From contig CP126198.1 of the NCBI GenBank assembly GCA_030272155.1, positions 5,802,501 to 5,866,500 on the forward strand: a stretch of DNA of 64,000 bases. Reading direction: 5' to 3'. Positions 1-64,000 of the stretch are shown piece after piece. The stretch comes from Tetradesmus obliquus (lineage: Eukaryota > Chlorophyta > Chlorophyceae > Sphaeropleales > Scenedesmaceae). The position numbers and the translations under genes are program-made. The notes under the pieces were generated by a model. That model saw only the letters and a list, made by a program, of their open reading frames with translations. It made no database searches and was not told the DNA's origin. Every line of letters starts with the position of its first letter. Position 1 is the stretch's first letter.

Positions 1-170
1 TCGGGTGCATGCTAGCGTGTATGTGGCGAAGCTGCCTGGGCATGCGTTGCTGGTGCTTGTTAGTTCTACAGATGCTCTGGTTGCAAGTCAGCGCGGCGGA
101 TGTCAACTCCTGCTTGCAACACAATTGCCGACGTGTGCTGTGGCACAATCGCCTGCTCCTCTGCAGGGCG

Positions 171-310
171 CGCGTGCCGTGCTTCAACCTGTCTCAGAAC
201 GAGGCTGGATGGCTCCTCCTGCTGCCAACCCATGCCAACATGTGTTGTTTCCGCATCTGCCTGTACTGCAGGGCGCGCGTGCAGTGCTTCAACCTGTCTC
301 AGAACGAGGC
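171..310 (+). repeat. 95-bp tandem duplication of an acceptor plus exon start
   Basis: About 45 bp beginning CTGCAGGGCGCGCGTG at 171-215 recur at 266-310 with few changes, giving a period of 95 bp. Each copy carries a CTGCAG acceptor and the same exon beginning (peptide CFNLSQNEA). The downstream copy continues into the long open exon, so the upstream copy is the decoy. Confidence 0.85.
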
Positions 311-2263
311 CGTGCAGTACTTCAACTACGCCCCGCACCTGCACGACCCCAACCAGCAGCGCCGCCAAGCCTCCCTGCAGCACGCGCTACAGCACGCCGG
401 CCGCGCTGCATGGATGATCCAGCACCCCCAGCAGCTGGTGCCGCCCAGCAGGGACCTTGCGGCGCTGCTGCAGGGCGTGCTGCGCTGGGAGGGCTACCAC
501 CCCCAGGAGGGCTTTGTGGGCTTTGGCATCAACCTGTTGAGGCTGAGCTCGGAGCAGCTGCGCTTCAGTGTAGCAGTGCGCGGCACGCCGAACAACAACA
601 ATGGTGAGGCGCGTGGCAGCAGAGCTGCGTCTCTGCTTTGGGGTATGTAGTATCCATGTACAGCTGCTGACGCTGGCTACGAATACGCGGCAGCTTGAGG
701 CAGTCACGCACGTCTGAATCCAACGTAACGTGGCTGACTACGGGTGCCCGCGTGTTGCTGAGTAGTTTCGCCGCAGCGGAGATGCCCGGCAGGGTGGGCC
801 CTCAGTCTAGCTGCTTGCAGACGTGCTCAACACATACTGCTTGCACTCCGCATCATTGCCGCATCCTTGGCATTGGCAGCTCCGGCCACCTTTCCTCTTT
901 TGCTGTGCGTGTGCTGCAGGCGAGCGGCTGCGCTTTGCGCCCAATGCGCCGCCGCTGCGGCTTGGGCTGCGGCACACAATGTGGGCCAAGGCGCTGTCCA
1001 ACCTGCTGCTGTTTGAGAGTGAGGTGGCCATCCAGAGCTTCAGGGAGCGGCTGGGGGCAGCAGGCAGGGCGCTTCCGGGGTGAGTTGCTGCTGGCAGAAG
1101 AAGTTTGGTTGTTGGAAGTACTGGTCGGAGGCCTGCGGCATCACCATCGCTGGCTGCTAATTTCATCTGATTAGCGCTGTGTTCCGCCTGCCTGCCTGCC
1201 AGCCAGCCGGCCTTCTTGCCTGTTTGTGCGCGGCTGCTGGTTCCCTCCGTCGCTGGCTGAGGCTCATTGCGCACATCTGATGAACGCTGACCTCTGCCTG
1301 CCTGCCTGTCCACCTGCCTGCTCCCCTGCAGCTGGGTGAAGCTCATCGCGCTGGACGGCTCCACCTTCAACATGCTGACACCACATCTAATGATTTCTAT
1401 AGTTTGCCTGCCTGCCTGCCTGCCTCTCTGTGCGCGGCTGCTGTGTCCCTCCGCAGCTGGGTCATGCTCATTGCGCACATGTGGTGATCGCTGCTCTCTG
1501 CCTGCCTGCCTGCTCCCCCGCAGCTGGGTGAAGCTCATCGCGCTGGACGGGTCCACCTTCAACATGCGCGCCATGATGGAGGGCGTGGCCCTGGGCATGC
1601 CAGGCCCGGGCAGCCTCGTGTTTGGCGGCGTGGGCCAGGAGGAGGCGCTGCCCAGCAGGCCGGCGGCGCTGGCGGCAGCAGCAGCAGCAGCGGCGGGCCC
1701 GCTGGATCTGCGGCTGCGGCACGCCATGGTGAGATGCCGTGGGGTTGCTGCTATGAGGCAGTGCGGCTGTTTGTTATGGTGTGGTGCGGTGAGCCAGCTG
1801 CCTGGCGGTGCCTTGAACGGCAGGGGATGGGAGAGGCTGCTGCTGAAGATCTTGCCTGATTATGTGTTCCATGCACCCCTGCTCAACACGTTGGCTCCAG
1901 CTATACTCATCAACTGCGGAAAAAGCAACACTGTTTATGCATTAGTGCAAACTAAGTACAAGCAATTCGTTCTTATACAAGCATTGGAGATGCTAGCAAT
2001 GTGGTAACTGAGTGCTGCTTTGACCACCTGCCCCGGCTGTATGTTGCTGCTCGCAGGGCCTGGCGCAGCAGCTGCAGAATGCGCAGCAGGAGCAGGAGCA
2101 GCGGCAGGGCGAGCAGCAGCAGAGGCAGAGGGAGCTGCGACAAGCGCAAGCAGCTGTGGCCGCTGCAGAAGAGGCGCTGGCGGCTGCGCAGCAGCAGCAG
2201 GCAGATGAGCTGCCGCAGCTGCAGGACAGCATGCGGAGGGTAGATGCGGAGCTGCAGGAGTGA
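272..2263 (+). CDS. C-terminal part of a DMS3/GMI1/SMCHD1-like chromatin protein (5' partial)
   Basis: Four exons join in phase: 272-603, 920-1079, 1524-1728 and 2057-2263. Upstream exons lie off the left edge or were not recognised. The peptide contains GFVGFGINLLRLSSEQLRF, then a Leu/Phe-rich stretch (NLLLFESEVAIQSF), then LIALDGSTFNM, and ends in a Gln/Glu-rich coiled coil of about 65 residues. This order resembles my recollection of the C-terminal region of plant DMS3/GMI1 and animal SMCHD1 (a conserved G-F-G-Y-A-x-N-L/M block, an LF..LQVY block, then a SLDG block before a coiled coil). Members of that family act in SMC-like hinge complexes, RNA-directed DNA methylation or recombination. 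The family call is inference; the exon phases and coiled coil are direct. Both the first and third exons are preceded by a duplicated copy of their own acceptor and exon start. Confidence 0.4.
1185..1575 (+). repeat. 192-bp tandem duplication of an acceptor plus exon start, in frame
   Basis: The segment ending with the acceptor and the first exon codons (peptide WVKLIALDGSTFNM) occurs twice, with exon starts at 1332 and 1524. The period is exactly 192 bp, a multiple of three. The preceding intron sequence, rich in CCTG, is duplicated too. The frame stays open between the copies, so either acceptor could be used, and the first would add 64 residues. Confidence 0.85.
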
Positions 2264-3092
2264 CACAGGCAGCATAGCATAGGTGGTTGCGGGCCCCTGC
2301 AGAGAGTGCTTCACTGGTGCAGGCGGTTGTGGTTGTGAACAGCAGCAGAGTTGCAGCTTCGAGCAGCGAATGCTAAAGGTTTGGGTTTGTTGCGAGGCCT
2401 GGTGTGTGCCGGCATGTGTACACTCAAGGAGCTCTGCGGCCGGACCATTGCGGCTGGCGTGTGTGGGGATATCGACAGCTTAGTACAGCAGCGGCGCAGA
2501 TGTAGCTGTGGTATGGATTGAGGTCATAGCACAGCTGGCCGCTGTGTGAGGGGCCTTTGTGAACTGTGCACACTCCAGAAATGTCGTTTCTAGTGTTGCA
2601 ATGACTCGGCTGCTCTAGAACAGGTTTTAACCATACAACCCAAAGACATTTGTGTTTCCCAGAAGAGCTAGGCCCATGCAACGTGCAAAGCTGCAACTCT
2701 GGATGTTGGTTGGGCACGTGTGTGGCAAAGCAGATTTGCCGCATGGTGAAAGCAACCACAAAGGCTTTAAAGGGAGTTGAGGGACGCTTGTATCACAGAA
2801 TTGGCCAGCATAAGCTGTGAGAGATCAAGTGGCTGAGCAGTGAGTGCCAGACACGTGAAGTGCCAGCACGGTCTTTCTGGCACAAGATCACACACGAGCA
2901 AGCTCGCTGTAAGGCATGCTCATAGCGTCCTTAGGTTCAACAATTTGACTTTAAAAACGCAGTCAAGCACGTCTCAGGGCGACAGTGACCCGCTGGTGTC
3001 ACCGCTTGCTCCCCAATTTCTAGCGCGATCATCGGAGATAAGAAACCAAGCGACATCTAACTGTCCAAAATTACCTCTTACTTGGCCTGAAC
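2264..3092. other. 3' flank of the first gene and 5' flank of the carrier gene
   Basis: No coding exon recognised. A TGTAA poly(A)-type signal lies at 2909-2913, about 650 bases after the upstream stop. It could end a long 3' UTR. Confidence 0.4.
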
Positions 3093-4827
3093 ATGCCAAG
3101 CAGCGGCGAAGCCGCTGGGCAGCAGCAACAGCAGCAGCAGTGGCACCTGATACAGCAGCTCAAGAGCAGCAGGCTGTTCAGCGAGGTAGCAGTCAGCGGC
3201 ACAGGCGTGGCATGCGGCACCACAGTTACAAACCCCATAGGTAGGTGAACCTCGACTACTACTCAGGCACCCTGGCACCCAATGTTGGTGACTGCTTTGA
3301 CCGTGTCTGCTCACTGGTTCCCGTTCTCTGCTTCTTACTCGGTGCTGTAGATGTCGTGAAGACTCGTCTCCAGCTGCACCCTGCCACCAAAGCAGATGGC
3401 CCTGCACCCGGCATGGTAGGCTTACATTGCTTTTGGCCATTGTGTAACAGCACAGCAGGTGCCAGCTTCAGCACGCAGCTGCTCTTCTGCAGACCATAGC
3501 CTGCTCTAACCGCTCAGTGTTCCCTGAAGGCGACAGCATGTGCGGGGCAGCAGCGGCCAGGAAAGGCATGTTTGTCTCCAAGCAGCTGTTGCTGCTGGCC
3601 TGCAGGTGCGCACAGCAGCAGCCATCCTGCGCCAGGAGGGCGTGCTGGCGCTGTGGAAGGGATGGCTGCCTGGCGTCACCCGCGGCATCCTGTACGGAGG
3701 TGCGGCGCAGCGGCGGCAGCAGCAGCAGCAGCAGCAGCAGCAGTGCTGGTGTTGCAATTGTCACGGATGCCGCCACTTGCAGCAGCACACGAGGCAATGC
3801 CTGCCACATATATCGCATGTGGGCGCCCGTGCTGCGTGTGTCAGCAAAGCGGCCGCAGCGCCAGGAAGCAACGCCATGCCTGCTGTTGATAGACACCTGC
3901 ACCTGACACTACTGTACAACGTGCTGCAATTTGCCATCAGGGTTGCGGCTTGGGCTGTACAACCCCATCAAGGAAGCACTGGCAGCGCACCAGCAGCAAG
4001 CAGCAGTCAGCATACACAGCAGCAGCAGCAGCAGCCAGCCCAGCAGTATACACAGTAGCAATAGCAGCAGCAGCAGCAGCAGCAGCCCGTCTTCTGCCGT
4101 GAGCAACAAGCTGCTGGCGGGTGTAGCCAGCGGCTCACTGGCTGCCGCGCTGCTCAGCCCCACAGAGCTCATAAAGGTGCGGCTGCAGCGCTGCTGTTTG
4201 CAAAACATGTAATCAACACATATCAGCCCGACACAGCTCATCAAGGTAAGGCTGCAGTGCCTCTGTTTATACAACAAAAGTTGTTGTTATGCATATCAGC
4301 TTGTGGCTCACTGGCTGCAGTGCTGCTCAGCCCCACGGAGCTCATCAAGGTGCGGCGAGGGCAGGGAAGCATGCAGCGCTGCAGTTCACGACAGTCGTGC
4401 CAAATTCTGTTGCCATTGCAAACTCAGCTGGGCCAGGGCTGGCACAGCTGCGCACTATGCGAGCGCGGTCAGTGTCAGCAACTTGCCTATCTGCGTGTTG
4501 GGTTGTGAGGAAGGCTGCAGCAGCACCACACCATGCGAGTGTGCTCAGCAGTAGCTCACCAGCCTGCGGGTGTTCTGGCGCTCCTGCAAGTGTGCTGCAG
4601 CCGCCTGTTGGGTGTCCTGCAAGCGTCTCCTGTGTGCGCAACTGTGCTGTAGGCACCTCGCAGCCATAATCTCAGCTGCCAGCAAAAGCTGTGCCCTGTC
4701 GAGCCGTGCAGGCCCGCCTAGCCAAGCTATAATCACTGCCACGTGCTCAATAACAGCAGCAGCCATCACCAATATCACCCAAACCTGGTCACAAGCAGCT
4801 GCCATGTTGGCTGATCTCACCTCAGCC

Positions 4828-4877
<50 letters not shown>

Positions 4878-6429
4878 AGGTGCGCCTGCAGGCCCCCCGG
4901 AGTGCCTACAGCAGCGCCTCGGCAGCAGTGGCGGCAGTGGTGGCTGCAGATGGCGTGAAGGGGCTGTGGAAGGGTGCCACGCCAGGCGTGGTGAGCAGCA
5001 GCATAGAAATGGCCTCAGCATGTTGCAACGGCGGCAGCTGCGTGACTGTTGCAGTGCAGCCGCTGCCTGTCAGCTGCGCAACGCTGCCTACTGGCAGCAG
5101 CCGCAGGTCAAGTGTGTTACGGTGCGCCTGGCTCAGCATGCAGCAGCCTTGTGGTTTGCTGATCTATGTTGCAGCATCCCATGACTGCACCAGCAGCACA
5201 TCAGGAGTCGCATTATGGGGCACTCTGTCTGTTGCTGCTCACTCCTGCATCGCTTGCCTGGAATGCCGCTGCTGCTGCTGCTGCCGGTCAGGTGCGTGCC
5301 GCCGTGCTGACTGCCTCTCAGTGCGTCACATACCACAAGAGGTGAAGGGCCGGCTGATGGCTGCCACGTTGAGGCATCTTGTCTGCCGCTGCTCACTCCT
5401 GCACTGCCTGCCTGTGGTGCTGCTGCTGCTGCTGCCGCGCAGGTGCGTGCAGCCGTGCTGACTGCCTCTCAATGCGTCACATACCACGAGAGGTGAAGGG
5501 CCGGCTGATGGCTGCCACGTTGAGGCATCTTGTCTGCCGCTGCTCACTCCTGCACTGCCTGCCTGGCGTGCTGCTGCTGCTGCTGCCGCGCAGGTGCGTG
5601 CGGCAGTGCTGACTGCCTCTCAGTGCGTCACCTATGACGAGGTGAAGGGCCGGCTGATGGCTGCCACTGGCTGGCGGGACAGCGCTGCCACACACCTGGC
5701 CACTGCCATGATCACGGGCGTGGTGTCAACCACAGCCACCAACCCTGTGGACGTTATCAAGACGCATATGTTTGTAGGTGAGTGGTGCCGTATCAGTGGT
5801 GTGCTGCACTGCCAGGCGCAACCCCACAGTGCGCAGCAGTTCCACTACTAAGTCCACCTTTGGTCTAAGATAGGCGCTGAGCCACCAAATGCGCCACTGT
5901 CGGCTGCCTCGACGTGGCCATCTAGCAACGATCTAGCCATGATCACGGGGGTGGTGTCCACCACAACCACCAACCCATTGGACATCATCAAGACACACAT
6001 GTTCGTGGGTGAGTGGTGGTCTGAGTTTGGACTGGCAGTTTTTTTTTCCGGAGCTGCACCCTGTAGCACTGCCGCACTGCGCTCTGGGCCCCGAGCCCTT
6101 GCTATCAGCTGACACAACTGCGCCACTAGCTGCGCCGCTGTCCACTGCATCCCTCAAAGTTGCCACTTCATACGGCTGATGCAGCATCGCTTGTTGTCAC
6201 CCTTGACGTTGTCCTGCGCGCTGCGACGTGTGTCGCCTGTGCTGCAGGCGGCCGCAAGCACGCCGGCCCGCTGTCGTGTGCCGCCTCGCTGTATGCTGCG
6301 CACGGGCTTGCCGGCTTCTGGCGAGGCTGGCTGGCCAACTATGCGCGGCTGGGCCCGCAGACTGTGGTGACCTTCCTGGTGGTGGAGCAGCTGCGCGGCA
6401 GCCTGGGCATGGCGCCGCTGGGCAAGTGA
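3093..6429 (+). CDS. Mitochondrial carrier, UCP/dicarboxylate subfamily
   Basis: Seven exons join in phase into 339 residues: 3093-3240, 3351-3415, 3606-3699, 3941-4176, 4880-4990, 5594-5777 and 6248-6429. All three carrier signatures are visible: PIDVVKTRLQ, PTELIKVRLQ and PVDVIKTHMF. LRLGLYNPIKEAL and ARLGPQTVVTFLVVEQLR are typical of the uncoupling protein, dicarboxylate and oxoglutarate carriers of the mitochondrial inner membrane. Length is slightly above the usual 290-320 because of a Gln-rich N-terminus and a Ser-rich loop (about residues 112-140). The substrate cannot be fixed from the sequence. The first ATG starts directly at a Gln-rich leader followed by helix 1. The gene is unusual in carrying four separate families of tandem exon-end duplications, in the intron after exon 4, before exon 6, after exon 6, and after the stop. 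Confidence 0.85.
4131..4360 (+). repeat. Three tandem copies of the exon 4 end and donor site
   Basis: The end of exon 4 (peptide SPTELIK followed by GTGCGG) is repeated at about 4215-4255 (diverged) and 4300-4355 (close). The extra copies lie in the intron before exon 5, and each keeps a GT dinucleotide at the donor position. Confidence 0.75.
5220..5665 (+). repeat. 151-bp tandem array, three copies of the exon 6 acceptor and start
   Basis: Exon starts fall at 5292, 5443 and 5594, a period of exactly 151 bp twice. Each unit holds a CTG-rich tract, an acceptor and the first ~60 bases of exon 6 (V-R-A-A-V-L-T-A-S-Q-C-V-T). The first two copies carry a 2-base length difference against the third that shifts the frame before EVKGRLMAA, so only the third gives a working exon. 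Confidence 0.9.
5705..6015 (+). repeat. 231-bp period duplication of the exon 6 end and donor
   Basis: The exon 6 end encoding MITGVVSTTATNPVDVIKT, with its GTGAG donor, starts at 5708 and recurs at 5939 with a few substitutions (T-N-P-L-D-I-I-K-T). The second copy lies inside the intron before exon 7. Confidence 0.85.
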
Positions 6430-7080
6430 CGCTGGCTTTGAATGTTATTGTTTAAACAAAACTCTGCAGGCCTATCAAAAGCTCTCCTGCTCCTGACGTG
6501 CTGTCGAAGCATGCCATACCAGTGACTCAGAGGCTGGAGCATGGGCTCCAGCTGCCGCAGTTCGTGGCTGCACCTGCTGTGGTGACCTTCCTGGTGGTGG
6601 GGCAGCTGCGGGGGTCACTGGGCATGGCGTCGCTGGGCAAGTAACGTGTTACGTTGTATTTTTTACGAAGTGTTAGACCCAGCAGGGGCCCTGCAGGGCT
6701 ACAAACAGCTCATCTGTGCCTGGTGTGCTATCGCTTGTTCAACTGAGCTCATGAGTTTTGATGAATGCTGGCTCAGAGGCTGGATGCCGGGCTCCAGCTG
6801 CCGCAGCTTGGCTGCACCTGCTGTGGTGACCTTCTGGTGGTGGAACAGCTGCGGGGGAGCCTGGGCATGGCGCCGCTGGGCAAGTGATATCACATCGCAT
6901 CGATGCTGTGTGAACACAACGTTGTATGTTTGTTTTTTTATGATGACGCCCAGCAGGGCCCCTGCAGGGCCACCAACAGCTCAGCTGTGCCTGGTGTGCT
7001 GTCACTTGTTCAGGTCAGTTTTGAAGCATGCTGGCTCAGAGGCTGGGCTTCAGCTGCCGCAGCTTGGCTGTAGCTACTAG
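6330..7080 (+). repeat. Tandem copies of the last exon end including the stop
   Basis: The stretch encoding VVTFLVVEQLRGSLGMAPLGK plus stop starts at 6364 and recurs at about 6579 and 6822 with small changes. A fourth, shorter piece of the same unit lies near 7025-7075. Copies two and three share further flanking sequence, so they duplicated after the first event. They sit in the 3' flank. Confidence 0.85.
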
Positions 7081-10000
7081 TAGATGGGCAGTGGATGTGT
7101 CACCTGATTGCTCAGCAGTGCTGTGTGGTCAGCCGGTGTGATTCTCTGTTACAACTTCCCCATAAGTATTCTGCGCCGTAACACGTGACCAAATAGGCGC
7201 CAGCACTGAATGCACCGGCATTGTAACACTCTGATCATTGCAATATGGACCATAAAATTCCGTCTCAATGCTGCGGCAGCCTTTCATGCTCAAGGCAGCT
7301 ACGGCGTAGATGGTAACATGATGATGATGATGCTCATCGCAGCACAGCAGGCCTAGGCGCCTTGGCCACTGCAGTGCTGCTGCAAAAAGCAGTGCAGCGT
7401 ACAGCAGTCGCAGCAAACCGCGTGTGCGGAGCCACTCGCCAAAGGACTGTCATCAGACTGGCTCACAACATGTTGTGGTTGAACAACCACGCTGCTGACA
7501 GCAGCACCCATTCCTGCAGTACGGCAATGCACTTCATGAACAGCTGCTGCACTCCATCGTGCTTCAGAAACATACACCATCATATCACCATGGTTGCCTG
7601 CAAGATGAATGCACACACACGATACTCAGCTGTGTTTGTACCTGTTGTTCTGGCAAGTATGTGCTGATTGGTGCCAGTTCTCACGGCAGCGTGTTGAATG
7701 CCACACACGCACAGCTGTTGCAGCGCGCAGTTGTCTGTTTGGCATCCCTTTTTGTGTAAATCAGATGTGTAATCAGACAAAACGTAGCCCTGCTCATTGA
7801 AGTGCAGCACATAAGAGGTGCGGTGCCATGCGCTGTGACACAGTTCAAATCAGGCAATGCAACAAAGGACTGAAGCCAGTCTTTCGAGGCGGTTGGGCTC
7901 GCCTGGTGGTGCAAATGCATAACGGTGGCGCGGATGCATATAACAAGCAAGTCCGTCAAGCTGGCACTGCCAATTCTGATCAGCGGCTGGCTATATGGTA
8001 CCCTGTGATGCGGCTTGCATCTCGCCAGACATGCCAGACATGCCTTTTCAATGACAAAACATGCTGTTTGACAACAGGCAGCGCACCATGGCACGCCAGT
8101 TGCACAGCAATGCCAGCGCCTGCGGGAGCCTGTGCTGCGGTTGCTTGCAGGAGTACCTGCTTGCAGGGCAAGCAGCCATAGGACAATGCAGTACTGACAC
8201 AATGCATGACCATGTGGGGGCGCATTGCTCAGTGAAGCATGCAGCACTGAGAGACAGCACCAGGGCTGTTGGTGAACATAGAGTGCCTCGCATCAGCTGG
8301 CGCGGATGTGGGCCTACAGCATATGGCACGTAGCACCGCTGCTGCAGTGAAGCCTGCTGCAGTACAAAAAGGATGACGCAGCATGACAATCACTGCGGAT
8401 TCTGAGGGTGCATGCCGATCCAACTCATGCAATCAAAGGCGCCAACAGGCACACATCAGCCTGCTGTCTGCAGTTCCCGAAGTACACTGGGCCTGCACGG
8501 CAGCAGCCAACTGTAAACGGCAATAAAAGATGATCCTACACACAGCGGTATCCGCCGTGTGCCAACACAGCCTTGCCATGATGCATGGCCATGTGCCGCA
8601 CTGTCCTTGCCCTGCAAAATAACCGTGTTCCAGCAGGGCAAAATGCGCCCCAACCTGTAAAAGGAACTAGCAGTATGCTGCGAGACGCCACAGTACATAA
8701 TCCCTGCAAGCCAGTTCTCTGGATTGAGTGCCACACACTTTCACAATCACCACGCACACCTTCAGAAACACCACACACACATGGGGAGTAATAGGCCCAG
8801 CTGTTGGCGCAACAGCATGGGCTGTTGCTGTGATGCACGGGAGATGGCACAGCAAGCCACAGACATGACAGGCCAAAACACTGCGAATGCTGACAGACAG
8901 GGTTGCAGGAAGGCACCTTGGGGCCTGGAGTCAAGTGCGTGTGTGCTCTGGGACTATGTACGCTGGTGGGCGGGGTTCTAAGAAGCAGGACCGCAGGCCA
9001 GCAGCACTGCACCTGACAGCTGCTGAGTTCATGGAGAGTTCTAGCATTTCATTAGACGCGCCAGCAGTGGAAACACACTGCACGTGGCTGAGGCACTGCT
9101 GAGCCTCGGAGGGCTGCAGTAGCAGTAAGCAGTGTAGTATGCTGCCACAATACAAAGCGAAGCTGGGGACAGTGATGCGTCCCGCAAGCACCAGAAGTAC
9201 AGCCACAAACAAAGACAGCAGCTATATCAATGCGTGCACACACACACGGCTGCATGCAGCGTGCAGCGACAACAGCAATACCCATAACAATCCAAAACGC
9301 AAAAACATACACGCAAGTCTGGCGGCGGCCAGACTGCACAAGAAGGGGAGTTCCTAGATTTAAACCCTGCGACCTGCTATGTATCTGAGCTCACGCCGAC
9401 ACGACACTGCGCCAGTGCACCACCAACACTGGTGCAAGGCAACAGGGCCATGCCCTTGCAGGAAACAGCCGCAGCACCGTGCAAGGCGCCTAGGCGGCGA
9501 CAAGCATGCGCCATCACAGAATAAAACATACACCGCCACTGCAAGCAGCTGAGGAAATGCAGCCACTCACAACAGCCGGGCCAAGTCAGCCCAGCACCAC
9601 GCGCCAGCTTCACAGCAGCTGATGCCGGCGACAGCCCGGCGTTGCTGTCCGGCGCCTGCTGCGCAGCTTGCACTGTGTAAGCTTGCCTGCCGAAGCAGCA
9701 GACGGTGTTTTTGCGAGGCCACAACCTGAAAAAATACCTGTGTGCGGCTGTCGAGCAGTCAGCCATCCAACAAGACGGTGCCAGGCGTTGTGCCGCACAC
9801 AGCAGCAGCTGCATGCTCAGAGTAGCTGCCGCTGTTGCACAGCGCCAGCACCAGCACAAACACATGCTGATCAGCTGCCGATGCACATCTGAATCACCCA
9901 ACAAACTCAGCAACATCGCCGTCCAAGACAAGAGGCGTCCCCAACACACCCACCACTGGCAACCATGCACGCATAAAGCATGCGTGCATTGGCGCTGCGC

Positions 10001-11162
10001 GCGCCGCAGAAGCTGCAGCAGCCATGCTGCACGCTACTGCTGGCCGGCAAACGCACCACAAACTCCACAGCCTGCAAGGCCATGCTGCAAAGGCTTGCAG
10101 CAACGCCATGCCACACTGCATGTGACTGTGGCTGTGACGACACAAACAGAGCAGCAGCTGCTCGTGTGCACGCACAACACAGCAGCACTAGCACTTTCAT
10201 TCGACCCAACAACATGACGGCCACGCCACACACATGCAAAGCAGCAATAATTCACGAGGCAAGGATAACCACCCGACACCTGCTAGACCACATACTACTG
10301 CGGTACTGTCATTTCACAGGTGGCACACGCACCGCGGCTCTAGATTGGTGTTGCACAAGACAGCTTGGCTTTTGATACTGCCAACGCCTCTTCACCACAT
10401 GCAGATCAACAACACACGAGGCATGCCAACAATGACAATCCAAGCTCCAGAGCAGCCGGCAGACACTGCATGTCTGTTCACGCATGAACCACCATGCCAC
10501 ATGTGCCACTGACGGCAAGGCATCAACCCCATACTAGCAACAGTCATACATACACATGCCATAACAAAGGCTGCGCAGTCCCAATTGGTAAGCGATATCG
10601 CTGGCTGAATGCGCAAGGCAGGGCAGCAGCGCCTACAGGGCTGCACTAGCGGTGCGTTGCTGCCCCACGCTTGCTGTGCCAACCAGCAAGGCACGCCATG
10701 CGGGCAAGCCACCACAGCAGTAACACGTACCAAGCACCAAGCAACACAACAATGGCCGACATTATGAGCAGCAGCACTGTGAGCACACCTGAGAGCAGGG
10801 CAACCCACAGCCGCAGCTGCTGCATTCAACTCTTCTGGTCCAAGCTCGTAGCCTCCACCGCAACACACATGCTCCCCGTTCCGACATACAAGCGCCCCGT
10901 TCTGCCTGGGCGCTGCTTTCTGTGTTTGACATCGGCTGACCACCATGCCCTTGCAGCTGTTGCCGAGAACCCATCACATAGGCTGCGCATGGCTAGCAGC
11001 ACACTTTCACGTACTTGCTGAACAAGCCCAACACGCACGCTGTTCCAAAGCTTGCTGTCACGGGTGTGCCGCGCCCATGCGGGTGCAGCGCACCAGCTGC
11101 CAGCAGCAGCGCACGCTGCAGATTGCAGCAGCTGCTGCTGTGCGGCCGCCGCCGTGTCAGCC
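7081..11162. other. Gene-poor 4-kb stretch
   Basis: No exon set with family similarity or consistent splice phase was found on either strand. Open frames here are short or of low-complexity composition and look like chance. A TGTAA at 7221-7225 could serve the carrier gene upstream. The right end may hold the 3' UTR of the bZIP gene. No tRNA, rRNA or transposon ends were recognised. Confidence 0.5.
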
Positions 11163-12687
11163 TCAGCAGCACGCCATGCTGGGTGCGCCGCCCTGCAGCG
11201 GTGCGCCCATGCTGGCCACGTAGGCCTGCAGCTGGCCCAGCGCCTTCTGCAGGCTCTCCACCTGGCCCCGCAGCGCCATGTTCTCGCCCTGAAGCAGCAA
11301 GCAGCACCAGCAGCAGCAGCAGCAGCAGGCAGAGTCTGAGAAGTGCAACGGCGGCTTCCATATGACGAGCTGCGATGGACATGATAGAGCTACTGACAAA
11401 GACTGTGGACAGGTGCCGAGCTAATGCAGCTGCGACAGCATCACAGCGCTGGCAGGCCGCTGCCTGCCCTGCATGGTTGACAGATGCAAGCCTTGCTGAA
11501 TCGCTGCCAATATCCCCCAGCCAAGCGCAACCCTCTGCATGCGCTGCGCACCTCCAGCTCCTTCATGTACGCGTTCTTGCGCGCGCGGGAGCGTGACGCG
11601 CTCTCGCGCCGCTTCTGCTTCACGCGCTCCAGCTTGGAGGCCTCATCCATGGCAGCCAGCGCGGCCTGCAGGAAGAGGGGCGACGGCAGGCGCGAGATGA
11701 GCAGGCAGGCAAGGGCACAGCAGCACACATTGCGAGAGGCTGCTGCAGCTGCAGACACTGGTTTGGGTGCGCAGCACACCAGCTGCTGCTTGCTGCTGCA
11801 TGCCTGCAGATGCAAGCAGCAGACTGCTGACGTCTCCCTGTTGGTTGACCTAGCTGACCACACAGCACTGGCAGTCGAGCACCTGGACACAGTGGAAGCA
11901 TTGATGCTACGGGCAACACATCGAGTGGCAAGATGCAAGATACAAGCTGCAAGATACCAACCAGATATTCCCGGCGGCAAGCACAGAAACCGTCGCTGCT
12001 AGCGTCGAGCTACGCTACTAAGCATGTCATGCAACACACCAAGCACTTGATAAGGCACACGCCGACGCCTATGGATCGCCACAGCAGTCTTGGACAGTGA
12101 GACCGACTCGCCCAAGTGCCCACCTTCGAAACCTTCGTGTGCTTGACCGTGTGCTTGCCAGCTGCATTGTTGCTGTGTTTTTGCTGGCTGTCGCTGGCAC
12201 CGCTGGCCATGGGCTGCTCGCCATCGCAGGAGAACTCGTCGTCCACGCTGCCGCTGGACGTTGATGCTAGGCCTGCATGAGCTTGCGGCACTACCACCTG
12301 CCCCAGGAACCCGTACATGGGGGCTTGGTGCAGCGCTGGCGTTGCTGCAGGGGCCTGCTGCATTGCTGCGCTTGCTGGCTCGGCCATCCACCCCGTGGCT
12401 CCTGCTTGAGCCAGCTCGCCATTGATCTGCTGACACCAGACGTCAAGCAAATTGTCTGCAGCAGCAGGAACGAAGCTCAGAGCCTGCTGCAACCTGTTGG
12501 CTTCGCCGAGAGAGGTCCAAGAGCTCCCACCTCCTGGCTGGGGCTCCAGCTGCTCTTCCTCCTTCACCAGAAGCTGATCATCCTCCTCTCCCTCACAAAT
12601 CTCGTCTATTGCATCAAACCAGTTGAAGCCATCAGCTAGGTCTCGTTCGACCTGCTGGCTTGGTTCTGTGACAGTGAAGCGACACAT
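11163..12687 (-). CDS. bZIP transcription factor with Asn-to-Arg change in the basic region
   Basis: Three exons join in phase into 267 residues: 12124-12687, 11552-11665 and 11163-11288. The first exon is an acidic and Gln/Ala-rich N-terminal region. The basic region lies in the second exon (VKQKRRESASRSRARKNAYM). The leucine zipper spans the second and third exons, with Leu every seventh residue for four heptads (LEGENMALRGQVESLQKALG and the following L). The spacing from the conserved Arg to the first zipper Leu is the standard nine residues. The invariant Asn of the N-x7-R signature is Arg (codon CGG). Bipartite nuclear localisation is likely from the basic cluster. It is closest in style to plant ABI5/group-A-like basic regions, but the subgroup is not certain. 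It is divergent from the nucleotidylyltransferase gene. Confidence 0.85.
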
Positions 12688-13002
12688 GTTGGCGGCTTTT
12701 GTGAGCAGTTTAGTTTGCGTTTTCGTTGGAGGCCCTGCCCATGCAAGGCACCAAGTGCAACTGCTCTGAGGAGAGGGCTTTAAAACCCTTGCCCCTCAAA
12801 CAGTGCCACGAACAGCTCGAAGGCTTCGAGTTGCAGGCAATCATGTCAATCAAATGCCATAATTAATTTGGTTGAATCGGGACCCAATAAAGATCGTCAA
12901 AAATTGGAGCGATCAGTGGCTGTTGAACACCTTCCTGCTTCCCTTCCAAAACTCCCAACGATCCAGCTAGTGTTTCAATCTGCTGGTTCTGGCATACTTT
13001 GT
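12688..13002. promoter_or_regulatory. Shared divergent promoter region with a perfect short palindrome
   Basis: This 315-bp gap separates the start codons of two divergent genes. It holds CTCGAAGGCTTCGAG at 12816-12830, a 7-bp perfect inverted repeat around one base, and AT-rich sequence at about 12845-12900. A regulatory role is inference. Confidence 0.4.
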
Positions 13003-16000
13003 ATGTTTCGCCCCTGTACCACCGTTGCCAGCTTCAGCCTGGGGTGCAATCGCCAGGCCCTGCTGCACAGGCTGAGAGGACAGCCTCGAAGCCACGTAAC
13101 GAAGGCCGGGGCTGCACCATCAGTTGCGCAGGACATATCTAAAGAAGCAATGGATCCGGGATTGGAGCAGGTGGTGCGCTGCATCCATGGCAGTGCCACC
13201 AAAGCAGCTGTGTACGTCACTGGTGGTGCTTCACAGGTGAGACAAGCATGAGCAGGCAGGCAGGGCAGTTTGCAGCTGCGCATTAGCATCACAATGGGGC
13301 CGAGTACAAACCCCTGGAGCTTCTCAGCGGTCTGTTTTCGCAAGTTTAGTGTGGCTTGTGCAGGGCAGCAGCGCTGACGCATCAGGGGCTCCACCGGCAG
13401 CAGTGCAGGGGCCTGCACTTGCGTTCATACTGACATAAACGACAGTTCTTTGACGCATTCAGCATCATCATTCCGTGTCATAATTCTGTAACAAAAGGAG
13501 TGCAGGTGTCGCAGACCTGCCGTGCAGAGGAGTAAGGGCTCCTGCTTGCCAGTCATGCAGCCTGCTCGCCCTCAAAGTTCATCCTGCATCTCGCTGCTCG
13601 ACTCACCACGGTGCTGGTTGCACCTGCAGGGCGTGTCTTGGCTGATGTGCGTGCCTGGCGCATCAGCCACAGTGCTGGAGGTGGTGGTGCCCTACAGCAG
13701 GGGCAGCCTGGTGCAGCTGCTGGGCCAGGTGTGACGTGGTGTGGTGCTGCTGGGGGGAACGCAGAGTCACTGGATGCAGTGCACGGGTCGGAGCAAACTG
13801 CTTGGTGCACAACATTTGGGCTGGTCATGCTACGGGCCAGCTGGGGAGCTTGCTGGTAGACGCACTGGCAGACAGCAACTACCAGCTGCAGCACTTCTTT
13901 CTGCGCTGCGTGCATTGCCTCCACCTGGCTGCCTACTGCGCTGCTGCGGCTGCCTCACAGGAGCCGGAGCAGTACTGCAGCGCTGACACAGCGCTGTCGC
14001 TGGCCAAGGCAGCTTACCAGCGCGCAGCAGCCCTCACAGCGTTTGGCACGCACGTGGTGGGCCTGGCTACCACGTGTGCGCTAGCCAGTGAGCCGCCTAA
14101 GCGCGGCCAGCACCGGGCGTATGTTGCGGCGCACAGCGGCAGCGGCAGCCGGCTGCTGGCTGTGGTGCTGGCCAAGGGGGCGCGCAGCAGGTGGCAGGAG
14201 GAGCAGCTGGTGGGGCAGGCGCTGCTGCAGGTGGGTGGCTGGGTATGCAGGGGCGCCTTGTTACAATGAAGGCCTGGGCTTGCCCCAATGCAGGCAGCTG
14301 TGTCGTGTGTGCCATGGCCTGCTGAGCCAGCTGCTATGCTTCAGCAGCTGCAGGGCATGGGGAAAAGACATGCAGTGATGTATGCACACAGGTGTGAGGT
14401 AGTATGGCGCTGGTGTGCATGCCTGTTGGAATTGCAGAATGGTTTGAGACTTCAATTGGAGGGAGGCGTATCAGTGACCATTCTTTGGTTTTGCCGCAGA
14501 GTTATACATACGTGGGCAGGAGGGTGCAAGTGCAGACGATGTGCAGGTTAGTGTTGCTGAAGTATGTACTGCATGCTGTTGCGCACACTGCAGGTGCTGG
14601 CACAAGCATGTGGCTTGGACCCTGCCAAGCTGCCCCGTCTGCCACTCCTAGGGACACAGGCGGCTGCTCCTGCAGGGCCAGATGCAGACGCCGCTGATGC
14701 AGCAGCAGCAGCAGCCAATTTGCAGCTTGACAGCGGTGTCAACTCTAACAGCATACAGCCGCAGCAGCATGTTGTGCATGATGAAGTGCAGAGCGAGTTC
14801 TTGCCTGCGCCAGACCCGCTGCAGCAGCTACTGGCGGGGCGCGTGCGGTGCGTGGAGTACAGCGGCGGCCGCGTGTTTGTGGACGCGCCGCGCTGCGGGG
14901 CCGGCATGCCCCGCGTGTACCTGCCTGGCAGCTTCAACCCGCTGCATGACGGGCACAAGGCGATGCTGGCTGCTGCTGTGGAGATGGCTGGGCCGGGCGC
15001 TGAGGGCTGCTTCGAGCTGACAGTGCAGAATGCAGACAAGGTGCGGGGGGCTTGTCTGAGGGGGAGGGGGATTTGCTGCTGCCCTGGTGACGGCTGTAGG
15101 TGCTGCTGTTCGGGTGGCTGCCTGGGCTGAAGTTTGGAGTTTCACCTGCAAGATCTGGCATCAAGGCAAACCAGCAAGGCGCCCATACCTGCTGCTGCTG
15201 CTGCTGCATCACTGCAGGGCCAGCTGGGGCTTGAGGAGGTGCAGGCGCGCGTGGCGCAGTTTGTGGCTGCTGGGCTGCCGCTGCTGGTCACACGTGCCAC
15301 GCTGCTGGTGGACAAGGCGCGCCTGCTGCCCGGGGCCACCTTCGTGGTGAGTGGAGCGGTGTGGGGGAGGAGCAGGTGCATGCGTATGTGTTGGTGTTAT
15401 CTTGGTGTAGTCAGGAGGCTGTTGGGGCAGCTGCAGGCAGGGGTGCATGCGGAGTTACTAGCATAGTATGGGACATGCAGCCGTACCCGCAGGCTGCAGC
15501 ACAGCAGCTTCCGGTGACTCACTGTGGACAGTTTCAGGAGGGGCAGCCTTGCCCAACAGCTCCTTGCTTGCAGGAGAGGTCCAACTGCTCAGTAAACAGA
15601 TGCCGCCTGGCCTCTCACTGGCAGCCTTGGCTCGCCCATGTGCCTGCTCTCATGCTACCCTGCCTTCCTTTGCTTACCGGGTCGCCTGCCTGCCTCATGG
15701 ATGCGCTGTCGGATCATCGCGTGCCTGCCCTGCCTGCAGCTGGGCTGGGACACTGCGGTGCGCATCGTGATGCCCAAGTACTACGGCGGCAGCGAGACAG
15801 GCATGGCGCTGGTGTTCAGGGACATCCAGCACGCCGGCTGCAGCTTCCTGGTGGCGGGCCGCGTGGATGACAAGGGTGATGGGCAGTTCAAGGGCTTGCA
15901 GGACATCGCGCTGCCAGCCGAGGTGGCTGGCCTGTTTGCAGGCATCCCTGAGGACAAGTTTAGGAGTGATATTTCGTCGACGGCGCTGCGGGCGGCTGGC

Positions 16001-16012
16001 CAGGGCCTCTAG
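13003..16012 (+). CDS. CinA-like domain fused to a nucleotidylyltransferase (plant At2g01220-like)
   Basis: Six exons, all in phase 0, give 483 residues: 13003-13236, 13630-13728, 13961-14230, 14594-15040, 15218-15346 and 15740-16012. The N-terminal half has VTGGASQGVSWLMCVPGAS and VVPYSRGSLVQLLG, as in CinA C-terminal-like domains, then PPKRGQHRAYVA. The C-terminal half is a nucleotidylyltransferase with the HxGH motif in GSFNPLHDGH, PKYYGG, and an IxSTxxR-type motif (ISSTALR) near the end. This order matches a plant/algal family annotated as nucleotidylyl transferase superfamily. The exact substrate is not established; NMN-type chemistry is possible. The chosen ATG gives an Arg/Ser-rich leader like an organelle transit peptide. 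An in-frame ATG at 12868 would add 45 residues, and one at 13150 would remove 49. TGTAA at 16039-16043 may be its poly(A) signal. Confidence 0.85.
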
Positions 16013-16702
16013 GGCGGCAGCAGTAGCGCTGGCAGCAGTGTAAGCAGCATGGGGTGAGCTGTGCAGGTTGTTGGGGGTGTTGATGATGTGGCGTAGGCGC
16101 TGTCTTGGCGCTGCACTTTATGGCAGGATTCCGCGCATGTGGCTGCCAGTGAAGCGCTGTTCTTTTGTCTGTTTTTTGATGGTGCTGGCCCGAATGATGT
16201 GCAATGGTGTGTTAAGAACTCAGCTGTTTGAAGCGTCATCCTGCGGCTGTGGGTCACAAGTTACTGAGAGTCAGGTCATGTGAGGGTCATTGATTGTTGC
16301 TGGGAGCTGATCACGCATGTCAAGTTGAGCGGTTGCTGCGGCATGTTGCATTGTTACTGAGTTGTTGCAGACTGTCAGCTGGAAGAAGTTCTAGACAGTC
16401 AGTTGGCGTCCAGCTTGATGTTTGATGGCTTGTGACGCACCTAGGGTTCTAGGGACTTGGCCCCCCACTACCCGTCTGCACAGCTGAGTAGTTTGGGTGG
16501 TGGGGTGCAGCAAGCAGACTGTGTTTGATGGTCTTGCTCCATCCTCTTTTCTGTCTTCTGCTGTTGGAAGTTCATTTCATGGTATGCTTGGCACACACAC
16601 AGCTGGGCACTGCTCGCCCTTCTCAACCTGTGCTGCTTGCACCACGTCCAGACATGAAGGTTACGATGTAATGTCGCAGCTTAACTTCTGGTTGCTGGCG
16701 CC
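16013..16702. other. Intergenic
   Basis: No exon recognised. It holds the putative TGTAA signal for the upstream gene close to its left edge and the promoter of the downstream gene. Confidence 0.45.
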
Positions 16703-19337
16703 ATGATCAAGCGCGTCTTCAGAGAGGAGGCGAGAGAGCGGGATGTTCACCCACCGTGGCATGGTTCCATCGATGGAGCCATCGATGAAAAATATGAAAG
16801 GACGAAATGTAAGGCAATTATGCTGTCTCAGGATGAGTGCCTACTGGTGAGTAGTTCGCCACGTTCAGGCCTGATGATCATGGAAGGGTAGCAGCAGGCG
16901 TGAGTGCCGTTCGTGTACCTTGTTGAGTTACTTCTTCTGTGTAGGTGCTGACTCGGGGCGGCGTGCTGCTGCCACAACGCCAGTACCGTTGATGCAGCAT
17001 ACACAGGCACAGCATACGACAGAATGTGAATAGTGCACATGCGGGCCACTGGCCACCCATGAGTAGCTGCTAGACAGCCACAGCAAGTGGGTGATGCACA
17101 ACCAAGCACCATTCAGAGCGCCTGATGACTGTGCCGTTGCACTGAGCGGGTTGGCTTTCTGTGCTGTGTCGCTGCTTCAACAGAAAACACCGCCGAAGCG
17201 CCAGCTCGACTTGCCACAGGCATTCATCAAGCAGTTTGTGGCTCCCCATAACAGCAGCAGCGATGGCCCAGAAGTGCAGCCGCTGTTGGTGCAGCTGCTG
17301 CTGGATGGCAAGCCAATTGCTCAGCCGCACCGCGTGCCAGTCAAATGGTCCAGGAACAGGGTCAATGAGAGGAGCGGGCAGATTAGCTACAAGCACAAGC
17401 TGCTGCTCAGCGAAGCAGACATCGCGCTGCTGCCAGAAGGCGCGTACGTGCACACAGTCAAAGGCACTGGGCTCGACAGCATCGCCTTGAACTGCTGCAC
17501 CCCCCAGCCGGGCAGCAGGCCGCAGCCCCAGCAGCCCCAGCAGCTGCCTGCCAGCAGCGCTGCTCAGCCGCAAGCCTCCGCGGCCAGCCAGCACACAACG
17601 TCATCATCCGGGCTGCTGGCTGGCAAGCGCAGGGTGCTGCAGGCGGCGCTCAAGGTCACCTCAGCAGCCGCCAAGCGCCAGCGCAGCCACCCCCACCAGC
17701 ACCCCCAGCCGGGGCTTGCAGGACAGCGGCTGGGCCTTGCAGGAGCGCAGCGCGCCAGCAGTGGGGAGCCACGGCTGCCAGTGCCAGGCGGCGAGCTTGC
17801 AGGACAGCGACCCGCAGCAACAGGCGCTCCGCAGGCAGCCGCAGCAGCAGCAGGTGCTGCTTTGGCCACATCAGGGGCAGCAGGCGGCCAGCCGCAGCTT
17901 GACAGCGCTGCTCCTGCAAGGCAGGCGGCCGCTCCCAAGAAGCACACCATGGTGGGTGGCGGCTAGGAGCAGCAACAGTCAATGGCACAGCAGCAGTAGC
18001 TCCTAGTTGAGCTGAACAGTAGTAGCTGATGATGGTTGAGTTGTAAACTTGCGCTTTGAATAGCCCGACAGCATTGTGATGAGTCATCAGCAGTGCACTG
18101 CAAGATGAGCTACAAATGGCAACTCCCCCCTGGTGAAATGCCTGCACCCTGCTGCCACCATCTCCTGCGGCTTGCTATGCTGCTCTCTTTTCCTGTGCAG
18201 AAGCAGAAGGTGGTCCCGACCACTACTGCGCTGCGAGTGCCGCAGCGCCTGGCAGCACGCCTGCTGCCGCCGATAGGCAGCAGGCAACCGGCAGTCGCTG
18301 TGCAGGTGCAGCTGCGGTGCAGACGCACTGACAGTGAGGCAGCTGCAGCAGCAGCAGCTGGTACATCAGCTAGCACAACACATGGGTGGTTCCAGTGCCA
18401 GCTGCAGCAGCAGCCGTCCACCACACGCCCTGGCAGCTACCTCTACAAGCTGTCGAGGGTGGAGCTGTCACAGCAGCTGGCGCAGTACCGGGGGTGTCAC
18501 GCGGTGGCGGCCACGCTGCTGCAGGGCAAGAGCAGGCGTGTGCGCTACGAACTGCGCTACATCGATGAGGTGCCAGCAGCCGTAGCAGCGCCTGCTGCTG
18601 CTGCAGGTCAGCCGCATGCCAGCAGCGGCGGCGGCGGCAGCAGCAGCAGGCAGCCTGGTGCTGATGGTGCTGCTGCACAAGGCGGGCAGGGCAGCGCCAG
18701 GGGGCAAGTACTGGGCAGGGCTGGCAGCGGCAAGGGATTTGCGGGTAGCGGAGGGGGTGCGGGTGCTGGTGGCAGCGGCAGCGGCGGCGGGCGTGCGCCA
18801 GGCGGTCGGGACACTGACGAAGCTTCTGCGCTGGCTGTTGTTGGCCCAGTGGATGAGGACAACTTCCTTGCTGTGGTGAGCCGCATGACGCGCTGCTTCA
18901 GTTATGCATGTGCTACCATGCATGCGTGCATCAGCTGTTTGATGCATTGCTGCTGCTCAAATGGTGTGCTGCCTGGATAAGCTGACTTCTCTGTGCTCCT
19001 TGCTCGCTGCTGGGCTAGTGGCCGTTTGCAGCGCACAACAACTGCTGCTTCTGCCTGCTATTTGCCGCTCTGCAGCGCCAAGTTCTGCGCAACCATTCAC
19101 CCATGCTGCCGGCGGGCTTTGTCAAGCGCTGCTTCCCAGACTTGGAGCGCAGGGATGTGGGCTTGTACCATCGGCTGGCACTGGAGCTGCTGCTGCTGCC
19201 AGCCGGCGTGGCTGCGGCGCCTGACGTGACTGCCGCCACGCCTGGCGTGCAGCTGCTGCACAGCAACCTCGAAGCGCAGGTGCGTAAGAGCAGGGTTGAA
19301 ATTCAGCGGGCTGCTGCAGGCGCACGCAGCATCACGG

Positions 19338-19373
<36 letters not shown>

Positions 19374-20974
19374 CGGCTGGTGAGGTGACTGCTGGCCAGG
19401 GCCACAAGCGCCGCTATTACTACTCTATCAGCACCCTTGGCAGCGGCTCCATAGCAAACTTGGCCACAGGCGGCAGCGGCGACTGCTGGCTGGCTGGCAT
19501 CAGCCGGCTGGGCAAATGGCGGGTGCGGCTGATGCTGAGCCTGCAGCAGCCGGGCCTGGGGGCGCAGCGCAGCCTGCTGCACTCGCTCAGCGATGTGAGC
19601 CAGCAGGGCGCGCCGCAGCTGCAGGGTGCTGCTGCGGGTGTGGAGGCAGGTGGTGGCAGTGGTGGTGTGCAGCAGCAGCAGCAGCAGCAGCGGCAGGCAG
19701 AAGAGGAGGAGATGGACGCTGGGCCGTTTGCTGCTGCTGCCGCCGCTGCAGCAGCAGCATCGGCAGATGCTGATGAGGACGGCGATTATTTGTTGGACGC
19801 AGAATACGCAGATGATGATGCAGAGGATGCGGATGATGCAGACACATGGGAGGGGCCGTCACAACCTGAGCAAGCTGGGCGAGCTGCAGCAGCTGGCGGT
19901 GTGAAGGAAGGAGAGCTGTGTCCTGTGGTGAGCCGGCTTGCTGCTCCATGCTTGAAGCGTGGCCATGCACGGGGTGGCTGCACGGGAGGCCGAGGCACAT
20001 AAGTCGAGTGTCCCTGATTTGGTTTACACTCTGGCCTGCCTGTTGGAAGATTTGCCTCCATGTTCAGCGATGCAAGGCAGTAGCAGCTGTGCAAGCGGCC
20101 ACAAGAACTGGTAAGGCCAGTAGAGAGGGAGTGTCCTCACAGCTGTCAACCAAGGAGCCGTGCTTCTGTGCGCTGCTGCTGCTGATGCTGACGCTGATGC
20201 TGATGCTGCTTTGCAGGAGCAAAGCATGGTGAAAGGCCCTAGGATGCCGGTGGGATTCCTTCAGGCCAACTTCCCAGCCATATATGCCAGTGCAGGCAGG
20301 GGCTTGGCGACTGCTGTGCCCCTGGCCGCCAGCGTGGTGCTGCTGCCGCCACGTGTCGAGGGCCCCGTCGCTGCTGCTGTGAAGCCGCTGCGCACATGGC
20401 CCTGCCCTGATGTGCTGGTGTGGATCAACTGGGATCAGGGCAGCACAGATCAGGAGCCTGACGGGCAGCAGCAGAAGCGCTACCGCAAGTGTTTCCTGGG
20501 CGGCGAGCACTTGAAGAAAGTGCTGTGTGAGGCAGCGGCGGTGGCTGGCGCAGGCCTCGACGAGGATGCTAGAGCGGCGGCTGCCGCTGCGTTTGCGGCT
20601 AGTGGCAAGAGCAGCGACCCTGCGATGTGCCCGCTGTGGCTGGTGGCGCTGCAGCGCAGCGGGCCCGGCGCGGTCACGCTGTTTGTTACGGGGCAGCTGC
20701 CCGCTGACACGCTGCAGGTCAAGCGCGAGCGCAGCAAGCAGCTGGCTGAGAAGGCGGCGGAGCGGCGCGCAGCAGCAGCGGCTGCTGGTAGCGGCGTCAG
20801 GCTTGGCAGCAGTGGCTCATTCAGCAGGCCCGGGTGCGACAACCAGTGGGCATGTGTGAAGCCGCTGGGACGCACAGCGTCAGCGCCAGCGCCAGGAGCC
20901 CACCCCGCAGCAGCAGGCGGCGACTCTGGCACTGCAAAGCAGCAGGGGCAGCCACCCCTGCCGCGAACACTGTC

Positions 20975-21016
<42 letters not shown>

Positions 21017-21358
21017 GCAGACTGGTGCCAAGCGCGAGCTGGAGCAGGGCGCTGCCAGTGCATGGCTTGACCCACTGCTGCTGCCGCACAAGAAGCGAAG
21101 CAAGCTGGGCAGCAGCTTAGCAGCAGCAGCACCAGCAGCAGCAGCAGCAGGGTTGGGTGCTTCTGGCAGTTCTGCTGCTGCTGCTGCTGCTGCTGCGCCA
21201 GGGCGTGCCCAGGCTGGCAGCACAGATCCACGCAGCGCTGCTGCAGACAGCAGAGATGCTGCGTTGCGGCTGCCTGCATTGCACGACAGGCCGCGCAAGC
21301 CGCTGCCACCTGGCGCAGGACTTGGCGCTGCTAGGGGCCCTGGTCTCCCTCAACAGCC

Positions 21359-21395
<37 letters not shown>

Positions 21396-21410
21396 CAAAT
21401 GCGTGCCAAA

Positions 21411-21444
<34 letters not shown>

Positions 21445-24093
21445 TTGCTAACAGGAAACAGGCAGCTCACGCTGGTCTGGTTGGTGTGCAAGCCCAGCAG
21501 CTGCGGCAGCAACAGAAGGTGCCAAAGCTGCAGGCTGGCGCCAGGAGCGGCTTCCAGCTGTCAAGCCTGCTCAGCAACATTGGCACAGGCATGCACAGCA
21601 GTGATGATTGCGAGCATGGCTGGGAGGATCCAGCAGCAGCAGCAGCAGCAGGTGAAGAGCTCCCTCCTGGCGGTGCGTGTCAAGGCAACCTGCAGCTTCT
21701 ACAATCAGTTCAGAGCTGTGGTGCCGCAGGCGACCAGAGCTGCGGGCAGCAGCGCGCTGTGGACAGCCAGGGGGCATTTGGCTCCCTGATAGAAGTCGCG
21801 GCCTCATCAGCAACGCGCTCTGTTGCCGGCCCATCAGCAACGCGCTCTGTTGCCTGCCCATCAGCAGCGCGCTCTGTTGCTGGGCCAGATATGCAGCACC
21901 ACAGAAGCACGGCGCAGCAGCAGCCGCCTCCCCAGCAGCAACAGGCGGTGCCGCCACCACCGCCACCACGGGTGCCGCCACCGCGGGTGCTGCAACCGCC
22001 GCCGCAGCGACTTGCTCCTCCGCCGCCACCTCCGCCACCACCACCTCCACGCGCAGCAATTCCAGCAGCAGTGACAGCAGCAGATGCTGTGCAGCCAGCA
22101 GATGCTGGTGAGGAGCGCCACGCAGCTGTTGCGGCTGCAGCAGCTGCAGCCACAGGCTCTGCTGCGCTGCAGCTGCGCGTTGACCGTGGCGAGCGTGGGC
22201 TGAAGCTGACACTGCAGCAGTGGCTGGCCTCACTGCCGGGCCTGGCAGCGACAGCAGCCTGGGCCAGCCTACTGCAGCAGCAGGAGCCACAGCAGCAGCA
22301 GCAGCAGCTGCTGCAGGTGCATGTGGCTTTGCAGTTTGTGGGTGCTGGCTCTGGTGGTGTGCTGGAGGGTCCGGAGAGGTGCCTGGTGCGGGTGAACCCT
22401 CGGGACTCGCCTGTCATGGTCAGGTGAGCAGCAAGGAGGTCGAGGCTGCAGAGGGTGTGGTGCAGCAGGTGCCACATTTGGCTGGCCAGCTTCGTGATTA
22501 AGTGCCAGTTGCAGCAGCATGCAAAGCAACGGCGTGGCGCAGACCTTCATCTGTTTGTTGTTCGCACCTCGTAGTAAACCCTTGCCTGTGTGCTGCTGCT
22601 GGCGCAGGCTGCACAGCAAGTACCTGACAGCCTCCATGGCCCGGCTGCATGGCGCAACCATCACGCACTTGTCAGCAGCAGGGATTAGTAGCGGCCAGGA
22701 GCTGGTGGCGATGCATGTGGTGCAGGCAGGCGCAGCGCCAGATGCTGCTGACATCCAGCCGGATGATGCAGCGCAGGCACAGCAGCGCCGCCCCGTGCAG
22801 CAGCAGCAGCAGCAGCAGCAGGCTGTGGCGCCCCCACCACCAGCGCCGCCATTGAAGCTACTGCCGCGTGCAGCGACAGCAATGCTGACAGAAACAGCCG
22901 TTGCACGGCAGCAGCAGCAGCAGCAGCAGGAGCAGTGCAGCCCTGCGCATTCAGCGTCACCGCCGCTGCCGCAGTCCCCACCTCCAACGCCCCGCACGGC
23001 TGCAGCCATAGCAGCAGATGCGTTGCAGCAGCTGCAGCAGCCTTCAGCGCTGCAGCTGCCAGCGCCACTGCCCGCGGCTGCATTGCCGGCTCATGTGGCT
23101 GCTGTGGCAGCAGGCGATGGTGGGGTGCAGCAGGCAGCGCAAGACGCTGCCTCCGGCTCAGCTGCTGCCACAGCTGATGTGTCAGCTCATCACATGGCAG
23201 TTCAGCATGAACTGCAGCAGAGCGGGCCGCAGCAGTCACCGGCGCCGCTGCTGCAGCAGCAGCAGCAGCAGTGTGCAGGCGCGCAGGAGTGCGAGTCTCA
23301 GCAGCGCCTGGTGCAAGTGAAGCAGGAGCCTCTGAGTGATGTGCCACAACTGCCTGCGTATGCGCTGGCACACCTGCAGCAGGCTCAGCAGCAGCAGCAG
23401 CAGCAGGGGCAGGTGCTGGTGAAGCAGGAGGGAGGCCTGGCTGCCCTGCAGCCAGCACAGCAGCAGCAGCAGCAGGTGGGGTTGGCTCAGTGTACCCCAG
23501 CCAAGCCAGACTCTGCCGACAAGGCCAGCTCTGATGCTGACGTGAGCACTGCACCCTCCAAGTCTGCATTCGCCTCCGCCACAGCTGCTGCAGCAGCCGC
23601 TGCAGATGCTGGCGCTAGTGCAGCTGACCCGCAGGTGCCACCGCAACAGCAGCAGCAGCTTCTGCCGCAGCAGCTGTCTCTGGTATCTTCAGCGCCTGTC
23701 ATCGCCACTGGTGCCCTCGCCACTCCTGCTGCGAGCGGAGGCGAGCCGTCGGGCACCTCTGCTGCTGCTGCTGCTGTGCTGCGCGGCTCAGCGCTGCCGC
23801 TGCTGCCAGATGCTGGTGAGGTCAACAGCATGACCGGTGAGGTGGCTGAGGCGCTGCTGCAGCTGGTGGGTGCACTGAATGAGCAGGATCTGCTGAGTGA
23901 GGAAAAGGCATTGGGCCTAGGGGAGGCGCTGGCAGAGCTGCCTGGTGATGCTGCTTCGGCTGCAGTGTTTATGCGGTCAGCGTACAGGCAGCTGGCTGTG
24001 TGGGCGCGGCGCGGCTTCGGCAAGCTGGCGGCAGCGCTGCTGTGCAAGCGGCTGCTGCCGGCTGCGCAGCAGCAGCAGCAGCAGCAAAAGTAG
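16703..24093 (+). CDS. Giant poly-Gln protein with repeated B3-like modules
   Basis: Six exons join into 2043 residues: 16703-16846, 17184-17951, 18201-18875, 19076-19927, 20217-22423 and 22608-24093. Four exon junctions are followed by a similar motif: hydrophobic-Pro-x-x-F/L-hydrophobic, in LDLPQAFIKQFV, LRVPQRLAARLL, MLPAGFVKRCFP and RMPVGFLQANFP. Each is preceded across the intron by a short acidic/hydrophobic end (ECLL, NFLAV, ELCPV). This pattern is like the start of plant B3 DNA-binding domains of REM type. A possible fifth module lies across the last junction. Between modules lie long Gln, Ala, Pro, Ser and Gly tracts, an acidic patch (about 19770-19860), and basic clusters such as KKHTM and KKRSK. 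A nuclear, multi-B3 regulator is inferred. The first exon is the least certain; an unspliced start at 17091 is the alternative. Confidence 0.6.
20975..21460 (+). repeat. CAG tracts encoding poly-Gln
   Basis: Several CAG runs (20978-21015, about 21357-21390 and 21414-21445), with a short GCTGCTG poly-Ala run between them, sit inside the large fifth exon of the B3-like gene and encode Gln tracts in the sense frame. The antisense frames read as long Leu/Cys/Ala open frames and are not genes. Confidence 0.9.
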
Positions 24094-25706
24094 ATGTGGC
24101 TTGCTTTGAGCGCACGCATGCTCCGACTGTGCAGCGATGCGACGTTGTGCAGTGTCGGGTTGGCCGGGCAAGCAGGGGACTGGGGCGTATGTGTGACAGC
24201 GCATTGCACGAGCAGCACGTTGTGAATACCTGGACGCACTGCGTGTCTGGGTGCCTGGCAGATAGTCATTTGGTTTTTCTTCGGGGGCCGGCATGGGAAG
24301 TGTGCTGCCAATGCATCTGCAACGCATGCGGTTGTTCAGGAACCGTCACATTCTTGACACTTGTTGCCTACTTATTGGGTTGAACTGCAATCCCCTGTGA
24401 CACTGGTTGCCCAGTGATCCTGTCGTTGGCTTGAAAACGGGCTGTGTTCCTGTTGTAGGCTGCACAGCACCAACCTTGGCAGGGTGCCTGCCAATGTGTT
24501 GCCAGCGCAATGCGTGCGTATTCTTTGGTCGTATCGCCTGGTGTATGGCACTGGTTTCTGTGCCATTCAAGTGATGAAAGAAGGTGCAAAATATGCGCGT
24601 CTGCACAGACTTATAACCCTTTAACACAGAGCAGAGCTCAGCTCAGGCTGAGGTAGTAACCTGGTGAGCACTGCAGCAGCTGCTTGCACAAACGTAGGTG
24701 TGCTGAACAACGAGTGCATATGTCGTGCTGTGGATCGTCTAGAGGGTCATCACTAGTACGATTTGCGCAGAAACCAAGCAGGTGGGCTGTTGCAGCCTCT
24801 GCAGCTGTCACCCATCTGCTGGTGATCTTCACACGGCAGCACGTCTGCGCGGATATCGGCGATGTCATCAACGCAGATCGTCTACCAAAGCCTTACACGA
24901 TCAACGTTGGCTGTAGCATGGTGATTGACGAGTTAGGCGTCAACAGCGTAGTGATAATCTTCAGCAATGGTGTCACATGCCAGTATGTCTGGGTACCTGC
25001 ACACAGGCCTTGCCTGACCCGTAAGAACGATACAGAACCAACTTTTTGCATCCTTTGAAGAATTGCAGAGCGTACGGTGCTGAGAATTGTGATCGGATCT
25101 ACGGACCTCGCGGTATTTTCTTGTTAACTTCTCACTGCACTTGTGGTCGACAGCTTGTATACATGCTCTACGTGTATAGCACTCCGATAGCCACATGCAC
25201 ATACGTTGATGTATGACTACTCAACACGATAGGCAAGACACAACCACAGCAAGACCAACCGGCCACCACTACTCATAGCTTAAAAGCACCGCTTCACAAA
25301 GTTCTCACCTGTCTGATCCATTTACCGGTGTTGAAGTGCGTATTCTGAGCGCCAGGTGACGTCCTCCTCAAGCAACAACAAGTTCTGCCTGGTGCAGACT
25401 GTCCGGCCGATTACTCGAGACCGCTGTTGAGCGCGCACCCCCGAAGGTGAGACTGTTGCAAAGGCATGTTCAAACTGTGATGTGGGTGATGTGCCGATTG
25501 AGACCTATGGCCAGCCATACTTTAAGAGCAGCAGAGCAACACTGCCCACAGCAAGAACCTGCTGCCACGTGAGCGCTGCATGAATGACGTTCAGGATACC
25601 GGAACTACTTATCACAGCTGTCTTGCTGTGGCTGCAGCTGCAGGTTGCGCGTGCCTCATACGCTACAGACAGGCCAGCACTGCTTCCAGCACAGGTGCCC
25701 TGCAGC
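24094..25706. other. Intergenic, with a dispersed motif copy and a G-box
   Basis: No exon recognised. It contains copy A of a ~36-bp dispersed motif (24407-24442) and a CACGTG hexamer at 25566-25571, about 135 bases before the next start codon. The CACGTG could be a G-box or chance. Confidence 0.45.
24407..24442 (+). repeat. Dispersed ~36-bp motif, copy A
   Basis: Begins TTGCCCAGTGATCCTGTC and ends AAAACGGGC. It is closely similar to copies at 28028 and 46351. The GCCC near its start and the GGGC at its end could pair. Confidence 0.5.
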
Positions 25707-26378
25707 ATGGCGACAGCTAAGCATGCAGCAGCAGCGCTGCTGCTCCTGCTGCTGGTGGCCCACAGCGCAGCAGAACCCACCCGCCCAGGCCAGGGCAGGC
25801 GCATGGTAGGCGGCAGGTTCAGGGAGTCCAAGGCAGTTGCAGCTGGCAAGAATGTGGCGGTTGCAGGCGCGCCTGACACTGACGTCGCCACGTCACCAGT
25901 GAAGCCTGCAGACGACGGAGTGTCTGCTGCTGCTGTCGCAAGCGTCAACACAGCCAATGCTTTCGACTTGTGCTACGACCTGAACGCCAACCGCACGCTG
26001 GCCTTTGCTGACGTGGCGTACTGGCAGGGCAGGACGCTCAGCAGCAACCAGTTCATGGCAGACACCACCTGCTACCTGCAATGGCTGCCCATCCGCAGCG
26101 TCACCATCAGAGAGAGGCCAGGCGTGGCCACATCCGTGCCCCTCTCCTGCGCGTGCCTCAACGCGGACAGCTGCGGCAGGTTAGGCCAGCAGCCCTGCTG
26201 CAGGAACTCCCTGCAGTGGCGCGCCTCGCCGTACTGGGCTGCTGCTTCCAGCTATGTATGGCAGAGCAAGGATGCCACCCTGGGGGATGGCTATGTATGT
26301 GAATGGATCCAGACGAGGCCGGTGCAGGGCTTTGGAATCATGGTGGCGTCTGTCTCGTACAGCGTGGTGACGCTGTAG
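25707..26378 (+). CDS. Small secreted Cys-rich protein, unknown function
   Basis: A single exon of 223 residues. The N-terminus is a clear signal peptide: MATAKHAAAALLLLLLVAHS, followed by Ala-Ala-Glu, with likely cleavage just after. The mature part has a basic, low-complexity stretch and then a domain of about 140 residues. That domain has eight cysteines (DLCYD, TTCY, SCACL, DSCG, PCCRN, YVCEW) and many Trp/Tyr, suggesting a disulfide-stabilised extracellular fold. I do not recognise the family. An in-frame ATG at 25584 would add 41 residues with a second hydrophobic stretch. The internal ATG was chosen because it gives a textbook signal peptide. The stop sits in a short tandem array that repeats the coding end. 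Confidence 0.65.
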   Translation: MATAKHAAAALLLLLLVAHSAAEPTRPGQGRRMVGGRFRESKAVAAGKNVAVAGAPDTDVATSPVKPADDGVSAAAVASVNTANAFDLCYDLNANRTLAFADVAYWQGRTLSSNQFMADTTCYLQWLPIRSVTIRERPGVATSVPLSCACLNADSCGRLGQQPCCRNSLQWRASPYWAAASSYVWQSKDATLGDGYVCEWIQTRPVQGFGIMVASVSYSVVTL

Positions 26379-26510
26379 TGACACACTGTAGTGACACACT
26401 GTAGTGACACACTGTAGTGACACACTGTAATCAGGAGGGGTGTCAGGCAGCGTGGTGACACTGTAGCCGGTGACACACTGCAGCCAGGGGAGGAAGGGGT
26501 GTCAGGCAGG
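26370..26510 (+). repeat. 13-bp tandem repeat and duplicated gene end
   Basis: The 13-mer GTAGTGACACACT is repeated four times from about 26375 to 26425. The gene end AGCGTGGTGACGCTGTAG recurs as AGCGTGGTGACACTGTAG near 26449, and AGGGGTGTCAGGCAG occurs twice. Each 13-mer carries an in-frame type stop triplet. TGTAA at 26426-26430 may be the poly(A) signal. Confidence 0.85.
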
Positions 26511-28133
26511 GAGGGGCCTGGGAGTGATTGCCAGCCGCAGTGGATGTGTGCCTGCTGTCATAAAAGGTGCTGGCCATTTTGGTGTGGCGGGGTTACATGG
26601 AGCCAACTTCAACTGCATGACCTCGCCAGGTGGCTGCCGGGCGCTGGTGCCTGTGGTTGCTTAGTAAATAGCCTGGTGCATCACTCCTACTGAACCTTGG
26701 TCTGTATGTGCTGCGTCAAGCACACGAGCTTGGTGGTACTGCAGATCCACAGGCGGATTTGTTGGCGCACATACGTCTATGATTGTGGACCATGCATGTT
26801 GCGTAGCGTGGACGTTGCACTATACACTGCTGAAGTGGGCAGACAGTGTGTTACTGCTGCTGCTGTTGCTGCTGCTGCAGAGTCTGCATCATGCAATGCA
26901 GTTGTTTTGGCCACCCTCACTGCTGTGTTGGCATCACTTGGCATCGCTTAAGCAGCGACAGGCTCAGCCTTCTCAGCCTCCTCACACACATGGATTCATC
27001 TTGTGTACATCCAAACATTGACTTGATTACATGTTGCTTGCACTGTGCCGCTGGGTGTGATGCTGCCAGGTGATGTCAGCACAGACGATCGAGCTGAGCT
27101 GCAGCCTGTTTTCTATGTAGCACCTTTGCCTGAAACGGCGACATGTTCCGACCACCTTCTGTGGCAAAAACGAATTTGCAACCAACCATATGGAACAGTC
27201 ACCTTGTGCTCTTGTGGTTTGTCTGCGGTAGGGTGTGTGCTTTTGGCACAGTTACACTCCCAGGCATTTGCCCGGCGGAGCATGCCCAGCTGGGTCGTTG
27301 TGGTGCCAGCCGCTCTGCTGTTGGCTGGCGCTGAGGATGTGGTTGTTGACTGTCATTGGACACACGGCTGCGCACACTGTGGGACGTCATTGCACGCACA
27401 CTGTATGTGTGACACGCACAGTGCATCAGGCGTGTCCTTGGTCAAGGGCGCGGCTGACCAATGTATGGGATATGGAGCCACGCGACTGGCATGCGCCTGA
27501 TAGTAGTTTGATTGAAAGAGTGTAGCCAGGCATGCTGTACACACAGCACAGCAACAGACTGTAATAAAACAAGGTTGTTGAGTTGTAAATTACAGCACTT
27601 TCCTTTTTGTAACACCCAACCGAGGCTTGACATTTCATTGCACCAGCTGTAACAACTTGCTGACTCACTTGGATGTGCGTATCTGTTGCTGCTCAACTTG
27701 AAGTGCCCTCTGGACGAGGCCTCAAGTTTGCCGGCAGCCCGGCATCATCATCAAGTCCCCCATCAAGCCATAGCATCAACGGCAGCCTGGCGCCAGACCA
27801 CCGGCAGCTGCTTACCAAAACACAGTGCTGAGCACAAGTTGTGGCTGAAGGTCTTCTGGTGTACAATAACAACAAATACACCCCAGGCAATGCGCTTGTG
27901 TCTGTTATCACAAGCTTGCTGATGGGGGGGACACAGGCTGATATAAGCACCTTGATGATGCAGTCTGGGCTGAATTCTAGAGTGCCTGTGCCGACTGGCC
28001 GAGTCCTGGTGCGGAGTGATTCGATAGTTGCCCAATGAGCCTGTCCTCGGGTCGAAAACGACCAAGCTAAGCCGTGCCATGCCACGCGCCTACTGCCCAG
28101 CGCCCCACAGCTTCAAACACTGTGCGGGTGGGT
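26511..28133. other. Intergenic between two convergent genes
   Basis: No exon recognised on either strand. It holds copy B of the dispersed motif at 28028-28063, and TGTAA-type signals near 27559 (+) and 27590 (-), the latter suitable for the lipase transcript. Confidence 0.45.
28028..28063 (+). repeat. Dispersed ~36-bp motif, copy B
   Basis: Begins TTGCCCAATGAGCCTGTC and continues through CGAAAACGACC. It lies about 70-105 bases beyond the lipase stop, antisense to the lipase. The closing GGGC of the other copies is GACC here. Confidence 0.5.
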
Positions 28134-28225
28134 TCACGCCAGCGCTGCGCTGCCGCTGCGTGCCCTGGCTGCGTCCTCCAGTGCCGCCAGGTACAGGTCC
28201 ATGCTGTGATCACCCACCTGCAGCA

Positions 28226-28260
<35 letters not shown>

Positions 28261-28646
28261 CGCAGCTCATTAGCTGCATATATGGCCGCCCACCTGCAGC
28301 ATGGCAGCAGCAGTGCTGCTGCCATGCTGAGCAGCAGCAGCAGCACCCCGCAGCTCATCAGCTTTTGTCTGTAACATCCGCATTGCACTGCCAGGCAGCC
28401 AGCAGCTGCAGGCGGTGCATCATGGAAAACACATCAACATCATTGCCGGCACAATCAGCAGCTGCTCGGGTTTGAACTGCCACGCACCGAGGCGTATGCG
28501 CCAGGGCGCGGCCTGTCACCCAGGATGGCGCGGTAGCGGCTGCCTGCCGGCATGGCTGTGGGCAGCTGGTGGCCGTATGTGTTGCGGCCGGGCTCCAGCA
28601 GCAGCACCGGCTGCCGCACGTGCACCCAGCTGCAGCGGCAGACCAG

Positions 28647-28699
<53 letters not shown>

Positions 28700-31577
28700 G
28701 TTGTGTGAGCTGTAAGCATGCCATGGATCAGGCAGGGTTGCACGCAACGTTTCGTTTGTGCTTCCCTCCAGGCTCACAGAGCGGCATCAGTTGGTGAGTG
28801 GCTGCGTGCTGATAGTACTTGCAGCAACAGTAGCGTTGTCCAGCAAGGTTGAGCGTGCAGTTGCGGTAGACATGTGTAGAATGAAGGCGCATGGCAGGCA
28901 GTGGGAAATGACTCAGTCTGGTGGCCAGCACCAGCCACTCACAAAGGAGAGGCGGGCACTGCAGGCACCACGTCGTTCTTGTGTGTGAAGCGGAAGCAGC
29001 TGTCCACGGTGGAGGCAAACACCTCCGCAAACTCTGCAGCAGCAGGGGCGGGATGCAGCGCAGCAGCATGCAGGGTGAGCTCTGCAAGCAGGGTGGAGCT
29101 GCGTGCTGTGATGCTGCTGTACTTGATGCATGCAGGGCTTGTTGTCCACTGCTACAATAGAACTGCAGCAGCAAGTGGTGTATGTATGCATGTGCATAGT
29201 AAGGGATGAAGGGCTGTGCTGCCCAGCACCAGCCTTGTGTGGCGGCTGCGCTGCTGCTGCTCCTGCTGCTGTGTTGGCTGCTGTGCTGGCAGGCTTGCCC
29301 CGCCGCACCTTTGTTGCCCACCCTGGGCGAGGCAAAGGCCCAGCACTCCACAGTCACCTGCAGCAGCAGCAGCAGCAGCAACGGCAACTGTGGCAATGCC
29401 GGCGCAGCATAGCACAGGCGTGTGTGGCAGATCAACCAAAGCACACTCAGCTATGTGCCAGCCAGGCCTTGCATTGTGCGGCAGGCACTGCTGCGCTGCC
29501 TTCGTGAGTGCTTGCTGCTGCTTGCAGGGTACCGCAACATGCAGCAGCATTGTCTGCCCGTCACGCACCGAGGGCATGATGGTCTTCAGCCAGAACGCGC
29601 CCAGCGTGGCCAGCGCAGCACCCAGCGAGTGGCCCGTGACAACAACCCTGGCCAGCAGCAGCAGTTGGCATTTGGCAAGGTTAGCAGCCAGGCTACATTC
29701 AAAGAGGTATAGATGAGCAACGCGGCTCTGGCACGCCAGCTGGACACGTCAAGCAGCAGGACGCACAGCCCGGCCATCAGCACACAGCTGCGCTGCTAGG
29801 CGTGCGTGTACTGCCTGCAATTAAAGCATGCTCGGCCCTAGACAGAGTGCAGCCACCACACAGCATGCTGCAGGGCCCAGCTGCAGCTGTGCAGCGCATC
29901 GCACCTTGCCGGCAGCACGCCCTCCCCCATGAGTGCGTCGCGTGCCTCCCGCAGCGCGTCATACTTGCCGCTGGCTGTGGGCTGCACCACGTCGTTGAAG
30001 GAGGCCAGGAAGCCCCTGTGAACCTGCGGAGGAAGGGGGAGAAGGGGCATAGAAACGGATGCGCTGAGCAGCACACCGCAGGCAAATGCACAGGCAAGGC
30101 GTGCACCACATTGTGCAGGCCAGGAAGCCCCTGTTCGCCTGTGGAAACAGGGGGAGGTGGGGGAGCGTAGAAAAAGATGTGATAGGCAAAAAGAGCAGCA
30201 GCAAAGCTGCGCAGGCAAGGCGTGCACCACGTGACTGAAAGAGGCCAGGAAGCCCCTGTGCACCTGCAGGGAGGAGGGAGGGGTGGCAGCATAGCAGCAG
30301 ATGCGCTAGGCAAAAAGGGCAGCAGCAAGGCATGCGCCACGCTGTTGGCAGGCCTTGAGGGAGGCCAGGAAGGACTGTGCACCTGCAGGGAGGAGCGGTG
30401 CACGGCGACAGTGAAGCGGTAAGTTGCTGCAACGCCAGCCAAGTGACAGCAGCATGTCGGCAACGCCAGGAAGCCCCTGCGGGTGAGGTCAGCACTGCGC
30501 AGCACGGCAATTTGCTAGGCAGCATGTGCTGCAAGCTGCACTGCCCAGTGGAGCTTGCAGCTCCATCCAGAGTGCTTGCTGTGGCTGTGCATGCATGCAG
30601 TCTGCTGCTGTGGGCCCTGGTGTTGGCCGCATGCGTGCAGCAGTACTGGGCGCAGCAGCTTGGTGGGCGGCTGCAGCAGCACCATGCGCAGGGCAGCTGT
30701 GCACGAATTTTGAAGTCAACATTGATTTTTTCATCAACATTGATTTTTTTCATCAACATTGATTTTTTTCATCAACATTGATTTTTTTCATCAACATTGA
30801 GATTTTAGTGAGAAAAGAAAAATGGTGTGACCTTGACGTGCCTCACCTGGACCTCCTCTGAGTGCTTCTCAGGTGGCACACCCTCCATGTCGCCGATGTG
30901 TGTCTGGCGGGGCCGGTGTGTGTGTGTGGGGGGGGGGGGGGGGGGCGCATGCGAGCAGGGCAGCAGACGGGGTGCAGTGCAACGCAGCGCAGCGTGCAGC
31001 CCCAGCACGGCAGCAGATGTAAATGTTGGCAGTGCAGGATTGTACATATTCAAACGCGACTACACTCTGCAGCAATGACAGCTGGAGACAGGACTCGCTC
31101 ACCCACGTACTGCTTGCCTGCACAGCTCCAGTTCAAACACTGGTTTGTGGCCTGCTGCTGCTGCTGCTGCTGCTGCTGCAACACCGGTGGTTGGTTCTTC
31201 CACAACGCAGCTCTTTCAGCTCACCTGCAGCGCGTAGATGTCGGTGAGGATGTCGGCTGCTGCCCCCTCGCCCTCCGTCTCCGTGCCCCTGAAGGCCACC
31301 ACCATGGTGTCACCCAAAGTGTCACTCAGCATGGTGTCACTGGACAAGCCGCCAGCAGCAGGCAGCCGCACACACAGCACCTGCGGCAGCGGCAGCAGCA
31401 GCAGCAGCAGCGGACGAGCATCGAGCAATGCACCCAGTATTTGCAAGGGCATAAAGCATCAGTATTTGATGCAATCAAACAGCCAAAGCAGCAGGGCTAC
31501 CAGCACACAGCAGCACAAGCCTGCAGGCCGGCAGGCATGCTGCCGGCTGCGGCCTCAGGACACCCCTACAGCAAGCA

Positions 31578-31609
<32 letters not shown>

Positions 31610-31812
31610 GCTGGCCGCCGCACCTCTGTGTCTGTCGACACGCTCCTGCCTGTGAGGGGCGTCTTCCACAGCGTGCCTGCGGCCAGCCAATTGGGGCAGC
31701 AGCAAGTGACACATGGCAGATGAACGGCACAGGAGGAGCCACGAGCTGATCTATGACAGCACACTTCATGCTGCATGCTGCTCCACAGTGCTAACCTGCT
31801 CTGCTGCTGTTG

Positions 31813-31891
<79 letters not shown>

Positions 31892-32863
31892 AGCCCCCGA
31901 GGTTGCACCTGTCTGCTTCACAATCCTGAAGGGTGCCCCGGCCAGCTCCCCATTCCCGAATGCCTCTAGCTTGGCCCGCACCTGCAGCAGCAGCAGCAGC
32001 AGCAGCCACGCAGCCTGCTGGTGGGTGTTGGCAAGGAGCTGGCAGATGGCAGATTATGAACAGCAGCCGCTACATCCAGCCTGGGCTTGCTCTGTCGGTT
32101 GTTGCAAAACGGCTGCCAAAGTTGCTGGCGCCGCACAGAACACTGGCCAGTGTCACCGACAAGTGGCAAGGCCCATGCAACTGCTTCATACACCAGCCTA
32201 ACACACTAAGCTGCACTGGCAGTGCAGCCTGTCTGCTGCCCGGCTGTGCCAACCGAGCAGACTGCTGCGCCGCACATGGTCCTCCCTGTCGCTGTATGCA
32301 GCGCTGGCCAGGGTGCCGTACAGCAGCGCCTGCTGCAGCTGAGGCAGCCCCAGCTCCTGCACGGTGGGCTCCGCAGCAGTAGGGGGAGGCGAGTCAGCGG
32401 CAGGCTTGCCGGGCCTGCACAAAGTGGCAGCACACAGCAGCGGGTCCTGAAGCTTGAAAGTGTATGATGCTTGCTTTTCCTGCCGTTCCTGGCAGCATGG
32501 TGGTGCCGCGGCGGGTGGCTAGTTGGTGGACTCTACCTGGTTCAGCAGTGGTGTGAGCGGAAGCTATGCAAGCGCAGCACCCTGGCAGCTTGCAGCTGCA
32601 GTGGCAAAGCATAACAAAGCAGCGGAGCTTTGCTGCAAAAGCAAGCTGGGTGGGTCTGCCTGTGTGTGATGTTTCTGTGCTGTGAATGGCCGGAGGGCTT
32701 GCGGCAGTTGCTGCTGCCGAGCGGCATGCTGGCGCTGTCACTGCCAGGGACACCCACATAAGAGCCCAGCTGCTGCAGGGAGTTGAAGCTGGCTTGCCTG
32801 TGGGCTCACTGCTCACCTGAGTCTGGCAAAGGCTTGCTTGAGGAAGGAGCGCTGTTGGACCAT
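28134..32863 (-). CDS. Class 3 (alpha/beta-hydrolase) lipase
   Basis: Twelve exons join in phase into 365 residues: 32817-32863, 32276-32414, 31909-31981, 31624-31649, 31225-31380, 30847-30903, 29905-30023, 29533-29647, 29309-29357, 28943-29033, 28488-28629 and 28134-28217. Family hallmarks appear in order: MVVAFRGTE with DILTDI, VHRGFLASFNDVV, the nucleophile elbow VVVTGHSLGAALATLG, AFASPRVGNK, the acidic residue in HKNDVVPAVP, and the catalytic His in VGDHSMDLYLAALE. All three triad residues are present. No signal peptide is seen, so it is probably intracellular, perhaps acting on membrane or storage lipids. One exon is only 26 bases (encoding RSVSTDTE), and without it the frame breaks. Exon 7 and exon 12 starts have tandem decoy copies upstream. 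It is tandem with the folate-type carrier, same strand. Confidence 0.85.
28195..28375 (-). repeat. Duplicated acceptor region before the last lipase exon
   Basis: The CTG-rich tract plus CTGCAG-GTGGG start of the last exon (28217) is repeated at about 28295-28345, followed by a similar CAG/CTG tract. The copy has an early stop and looks like a decoy. Confidence 0.6.
28647..28697. repeat. GGCA tetranucleotide microsatellite
   Basis: About 12-13 perfect GGCA units lie inside the lipase intron before exon 11, about 20 bases upstream of its acceptor. On the coding strand this reads TGCC, a pyrimidine-rich tract. Confidence 0.95.
30001..30490 (-). repeat. Four to five tandem copies of the lipase exon 7 start
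   Basis: The element GGCCAGGAAGCCCCTGTG, the reverse complement of the exon start coding HRGFLAS, begins at 30003, 30118, 30243 and 30363, with a partial copy near 30465. Periods are 115, 125 and 120 bp. The copies carry acceptor-like CTGCAG or related sequence. Only the 30003 copy continues into the full exon. Confidence 0.9.
30716..30803. repeat. 18/19-bp AT-rich minisatellite
   Basis: The unit CATCAACATTGATTTTTTT is repeated about five times in the lipase intron between exons 6 and 7. It is strongly AT-rich against its GC-rich surroundings. Confidence 0.95.
31811..31887. repeat. Long CTG tract in a lipase intron
   Basis: About 25 CTG units on the + strand, CAG on the lipase coding strand, in the intron just after the third exon. 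This orientation is the opposite of most intron tracts here. Confidence 0.95.
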
Positions 32864-34193
32864 TGTGCGTGCTGTGCTTGTTGAGGCGCCTACACATGGC
32901 GCAACACAGCGGCGTAGCTGCAGCTGCGTCAGGCCCAACATGCTGCTGTTGGGGAGTTTGGGTACGCAGGGTGACAGACCAGGCAGATAAAGCTAAGAAT
33001 ATACTGGAAGAGATTCATAACACATTCGCACGGTTTGCAGCAGCAATCTTTCCTGCAAGTCTTGGATCTTGCTGGGGAAACGCTGCTGGTGACAAGCGTA
33101 CAGCAAAGAGTGTTTGCAACGAGCCCGTCGCAAGTATGAAGCTGTCCAAAAACGCGCACAAACCTTTCCAGCGGACTTGCAAGCAGTTCTTGCAGCACGG
33201 ACGGGCTGTGCAAAGCACATGGGGCCCCACGCACCTTGCGAGTGACTCCGTGTGCCAGTCAGCTCTTACGCTGGAGACGCTCTTTAGTAACTTAATGCAA
33301 TGTGTGTACCGTTGTATCCAGGTGGGCTTTGCATGTGTGTGCCTTTGGGCCCGTTGGTGGGTCCAACGCCCCTACGAAATGACAGTAGGAAGTCTTCATT
33401 TAGTGCATCTCCGGCCTTAAGCGTGCATGAAGCCTGCAATGTACTGTAATACATACGTCTTTGGCTGCCAGATCTCCTTGCTGCGCGGCTGCCGTGCTGG
33501 CAAGGTCAATCGATCACCACAGCTATGGTTCGTGCTTGCCAGGCGCATTTGACTGTCTCTGCTGTCTCTTGTTGTACATGTAATGGGGCTGCGCGCACAG
33601 CCGTGACAACAGCATGCTGACCAAGCAGCAGCTCCAGCTGGGCACCAGCACGAGCTCAGCCATGCTCACCAGCTTGCCAACGAGCTGTACTTACAGGACG
33701 TCCATGACACTGAACCGCTGTTCACTCAAGTTTCTGGCAGCAGGCCGATCTGCAGGCGTGGCAGCATTGCCAGGCCAAGCTGTGCAGACATCCTGCAGCT
33801 GGCACACTGCTGCTGTACACACGCTGCTGGTACCAGCAACAGCAAGGCAGGCTGCTGTTATGCATCAGGCAGATGAATCAGTGTACACAAAACCAACTGC
33901 AATGCAACCGTATGCCAGCGGTACCGTCGATGCTCAATAGGCTGCCATCACAGTTGAACTGGATGAAGTCAAATTGTGGTGCAATGTGTTCTTGTGCGAA
34001 GCACGCGCCTGGCTCAGCAACTGTTTCAAACAAGCCTGGCATGTGCAAGAACACGTACGCAATACAGCACGTCCGATGTAGCACACGCTGCTGGCCGTCC
34101 AGTTGCCAACCAAGCACTGATGTGCGGCAGCAGCCGCAGCATCAAAAGCAACGCCATATCCAAATGCCCCCCTTGCTGGAGGCTGCGCTGCTG
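32864..34193. other. Intergenic
   Basis: Lies between the lipase start and the carrier stop on the same strand, so it should hold the lipase promoter and the carrier 3' UTR. No exon recognised. A short GC-rich imperfect inverted repeat sits near 33346-33373. Confidence 0.4.
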
Positions 34194-36262
34194 CTACTGC
34201 TCCGCCTGGCTGTCTGCGATGATGAGCGGCGTCATCTTGTCAGTCAGCGACTCCCAGGGCCGCTGCCACTGGAAGCGCCGTCGCTGCTGCTGCTGCTGCT
34301 GCTGCTCGCCGCCCACCTCCTGCTGCTGCTGCTGCTGCCTATGCCGTTGCCTCCCTGCTACCATCTGCTGCTGCTGCTCGTCGTCTCTGCTGCCGCTGCT
34401 GCCGCTGCCCCCAAACTGCTCATCTAACAACCTCACCAGCCCCTCGTACACAGTCAGCGTGATGGCTGACTGCGGCATGACGCGCATCAGGCTCGGGGCA
34501 AGGCCCTTGTAGAACCCTGCCAGGCCCTCCCGCTGCCACGTCAGCGCCACAGCCTGCCAGCTGCTGGTGTACACCAGCGCACGGCCCTCAGCGCGCTGCT
34601 GCAGCCGCGAGCGGATCACCTGCAGCAGCAGCAGCACCAGCAGTGGCAGCAGAAGGCACGATGATGGCCATAGAAAGATGCAGCGGCTGCGGATGGTATT
34701 GAGATGGCGGCGTATAGCTGCAGGTGTGGCTGGGCACCAGCGGGCGGCCCGTTGTCACCTGCACCCTGCAGCTGAGCCGCAGGCGCTGCGTCTGCTGGAA
34801 CATGAGAAGCGTTGGCCACTGAGGAAAGGGCCTGGGACCAAGCACCACATGTACCTATGCCGCAGCACACATGCCTCGGTGCCAAACCACTGTCTCGACG
34901 GCAGCTCCACCTGCCGCTGAGCTGCTGATGGCAGACAGCAGTGAGGCCAGGCGCAGGCACATTAGGTGAGGCAGCTGCTGCAGCCACACGTTATGCTGCA
35001 CATCCTGCACACCTGCGTGGGGTACGTGGACACCGCGGCCAGGAACTTGGAAGCAGCACCGTACGCAGACACCTCGGCTGAGCTGAGCTGGCGCTCAGGG
35101 CCGCCCCCGCTGCCGCTGCCGCTGCGTGCCGCCAGGTGCTTCAGCTCCTCGTAGGCGGCAAACTGGATGGCGCCGTGCGAGGTTTGCTGCGGCAGAGGGA
35201 GGTTGCAGAAAAGGCAGGCAGTCAGGCATGCAGGCAGGCGAGGAAAAGAGAGGGAAGTAGGAGAACAGCAGGGCAGAAGGCATGTGCGTTGGTTGGCTGC
35301 AGGAGTGTGCCTGAGCACGTTGGTGATGAGCAGAGCAGCAATCTACGGCTGTCCAGTTGTGCTGGCTGCTGCATGTTCCTACAATGCTGCCGCAGGCCAG
35401 CGGTGCTGCTCACTGCCGAGCAACACGACTTTGCAGCACAGCAGCAGCCTCACAGCTGCCTCACCAGCACCAGTGAGGGCCCGAAGCCTTTGTAGTACCC
35501 CGCCAGGCCCTCAGCGCGCCCGATGCGCACAAACGCGTCAGCGATGCCGCGGTACGCGCCGCCCGCTGCCGCCATGCTGCCGCGCTGCTGCAGGGCCAGG
35601 CGCGTCTTCATCAGCCAGATGGGGTTGGTCAGGGCACACACCTGCGTGTGTGGGTGGTTGGTTTGGGGGCAGTGGCATGAGGGGCAGAGGCCGTCATGGA
35701 GTTGCAGACGGTTGAAGATACTGCACAGGTGCAAGTAATACACAGCAGCACAGCAGGCAGGCGTGCCAGTTGCGCAACGCGCCACCTTGCGCTCAACGGG
35801 GAACATGCTCCATGCGGCCTGCCTGCAGTGTGCATCACGCCCTGCCCGCCTACTGCACCTGTGGCTGTTTACGTGTTGCATCTGCCTGCGCCTGCTGCCT
35901 GCCCATCCTGCCATGGCCAGCTGCACACCACATCACTGGCTGCTGCAGCACCCCAGCTCTGCTGCAGCCTCACAATCACCCCCCATACACACCATGGCGC
36001 CCGCCTGTGCCGCTGCCGCCAGGTTCCAGGCCGTGCCCAGCTTGGAGCCCTGCGCCTGGCCCTGCCGCTCACGGTGCCACGCCTTGAGCCGCTCGTACAG
36101 GTACAGGTAGGCGCCCCACGATACAGCTGCAGCAGCAGCAGCAGCAGCAGCAGCAGCGGCAGCAGCAGCCAGGTAAACAGTATGATCGGCCTGGGGTGGG
36201 CCGTCAGTATACAGCTGCAGCAGGGAGCTGCCCACACGGCTTGATCATAAGCACGCGAGGCC

Positions 36263-36297
<35 letters not shown>

Positions 36298-36563
36298 TGG
36301 CAGCATTATCTCCCCCTACCAGCCTGCCCTGGCCCCCCCCACCCCGCCCCCCTCCCTCCACCCCGGCACTCACTGGAGCCCAGCACTACTGCTTCTACTA
36401 CTGCTTTGGCTGCTACTACCGGCGCTGCTGCCGCTGCTGCTGCACCCCACCCTCCCACCACCACCACCTCAGGGGCCACTCACTGGAGCCCAGCAGTGAG
36501 GGCGCCAGCTCTGCATACAGCCCCGCTACTAGCGTTGCTGCCGATGCTGCTGCTGCCGCCGCC

Positions 36564-36597
<34 letters not shown>

Positions 36598-36680
36598 CCC
36601 TTCTCCCCCGCCTAAAACGCACTGGAGCCCAGCAGTGAGGGTGCCAGGCCCGCGTACAGCCCCGCTGCTAGCGTTGCTGC

Positions 36681-36717
<37 letters not shown>

Positions 36718-37581
36718 CTTCTCCCTCCCCCCCCCAAAAAAAAAAACTCACTGGAGCCCAGCAGGTGAGGGCGCCAGCCCAGCGTACAGCCCCGCTACTA
36801 GCGGTGCTGCTGCTGCTGCTGCTGCTGCCCTTCTCCCCCCTAAAACCCCCCCTTAAACTCACTGGAGCCCAGCAGCGAGGGTGCCAGCCCTGCGTACAGC
36901 CCCAGCCAGCCCTCACGCGCCACGATGGTGCGCACTGCGTCAACTGTGCCGCGGTACGCAGGCAGCGCACCAGGCAGCCCGTCTTGCACTGCAGCAGAGG
37001 TGGGGTATAACAGTTTTGTGCAGCACGAGCAGACCGGCTGCTACTCAGGATGCTGCACAGCCAGATGAGTCTCGCAGCTTGCTTGAAGGAGTGTGTACGT
37101 CTGTCGCTGGCAGGGTGTGCAGCCTGGTGCAGCGCATAGCGCAGCAGGTGCACAACATTTGTCTGCCCAGCACATGTTGCTGCTGCTGCTCCCCCCCCCC
37201 CCACACACACACAGCACCTGCTGAGTGCATGCTGCTGCTGCGGGGTGCTCACCCTGCAGGCGCGTCTTCACGACATCAAAGGGGTGCAACAGCAGCACGG
37301 CTGAGCAGCCCGCCACACCGCCTGCCACCAGGTGTGACCTGTGACATCGCAAAAGCACATACAGACATGACGTGCATGCTATTCAATGTGCAGAAGCCCG
37401 AGCTAGCAGGGGTGGCAGCATGCTGGCACTGGCAGCAGCAGCAGCAGCAGGGGTAGTAGCAGCAGCAGCAGCAGCATCAGGTGGATCCCAGAGTTACTCA
37501 CCATTGCTTCTCCTGCTGCTTCTCCGGCTGCTTCGAAGAGCTGCTGCTGCTTCCCTCGCTGGCGGTTGTGCGCTTCGGCAT
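34194..37581 (-). CDS. Folate/FAD-type carrier (FOLT / SLC25A32-like)
   Basis: Seven exons join in phase into 400 residues: 37502-37581, 37253-37338, 36863-36988, 35993-36126, 35465-35641, 35013-35186 and 34194-34619. The three carrier signatures are HPFDVVKTRLQ, TNPIWLMKTRLAL and STYPTQVIRSRLQQR. The Trp in the second signature (PIW) and the Gln in the third are characteristic of the folate, FAD, NAD and pyrimidine-nucleotide carriers. GSTVSWGAYLYLYERLK and TSHGAIQFAAYEELK closely match the FOLT/SLC25A32 branch. Such proteins sit in the mitochondrial or chloroplast inner membrane. A Ser/Lys/Gln-rich 26-residue leader and a Gln-rich C-terminal tail of about 65 residues are extra. The end of exon 3 with its donor is repeated five times. 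It is divergent from the Ctf4 gene. Confidence 0.88.
36361..36905 (-). repeat. Five tandem copies of the exon 3 end and donor
   Basis: The reverse complement of the exon end (coding GLAPSLLGS and the donor) starts at 36861 in the real exon and recurs at 36750, 36621, 36482 and 36372, with periods of about 110-140 bp. Units are separated by CTG tracts and C- or G-runs. Each copy keeps a donor-like GT. Confidence 0.9.
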
Positions 37582-38171
37582 GCGTGGTTTGCTCAATGCA
37601 CCCTATTCTGTGCTTGTGACGTGTGTGGGAGGCTATGCTGAGTGAGTGACCACGTTGAGGGCATGCGAGCCACGTGCACCGCAGTACTGCACGTTTCCAC
37701 AGTCGAAAGACACAAGTATGGGTTGCGTGATGCAGCAGGCTACAATGAGTGAGCAGCTAGGGCTGTGGCACCTTGGCTCAATGCAGCTTCGACGACGTCA
37801 GTAACCTCAGAATGCTTGCTACTGCTTGTGAAGGATTTTGTGCATTGTTATACGCACGGATCGACTGAGGAATGCTGGACACTGCTCGTCCCAGCTGTTA
37901 GTCACACGGCACTTGAATTTGTGACAAGCCCTGAGCTCCAGGGCCAACGCTCTATGTTCGTCATTATCAGACAACTATGTATACTGTAACCTGTTAGCTG
38001 TCAGTGACGCCCAGGAAGCTCCTTGGTTGAACACACATTAGCAGCAGAAATCGGGTGTGTGCATTTGAATTTGGCTCGGTGCGACCTCTGCAGAACACTT
38101 TTAAAGCAGATTTGTTTCAATTACATACGTTCCAGTTTACACCGTTTTGGAATCAGCGACAGCAGCGAAAC
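37582..38171. promoter_or_regulatory. Divergent intergenic region
   Basis: This 590-bp gap lies between the divergent carrier and Ctf4 start codons and should contain both promoters. No canonical box stands out. No exon recognised. Confidence 0.4.
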
Positions 38172-38851
38172 ATGGACGACTCAACACCGACAGGCAGCTT
38201 GCAGCTGCACCACGGACACTCTTCCGGGCATGTATCGGTCACATGGGCACGACTAGACGGCAGCTGGACAGCGATCACCAGCGGCAGCGATGGCAAGCTT
38301 GTTGCGCGCCATCCAAGGCAGGCCCAGGAGCTCAAGACAGCTACAAGCACGGACAACGCGCCTGTACACTGTCTGAGCATCACTCAAGATAGCAGCATGG
38401 CAGCCACGGGAGACGAGAGGGGCTACGTGCGGGTGAGGTTCAGGCCACTGCTGCTGGTGCTGCTGCTGCTGCTGGTGTTGTACAGCATTTCAGCAGCTGC
38501 GTGTGCGCTGAGGTTTCAAACTCCATGAGTTGCAAGAACATGCACCTACAAGCAAATCTGTCAAATACTCCGTGCAGCAGTTTGCACAGCTCTCTGCAAG
38601 CATGCATGCTGCTTTGCGGCGCACCAACCCCCACTGCGGGTGCACCAGCGTGTCAACTCCTCACACATCCACAAGGCTGCCTGCTGCAGACGTGGCAGCT
38701 GCCCGGCCTTACTCCCAGCGGCAGCAGCGCGGCCACGCGCTTCCAGCACCGGGCGGTGGCCTGCAGCTGGAGCCGGGACGGCAAGCTGCTGGCCACCACT
38801 GGCGATGATGGCCAAGTGAAGCTCATCACGGTGCCGGAGCACAAGGTGCGT

Positions 38852-38882
<31 letters not shown>

Positions 38883-39978
38883 AACCTGGAAGTGCAGGCA
38901 CAGCGGTTGCTTGATATGCGCCAGCAGCAGCACCTGCAATGCACCCTGACAGCAGCGCACCGCGTGCCCAGCATGACACAGGCAGGCAGGCTCCTCTCGT
39001 CACATGAGCACCATGCAGGTCATAGGCTGTGCTGCGCTCGCACATGGCTCAGCACTCGCCACGCGCACTGCCTTCCCCAGCACCACAGAGGCAGGCAGGC
39101 ACCTCTCACCAGTCGCAGCGCCAGCAGCAGCAGCATCACCACCACATGAGCACTGTACAGGCTAGCTGTGCAATGCTGCGCTCACGCATAGCTCAGCACC
39201 CGCTACGCCCACCGCCCTGCCCTGCCCTCGCTTGTCACCTCACCTGTGCCTTGTCAAACTGGCGTCAGGTGCGTCGCGTGCTGCGTGCTGAGGGTGCCGT
39301 GCTGCGTGGGCTGGCGCTGGACCCTGAGGGCGCCTTCGTGGCGGCAGCTGCATCAGACGGCGGGCTGTGGCTGTGGGAGGCGGCTGACGGCACGCAGGCG
39401 CACCGCGCACGAGGCCTGGCGGCCAAGGTGGGTGGCGGGGTGGGTGGCTGGGGAGGCATGGGTAGCTGCTGGTGGGGGCGCTGCTGTGCTTGGCTATGTG
39501 TGGCCGCAAGTTTCAGCTGTGCATGCTTGGGTGCACAGGCCTGTATGCAGCAGTGTTGTTGATCGAGTATTAGGCCGGAAGTTTTCTGGCAACGAACAAT
39601 TGCAGCGATGATGACTCCCTGGCTAACCAGCATTCTGACTGAGTGGTTGCTGCTGCCGTTGCTGTTGGTGCTGCGTTGCGCGTTGTACTGTGCTGCCGCA
39701 GGTTGACCACACATCCTCAGAAAGCCGCCAGCCACTGGCGTGGCACCCAGACGGCGGCACGGTGCTGGCAGTTGCGGGTGAGCACGAATAGCAGCAGCAG
39801 CAGCAGCAGCAGCAGTCGCCTGCCAGCACCTGGCGCAGCTGAGCATGCTCTTCTTGTTTAGCCAGAGCTGTACGCTGTATGCCTTCAGCGCAGTCCCGCG
39901 TGCACTTGTAGCAGCACCTGGTGCACGTAATTGAGGCGACCGCTGCTGCTGCTGCTGCTGCTGCTTTTGCTGCTGCTT

Positions 39979-40028
<50 letters not shown>

Positions 40029-42255
40029 GCGCGAGAACGACGTGGTGCTGCTGGAGCGGCTGAGCTGGCAGCCTCTGGAGCACGGCGGCTACCTGGCTGG
40101 GGGCCATGCCAGCAGCATCACGGCGCTGGCCTTCTCACCCAACGGTGAGGCAGCAGGGGGCTGGCCAGCAGCAGCAGGCAGCAGCGACCCTACATGGCAC
40201 AGTGGCGGGTGTACATGCCACAGCGGGCGCAGCTTGCTGCAAGGGACGGCTTGCCGTAGTGCCCGCAGCGATCAACAGCTGCAACTAGGATCTTTGCCGC
40301 ATTCCAGCAGTTGCAGTCGGAGGCATGTTTTGGAGGCAGCAGCAGCTGGGCGCACACCATGCTCACGGACAACGCTTGCGCAGCTGGCAGCGACCGTCAA
40401 TGTCTCACTCTCTTGCATCCCAATTTGTTTTGCTGTCGCAATTGCCGCCGCCTGCTTGCCTCCTCTGCCAGGCATCTACCTCGCGAGTGGCGACAGCGAT
40501 GGCAAGGTGGCGGTGTGGATGGTGGACAAGGCGGTGCAGGTGGGGGTTAGGGGGGGGGGAGGAGGGGGGGGGGCGCCAGTGCAGCTGTATGCAGCCATAT
40601 GGGGCTACTGCTGTGTGCAGGCGCAGCGCAACTGATGTGTAACTGATCAGGCTGCCGCTTGTATCACTGGCAGCTGGCTGAAGCACATGGCCCATCTATG
40701 TTGCAGCTGCTCAGCAGACTGCCACAGCATCAAGGATGCACCACTGTGTGGCATGGGATCTCCCCTGTTGCTAGCAGGGCCTTGCCATGCGGCTGCCTGC
40801 CACCCTCACCTCCCCTTTCCCTGCCTGCCCTGGCTCTTGTTGGCCGCAGGTGTCATGGCAGCAGGCACCGGCTGGCGTGACCAGCATCGCGTGGCACCCG
40901 CAGAACAACGCGCTGCTGCTGGGCTGCGCTGATGGCCAGTATGGGCTGTGGGTGGGGCCACTGGCGCAGCAGCAGCAGCAGCAGCAGGGTGGCGCGGCAG
41001 GCAGCCAGCTGCCCAGCCCCTGGCAGCCCATTGATGATGTGCTCAAGGAGGCAGATGCGGCGGCTGCAGGTGGGGCGGGGCAGAAGGCGTGCACTGTTTG
41101 CAGCTGTGAAATGTGGTGGGAGGGGGGGTGAGATGGTGGCGATAGTCGGGCGCTGCGGCAGTGTTGGTGGCTTGCGCTGAGTATGGCAGCAGCTGGAGCG
41201 TGGCATGGTGCAAGGCTGGCCTGGTCATGCTTGTGCTGCTTGCTAGTGCTATCGGCTGCTGCTGAAGCGTAGCAGCCAGATGCGGCTTGCCTGCATGCGC
41301 TGGGCTGCCGTGGCTGCCCACGCCTGCACTGTCAAGTACTGGTCACTCACGTGCAGCTGTGTGACCCATTGTTCTTGCTGCTGCTGCTGCTGCTGCTGCC
41401 AGATGCTGTCAAGGTTGATGAGGCTGGCGATGATGATGATGAGCTGGCAGAGCTGGAGGATGAGGATGCTGATGGTGATGGTGGGGCGCCTGCGGTCATC
41501 AAGCGACGGGGGCTCAAGAGCAGGGCGGGCGCGCCTGCAGCGTCATCGGCAGGTGCGCCTGCACACGCCAGCGCATGCCTGCTGCCGCTGTTGCTGCACT
41601 GTATGGCACTTCGCCTCCGCTCTGTGCCTGTCTTGCCTGCTCGCCTATTCTTTCAGCAGCAGCAGCAGCTGTCTCACCTGGTGTCTGTGTGTGCGCTGCT
41701 GCACCTTGTCAGGCGGCGCTGCTGACAGCCTGGCAGGCCTGGATGACCTGCTCGACGACCTCGACGCAGCAGCAGGCGGCGCGGCAGCAGCAGCAGCAGC
41801 AGCAGACCCGGCAGGCCGCGCAGCGCCTAGGTGGCGGCCCGCGCCGCCTCCCCCAAAGCCGCAGGCCGCTGTTCACCCTGGCAACACGCCGGCGCCTGCT
41901 GCTGGGTGTGGTGCTGGCGGGCGCTTCCTGGCGTACAACAGCCTGGGCTGCGTGGTCAGCAAGGCGGTTGATGACCACCACGTGGTGGAGGTGAGGGGGG
42001 GGGGGTGGAAATGGGGCAGGGGGTGAACGGGCGTGGGGTGTTGCTGCAGATAGGGCAGGGCGCAGGACAGGCGCCAGGGTAGGGCGTGGACAGAAGGGCA
42101 CCTGCTGTTGCTGAAGGCGTGCTGCTGAGGGAGCTGTGCGTGCGGGCTCCAAAATGAATGATTGTTTTGCATGCCGTGTGCGCCGCATACTGCTGGCGAC
42201 GGCATTGATATTCCCTCCCTGCTGCCGCAAGCCCCTCACACGGTTACCTCTTCTG

Positions 42256-42311
<56 letters not shown>

Positions 42312-45300
42312 GTTTTTCATGTGCTGCGTCCAGGTCACCTTCCACGACACGGCCAAGCACCGTGCGCGCGTGCCCACGCTGACAGACTTTTACGACTTCT
42401 TCGCGGCGGCGCTGGGCCCGCGCGGCGTGGCCTACATCAGCGCAGCAGCAGGGCCACAGCAGCCCTCCATGCTGGTGAGGCATGTTGCTGTAGGTGCTAA
42501 CTACGAAATTGATGCTGTGCACATGTGCGGACATGCTGCAAGAGCGTCAGCACTATTTGGCATGCACAGCATGGCATTCCCGCACAAGCAGCATGCTGCG
42601 TTTTCACACACGCTCACAACATGGTTACTCCTCCAAGCTCTTGTGCTCATGACATGACCGCCGCTGTGCTGCTGCCGCGCCCCGCAGGTGTACCGCTGCT
42701 TTGAGTCATGGACGCCCGGCAGCGACTGGAGCGTGGCGCTGCCTGACGGGGAGGAGGCGGCGGTGGTGGCGGCAGGTGAGGACCGGCGGCTGCATGGTGG
42801 CAGGTCGCTGGGTGATGCACTTGCTGGCCATGGTGATCATTTTGCTGAGTCAAGCATGGTCATGCCAGCTGCCATTGTGGCCTGCATCTGTGGGGTGCTG
42901 CTGCTTGTGTATGACGCTGCTGTGCTGCATGTACTGCTGCTGCAGGCAGCAGCGTGGTGGCTGTTGCCACCAGCAGGCGGCTGCTGCGGCTGTACTCCCA
43001 CGCGGGCCGCCAGCTGGCAGTGCTGGGCCTGCAGGGGCAGCCCGTGGCGGCAGCAACGCCAGGTGGGTAGGGGCGCAGCAGCCAGCGCGACAACAGAAGA
43101 GCATGATGCACTAGCGCCTGCTGGTCAGCACGATGCATAACTTGTACCACCTGTGGAACACCTCTAAGGCAGGCACATGGTTAGGAGCGGCACGCTGGCA
43201 CTTGCACCCCGGTTAAGAGCACACGCTGGCACTTACAACCCGACAGCAGTGACAGCGCAGCAGCTGTGCATGTGGTGGTCGCATCAATGCTCTCCAGGTG
43301 CTGCCGCCAACCTGCTGCCTGCTGTGCTGTGCTGCTGCTGCTGCTGCTGCTGCTGTGCAGACCCTGGCCACCTGGCTGAGCCAAGCTCATCACTGGCTGC
43401 GTCCAGACAGCACCTGCTGGGCCTGGTGTGGGCGGCAGGGCCCCCGGTAGACGGCTGCGGCACACAGCAGCTGCAGTACGCGGTGAGCAGCAGCTGCAGC
43501 GTGCTGGCAACTGGAACCTGCTGGCGCAGCGCGCAGGGAGGCAAGGGCCAGCAGCAGGTGCACGTCTAGAGTTGATGCGCTGCATGCCACATAGCTGAGA
43601 GACACCGTCCTGCACAGGTGCGCTGATCAGGCTGCTGGGCTTCACTGCCGCTGTGCTGCTGTGCTGTTGCAGGTGTACGACGTGTCGCGTGCTGTGCAGT
43701 GCTGCTGCGGGCCGCTGGTGCTGTCGCCCGGGGCCAGCCTGGCCTGGCTGGGCTTCAGCAGGGAGGGACTGCTGGCGGCAATGGACAGGTGGGGGGGGGA
43801 GGGGGGGGCGGGGGGGGGGGGGGGACGTAATGCGCTGCAGCTGCCAAGTTGCACAGCAGGGAGGGGCTGCTGGGGACATCTGGGAGTAGATACGTGGGTG
43901 GGTGTATGTGTGTGTGGTGCGCTGCAGCTGCCAAGTGGCACAGCTGGAAATGCATTTGGCTGTGCTTGCAGCCAGTGGGCCAAGGGCCACAGACGGCACA
44001 TATATCTGCCGCTGACCTCCGTGCCAGCTGTTGCGCATCTACCTTGCTATTGTATGAAGACGCTGTAGCTGACCTGCTGCCGTGGTTGATGTGGCCACAT
44101 GCTCCCCGCAGCGCTGGCGTGCTGCGGCTGCGCAGCCCCGAATGGGGCGGGGCCTGGGTGCAGCACCTAGACGCGCCAGCAGCGCGCGCAGCCACGGGCT
44201 CTGAGGCCCCCCTGTGGCCTGCCTGGCTGGAGGTGGGCAGCTTGATGGCAGTGGTCAACAGCAGCAAGGCGCCACACCCGCAGGTGCGGTGCGGCAAGCA
44301 GATGCAGTTGCGCGGTTTGGAGCCTGCCTGTGTGCTGCCTGGGGCGTTGAGTTGTGTGCCGCGCTGTGGCAGCGCTCTGCAGCAGGCCGCATTGCTGGCC
44401 AGCCACCTCGGCCCGTCATGACTGCCATGCCTGACTTGCCGCACGTACACACAAAACAACACTTCGCAAGCACAGCGTTTGTGGCTTGTTGCACTGCCGC
44501 ACAATGCATGATATAAGGTGGTCTATTGTGTTCACTCTTGTTCTTTCTGGTCTCAAACCATGCGTTCACCCCGCTGTGGCCCATACCACGGAAATTGGCG
44601 CCAGGACGCGCACGTCACCATCTCCTTGTATCCTCTCTCACATGTGCCGCAGGTGTCACCGCGCCCGCTGATCACGCCTGTGCCGCTGGGCCTGCCTGGC
44701 GCGCCCGCTGACGCAGCGCCAGGGGGTGCACTGGAGGAGGAGGGCATGCGCCTGGCGCTGGCAGCAGCAGCAGTGGCAGCGGCAGCAGACGCGGCAGAGG
44801 GTGAGGGGCTGCGGTGGCAGCTGGCAGGGGACTGCAGCAGCAGGAGCGTGCAGTGGCTGATATGAGAGAGGATAGTTACATGTGGGTCTGCTCAGCTGCG
44901 CTACCAGCCAGGCAGCAGCCATGTTTCTGCGGGCAGCAGCATGGTGTGGCAAGCTGGCGCAGGGCACGCTGCTGCTTTTTGCATTGGCATTGCCTCACCC
45001 CTCTGCTGCTGCTGCTGCTGCTGCTGCAGGGGCTGATGATGCCGAGGCGTTGGCTGCTGATCTGGCTGCGCAGCGCACTGAGGCGGACAAGGCGGGGCTG
45101 CGCCTGTTCAACGCCTACCTCAAGGCGGGGCGGCAGGGGCGGGCCCTGGAGGCGGTGGGGGCGCTGCACCACACACGCAGCATAGAGGGTGAGCAGATCT
45201 GCATAGCAGCAGCGCCGCTGTGAGGCGCGTGTGGCGCTTTTGCGCAGCAGCGGGTGCATTGCGCGTAGCTGGCACTGACATCATGTCGTGCTCTCCATGC

Positions 45301-45347
45301 GTAGTGTAGACATCTGCCGTGCTCACGCATCTGCACATGCTTACACA

Positions 45348-45380
<33 letters not shown>

Positions 45381-46177
45381 CCCTCCCCCAGGTGCGCTGA
45401 AGCTGGCCAACCACCACCACCTGCCCAGCCTGGCTGAGCGCATCAGCGCCTTCCTGGAGCAGCGCCTGCACTGGGAGGACCAGCAGCAGCAGCAGCAGGT
45501 GGGAAGACTGGGAGGAGAGGAAGGGGCAGGACTTGCCAGCTGCAGCCATGTGGGCGCTGTGATGCCAGCTGTTGCGTGACTGGTGGTGGTGGTGGTTGGG
45601 TTGCTGGCTGTGTGCGATGGCGTGAACTGTGCCTGTTGCTGGCGCAGGCTGCTGTGTGCAGCGTGCTGCTGTTTGCGGCGGGTGATGCCGTGCATCATGG
45701 ATTGTTGAGTTGGCATGCGTTTAGTCCTGCGTGGTGGCAACTGCTGAATGCTTTGACTTGAGTTTTGGTAACAGGTGAGGAGGTTGTATGCAGCTGCTGC
45801 ACAGCCGATTATCAATGCGCCCACTTGTGCACACTCCCTGTCTTCTGTTGTGCTTGCAGGCGTTGCTGGCGCAGCAGCAGCACTCGCATGAGTGGGCAGC
45901 AGCAGGCGACGACATGCAGACGCAGCAGGACCAGCACGACGCCTCACAAGCAACGGCTGCTGACGCGCCAGCGGCACCCAAGGCAGGCTCTGGCGGCAGC
46001 AGCGGGGGCGGCAGGCAGCCGGGCGCTGCCATGTTTGGGGCAGCAGCCGGCAGGGCAGGCACAGCAGCAGCATCAGCAGCCGGGCAAAAGCGCAAGCCTG
46101 CCGGCATTGATGCTGCATTGGGCAGCAAGGCGGGTGGCGGCGGCAACCCCTTTGCGCGCAAGAAGGCGGCAAAGTGA
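38172..46177 (+). CDS. CTF4: Replisome scaffold Ctf4 / AND-1 / WDHD1
   Basis: Nineteen exons join in phase into 990 residues: 38172-38432, 38690-38845, 39269-39427, 39702-39777, 40028-40144, 40472-40539, 40850-41069, 41403-41552, 41713-41990, 42334-42474, 42688-42775, 42946-43062, 43361-43482, 43673-43788, 44112-44283, 44653-44800, 45030-45188, 45392-45498 and 45860-46177. The N-terminus is a WD40 propeller (SWSRDGKLLATTGDDG, ALDPEGAFVAAAASDGG, ASGDSDGKVAVW, AWHPQNNALLLGCADGQ). An acidic linker follows (DDDDELAELEDEDADGDGG). The SepB-type propeller then matches the family: VTFHDTAKHRARVP, CFESWTPGSDWSVALPDGE, LAWLGFSREGL and SAGVLRLRSPEWGGAW. The helical C-terminal region ends in NPFARKKAAK. 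Ctf4 trimers link the CMG helicase to polymerase alpha and cohesion factors at replication forks. No HMG box is seen, unlike animal WDHD1. TGTAA at 46400-46404 may end the transcript. Confidence 0.88.
38965..39250 (+). repeat. Diverged ~150-bp duplication in Ctf4 intron 2
   Basis: The order ACA-GAG-type start, GGCAGGCAGG, CCTCTC, CACATGAGCAC, GCTGCGCTC and CTCAGCAC appears twice (about 38968-39070 and 39077-39225) with many changes. It lies just upstream of exon 3. Confidence 0.55.
40540..40575 (+). repeat. G-run directly after a Ctf4 donor
   Basis: The intron after exon 6 begins GTGGGGGTTAGG and runs through two G-tracts of nine or more. Similar sense-strand G-runs follow the donors after exon 9 (41991-42005) and exon 14 (43789-43826). 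Confidence 0.9.
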
Positions 46178-46350
46178 GCAGCACGCTAGCGGGTGCAGGG
46201 GTTTTTGCGCTCCTGCGGAGCTAGCAGCAGCGCTGCTGTTGCCAAAGGCAGTGCATCACTGGCCCCCCAGGGCGGGGTTAGTTCTCTACTGTTGACGTGT
46301 GCATGTCACTGGCTAACTCTAGCTGCTGTTGTTTTGTTTGTGTTTTCTCT

Positions 46351-46386
46351 TTGCCCATGAGCCTGTCATTGGCTCCCCAAACGGGC
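46351..46386 (+). repeat. Dispersed ~36-bp motif, copy C
   Basis: Begins TTGCCCATGAGCCTGTC and ends CAAACGGGC, 174 bases after the Ctf4 stop and just before its putative TGTAA signal. It is followed by GATTTGACCCGT, which could pair with ACGGGC. Confidence 0.5.
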
Positions 46387-47531
46387 GATTTGACCCGTGT
46401 GTAACTTTCACCGGCTAGTAATACTACCGCTGCAAGTCCCAGCTTCAGGGGCGCCCGCGCCTGACCTGCTGGTGGATTTGCCATCATGCGTTGGATGCAC
46501 GTGTGTGTGTGTGTGCTTCAATCGCAGCACAACAGGTACTGCATGTGAGTACGGCTCCTCCAACCGTACTTGTACATGTACCTGACACACGTGTGTTGTA
46601 CACAGCCACTGGCGTGACCCATGCGGCGCATTGTGCCAGCATCCTGCAGGCTGCAATGTATGCACACACACCCTTGCAAACTACGCTTCACCCACATGAT
46701 GGGGGCTGCATGCAGTTGCAGTGCACACCAATCTGCTCACCAGACAACGGATGTGCTGTACCGTCACAGCTTGCATGGTGGCCAAGAAACTGGTATGGCA
46801 CAGCTATACGATGCATGACCCTCACTGCGCATCAATGCTGTGCACATGATACCGTGCCTACAACATTCAACCTGCAAGCTGTCCATGATACAACAGCAGC
46901 ACGTGTTTGGTGACCGTGGCAGGCCATTCAGGTTGCACAGGAGAAAAGTGCCCCACAGCCTCAGAGATTTGAAGCCTCGGCGGCTTATAGATGTCATGCT
47001 GCAGAAGAACAGCACGTGCACTGTCATGATACATTATCGGCAAGTTGCTGCGAGACTATACACAGGAGACTGTAGCACCATGTCGATGTCGCTGACACGC
47101 CAGTTCCGTCGTGACAACACTCGCCGCCTTGCGAAACAATGTTAAATGAAATGCCTTGTAGCAAAGCTGATGTGTCGCATGTCTTGGGCAACCCGTCGCG
47201 CTTGCGCAGAGCTTGCCGCCAAATTGCGCCCAAAGCAGTGCTGCTGCTTTACTCAAGGGCCTTCCCAAAGTATGCCCTCCTTACTGGTTCCGGCCTCAGA
47301 ATATGCTTTTCTATACTTGTTGCGTTGCTTTTATGCATTCACAGCTGAGCACACAGGTATGCTTGCTGCCACATATGCTGACGTGTCGACGGCAGTCTCG
47401 TCGTAGTTGGCCACGGGCCTGGGGAGGGGGTATATAATCACGTCCAGCAGTGTTCTGTGACAGGTACAAGAAGTAGGTGCAGTCCACAAGTATTCAATGA
47501 CGACTCACTGTTTCAATGTGCTGTGTGCCTG

Positions 47532-47641
47532 ATGTCCGTGCCGCTGTGTGGCCGGGCAGCAGGTGCAGGGGCTGGCAGGTGTGCCTATGTCCGTGCCGCT
47601 GTGTGGCCGGGCAGCAGGTGCAGGGGCTGGTGGCATGCCCC
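47532..47641 (+). repeat. 55-bp tandem duplication
   Basis: The stretch beginning ATGTCCGTGCCGCTGTGTGG and ending in GCAGGTGCAGGGGCTGG occurs at 47532 and 47587. A weaker pair, CACCCGTTGGCGGT followed by GGTGAG, lies at about 47656 and 47831. No gene is recognised around it. Confidence 0.85.
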
Positions 47642-49967
47642 CCTTTTGTGGCTTGCACCCGTTGGCGGTAGGGCACCTGGTGAGTGCGCTGCTTGTGCAT
47701 TTTGGCGGCGGGGCGGCGCCGAGATATGTTAGACGTCACGATTTCTACACATTGGAAGCAGGCACGCCTGCTAGAGCCCATGCTCTTCCGTGCGTAAATC
47801 AAAGGACGGCGCCAACACAAGGCAATGCATGCACCCGTTGGCGGTGGGGCATCAGGTGAGCATGATTGCTTTTGCTGTCGCTGGCAACTGAATGCATGCA
47901 CCTCAGCACATGTTGTTGGGCATCACTTCATGCAAGCGGCTGATGAAAGTGCGCGTGAGCCATGAAGCTGCACTGTGGGGACTATGCGAAGACTTAGAAG
48001 GAGAAGCCTTTGGGCCCAGCTTAGCTTGAAATGCGCAGTTACGCATCCACTGTATTCCTTGGGACTTGGTGGGTGTCTATTTCATTCTTAAACAGCTCCC
48101 TGCTGCAAAGCGCAACATTGACTTGCAGTACAGCTGTACTGCAGTACGACACATCCTCAGAGCTGAAACCTGGTGCCATGCACGTGCTAGTGTGTAAAAG
48201 TGCACTAGCGAGTCGAAGCTCAATTTGTGGCTAGCATAGTTGCCAATGCCAACCACCGAGGCTACTCCCTTCTCATCAGAGAAGATGCATGCTGGACATA
48301 TGTTCAGCCACATCTATGCAATGTCAACAAGGAGCAACAAGAGCCCCAACAGGAGGGAACAACACTAATCATCCTCAGCACAACATAAGAAATTGAGGAA
48401 GCACCGCGCAGGAGTAAATGAACTCACTCTACTGCCTTGGCAGTTACAACAGCAGAAACATTCGACCCAGCTGCAGCATCTGCATTTGACACTGCACCAA
48501 ACATTGACGCGGACACAGTGGCCGACAGCGCGAGCAAAGCACAGGACTGCTGCACCAAACTAACCAAAGCCGTGCTGCCAGGATGCAAGGAAGCAACAGC
48601 CACGCGCGCCAGTGGTCGGCCAACTGCGCAGCCGCCAACCCCGCTTGCATCACAAACGACTACTGCGCAGCGGTACAGCCAGCACAGCTGTACATCATTG
48701 TCGCAACGTGGCGATCAGACCGAACAGTTTGCCGCCAGCCACTCACACACCTGTGTCAGCAGGTCCCAGCAAATGCAATTTGCAAAAACCCAGCATTAAA
48801 CCCTGTGCCTTTCCTGCAGTCAGGCCAAGCTGCCGCCTAGCTACGCGCCCCCACACTGGCCCGCGAGGCGCACTTGACGTCACACTGTTGCCCTCCAACA
48901 CAAACGGCCACACACCTGTCCGCCCCATTTTTCATGCAGGGGTTTCAAACGTGCGTCTGCTACGCAACAGTCCTGACCACCACGAGCAACAAGCAACTCC
49001 CTGCTCTTTGGCAACCGACTCACCGCAGACAAAACGTTGAGGACAGATGCACCAAGCTTCACGTCACCTTGATACCCTGATGCCACAACGTGCAGGATGT
49101 GCAGTGACTTTTGCAACCCTGTGAACTGCAGACATGCAGCCCCCAGCCAATGTGGCAGCCACAGCGCAGCAGCATGCCCCACCTTAAAAATGGTATGTGA
49201 CATCATCGTAACATTAGAAGTGCTATGGTTGTGATCATGAACCACGTGGCCAGTGAACAGCAAGCATACAATGTTTCATGCGCCTGTTCTGCTGGTCTCA
49301 GCGCAACATGTGCACGCGCCCCTAATGTCAGCACCTAGCAGTGCATGCGCAGCGCAATGTGTGACGGATGGCAGGCCACTTGCGGCCACCCCACACATGG
49401 ACTCAAGGCCGTGTCAGCTGCTGATGACATTGTCATAACAGGCTGCCAACTTCAACCCTCTGCAAGCTCACACTAGAGTGCCACAGTATGTGATGGCCTC
49501 TGGAATGGAAAGGAAATTTCTGTAAGCCTTGTAAGTACATCAACACCAAGCCCAACATTGAAATGCCCAACGCACGCAGTGCTGCTGCTGCCGCCATAGC
49601 GCTGCCGTTGCCACGTCTCCAGCAGTGTAACCTAACAGTGCAGTGCAAACGCGTTTTACCTTTGACAGTGAAAGCAACCAATCAAACACGTATGCCAATT
49701 TAGATGTCAGCACTTCCCGAAATCTTGTGCATGGCTCAACAGCACCACACACTTGACTGAGTGAGCTGCATCACCAAGTGACCCGCCTGCCACCCCTGAC
49801 CACACACGCCACGTCGCGCCTGGGCCAGCCACGTCAAACCATATACGCAACAGCTGCTGCACCATGCGCCTAGCATGCCCCCAGCTGCCTCGCCCGGCCG
49901 CTGCCGGCGCCCTGGCCCGGCCGCGCATTGCGCCTCAAGTCGGAGCCAGGCCGCCGGAGCTGCCGGC

Positions 49968-52900
49968 TCAGGTCGCTGCGCAGATCTGTATGGGCTGCAG
50001 GTACATGGGGTAGGCCGCCACTGCCGCCGTCGCCAGCTGGCGCACGTCCAGCACATTCAGCCAGTGCCAGCTCAGGCTGCGCCCCAGCAGCCGGCACTGC
50101 CCCACGGCAGCCTCGTAGCGCCTCAGCAGCCCAGCCAGCTGCTCAGCCTCCTCAAGGCTCAGCCCGGCAGCAGCAGCAGCAGCAGACCCGTCGCAGCAGC
50201 AGCAACAGCGCCCCGCAGCGCCTGCTGCGGTTCCGCTGGAAGCTGCTGCAGTGTGGGCTGTGTGGGCAGGAGGTGCGATTGCTGCTGCTGTTGCTGTTGT
50301 GTCTGTTGCTGGGAGGGGTTGGGTGGGTGGATGCTGTGCATGGCAGGCGCAGGCGCTGCCCTTGGTGAGCAGCGCGGACATCTGCCGCGCCAGCGGCTGC
50401 AGCCGGGCGATGAGCGCAGCGCGCCGCGTGGTGTACACCTGGCGGCGGCGCAAGTCGCAGGCGGGAGCAGCACAGGCAGCAACGTCAGCGCAGGGCCCCT
50501 GGACAGCACAACCACACACCACAACATCAGCCAGGCGCATCCGGCAGGAGCCAGCCATTGCATGGTGCACGCTGCGGGGCTGGTGGGGCCTCAGAGGCTG
50601 CTTGGCTGCTGCTGCTGCTGCTTCTGCTGCTGGCTGAGCACCATGACAATGCCACAATCAGTACACGCAAGCACAGGCGAGGCTGTGGCGGCCACACACC
50701 CAGCCGCTGCCGCCCACCTGGAAAGCGCTGCGCAGCTGCTGCCGCTGCTCAGGGGAGAGCGGCAGCGCTGCTGCCACCTGGCGGAAGTGGTCGGGCGAGG
50801 CCACCGCGGGCCTGCCCGTGTTACAGTTGACCTGCGCGTGCATGCGTGCATGCAGTACAGCGCTGAGTCAAAGGCCCAGTGCATGACAACAGCGCCACCT
50901 GCAGCATGCAGTTGAAGGCAACCTGCTGTCTGTGCAGCACTGCGCAGCCGATCTGCAGAGCTGCTGCTGTGTAAGGCAAGGCTCTGGGCAAGGCTCTGGA
51001 TGGTTCTGGCAGCGCGCGCTGTGGCTGCTCATTGGCAGGCGCGATGCATCACAGCAGCGCCGCCTGCAGCATGCAAATGCAGGCGGCCTACAGTCTGTGC
51101 AGCATCGCTCGATCCCCGTTGCAGGGCTGCTGCAGTCACGCGCCGAGGCTTGCTGCCACCAGCTACGTCGCCGTCTCACCAGTGACAGCTGCACATGAAG
51201 CGCCCTGCTGTCTGTGCAGCATGGCACCACCTGGTTTGCTGTCTGTGCAGCATGGCACCACCTGGTTGGCCGAGCTGCTGCAGGAAAGCGGCAAGTCTCG
51301 CTGCCGTGTTCTGCCGCCTCACCAGTGACAGTTGCAGCACCAGCTTGGCAGTGCTGTTTGTCACAACAGCGCCACTTGCAGCATGCACTTCAAGGCAAAC
51401 TGCTGTCTGTGCAGCAAAGCAGAGCTGGCTTGCCGAGCTGCCACAGTTCAACGCCAGGGGCTGCTGCCATGTTCAGCGTCCTCACCAGTGACAGCTGCAG
51501 CACCAGTTTGTCAGCCGCGGCGAAGAGCAGCATGTGTGTGGTGACCACCTGGGCCACCACTGCCTCAAGGCTGTCAGCCAGGCCGCGATTGCCCGGGTGC
51601 GCCAGCAGGAAGGCCGCGCGCATGATGCGCCCACGGTACAGCGCCAGCACCTCACCCATGCTCGCGCGCCTGCAATTTGTAACAGCAAGTGTTTTTGTGA
51701 CTGGCTACGGCTACTTCGCTGTAGTGACGTTATATAATGTCCCGAGGTTCCTGCTGTTGGTGTATGCAACAATCGGTCTCTCTGGCACAGCGCCAGCACC
51801 TCACCCAGGCTGGCACGCCTGCAAATTATAACAGCAAGTGTTTTTGACTGACTACGGCTACTTAGCTGTAGGACGTTGTAAAATGCCTCAACGTTCCTGC
51901 TGTTTGTGTATGCAACAATCGGTCTCTCTGGCACAGCGCCAGCACCTCACCCAGGCTGGCACGCCTGCAAATTATAATAGCAAGTGTTTTTGACTGACTA
52001 TGGCTACTTAGCTGTAGGACGTTGTAAAATGCCTCAACGTTCCTGCTGTTTGTGTATGCAACAATCGGTCTCTCTGGCACAGCGCCAGCACCTCACCCAG
52101 GCTGGCACGCCTGCAAATTATAACAGCAAGTGTTTTTGACTGACTACGGCTACTTAGCTGTAGGACGTTGTAAAATGCCTCAACGTTCCTGCTGTTTGTG
52201 TATGCAACAATCGGTCTCTCTGGCACAGCGCCAGCACCTCACCCAGGCTAGCGCGCCTGCGGTGTGTGCCGGCAGCAGCAGTAGAAGCAGTGCGTATTGC
52301 GGCAGGTGATGAGACACATCGGCAGCGGTATGCTGCATTAGTTGCTAGCAGACGTTCATTCTTTTGCTGCACACTGCGCCAGCACCTCGTCCAGGCCGGC
52401 ACGCCTGCGGGATGCAGAAATGCAGGCGCATTTCAGCAGTGCTTCCACGGTGCAGGCACCAGGGTCACTTTTGCGTCGTCGGCGGATGCACGTGGGCAGC
52501 GTGCTGTGCTGACAGCCAACACAACTCCGGGGCGCTGCTGCGCGCATTGCTGTGCAGTGCCCAAGTGTGGGACACACTGGGCATGCCGGCTGCATTGTAC
52601 TGAGGTACAACCTGTTGCTCCATTTCCCAAGCAACATGACTTGCAGGGCCATGCCATCAGCGCAACCAGTTGAGCAGCTGTCGTTGTCACTCAGGCGCCG
52701 CACAGCATAGCTGCTGTCACCGCCCCAAGCAGCAAGTGCGAGCGCAACTCCCTGCTGTGGCTGCTGCCGCCCCCGGCCTGCGGCCACCCCTTGCAACCGC
52801 TGCCCCCCCCCCCCCCCTCCCCCTGCTGCAGCCCCGGCCATGAGCCCAGCCCGCCACCACCCACCTTGCCCACGCAATGTTCTCAGCAGTCAGCGCGGCG

Positions 52901-53217
52901 CGCAGGCAGGCCGTGCTGCGCAGCTCACCGCGGCAGCCAGCACCGCCGCTGCTGCCTGCCTGGCCTGCTGCCCGGCCTTTGCCCAGCAGCAGCAGCGCGT
53001 GCTGTATGCGCAGGTCGTTGATGGCTGACTGGCTCAGTGCATCGAGCACTGCCTCCTCCCTGGTGGAGCAGTCTGAGGTGTCGGGGCCCGCCAGGGGCTG
53101 GCTGCCCGGCACCTCCTGGTGCTGCTGCTGCTGCTGCTGCTGCTGGGCTAGCAGTGCCACGATGTCATGCACGAACTCGCCCTGCTCCTGGATGTGGGTG
53201 TACAGCGCCTCTTCCCT

Positions 53218-53280
<63 letters not shown>

Positions 53281-53722
53281 TGATCACTGCCAGTGTCAGC
53301 ACTGTCAACGGGAGGCCTGGGCAGCATGCACTGTGCTGTACTGAGCTCTTAGAACAGCACTGTGCTGTGCTCAGCTGCACTGTGCTGTGCTCAGCTGTTT
53401 AGCCCAGCAGCCTGTCAACGGCTCAGCTGCAGGGGCAGCATTGGTCGTGCAGGGCTTCTGTGATACTCTGACGTGCAGCTACGTGGTCAGGTGTGGCAGA
53501 AGTACATCGGGCCCTCCTGCCAACTCACCTCTCCCGCAGCTGCTGCTGCTCTGACAACAATCGCCCGGCCTGGCTTGTCAGCGAGCTAATCTTCGCCTGC
53601 AGCACCGCCAGCTGTTTGGGGTAGCCCCGCAGGCGCCTCCCGCTGTGCTTCTTCTCCCCGGCCCTTGCTGCAGGCTGAGCTTCGCCATCCGTCTCGCTGC
53701 CGGAGCGACTAGCGTATGGCAT
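49968..53722 (-). CDS. Coiled-coil protein, possibly a degenerate bZIP-type regulator
   Basis: Five exons join in phase into 437 residues: 53529-53722, 52865-53215, 51486-51669, 50718-50831 and 49968-50438. The N-terminus is basic (KKHSGRRLRGYPKQL). It runs into a heptad-rich coiled coil (AVLQAKISSLTSQAGRLLSE) that continues across the first intron. The middle has a helical part (IMRAAFLLAHPGNRGLADSL). Later come FRQVAAALPLSPEQRQQLRS and TTRRAALIARLQPLARQMS, then another helical segment with SLSWHWLNVLDVRQLATAAV. The LSPEQRQQL block is reminiscent of C-terminal regions of some volvocine bZIP proteins, but the canonical N-x7-R basic motif is not seen, so the family is left open. Both ends of exon 3 are multiplied in tandem arrays. 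An AT-rich TATA-like block lies 30-50 bases upstream of the start codon. Confidence 0.6.
51172..51500 (-). repeat. Three tandem copies of the exon 3 end and donor
   Basis: CTCACCAGTGACAGCTGCA, the reverse complement of the exon end and its GTGAG donor, begins at 51481 in the real exon and recurs at 51318 and 51175. Related blocks containing CTGTCTGTGCAGCA extend the array leftward to about 50890. Confidence 0.85.
51640..52420 (-). repeat. 146-bp minisatellite built from an acceptor plus exon start, six copies
   Basis: CAGCGCCAGCACCTCACCCA, the reverse complement of the exon 3 start region, begins at 51640 (real exon), 51788, 51934, 52080 and 52226, with a diverged sixth copy near 52375. Successive periods are 148, 146, 146, 146 and about 148-149 bp. 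The three middle units are almost identical. Each unit holds acceptor-like sequence and about 30 bases of exon (coding LGEVLALC), all inside intron 2. Confidence 0.95.
53221..53276. repeat. CAG tract, CTG on the coding strand, at an intron end
   Basis: About 18 CAG units on the + strand, immediately upstream of the exon 2 acceptor of the coiled-coil gene. On the coding strand this is a CTG tract ending in the CAG acceptor. Confidence 0.9.
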
Positions 53723-53747
53723 GCAGCAGTCTGTCGTACTACTTCAG

Positions 53748-53775
53748 TAACTATAAAAAATAAATATATACATAT
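53748..53775 (-). promoter_or_regulatory. TATA-like AT-rich block
   Basis: The minus strand reads ATATGTATATATTTATTTTT just upstream of the coiled-coil gene start at 53722. It is an isolated AT block in GC-rich DNA and a plausible TATA region. Confidence 0.45.
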
Positions 53776-55875
53776 GGCAATGGCTATGTATAAGGGCCCA
53801 GCCCGTGTCACCCAAAGCAGCTGATGACCCTGCAAGCAGGCTATGCTACTGCACAGGGAGCTACAGCAGGCGCCAGCACTGGTGCTCTACGCAGTCAGCC
53901 GTGCGATTATGCCAGCAGACATCGATGCTAAACTGAGGTGCCTGCAAGCAGTCACTACCTAAAAAGCCTGGCCGGCTTGACAGTGTTATGGGATTGGCGT
54001 GTCACACTGTCATGTTGTTACAACTTCAGCCCCAGGGGCCCCTGGCTGTTGCAACTTGCAAAGCCGCTTCCAAATCTGGATTGTTGATGATGATGGGGAA
54101 TGGGCCGACAAAGCAGATAACGCCGCAGATACTTGGTGGTTTCAAAAGCGCGAGTCGCTCAACTTGCCCCTAGGGGCCTCTTCCCCCCTGCTGGGTGCGG
54201 CTCTGAGTCATGGGCAATCCTGCTGCTTTGTGATCTTCGTGTTGCAGCATACACGCCATAACAAGCTGCAACTGATTCGATTGTCACACATTGCAACTGA
54301 TTCAACCAAGGGTCATGCTGCCAGCAGCACGTTCTCTCATGCTGTGCACGAGCTTCCCGCCACTGGCAGAGCTGACCTCAGCTCAGAGGCCAACATGTGC
54401 AGAGGGGACACGCAGCCCACCGTGAGCTGCTGCAAACTGCGCAGAACATCGACAACGAATGACACATTTGCCAAGATGCTGGAATATGTCGCATCTGCCA
54501 AGGTACATAACTGAAAATACCAGCTGCAGCAGATATTTTCAAGCATCGCACCAGCCTCAGGCAGCAGGCTGCTGCAGCTCATGATGACCAGCCGCTGGCG
54601 ACAGCTGGGCTAGCCCAGCAAGTGAGCCACCAAAGGGCCATGGCCAGTCCTTGTCTGAGCATTCAAGTATCGTGAGCACCACTAATTTTGTCATTTTACT
54701 CATGAGATCCAGTGAATTGAACAACACCCACACCCCTGCAACGCGTTTGCAACATCTGCGGCAGTTGCTGACAGCATTGCAAGAAGCGACACTGTGTCAG
54801 CTGCTTCTGCTTCCACAAGCCAACTGCTCCAAGGTACGCAAGTCCAGTATTCTAGATACATATAGGTCCACTGCTCAAATGTGGAATGAAGCTCTCTGTC
54901 AACAGCGGTACACAGCTGACGCCAGCTGGCAGTGCAATGCATACTGCAGCATATGGCAGTAAGTGAACGCTGCGCCCCATGCAGATCAATGCAGTGGTGC
55001 TGAAGTTCATGGTATGCTATCCCCCATGGGGATGAAGCAGGGGATCGCAGCTTCTTGGTAGCACGGGTGATGCTTTGAAACTCATGCAAGGCTAAAAAAC
55101 ACTCATGCAAGGCTCAAACTCAAACTCATGCAAGGCTGGCATGACGCAAGTGCTGCAAGAGAACGGCGTCATCCGATACCGGGTGAAGTTTGCTGAACAA
55201 AACACTGCAATCAGTGAGGCATAATCAACGTTGACAGCTTTAACATCCAGAGGCAACCAGCAACTTCCAGCTGTGGCACTAGCATGAAAACCAGCCAACA
55301 AAACTCCCGGCAGGACGTCGAATGCCTGGTGCCCACCTCTGCCAAGCCCAGGCACAAAGGCTCAGTTCGCTAAGATGGGTTAACCCCAGCATGTGCAACC
55401 CCAGTATGCGCAGTGTAAATGTAATCAAAAGCGTCACAACCAAACAGGAGTGAAAGGCAACAGGAGACCATGGTGCAGGCCGTCATGGGTGAGCGCGCGT
55501 GCATACAGCCACAGGATGACCTGTGCAACTGTGCACCCGGCACACAAGTTCAGAATCAAAGCACAACCACGCGCAAGTGGTGCAACTCAGCACGCCCAGC
55601 TCAGCGCAACTACCTTGTGAACCAACACAACTTTTCAAAGTGTATCTGCAGCATGTGCTTCCACCCAGTGTCCATCCAGTTGAAAGACACATGACAAGTG
55701 CTATCCAGTCATCATTCCTCGTGCGCGTATCACGTGTTGCTGCAATGCTATCGCAGAGACCAAGGCCCCACTTGACCTCTTCATGGCCATGCACGTCAGG
55801 CCGTCCCCCACCAGCCCAGCTGTGGGCTGCTGATCAGGCCTCTGGCGAGCCGGCTGCTGTGCATGCCTTTCCCTG
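53776..55875. other. Intergenic
   Basis: No exon set recognised. The longest + frame (53999-54514) has no family similarity I can see. A small direct repeat, CTCATGCAAGGCT, occurs three times between 55081 and 55137. The right end should hold the 3' UTR of the large secreted protein gene. Confidence 0.45.
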
Positions 55876-58810
55876 CTAGGGCAGCGGGCTGCACTTGAGG
55901 GGGCCGCCTGGCGCCACCCTGCAGTCAGGCCTCCAGCACAGGCAGCCGCTTGGGAAGACAGCTGCAGCAGCAGCAGCAGCAGCAGCACGTAAACAACCGG
56001 CTGCGTTGAAACGGCAGCGAGCCACACTTGAAGTGTATCATAGCAGGCATGGCCAGCAGCTGTATGGCATAGCGAGCTGTCAGGCGGCATGCCCAAGGAC
56101 GGGCCCTGCGCTGTGCACACTTGTCTCGCAGCGGCCATGGATGCCACAAAGCACGGAGTATTGGTGAGCAGATGTTTTCATGTACTCCCCCAATGGTATA
56201 CTGATACCAACCGGCTTGAGCACAATTTGCAGCCAGCGGCTAGCGGGAGGCTCAGCAGCACAAGCCCACATGCCCCTTGCAGGTGCGGCAGCTGCAGCTG
56301 CTGCCAGCAACTGCCCAACAGGGCACTGCACCGCCCAAGCGCATCCACGCAAGCTGTAAATGCAACTGCACCATCTCGAAAATGCGTTCATGTATGGCGC
56401 AGCCGCACCTGAGTGTGGCACCACCACCTCCGTGTCGCTGCCCTGCAGGCGCCGAATGTCGTCCAGGAACGCGTCGGTGCTGCCATCACGCAGGCTGCCC
56501 AGCTGCTGCAGCACTGCCGGCCAGCCAGGCGACGCCTCCCCTGCAGGTGCAGCGCAGCACAGCACACAGCTGTCACCACAACATGTCAAATAAAACCTGT
56601 CAAGAAGCACGCATGCCCCGTGAGGGTTGAACAGGGTGCACGGTGTTGGTGGTTGCTTCAACAGCTGAACAGTGCTGGTCAAGCAGGCATGTTGCCGAAT
56701 CTTAAACAGACTGCACACAGCTGCATGTGGTGATTCAGGACCCTTGGTGGCCCAGCATGCTCACCGGTGAGGAAGTATGCGCTGCCCACATCAGCAAGGA
56801 TGGCGCCATACCTGCAGTCAGAGACGAACATGACGGGGCGTGTGCAGTCATTGTGGCCTTGAACTTGTGCAGATCTGGAGAACAAGAACTGCCATGGCAA
56901 AGCACATGTGTTGATGCTGGTCTCCAAGTGCAGCTGATCTTACTGGCAGGCTTAGAGCGGGCTGTACAACCTAGTGGGTATGGCCTGCGCTCCAATTCTG
57001 TATAAACAGCCTCCAGCCCGAGCACTCACTTCTTCAGCGCCGTGCACACGATCCTGCCTGCGCGCGTCGTCATCTTGCCAGCAGGGCTGCAATCATACCC
57101 GGCCCTCAGCCGCAGCCGCATGCCCAGCCAGGGCGCATCAGGGGGCACCTCCTCCCTCAGCCGCACCAGGTGCGAGGCGGGGAACTGGTACGCGGGCAGC
57201 ACGATTGGCGCGGTGAAGCGCAGCGCGTGGCGGATGGCGCCTTGGCGCAGCTCTGCCAGCTTGACCAGGCCTGGTGTGATGGCCATGCCGCCTGCCTCTG
57301 CGCTGGTCCAGCCCAGGCGGCGTGTGATGGCGCGCGGGCTGCTCAGGTTGAACCTGGCGCCGCCGCTGCAGGCCCAGGGCGCTGCAGGTGAATTTGGGGA
57401 GTGCAGCAGACTGGTGGGGCAAGATGCTGAAAGATAGGGAGGGCAGTTTGCTGAGCAGAACCGCATGCATGCACAGCAGAGAAGCACTGTGCGCGTATTC
57501 CAGCTGACAGGGCAACGCTTGCAGCCTGCTGCTCATGGCTGCTACAGCCTCACCTGCCAAGCTGCTGGGTGCAATGCAGTTGGCCGCCTCCCACAGCGTG
57601 CATGTGGCATTGTCTATGGCCAGCACGTGCCTGTCGCCAGTGCAGCTGCTGGGGGGGCAGCCGGGGTAGGCGCCCTCGATGGCTGCTGCCAGGGGGAAGG
57701 GGTAGGTGCCGTTGTCTGACTCGTCTGCGTACAGGCTGAACTGGGTGCGGCGCCTGGGGTAGGCCAGGCCCTTGGCTGGGCTGGTGTCCACGTAGTTGAT
57801 GGGGATGCCTGTGGGGAAAATAGAAGAAATGCAATTCAGGAAGAAGCAGGCATAGATGCTAGGCTGGTGACTGCAGGGTGCAGCAATGTGGGAGGCATGT
57901 TGCAGGCTATGTGATCATTGAGCGTGCGCAGCCTCCTGGCAATGCCGAGCACACAGGCAGGCAGCCGGAGCGAGCAGTTGAGTGCGCTGTGGGATTGTGC
58001 TGCATACAGGCGGAGCATGCAGCCGACGGCAGCAGCAGCATGCTGCAGCACCTGCAATGCGGCTGCCCCCTCACCGTAGTAGATGTTCCTGCCGTTTTCC
58101 ACTGTGCCACCCACAAAGTCTGCCTTGAAGGCGGCGGCCTGGCCCTTGGCTGCTGCTGCCTTATTGATGGCCGCGATGATGAGCCTGCAGGGGCACCAGC
58201 AATGAACGCAAAAGCATCTTGTGCAATCTTGTCGTGGAAGAAGGCCCCGCAGGTCTACACGTGCTGGCTGCTGTGAAGGGTTTGCCAGCATCTGCCAGCA
58301 CATGTCCAGTTCCAATGGTCTCTTGCCGAGCATCCATATGGTCACAAGGCCAACAGCAGCGGCAGGCGCCATGCGCAGCAGCCAGCTCACGTTGAGTTTG
58401 GGTGCACGGCGTAGTTGGCGCCGTTCACGGGCCTGTTGATGGCGTGGGAGGCGGGGAACAGCACGCAGCTGCCGTCAGCATTCCTCAGAGGCTGCCCGGC
58501 AGGTGGCGGGGCGCCCGCCCAGCAGCTGCTGCAGGCGCTGCCGCTGCAGCCACACGTCACCTCCAGCAGCGGCCTGTATGCTGGCTCATCACTGTACTGG
58601 CTGAGCAGCAGTGCCGGGCTGCCCTTGGTGGGTGACCTGCAGCACAGCAGCAGCAGCAGCAGCAGCAGTGTGCATGGCTACGCGTGACAGCGGCATTGCA
58701 GGAGGCAGCACGGAGCTGCTGTTTGCTGTTCATGAGCTGATGCACATTTGCTCCAGTATCGACAGAGGTGCCGTGCGGCAGGAACACAACAAGCACAGCA
58801 ATGGGAACCG

Positions 58811-58869
<59 letters not shown>

Positions 58870-61800
58870 CAACCTTGCAGCGCAGGCGCACCTGATCAGC
58901 AGCCCCGCATTGCCCTGGCCCAGCAGCGGGCCCCTCTCAGCAGCCAGCCAGGCCTTGAGCAGCGCAGCAGGCAGTGGCAGCGACACATTGGTCACGCCGG
59001 CTGCTGTTGACGGTGCGTCGGGCAGTGGCAGCGTCCAGGTGTGTACTGGGTCGCAGTCGCCCCAGCCGCCGGGCGACTTCCAAGCGATGGGTGTGCTGCA
59101 GCAGCGAACCAGTGGGTGTGTGGGGAGGAGGCTCTGGAGTGCTGAGGTAGCATGTGACGAGTATTGCAGCTAGGACCGGATGCGGTGCATGCGTGAGAGC
59201 TGCAAGTGTCATTATTGGGTTGCTGTGTCTCTCAAACCGGCCGGAGCAGTCAGCAGCGCACTGTTGGTCTGAAGATCTGCCAAGCTGAGCATCGAGAGAC
59301 ACTCTCAGTAGACTGCAAATATCTGCAGTGCGGCAGCCGGTGCAGGCTGATGATGCGCATCAGCGCCTCGCTGCAGGGTGCAACCCACCTTTGGCCGTTG
59401 AGCATGCCCGTTGACTTCCAGCCCAGCGCATACTCCTGCAGAGGGGGAGAGATGCCGTACCAGTCTGTGCGCAAGGCACACACCTGCAGCCAAACACGCC
59501 GGCACCTTGCATGATGGAACACAGCGTTTTGAAAGCAAGATGAGGATTGGGGCAGGGCTGTAACAGCAGCTGCGAAGCAGCTGCACCAAGTGCAGCTCTG
59601 TTTGTCACATATACGCTACGCAAGGCCTGCGCATGTCGATCTGTGGCTCAACTGCTGCTGCCACTGCTGCTGCTGCTGCTGGAGCAGGCTGCCGCTCACC
59701 TGCAGCGTCACGCCCGCGTCCCAGCTGAGGAAGGTCAGCGTGAGCTTGGCTCCCACAATGTTGGCAGCGGCAGCCATGTAGGTGCCGAGGCCAGCAAACT
59801 TCAGCAGCACCCGCGCAGAGTACCCTGCATCCACATCGTCTGACACGGTCCACTGCGGGGCGTCATATTCCTTAGCATGCGGCCACAGCTCAGTGTAGCC
59901 CTGCAGGACAGCACAGCCAGCAGGGCAAGGCAGGTTTCATGACTGGACAAGGTCATGCAGGGTTTTCGAGTAGTGCGCTGGCTGTTGCATGTACACAAGC
60001 ATGCAGTCGTGCACTGTGCTGACATCCACTGCTTGCGTACGCATGCACACACCACCTGGATCACACTTGCACGCATATGCACAGCAACCACAGCCACGCG
60101 CCTGGAAGTTGTTATAGTCAGCAACGCCCTGCGTGGATATACCCGCATCAATCGTGCCGTTGTACGCCACCATGCTGCCATTCAGTGCTTTAAAGGCACG
60201 GCCGGTCTGCAGCGCCAGCTTGGGCCCGTCATGCCCGCTGCTTGGACCAGGTGGAGGTGAGGGTGACGGCTTTACAGCAGGTGGTGGTGATGGTGATGCA
60301 GTGGCGGGTTTAGGGCTTGGGCTGGGCTTGCTGTTGGGCTTGGGTGAGGATGGGGGTGGGCTGGGCTGGGGGCTGGGGCTTGCAGGCGTGTTGTTGTCTT
60401 TACCTGGGATGGGTGGCGGGCACTGGCCGCATGTGCACACCTGTGGCATATGTTTTTGCGCACAGCAAGTCGCTACACGTCACCATCTGCCCACGTCTAT
60501 CCATGCGGCTCAACGTTATGATGGCGTGGCAGGGTTGAGAATACTAAAAGTAACAGCCGCTCACGTCGAGGGCGGCGCAGCGAGGCTGGGCTGGCCGCTG
60601 CATGCTGCGCTGAGCCTGAGGCGCCACAGCCTGGGCAGCGGCTGTACACTCGCCCTTTTTCTGGAGTAAACTTAAATGCAGTCAAGCATGCACTGGGCTA
60701 GAGCGCGGTCATTCCGTAACTCTATGTGTTCAAGTTCAAAACTGCTTGCCGGCTCCGCCGCCTCAGGGGTGCTTCCAGCCTGCCCACCTGGCAGTAGTCG
60801 TCGTTGCGGTCAAGGGTGAAATCGTCCCGCATGCCACACAGGCAGTCCTCACCTGCAGCAACAGCACCCAACCTCTCAGCCTTCGGTCCAGAATGCAGCG
60901 GGCTTTCGCAGCAAAGCATGCTGCCTGTTAGGCAGCGCTGGCAAGGGAGTGGCACTGTACATACAGCAGGCTGGGATATGGCATGGCGGCTTGCACATGC
61001 ACGCGTTGCTGCGCTGGCTCACCTGGCAGCATGACGGCCTCAAAGTCACGACCATATATCGATCGCATGTCAGCCTGCAACAGCGGTGGCAGCAGCAGGC
61101 GCAGAAGTAGCAGCTTGAAAGGGCTTGGCATGTACTGCAGGGAGCAACCCGTTACCTGCCTGCCTGCCTGCTGCTGTCAGGTTGCACTTGCAGTCAGGGA
61201 CCTCCGCCTACATGCATGCCATGCATATGAACCTGCACACATCACAGCCTGCAGCAGCCAAACATCACATGGCTGCGGTACTACCTAGTAGCAGCAGCGC
61301 CAGCCACCAAGAAGCATGCTGCCAGCAGCCCAGCCGCAGCCGCTCACATGGAACGCGTCCATCTTCTCTTCCACGCTCGCGCCTGGCTGGCCCGCCACGC
61401 TGACCAGGGCCGACCAGTCGTCAGGGCTGGCCGCCTCGCCCTGGAAGTACCAGCTGCTGCCGTTGTCTGCCAGGATCATGCCGTACCTGCACAGCACATG
61501 TGTAGTGCGCGGCCATACACACTGCCGTTGCAGCAGCTGTGCATGCAGGGCGCATGGGCAATCTAGGTAGGAAAAAGGCTGAATGCAGGTCCCGCCACCA
61601 TCTCAGGCACTGCCTGCAGCACATGCCAGATTGCCTCAGCAGCACACCCCCTCTTGTGCAGGACACAACCGCAAGCCAACAAGAAGAGGAGCCTGAGGTG
61701 GTGCAGGGTCTGTGCTAGCCCCCGCAGCGTCTCACTTCTTCATGGCTGCACAAACCATGCGTGCCAGGTCGGTGGCCAGGCCCCCACAGCTGAAGCTGCC

Positions 61801-63836
61801 CCGCAGCCTCACACGCATGCCCATCCAGGGGTAGCCTGGGTTGTTGTCTGCAGGCACAGCAGCGGCACCAGGCGCACACGATCATCCGCTGGTGCAAGCC
61901 AGGCGAGCTGATGCTATCTGGCAGTGCTGGTGCAGGTGCTGTGACCATGTGCCAGGCATATGCACACAGTATTGAGCAACACACATCATGCATAGGAGCG
62001 CGCACTGTGTGCTAGCTGCCAGTGCTGATTGACTGCTGTCAGCTGCATCATCTGGAGTTCTGCAGCATGCCGCAACATGCTGCAGCAGCCGCGCGTACAG
62101 CCGGCTGCTCACATCCTGCCCTGTGGCTTGCTGGGTAGGCGTAGGCGTCATTGCTGGAGCCCATGGTGAAGCGGATGGCGTGGGCGATGGCCCCGGACCG
62201 CACGTCAGCCAGCGTGACTAGCCCAGGCAGCAGCGGCAGACCAGCTGCAGCAGCGCAGGCAGCAGCAGAATGGAAGCACAGACATGACACAGCACCGCCA
62301 GTTCAGTGTGACTCTGCGGCAGAAGAGCATGTGGTCGTGTGTCTGATGGCTTAGGCCTGTTTTGCTACTCCGCTGCTGCGGACCGAGGTGACACAAAACT
62401 GCCACGATCAGCCCCAACACCGCCAACCGACTGCTCTTCTGTGCGACCAATTTAAACACAAGGCTGCACTGCTGCTGTACGCGCAAGGCGCTGCTGCTGC
62501 TGCCGCACCTGCATCCCCTGAGGTCCAGCCCATGGTGCGCTGCGGCAGCCAGGGCTTGCTCAGGTTGAACACCACGCCGTTGCCGCAGCGCCAGGGGTCT
62601 GCGGTGGCACGGAAACAGCACATGCCGTCACTCTCCATTATCCCTCATATATTTTCTTGTAGCGCAAGTAATTCGCAAGGAGCTGCTGCACGGTTGGGGC
62701 CAGGTACAGATGAGGTCAGATGGCACATCACAGACCCGTTTTCTGCGCATGCGAACTTCATAATCTTGGGCACCAGCTATCCACCCCAACCGCTGCACAA
62801 CATGATCATGCCGCGCTCACCGTCCATGCTGGCGGGCCGCGTGCAGTGCCAGGCCTCGTACAGGCTGCAGGTGGCGGCGTCCACCACCAGCACGTGGCGG
62901 TCACCCCCACACTCGGGGTCCCAGTCCTTGGGGGGGCAGCCAGGGTACGCGCCTGGACAGCAGGACGGCAAGCAAGACATATGTTGCACAACTGCAACCA
63001 CTAACATCTGGCAGCTTTCAATATGCCGCGATGCAGGAGCAACAGCACATATGTATGCATACAAGTGCGCAGCAACAGCAGCAGCGCTCTTCGAAGACCA
63101 ATGAGTGGTAGAACACAAATAAATCTTGAGGCCAGAGAATTCTCTGGCCTCAAGACTTATTTGTGTTCTAACATTGCCAGCAAGCATCGACACAACAAGC
63201 ACAGCGCCCACCTTCGATTGGCGCATCAAGTGGGAAGGGGTAGGTGTGGCACCTGCCGTTGCTGTGCACGCTGCACTGCCAGTCTGTGTCGTTGTCGCTC
63301 TCATCAGCGTAGGCGGTCCACTCGGTGGCGTCACTGGGGATGCGGGCCACGTCAGCAGGCTGGCGCGTGTCCACTACTGAATACGGGATGCCTGGGTGCA
63401 GCAACGATACATGTGCCGCATCAGCAGCAGAGCAGGCCGGGTGGGCCACTGGCCTGAGGGCCACACGGCTGGCAATGTTGCAGGCTCTGTAGCAGTGGCG
63501 GAACAGCGCATCTGACAGTGCAGTGGGCTGCACCATGCTGCAGCTGTGGGGTGTTGTGAGCAGCATGCTTACAGCTGCTGCGACTTGTCTGCTGGCAGCT
63601 GGCATTGATGCATGGCCGGAATGCAACGCAAGTGACGTTGAGAGTAAGTGGGGAAGAGGCTGGTTGGTGGGTGGTGTAATGTGTGACATGTGCCCCACAC
63701 TAGTGGCACTACAGTCACCACTTCCACGCGGTGCACGTGCTGCGCCGCCTCACCGTAGTAGGCGTCACCGGCCTGGCCGTAGAAGTCTGCATGCAGCTCT
63801 GTGTCTGGCGCCATGCTCAGGCTGAAGTTGAGCAGG
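55876..63836 (-). CDS. Large secreted protein: two bacterial-like modules, Pro/Ser linker, DNRLRE/CBM96-like domain (5' partial)
   Basis: Twenty exons join in phase into 1016 residues plus stop: 63754-63836, 63212-63391, 62821-62952, 62509-62598, 62113-62244, 61736-61847, 61348-61486, 61023-61074, 60788-60852, 60102-60440, 59700-59900, 59389-59483, 58892-59095, 58391-58636, 58075-58184, 57554-57808, 57030-57381, 56765-56811, 56409-56540 and 55876-55961. The start lies beyond the right edge. Two copies of one module share LHADF/FKADF, GIPxxxVDT, YADESDN, YPFPL, IEGAYPGCPP, DRHVL, GWTS, PGLV, RFT, YPASH, GMRVRLR and KKYGMILADNGS. I recall the same order in unnamed bacterial secreted proteins. 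Between them lie VCTCGQCPPPIPG, a Ser-Pro linker and a domain resembling DNRLRE/CBM96 (ARVLLKFAGLG, AKLTLTFLSW, YRPLLEVTC). Extracellular or cell-wall localisation is inferred from the linker and Cys. One donor (exon ending at 60102) would be GC. Two adjacent genes remain possible. Confidence 0.65.
58810..58868. repeat. CTG tract in an intron of the secreted-protein gene
   Basis: About 18 CTG units on the + strand, CAG on the coding strand, directly after the donor of the exon ending at 58892. A second tract of CTG on the coding strand (58645-58668) precedes the next acceptor. Confidence 0.9.
63109..63170. repeat. 62-bp near-perfect palindrome in an intron
   Basis: The left arm 63109-63139 and right arm 63140-63170 are reverse complements at 30 of 31 positions with no spacer; the centre is GAATTC. 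Arms begin TAGAACACAAATAA on each strand. It lies in the intron between the second and third exons of the model, about 40 bases past the donor. It could be a tiny foldback element or a structured RNA hairpin. Confidence 0.95.
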
Positions 63837-63861
63837 CTGTTGCACATGTGTACAGCGCCAG

Positions 63862-63863
<2 letters not shown>

Positions 63864-63894
<31 letters not shown>
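63864..63894. repeat. CAG tract, CTG on the coding strand, before the first visible exon
   Basis: About ten CAG units on the + strand, lying just upstream of the acceptor of the first exon seen at the right edge. The remaining bases to 64000 show no clear exon. Confidence 0.85.
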
Positions 63895-64000
63895 GCAGTA
63901 CGCGAGGAGGAGCAGGTCACACATGCATAAGCACAGCACAGACATAGGCCTGCCATGCCGCAGTGATTTAATCATAAAGTTCACTCTGAGCGAGTGGACA

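Follow-up and report, generated by a model that had tools for sequence, protein, structure and literature searches.

The compact nuclear genome of Tetradesmus obliquus holds many extra copies of exon ends, splice sites included. We found them in a stretch of 64,000 nt (the window: assembly GCA_030272155.1, contig CP126198.1, positions 5,802,501-5,866,500, forward strand) and in a 200-kb block from another contig, and our tests were run on these 264 kb taken together. With modest confidence, we think that the copies probably arose as small tandem duplications that land at random in genes, survive outside coding sequence and then decay to the exon end and its splice signal. The local copies, a rule for their layout, their depletion inside coding sequence, a chance-level junction rate among tandem copies and slower divergence on the exon side were observed directly. 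Overall, duplications of this kind are known; here they are unusually dense, and they show a conservation signal that our account does not explain.

Local duplication clusters numbered 12 in the window and 91 in the 200-kb block, and a search of the masked window returned 39 repeat hits versus 0 in one shuffle of it. Gene models were ab initio and came from one setting of four, kept before the tests for its plausible exon and intron lengths; two earlier gene-finder settings were dropped, one for producing tiny exons and the other for a surplus of short exons and introns. Starting from 205 similar pairs (spacing at most 600, length at least 35), we removed 36 without a contiguous exon and 3 with fewer than 8 codons, and the remaining 166 were reduced to 95 by redundancy removal and a spacing limit of 320. 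The spacing of these exon-associated pairs, chosen shortest spacing first and up to that limit, had 5-95% quantiles of 93, 112, 128, 152.5 and 249. The unit had a median of 128 bp, next to about 127 for exons and about 230 for introns. The 264 kb contained 87 exon ends with extra copies. They make up about a tenth of all exon ends and are spread over 34 of the 69 predicted genes. When 110 loci were classed by adjacency, 37 were tandem, 70 had a spacer of at least 35 bp (the spaced class) and 3 lay between.

An earlier note on this DNA had claimed arrays at exon boundaries or stop codons in at least seven genes. The arrays are real, ten of them in the window, but they fall in five genes. On the plus strand, acceptor and exon head occur twice at 98-310, 109 bp apart, the second copy working from 272, and again twice at 1226-1567, 204 bp apart, with the working exon at 1524-1728. 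Four arrays belong to a mitochondrial carrier gene, also on the plus strand. At 4132-4356, the first copy of an exon tail and donor works (exon to 4176) and extra copies follow it in the intron at distances of 69 and 173 bp, the former being the shortest spacing among the ten arrays (4154/4223). At 5226-5667, an acceptor and exon head of 151 bp is repeated 2.9 times and the last copy works (exon from 5594). At 5705-6018, a working tail with its donor (5705-5777) has an extra copy at 5936-6008, from which it differs by 8 synonymous and 3 nonsynonymous changes. At 6362-7078, the end of the last exon with its stop codon is present in three copies, 215 and 243 bp apart; the first works (stop 6427-6429), the others lie in the 3' UTR, and by reading the third carries a frameshift. 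The remaining four arrays are on the minus strand. A class 3 lipase gene has, by reading, four copies of an acceptor and exon head about 119-124 bp apart (29983-30395), the last in transcript order being the working one (exon 29905-30023). A second mitochondrial carrier gene has 4-5 copies of an exon tail and donor (36368-36903), the first in transcript order working (exon 36863-36988). "Folate-type" is the earlier note's label for this carrier; Pfam gives Mito_carr. Finally, a gene for a coiled-coil protein with no Pfam match has both kinds: exon tail and donor copies 148-165 bp apart at 50872-51514, where the working exon (51486-51669) is first in transcript order, and an acceptor and exon head of 146 bp repeated 4.2 times plus an older copy at 51635-52410, where the last copy in transcript order works (51669).

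Pfam identified two Mito_carr genes, one Lipase_3 gene and Ctf4/Mcl1. The "DMS3-like" label found no support, with no Pfam match at 1e-3 and a best PDB match at E 0.3. A secreted Cys-rich gene, put forward as a case with a 95-240 bp unit, turned out to have a 13-bp minisatellite repeated 4.4 times (26373-26429, plus strand) that overlaps the stop of this small secreted protein, with one diverged copy 88 bp on. In the Ctf4/Mcl1-like gene, the diverged direct copies reported in intron 2 are there (38955-39225, plus strand), but the unit includes no exon boundary: it is wholly intronic, exon 3 starting at 39269 by reading and by one gene-finder setting. One pair from this gene, 39030-39225, was built on a wrong gene start; it is one of the 87 pairs used for most divergence tests and was omitted only from the two-class dN/dS fit described below.

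By reading the window, we observed that in acceptor arrays the last copy continues into the exon, and that in donor and stop arrays the first copy does. Across the 264 kb, 87 of the 95 pairs follow this layout, the working copy being joined directly to its exon, and these 87 formed the set just mentioned.

The same note held that the repeated choice of boundaries is hard to explain by chance. For our placement null, one copy was removed ahead of gene prediction and the whole unit was classed, over the 110 loci. First, the 37 tandem loci comprised 30 junction, 7 noncoding and 0 coding units, a junction share of 0.81 versus 0.77 expected in genes (p=0.36) and 0.55 expected for placement over the whole sequence (p=0.0008). 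Second, the share was 0.90 versus 0.61 expected (p=1.2e-7) in the spaced class, for which the unit is extended on its less coding side, so that the coding-only class is lowered and its members may become mixed; scored by the still-alike stretch alone, this class contained 52 mixed, 9 noncoding and 9 coding units, or 47, 11 and 12. Third, all pairs at least 90% alike gave 0.87 versus 0.66 (p=0.007). The repeats themselves exceed chance. As to where they fall, the claim fails for tandem copies compared with in-gene placement; it holds in comparison with whole-sequence placement, for spaced pairs and for the set that is at least 90% alike. The tandem class fits random placement with selection on coding sequence; the spaced one does not. 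Because units are about as long as an exon and half as long as an intron, most tolerated units contain a junction, and the preference claimed for junctions follows for the most part from these sizes. Differential decay accounts for a share of the excess where the claim holds, not all of it. The case shows a size-matched null removing much of an apparent splice-site preference.

Units lying inside coding sequence were rare: 2 of 110 versus 32.7 expected in genes (a count lowered by the same extension of spaced units), 0 of 37 versus 9.3 in the tandem class and, when only the still-alike stretch is scored, 9 or 12 of 110 versus about 41. These counts support the earlier suggestion of selection against arrays inside exons. 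In the account that we favour, small tandem duplications would be frequent and roughly random within genes, with copies mostly 93-249 bp apart (median 128), and would come most simply from fill-in repair of staggered or nicked ends. Units wholly inside an exon would shift or lengthen the reading frame and be removed, in line with the depletion observed. Units touching a junction or a stop would survive because the exon-contiguous copy, presumably the one spliced, keeps working, while the other sits in an intron or 3' UTR. Later, both intron copies would drift and on the exon side one copy would be held fixed, so that the exon end and its splice signal would be the last part to remain recognisable.

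Divergence between copies agrees with this account in part. Tandem pairs differed by 0.084 substitutions per site on the exon side and 0.137 on the intron side, that is the exon side diverges 1.6-fold slower, a ratio near that expected with one exon copy constrained and the other free. In spaced pairs, only the exon end and splice signal are still alike, even where the exons differ little. The intron-side extension of spaced pairs failed to exceed the best of 20 random ones in 44 of 54 cases, and residual intron similarity at p<0.05 was seen in 17 of 54 versus 2.7 expected. Among pairs with exon divergence under 6%, 10 were tandem and 11 spaced, and a neutral-decay simulation of matching age, near the measured indel ratio, yielded 1 spaced pair of 150. 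Moreover, dN/dS between copies was 0.32 (0.26-0.40) versus 0.57-0.60 simulated for a free copy, and third codon positions diverged by 0.167 versus 0.129 predicted from intron contexts. Transition bias was rejected as the cause of this synonymous bias (ts/tv 0.90 in introns), as was local context (predicted rates equal at the three codon positions: 0.132, 0.134 and 0.129); gene conversion alone, by a pencil argument, would not bring dN/dS below about one half. Many extra copies are therefore better preserved than a simple random-landing account predicts, and our best explanation does not cover two features. One is that similarity is bounded by the exon in pairs that have diverged little; the other is that about half of the extra copies diverge mainly synonymously, though their amino-acid changes look random.

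One alternative, which we consider unlikely, is that the extra exon ends are functional, as alternative or decoy splice ends under selection whose intron flanks drift apart. In a two-class fit, 47% of 84 pairs had dN/dS 0.14 and the rest were near neutral, an improvement of 17.0 in 2 delta lnL on a single class, and dN/dS between two extra copies was 0.29 (0.23-0.37), with controls at 1.24-1.35 for wrong reading frames and 0.74-0.98 for intron alignments; a split into dN/dS 0.14 below 9% exon divergence and 0.39 above is confounded, as picking low divergence takes pairs with few nonsynonymous changes. The junction aligned in 77 of the 87 pairs, and there the splice dinucleotides were preserved in 35 of 38 donor copies and in 32 of 35 acceptor copies; most of the 54 spaced pairs lose their intron-side similarity at the splice signal, which also argues for function. 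Against it, nonsynonymous changes were no more conservative than random (BLOSUM62 -0.49 versus -0.53), stops in extra copies were near the neutral expectation (4 versus 6.0), and mean splice scores were lower in extra than in working copies (5.48 versus 6.41 and 5.15 versus 7.23), the working sites having been chosen by the same scores. Nor does spacing preserve frame (modulo 3, 32/29/26 of 87), on which ground in-frame alternative ends were rejected as a reading, and the synonymous bias showed no dependence on the frame of the spacing. Splice scores at the inner edges of extra copies were not above those of random positions (p=0.40 and 0.44); lacking this partner splice site, the copies are not cassette or mutually exclusive exons, in which each copy would have an acceptor and a donor. 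We give slightly less credence still to the broader proposal that about half of the extra ends are not debris but a reserve or decoy layer across the genome, in which selection keeps the coding sequence jointly with the splice signal.

It is improbable, in our view, that the copies are diverged functional alleles or subgenomes made tandem by unequal exchange, or haplotypes merged by the assembler, coding before they became neighbours. Such an origin would jointly explain the synonymous bias, the intact splice signals, the unalike intron flanks and the independence of frame. However, 34 exon ends have at least two extra copies, too many for two haplotypes, and exon divergence ranges from below 3% to above 16% with no single peak. 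Also, frameshifted members occur, by reading, within graded arrays, and no second version of three tested stretches was found elsewhere in the assembly. Assembly or haplotype merging as the main cause is thus weakened.

Less probable still is the reading in which something acting at splice junctions generates the duplications, for example hairpins formed by CTG/CAG tracts next to acceptors. The junction excess of the spaced class would fit it, as would the 13 exons with copies at both ends versus 4.3 expected if independent; the lack of excess in the tandem class does not. Slippage at such hairpins, the earlier suggestion, is not supported. Tracts of at least 5 repeats lay within 150 nt of 18 of 119 duplicated junctions and of 155 of the 529 remaining ones (odds ratio 0.43, p=0.0013), a deficit to which the masking of CTG/CAG tracts during repeat detection may add. 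In several donor-side pairs read from end to end, no such tract occurs. We are equally sceptical that intron gain by tandem genomic duplication is under way, with new introns spliced between matching points of the two copies. The unit length lies within the intron range and the layout resembles that described for a potato RdRp gene (PMC4974935), but AGGT in the duplicated exon parts is not clearly enriched (21 sites, 4.22 per kb versus 3.56 in all predicted CDS) and, by gene models, the copies sit inside existing introns and make no new ones. Introner-like, transposon or otherwise dispersed inserts were rejected: within the 264 kb, no spacer from 60 spaced pairs had a distant relative at E<1e-6, and when three extra copies were compared with the full 104.7 Mb, each found just itself and its neighbour.

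The earlier note knew of no named process for such arrays. Small tandem duplication through break or nick repair is one, and the potato case crosses an intron-exon boundary (PMC4974935, PMC8355091, PMC7971508). PMC7971508, citing Vaughn and Bennetzen 2014 and Schiml 2016, ascribes tandem duplications in rice, 50-200 bp long, to repair of adjacent nicks. Ours are likewise frequent, local and direct, about 100-200 bp, whereas they differ from those described there in being dense in genes, often multi-copy, of many ages and mostly parted by a spacer that has lost its likeness. Pol alpha-primase fill-in at breaks with 3' overhangs yields small tandem duplications in a different setting, human and mouse cells (PMC8355091); the likeness would lie in the mechanism. 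In the potato gene, the unit also spans the acceptor and the exonic piece of the upstream copy ends inside the intron, but a new intron is gained there, while our extra copies appear to lie in existing ones. Like tandem mutually exclusive exons (PMC9013439), they repeat exon sequence side by side inside a single gene; unlike them, only one exon end is copied, without a second splice site.

If the simple reading of random small duplications holds, this genome would offer an unusually rich natural record of such duplications and of how splicing tolerates them. If the conservation of the extra ends is real, it would point to selection on sequences outside current gene models, or to exchange between diverged alleles.

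Comparison of the sequence with itself after masking simple repeats gave 39 pairs of local direct repeats for the window, 207 for the block (a 200-kb stretch of another contig), and none for one shuffled window compared identically. Near-adjacent pairs grouped into 12 and 91 clusters, respectively. The repeats are real and dense: 264 kb hold 110 loci, or one in roughly every 2.4 kb. All statistics cover these 264 kb (64-kb window, C8:5802501-5866500, plus 200-kb block) of a genome totalling 104,662,953 bases in 17 contigs; the window has about 60% G+C, short introns and CTG/CAG tracts ahead of acceptors, features suggestive of a green alga.

Reading of the sequence showed that in 10 of the 12 window clusters the duplicated part includes either a stop codon or the end of an exon together with its splice site. 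A gene predicted at 240-2263 holds two of these clusters, a mitochondrial carrier gene (3093-6429) four, a coiled-coil gene two, and a class 3 lipase gene and a second carrier gene one each. The boundary-spanning arrays claimed in the earlier note stand for these ten, and do not for a small secreted protein gene, where the cluster is a 13-bp minisatellite at the stop, nor for a Ctf4/Mcl1-like gene (Ctf4), where it is confined to an intron. Pfam backed the identities of both carriers, the lipase and Ctf4, and of nine block proteins from genes with duplicated ends, the five tested had matches to COX15-CtaA, Clp protease, protein kinase, DUF829 and H2TH domains; the duplications therefore reside in ordinary conserved genes. 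Just upstream of the lipase gene, an A+T-rich tandem repeat (19 bp x 4.5, 30716-30800) lies in G+C-rich surroundings. Neighbouring genes predicted at 55876-60076 and 60722-63847 (- strand) encode visibly similar proteins and are probably a tandem gene pair; the one protein of the two that was tested had no Pfam match.

Gene models were predicted ab initio with a self-written, self-training gene finder (donor consensus GTGNG; training medians 120 for exons and 229 for introns), which makes errors within arrays and broke Ctf4 into pieces, a limit that applies to all results based on gene models. After removing one copy per locus, median exon/intron lengths were 127.5/224 in the window and 126/243 in the block.

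We then considered 95 non-redundant pairs in which one copy, taken as the working copy, is contiguous with its exon, the extra copy mostly appearing to lie in an intron or 3' UTR. The working copy came first in 48 pairs of donor or stop type and second in 39 of acceptor type, and only 8 pairs broke this rule. Such a layout is the outcome expected from tandem duplication of a boundary-spanning unit; since copies pushed into an exon would be purged by selection, it is alone no proof of tandem origin. Of the 438 predicted exons, 74 bear the 87 exon ends involved, and 34 of the 69 predicted genes are affected. Both ends are duplicated in 13 exons, where independence would give 4.3. Both-end examples, with the head copied upstream and the tail downstream, occur at block 15270-15438, 74880-75155 and 193202-193333 (stretches L010, L016 and L028). 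Several exon ends are duplicated in the Clp protease gene (block 18591-22989, L010 and L011), whose last exon head has three copies; in the first of them EYGMIDKV is replaced by DHGIVDRV, for example. An extra exon tail in the mitochondrial carrier gene (window 5937-6008, + strand) differs from the working tail by 8 synonymous and 3 nonsynonymous changes; its 72 nt with an AG in front would also allow a reading as an additional exon in frame.

For placement, one copy of each of 110 non-redundant loci was deleted, genes were predicted on the shortened sequence, and random placements of equal unit length served as null; 89% of loci fall within predicted genes. First, the selection against arrays inside exons proposed in the earlier note was supported, with 2 coding-internal units observed and 32.7 expected (9 or 12 observed and about 41 expected by the still-alike stretch alone). 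Among pairs spaced by no more than 320 and at least 90% alike, redundancy kept, 38 of 46 were partly coding, 5 had both copies coding and 3 were noncoding only. A 108-bp repeat in a protein kinase gene (L015:7955-8349), 97% identical and predicted coding, belongs to the few that are coding-internal; its unit length is divisible by three. Second, the preference for boundaries held in part. The 37 tandem loci, with abutting copies, comprised 30 junction, 7 noncoding and 0 coding-internal units (in-gene expectation 21.3, 6.4 and 9.3). With coding hits excluded, their junction share was 0.81 versus 0.77 in genes (p=0.36), and versus 0.55 when placed over the whole sequence, intergenic included (p=0.0008). 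Thus, tandem duplications reach junctions at the in-gene chance rate, and the deficit is in coding hits. The 70 spaced loci, whose units are only partly still alike around a spacer of at least 35 bp, comprised 61 junction, 7 noncoding and 2 coding-internal units, a junction share of 0.90 versus 0.61 (p=1.2e-7). This excess is not limited to old pairs, since the 31 tandem and spaced loci at least 90% alike gave 0.87 versus 0.66 (p=0.007). The nine tandem loci among the latter were 7 junction and 2 noncoding (6 and 3 if the other copy is kept), with about 5 junction, 1.5 noncoding and 2.5 coding expected in genes. The boundary preference thus follows mostly from how the sizes of units, exons and introns compare, together with the loss of coding hits. 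Third, the suggested CTG/CAG hairpins are not supported: such tracts, which were masked during repeat detection, are rarer near duplicated junctions (18/119) than near others (155/529). CTG tracts immediately before acceptors, as at window 4830-4877 (+) and 53218-53277 (-) and in several block introns, may be the pyrimidine tract.

Between tandem copies, substitutions per site were 0.084 on the exon side and 0.137 on the intron side, a ratio close to that for one fixed and one free copy, whereas indels (0.0053 and 0.0232) gave a ratio of 4.4, exceeding the expected twofold. Of 54 spaced pairs, 17 retained similarity between their intron parts at p<0.05 (2.7 expected), which indicates that some spaced pairs, at the least, are old tandem duplications. 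In 44 of the 54, the intron-side extension past the splice signal was no better than the best of 20 random ones. Among pairs below 6% exon divergence, 11 of 21 were spaced, compared with 1 of 150 in simulated neutral decay with matching divergence and an indel ratio near that measured. The exon-bounded similarity of spaced pairs does not fit neutral decay.

Extra copies differed from working copies with a bias to synonymous sites (dN/dS 0.32, 0.26-0.40), compared with 0.57-0.60 for a simulated free copy under the observed intron mutation spectrum; control values were 1.24-1.35 in wrong frames and 0.74-0.98 in intron alignments. Two extra copies of one end gave 0.29 (0.23-0.37; 34 exon ends), where a pencil estimate for two free copies is at least 0.55. 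Variation among 72 pairs was above binomial (p=0.0002), and a two-class model of 84 pairs put 47% in a constrained class with dN/dS 0.14. Two findings speak against constraint: single-base amino-acid changes, 156 in number, were not more conservative than random (BLOSUM62 -0.49 versus -0.53, P=0.39), and the 4 stops matched the 6.0 that so many changes should produce. A mix of constrained and free copies would give both patterns, as would unusually fast synonymous change in working copies: third codon positions differed at 0.167 versus 0.129 predicted from intron contexts, and first and second positions at 0.067 and 0.076, about half the prediction. As the bias showed no dependence on frame, simple in-line alternative splicing is a less likely cause.

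Published work describes known processes: Pol alpha-primase fill-in produces small tandem duplications in human and mouse cells (PMC8355091), a potato gene acquired a new intron through a tandem duplication over an intron-exon boundary (PMC4974935), and introns are recognised to be gained by tandem genomic duplication (PMC3443670). Among the titles and abstract openings listed by searches of the open literature, none reported genome-wide exon-end duplication. What merits specialist attention is that similarity is exon-bounded and that differences between copies are biased to synonymous sites.
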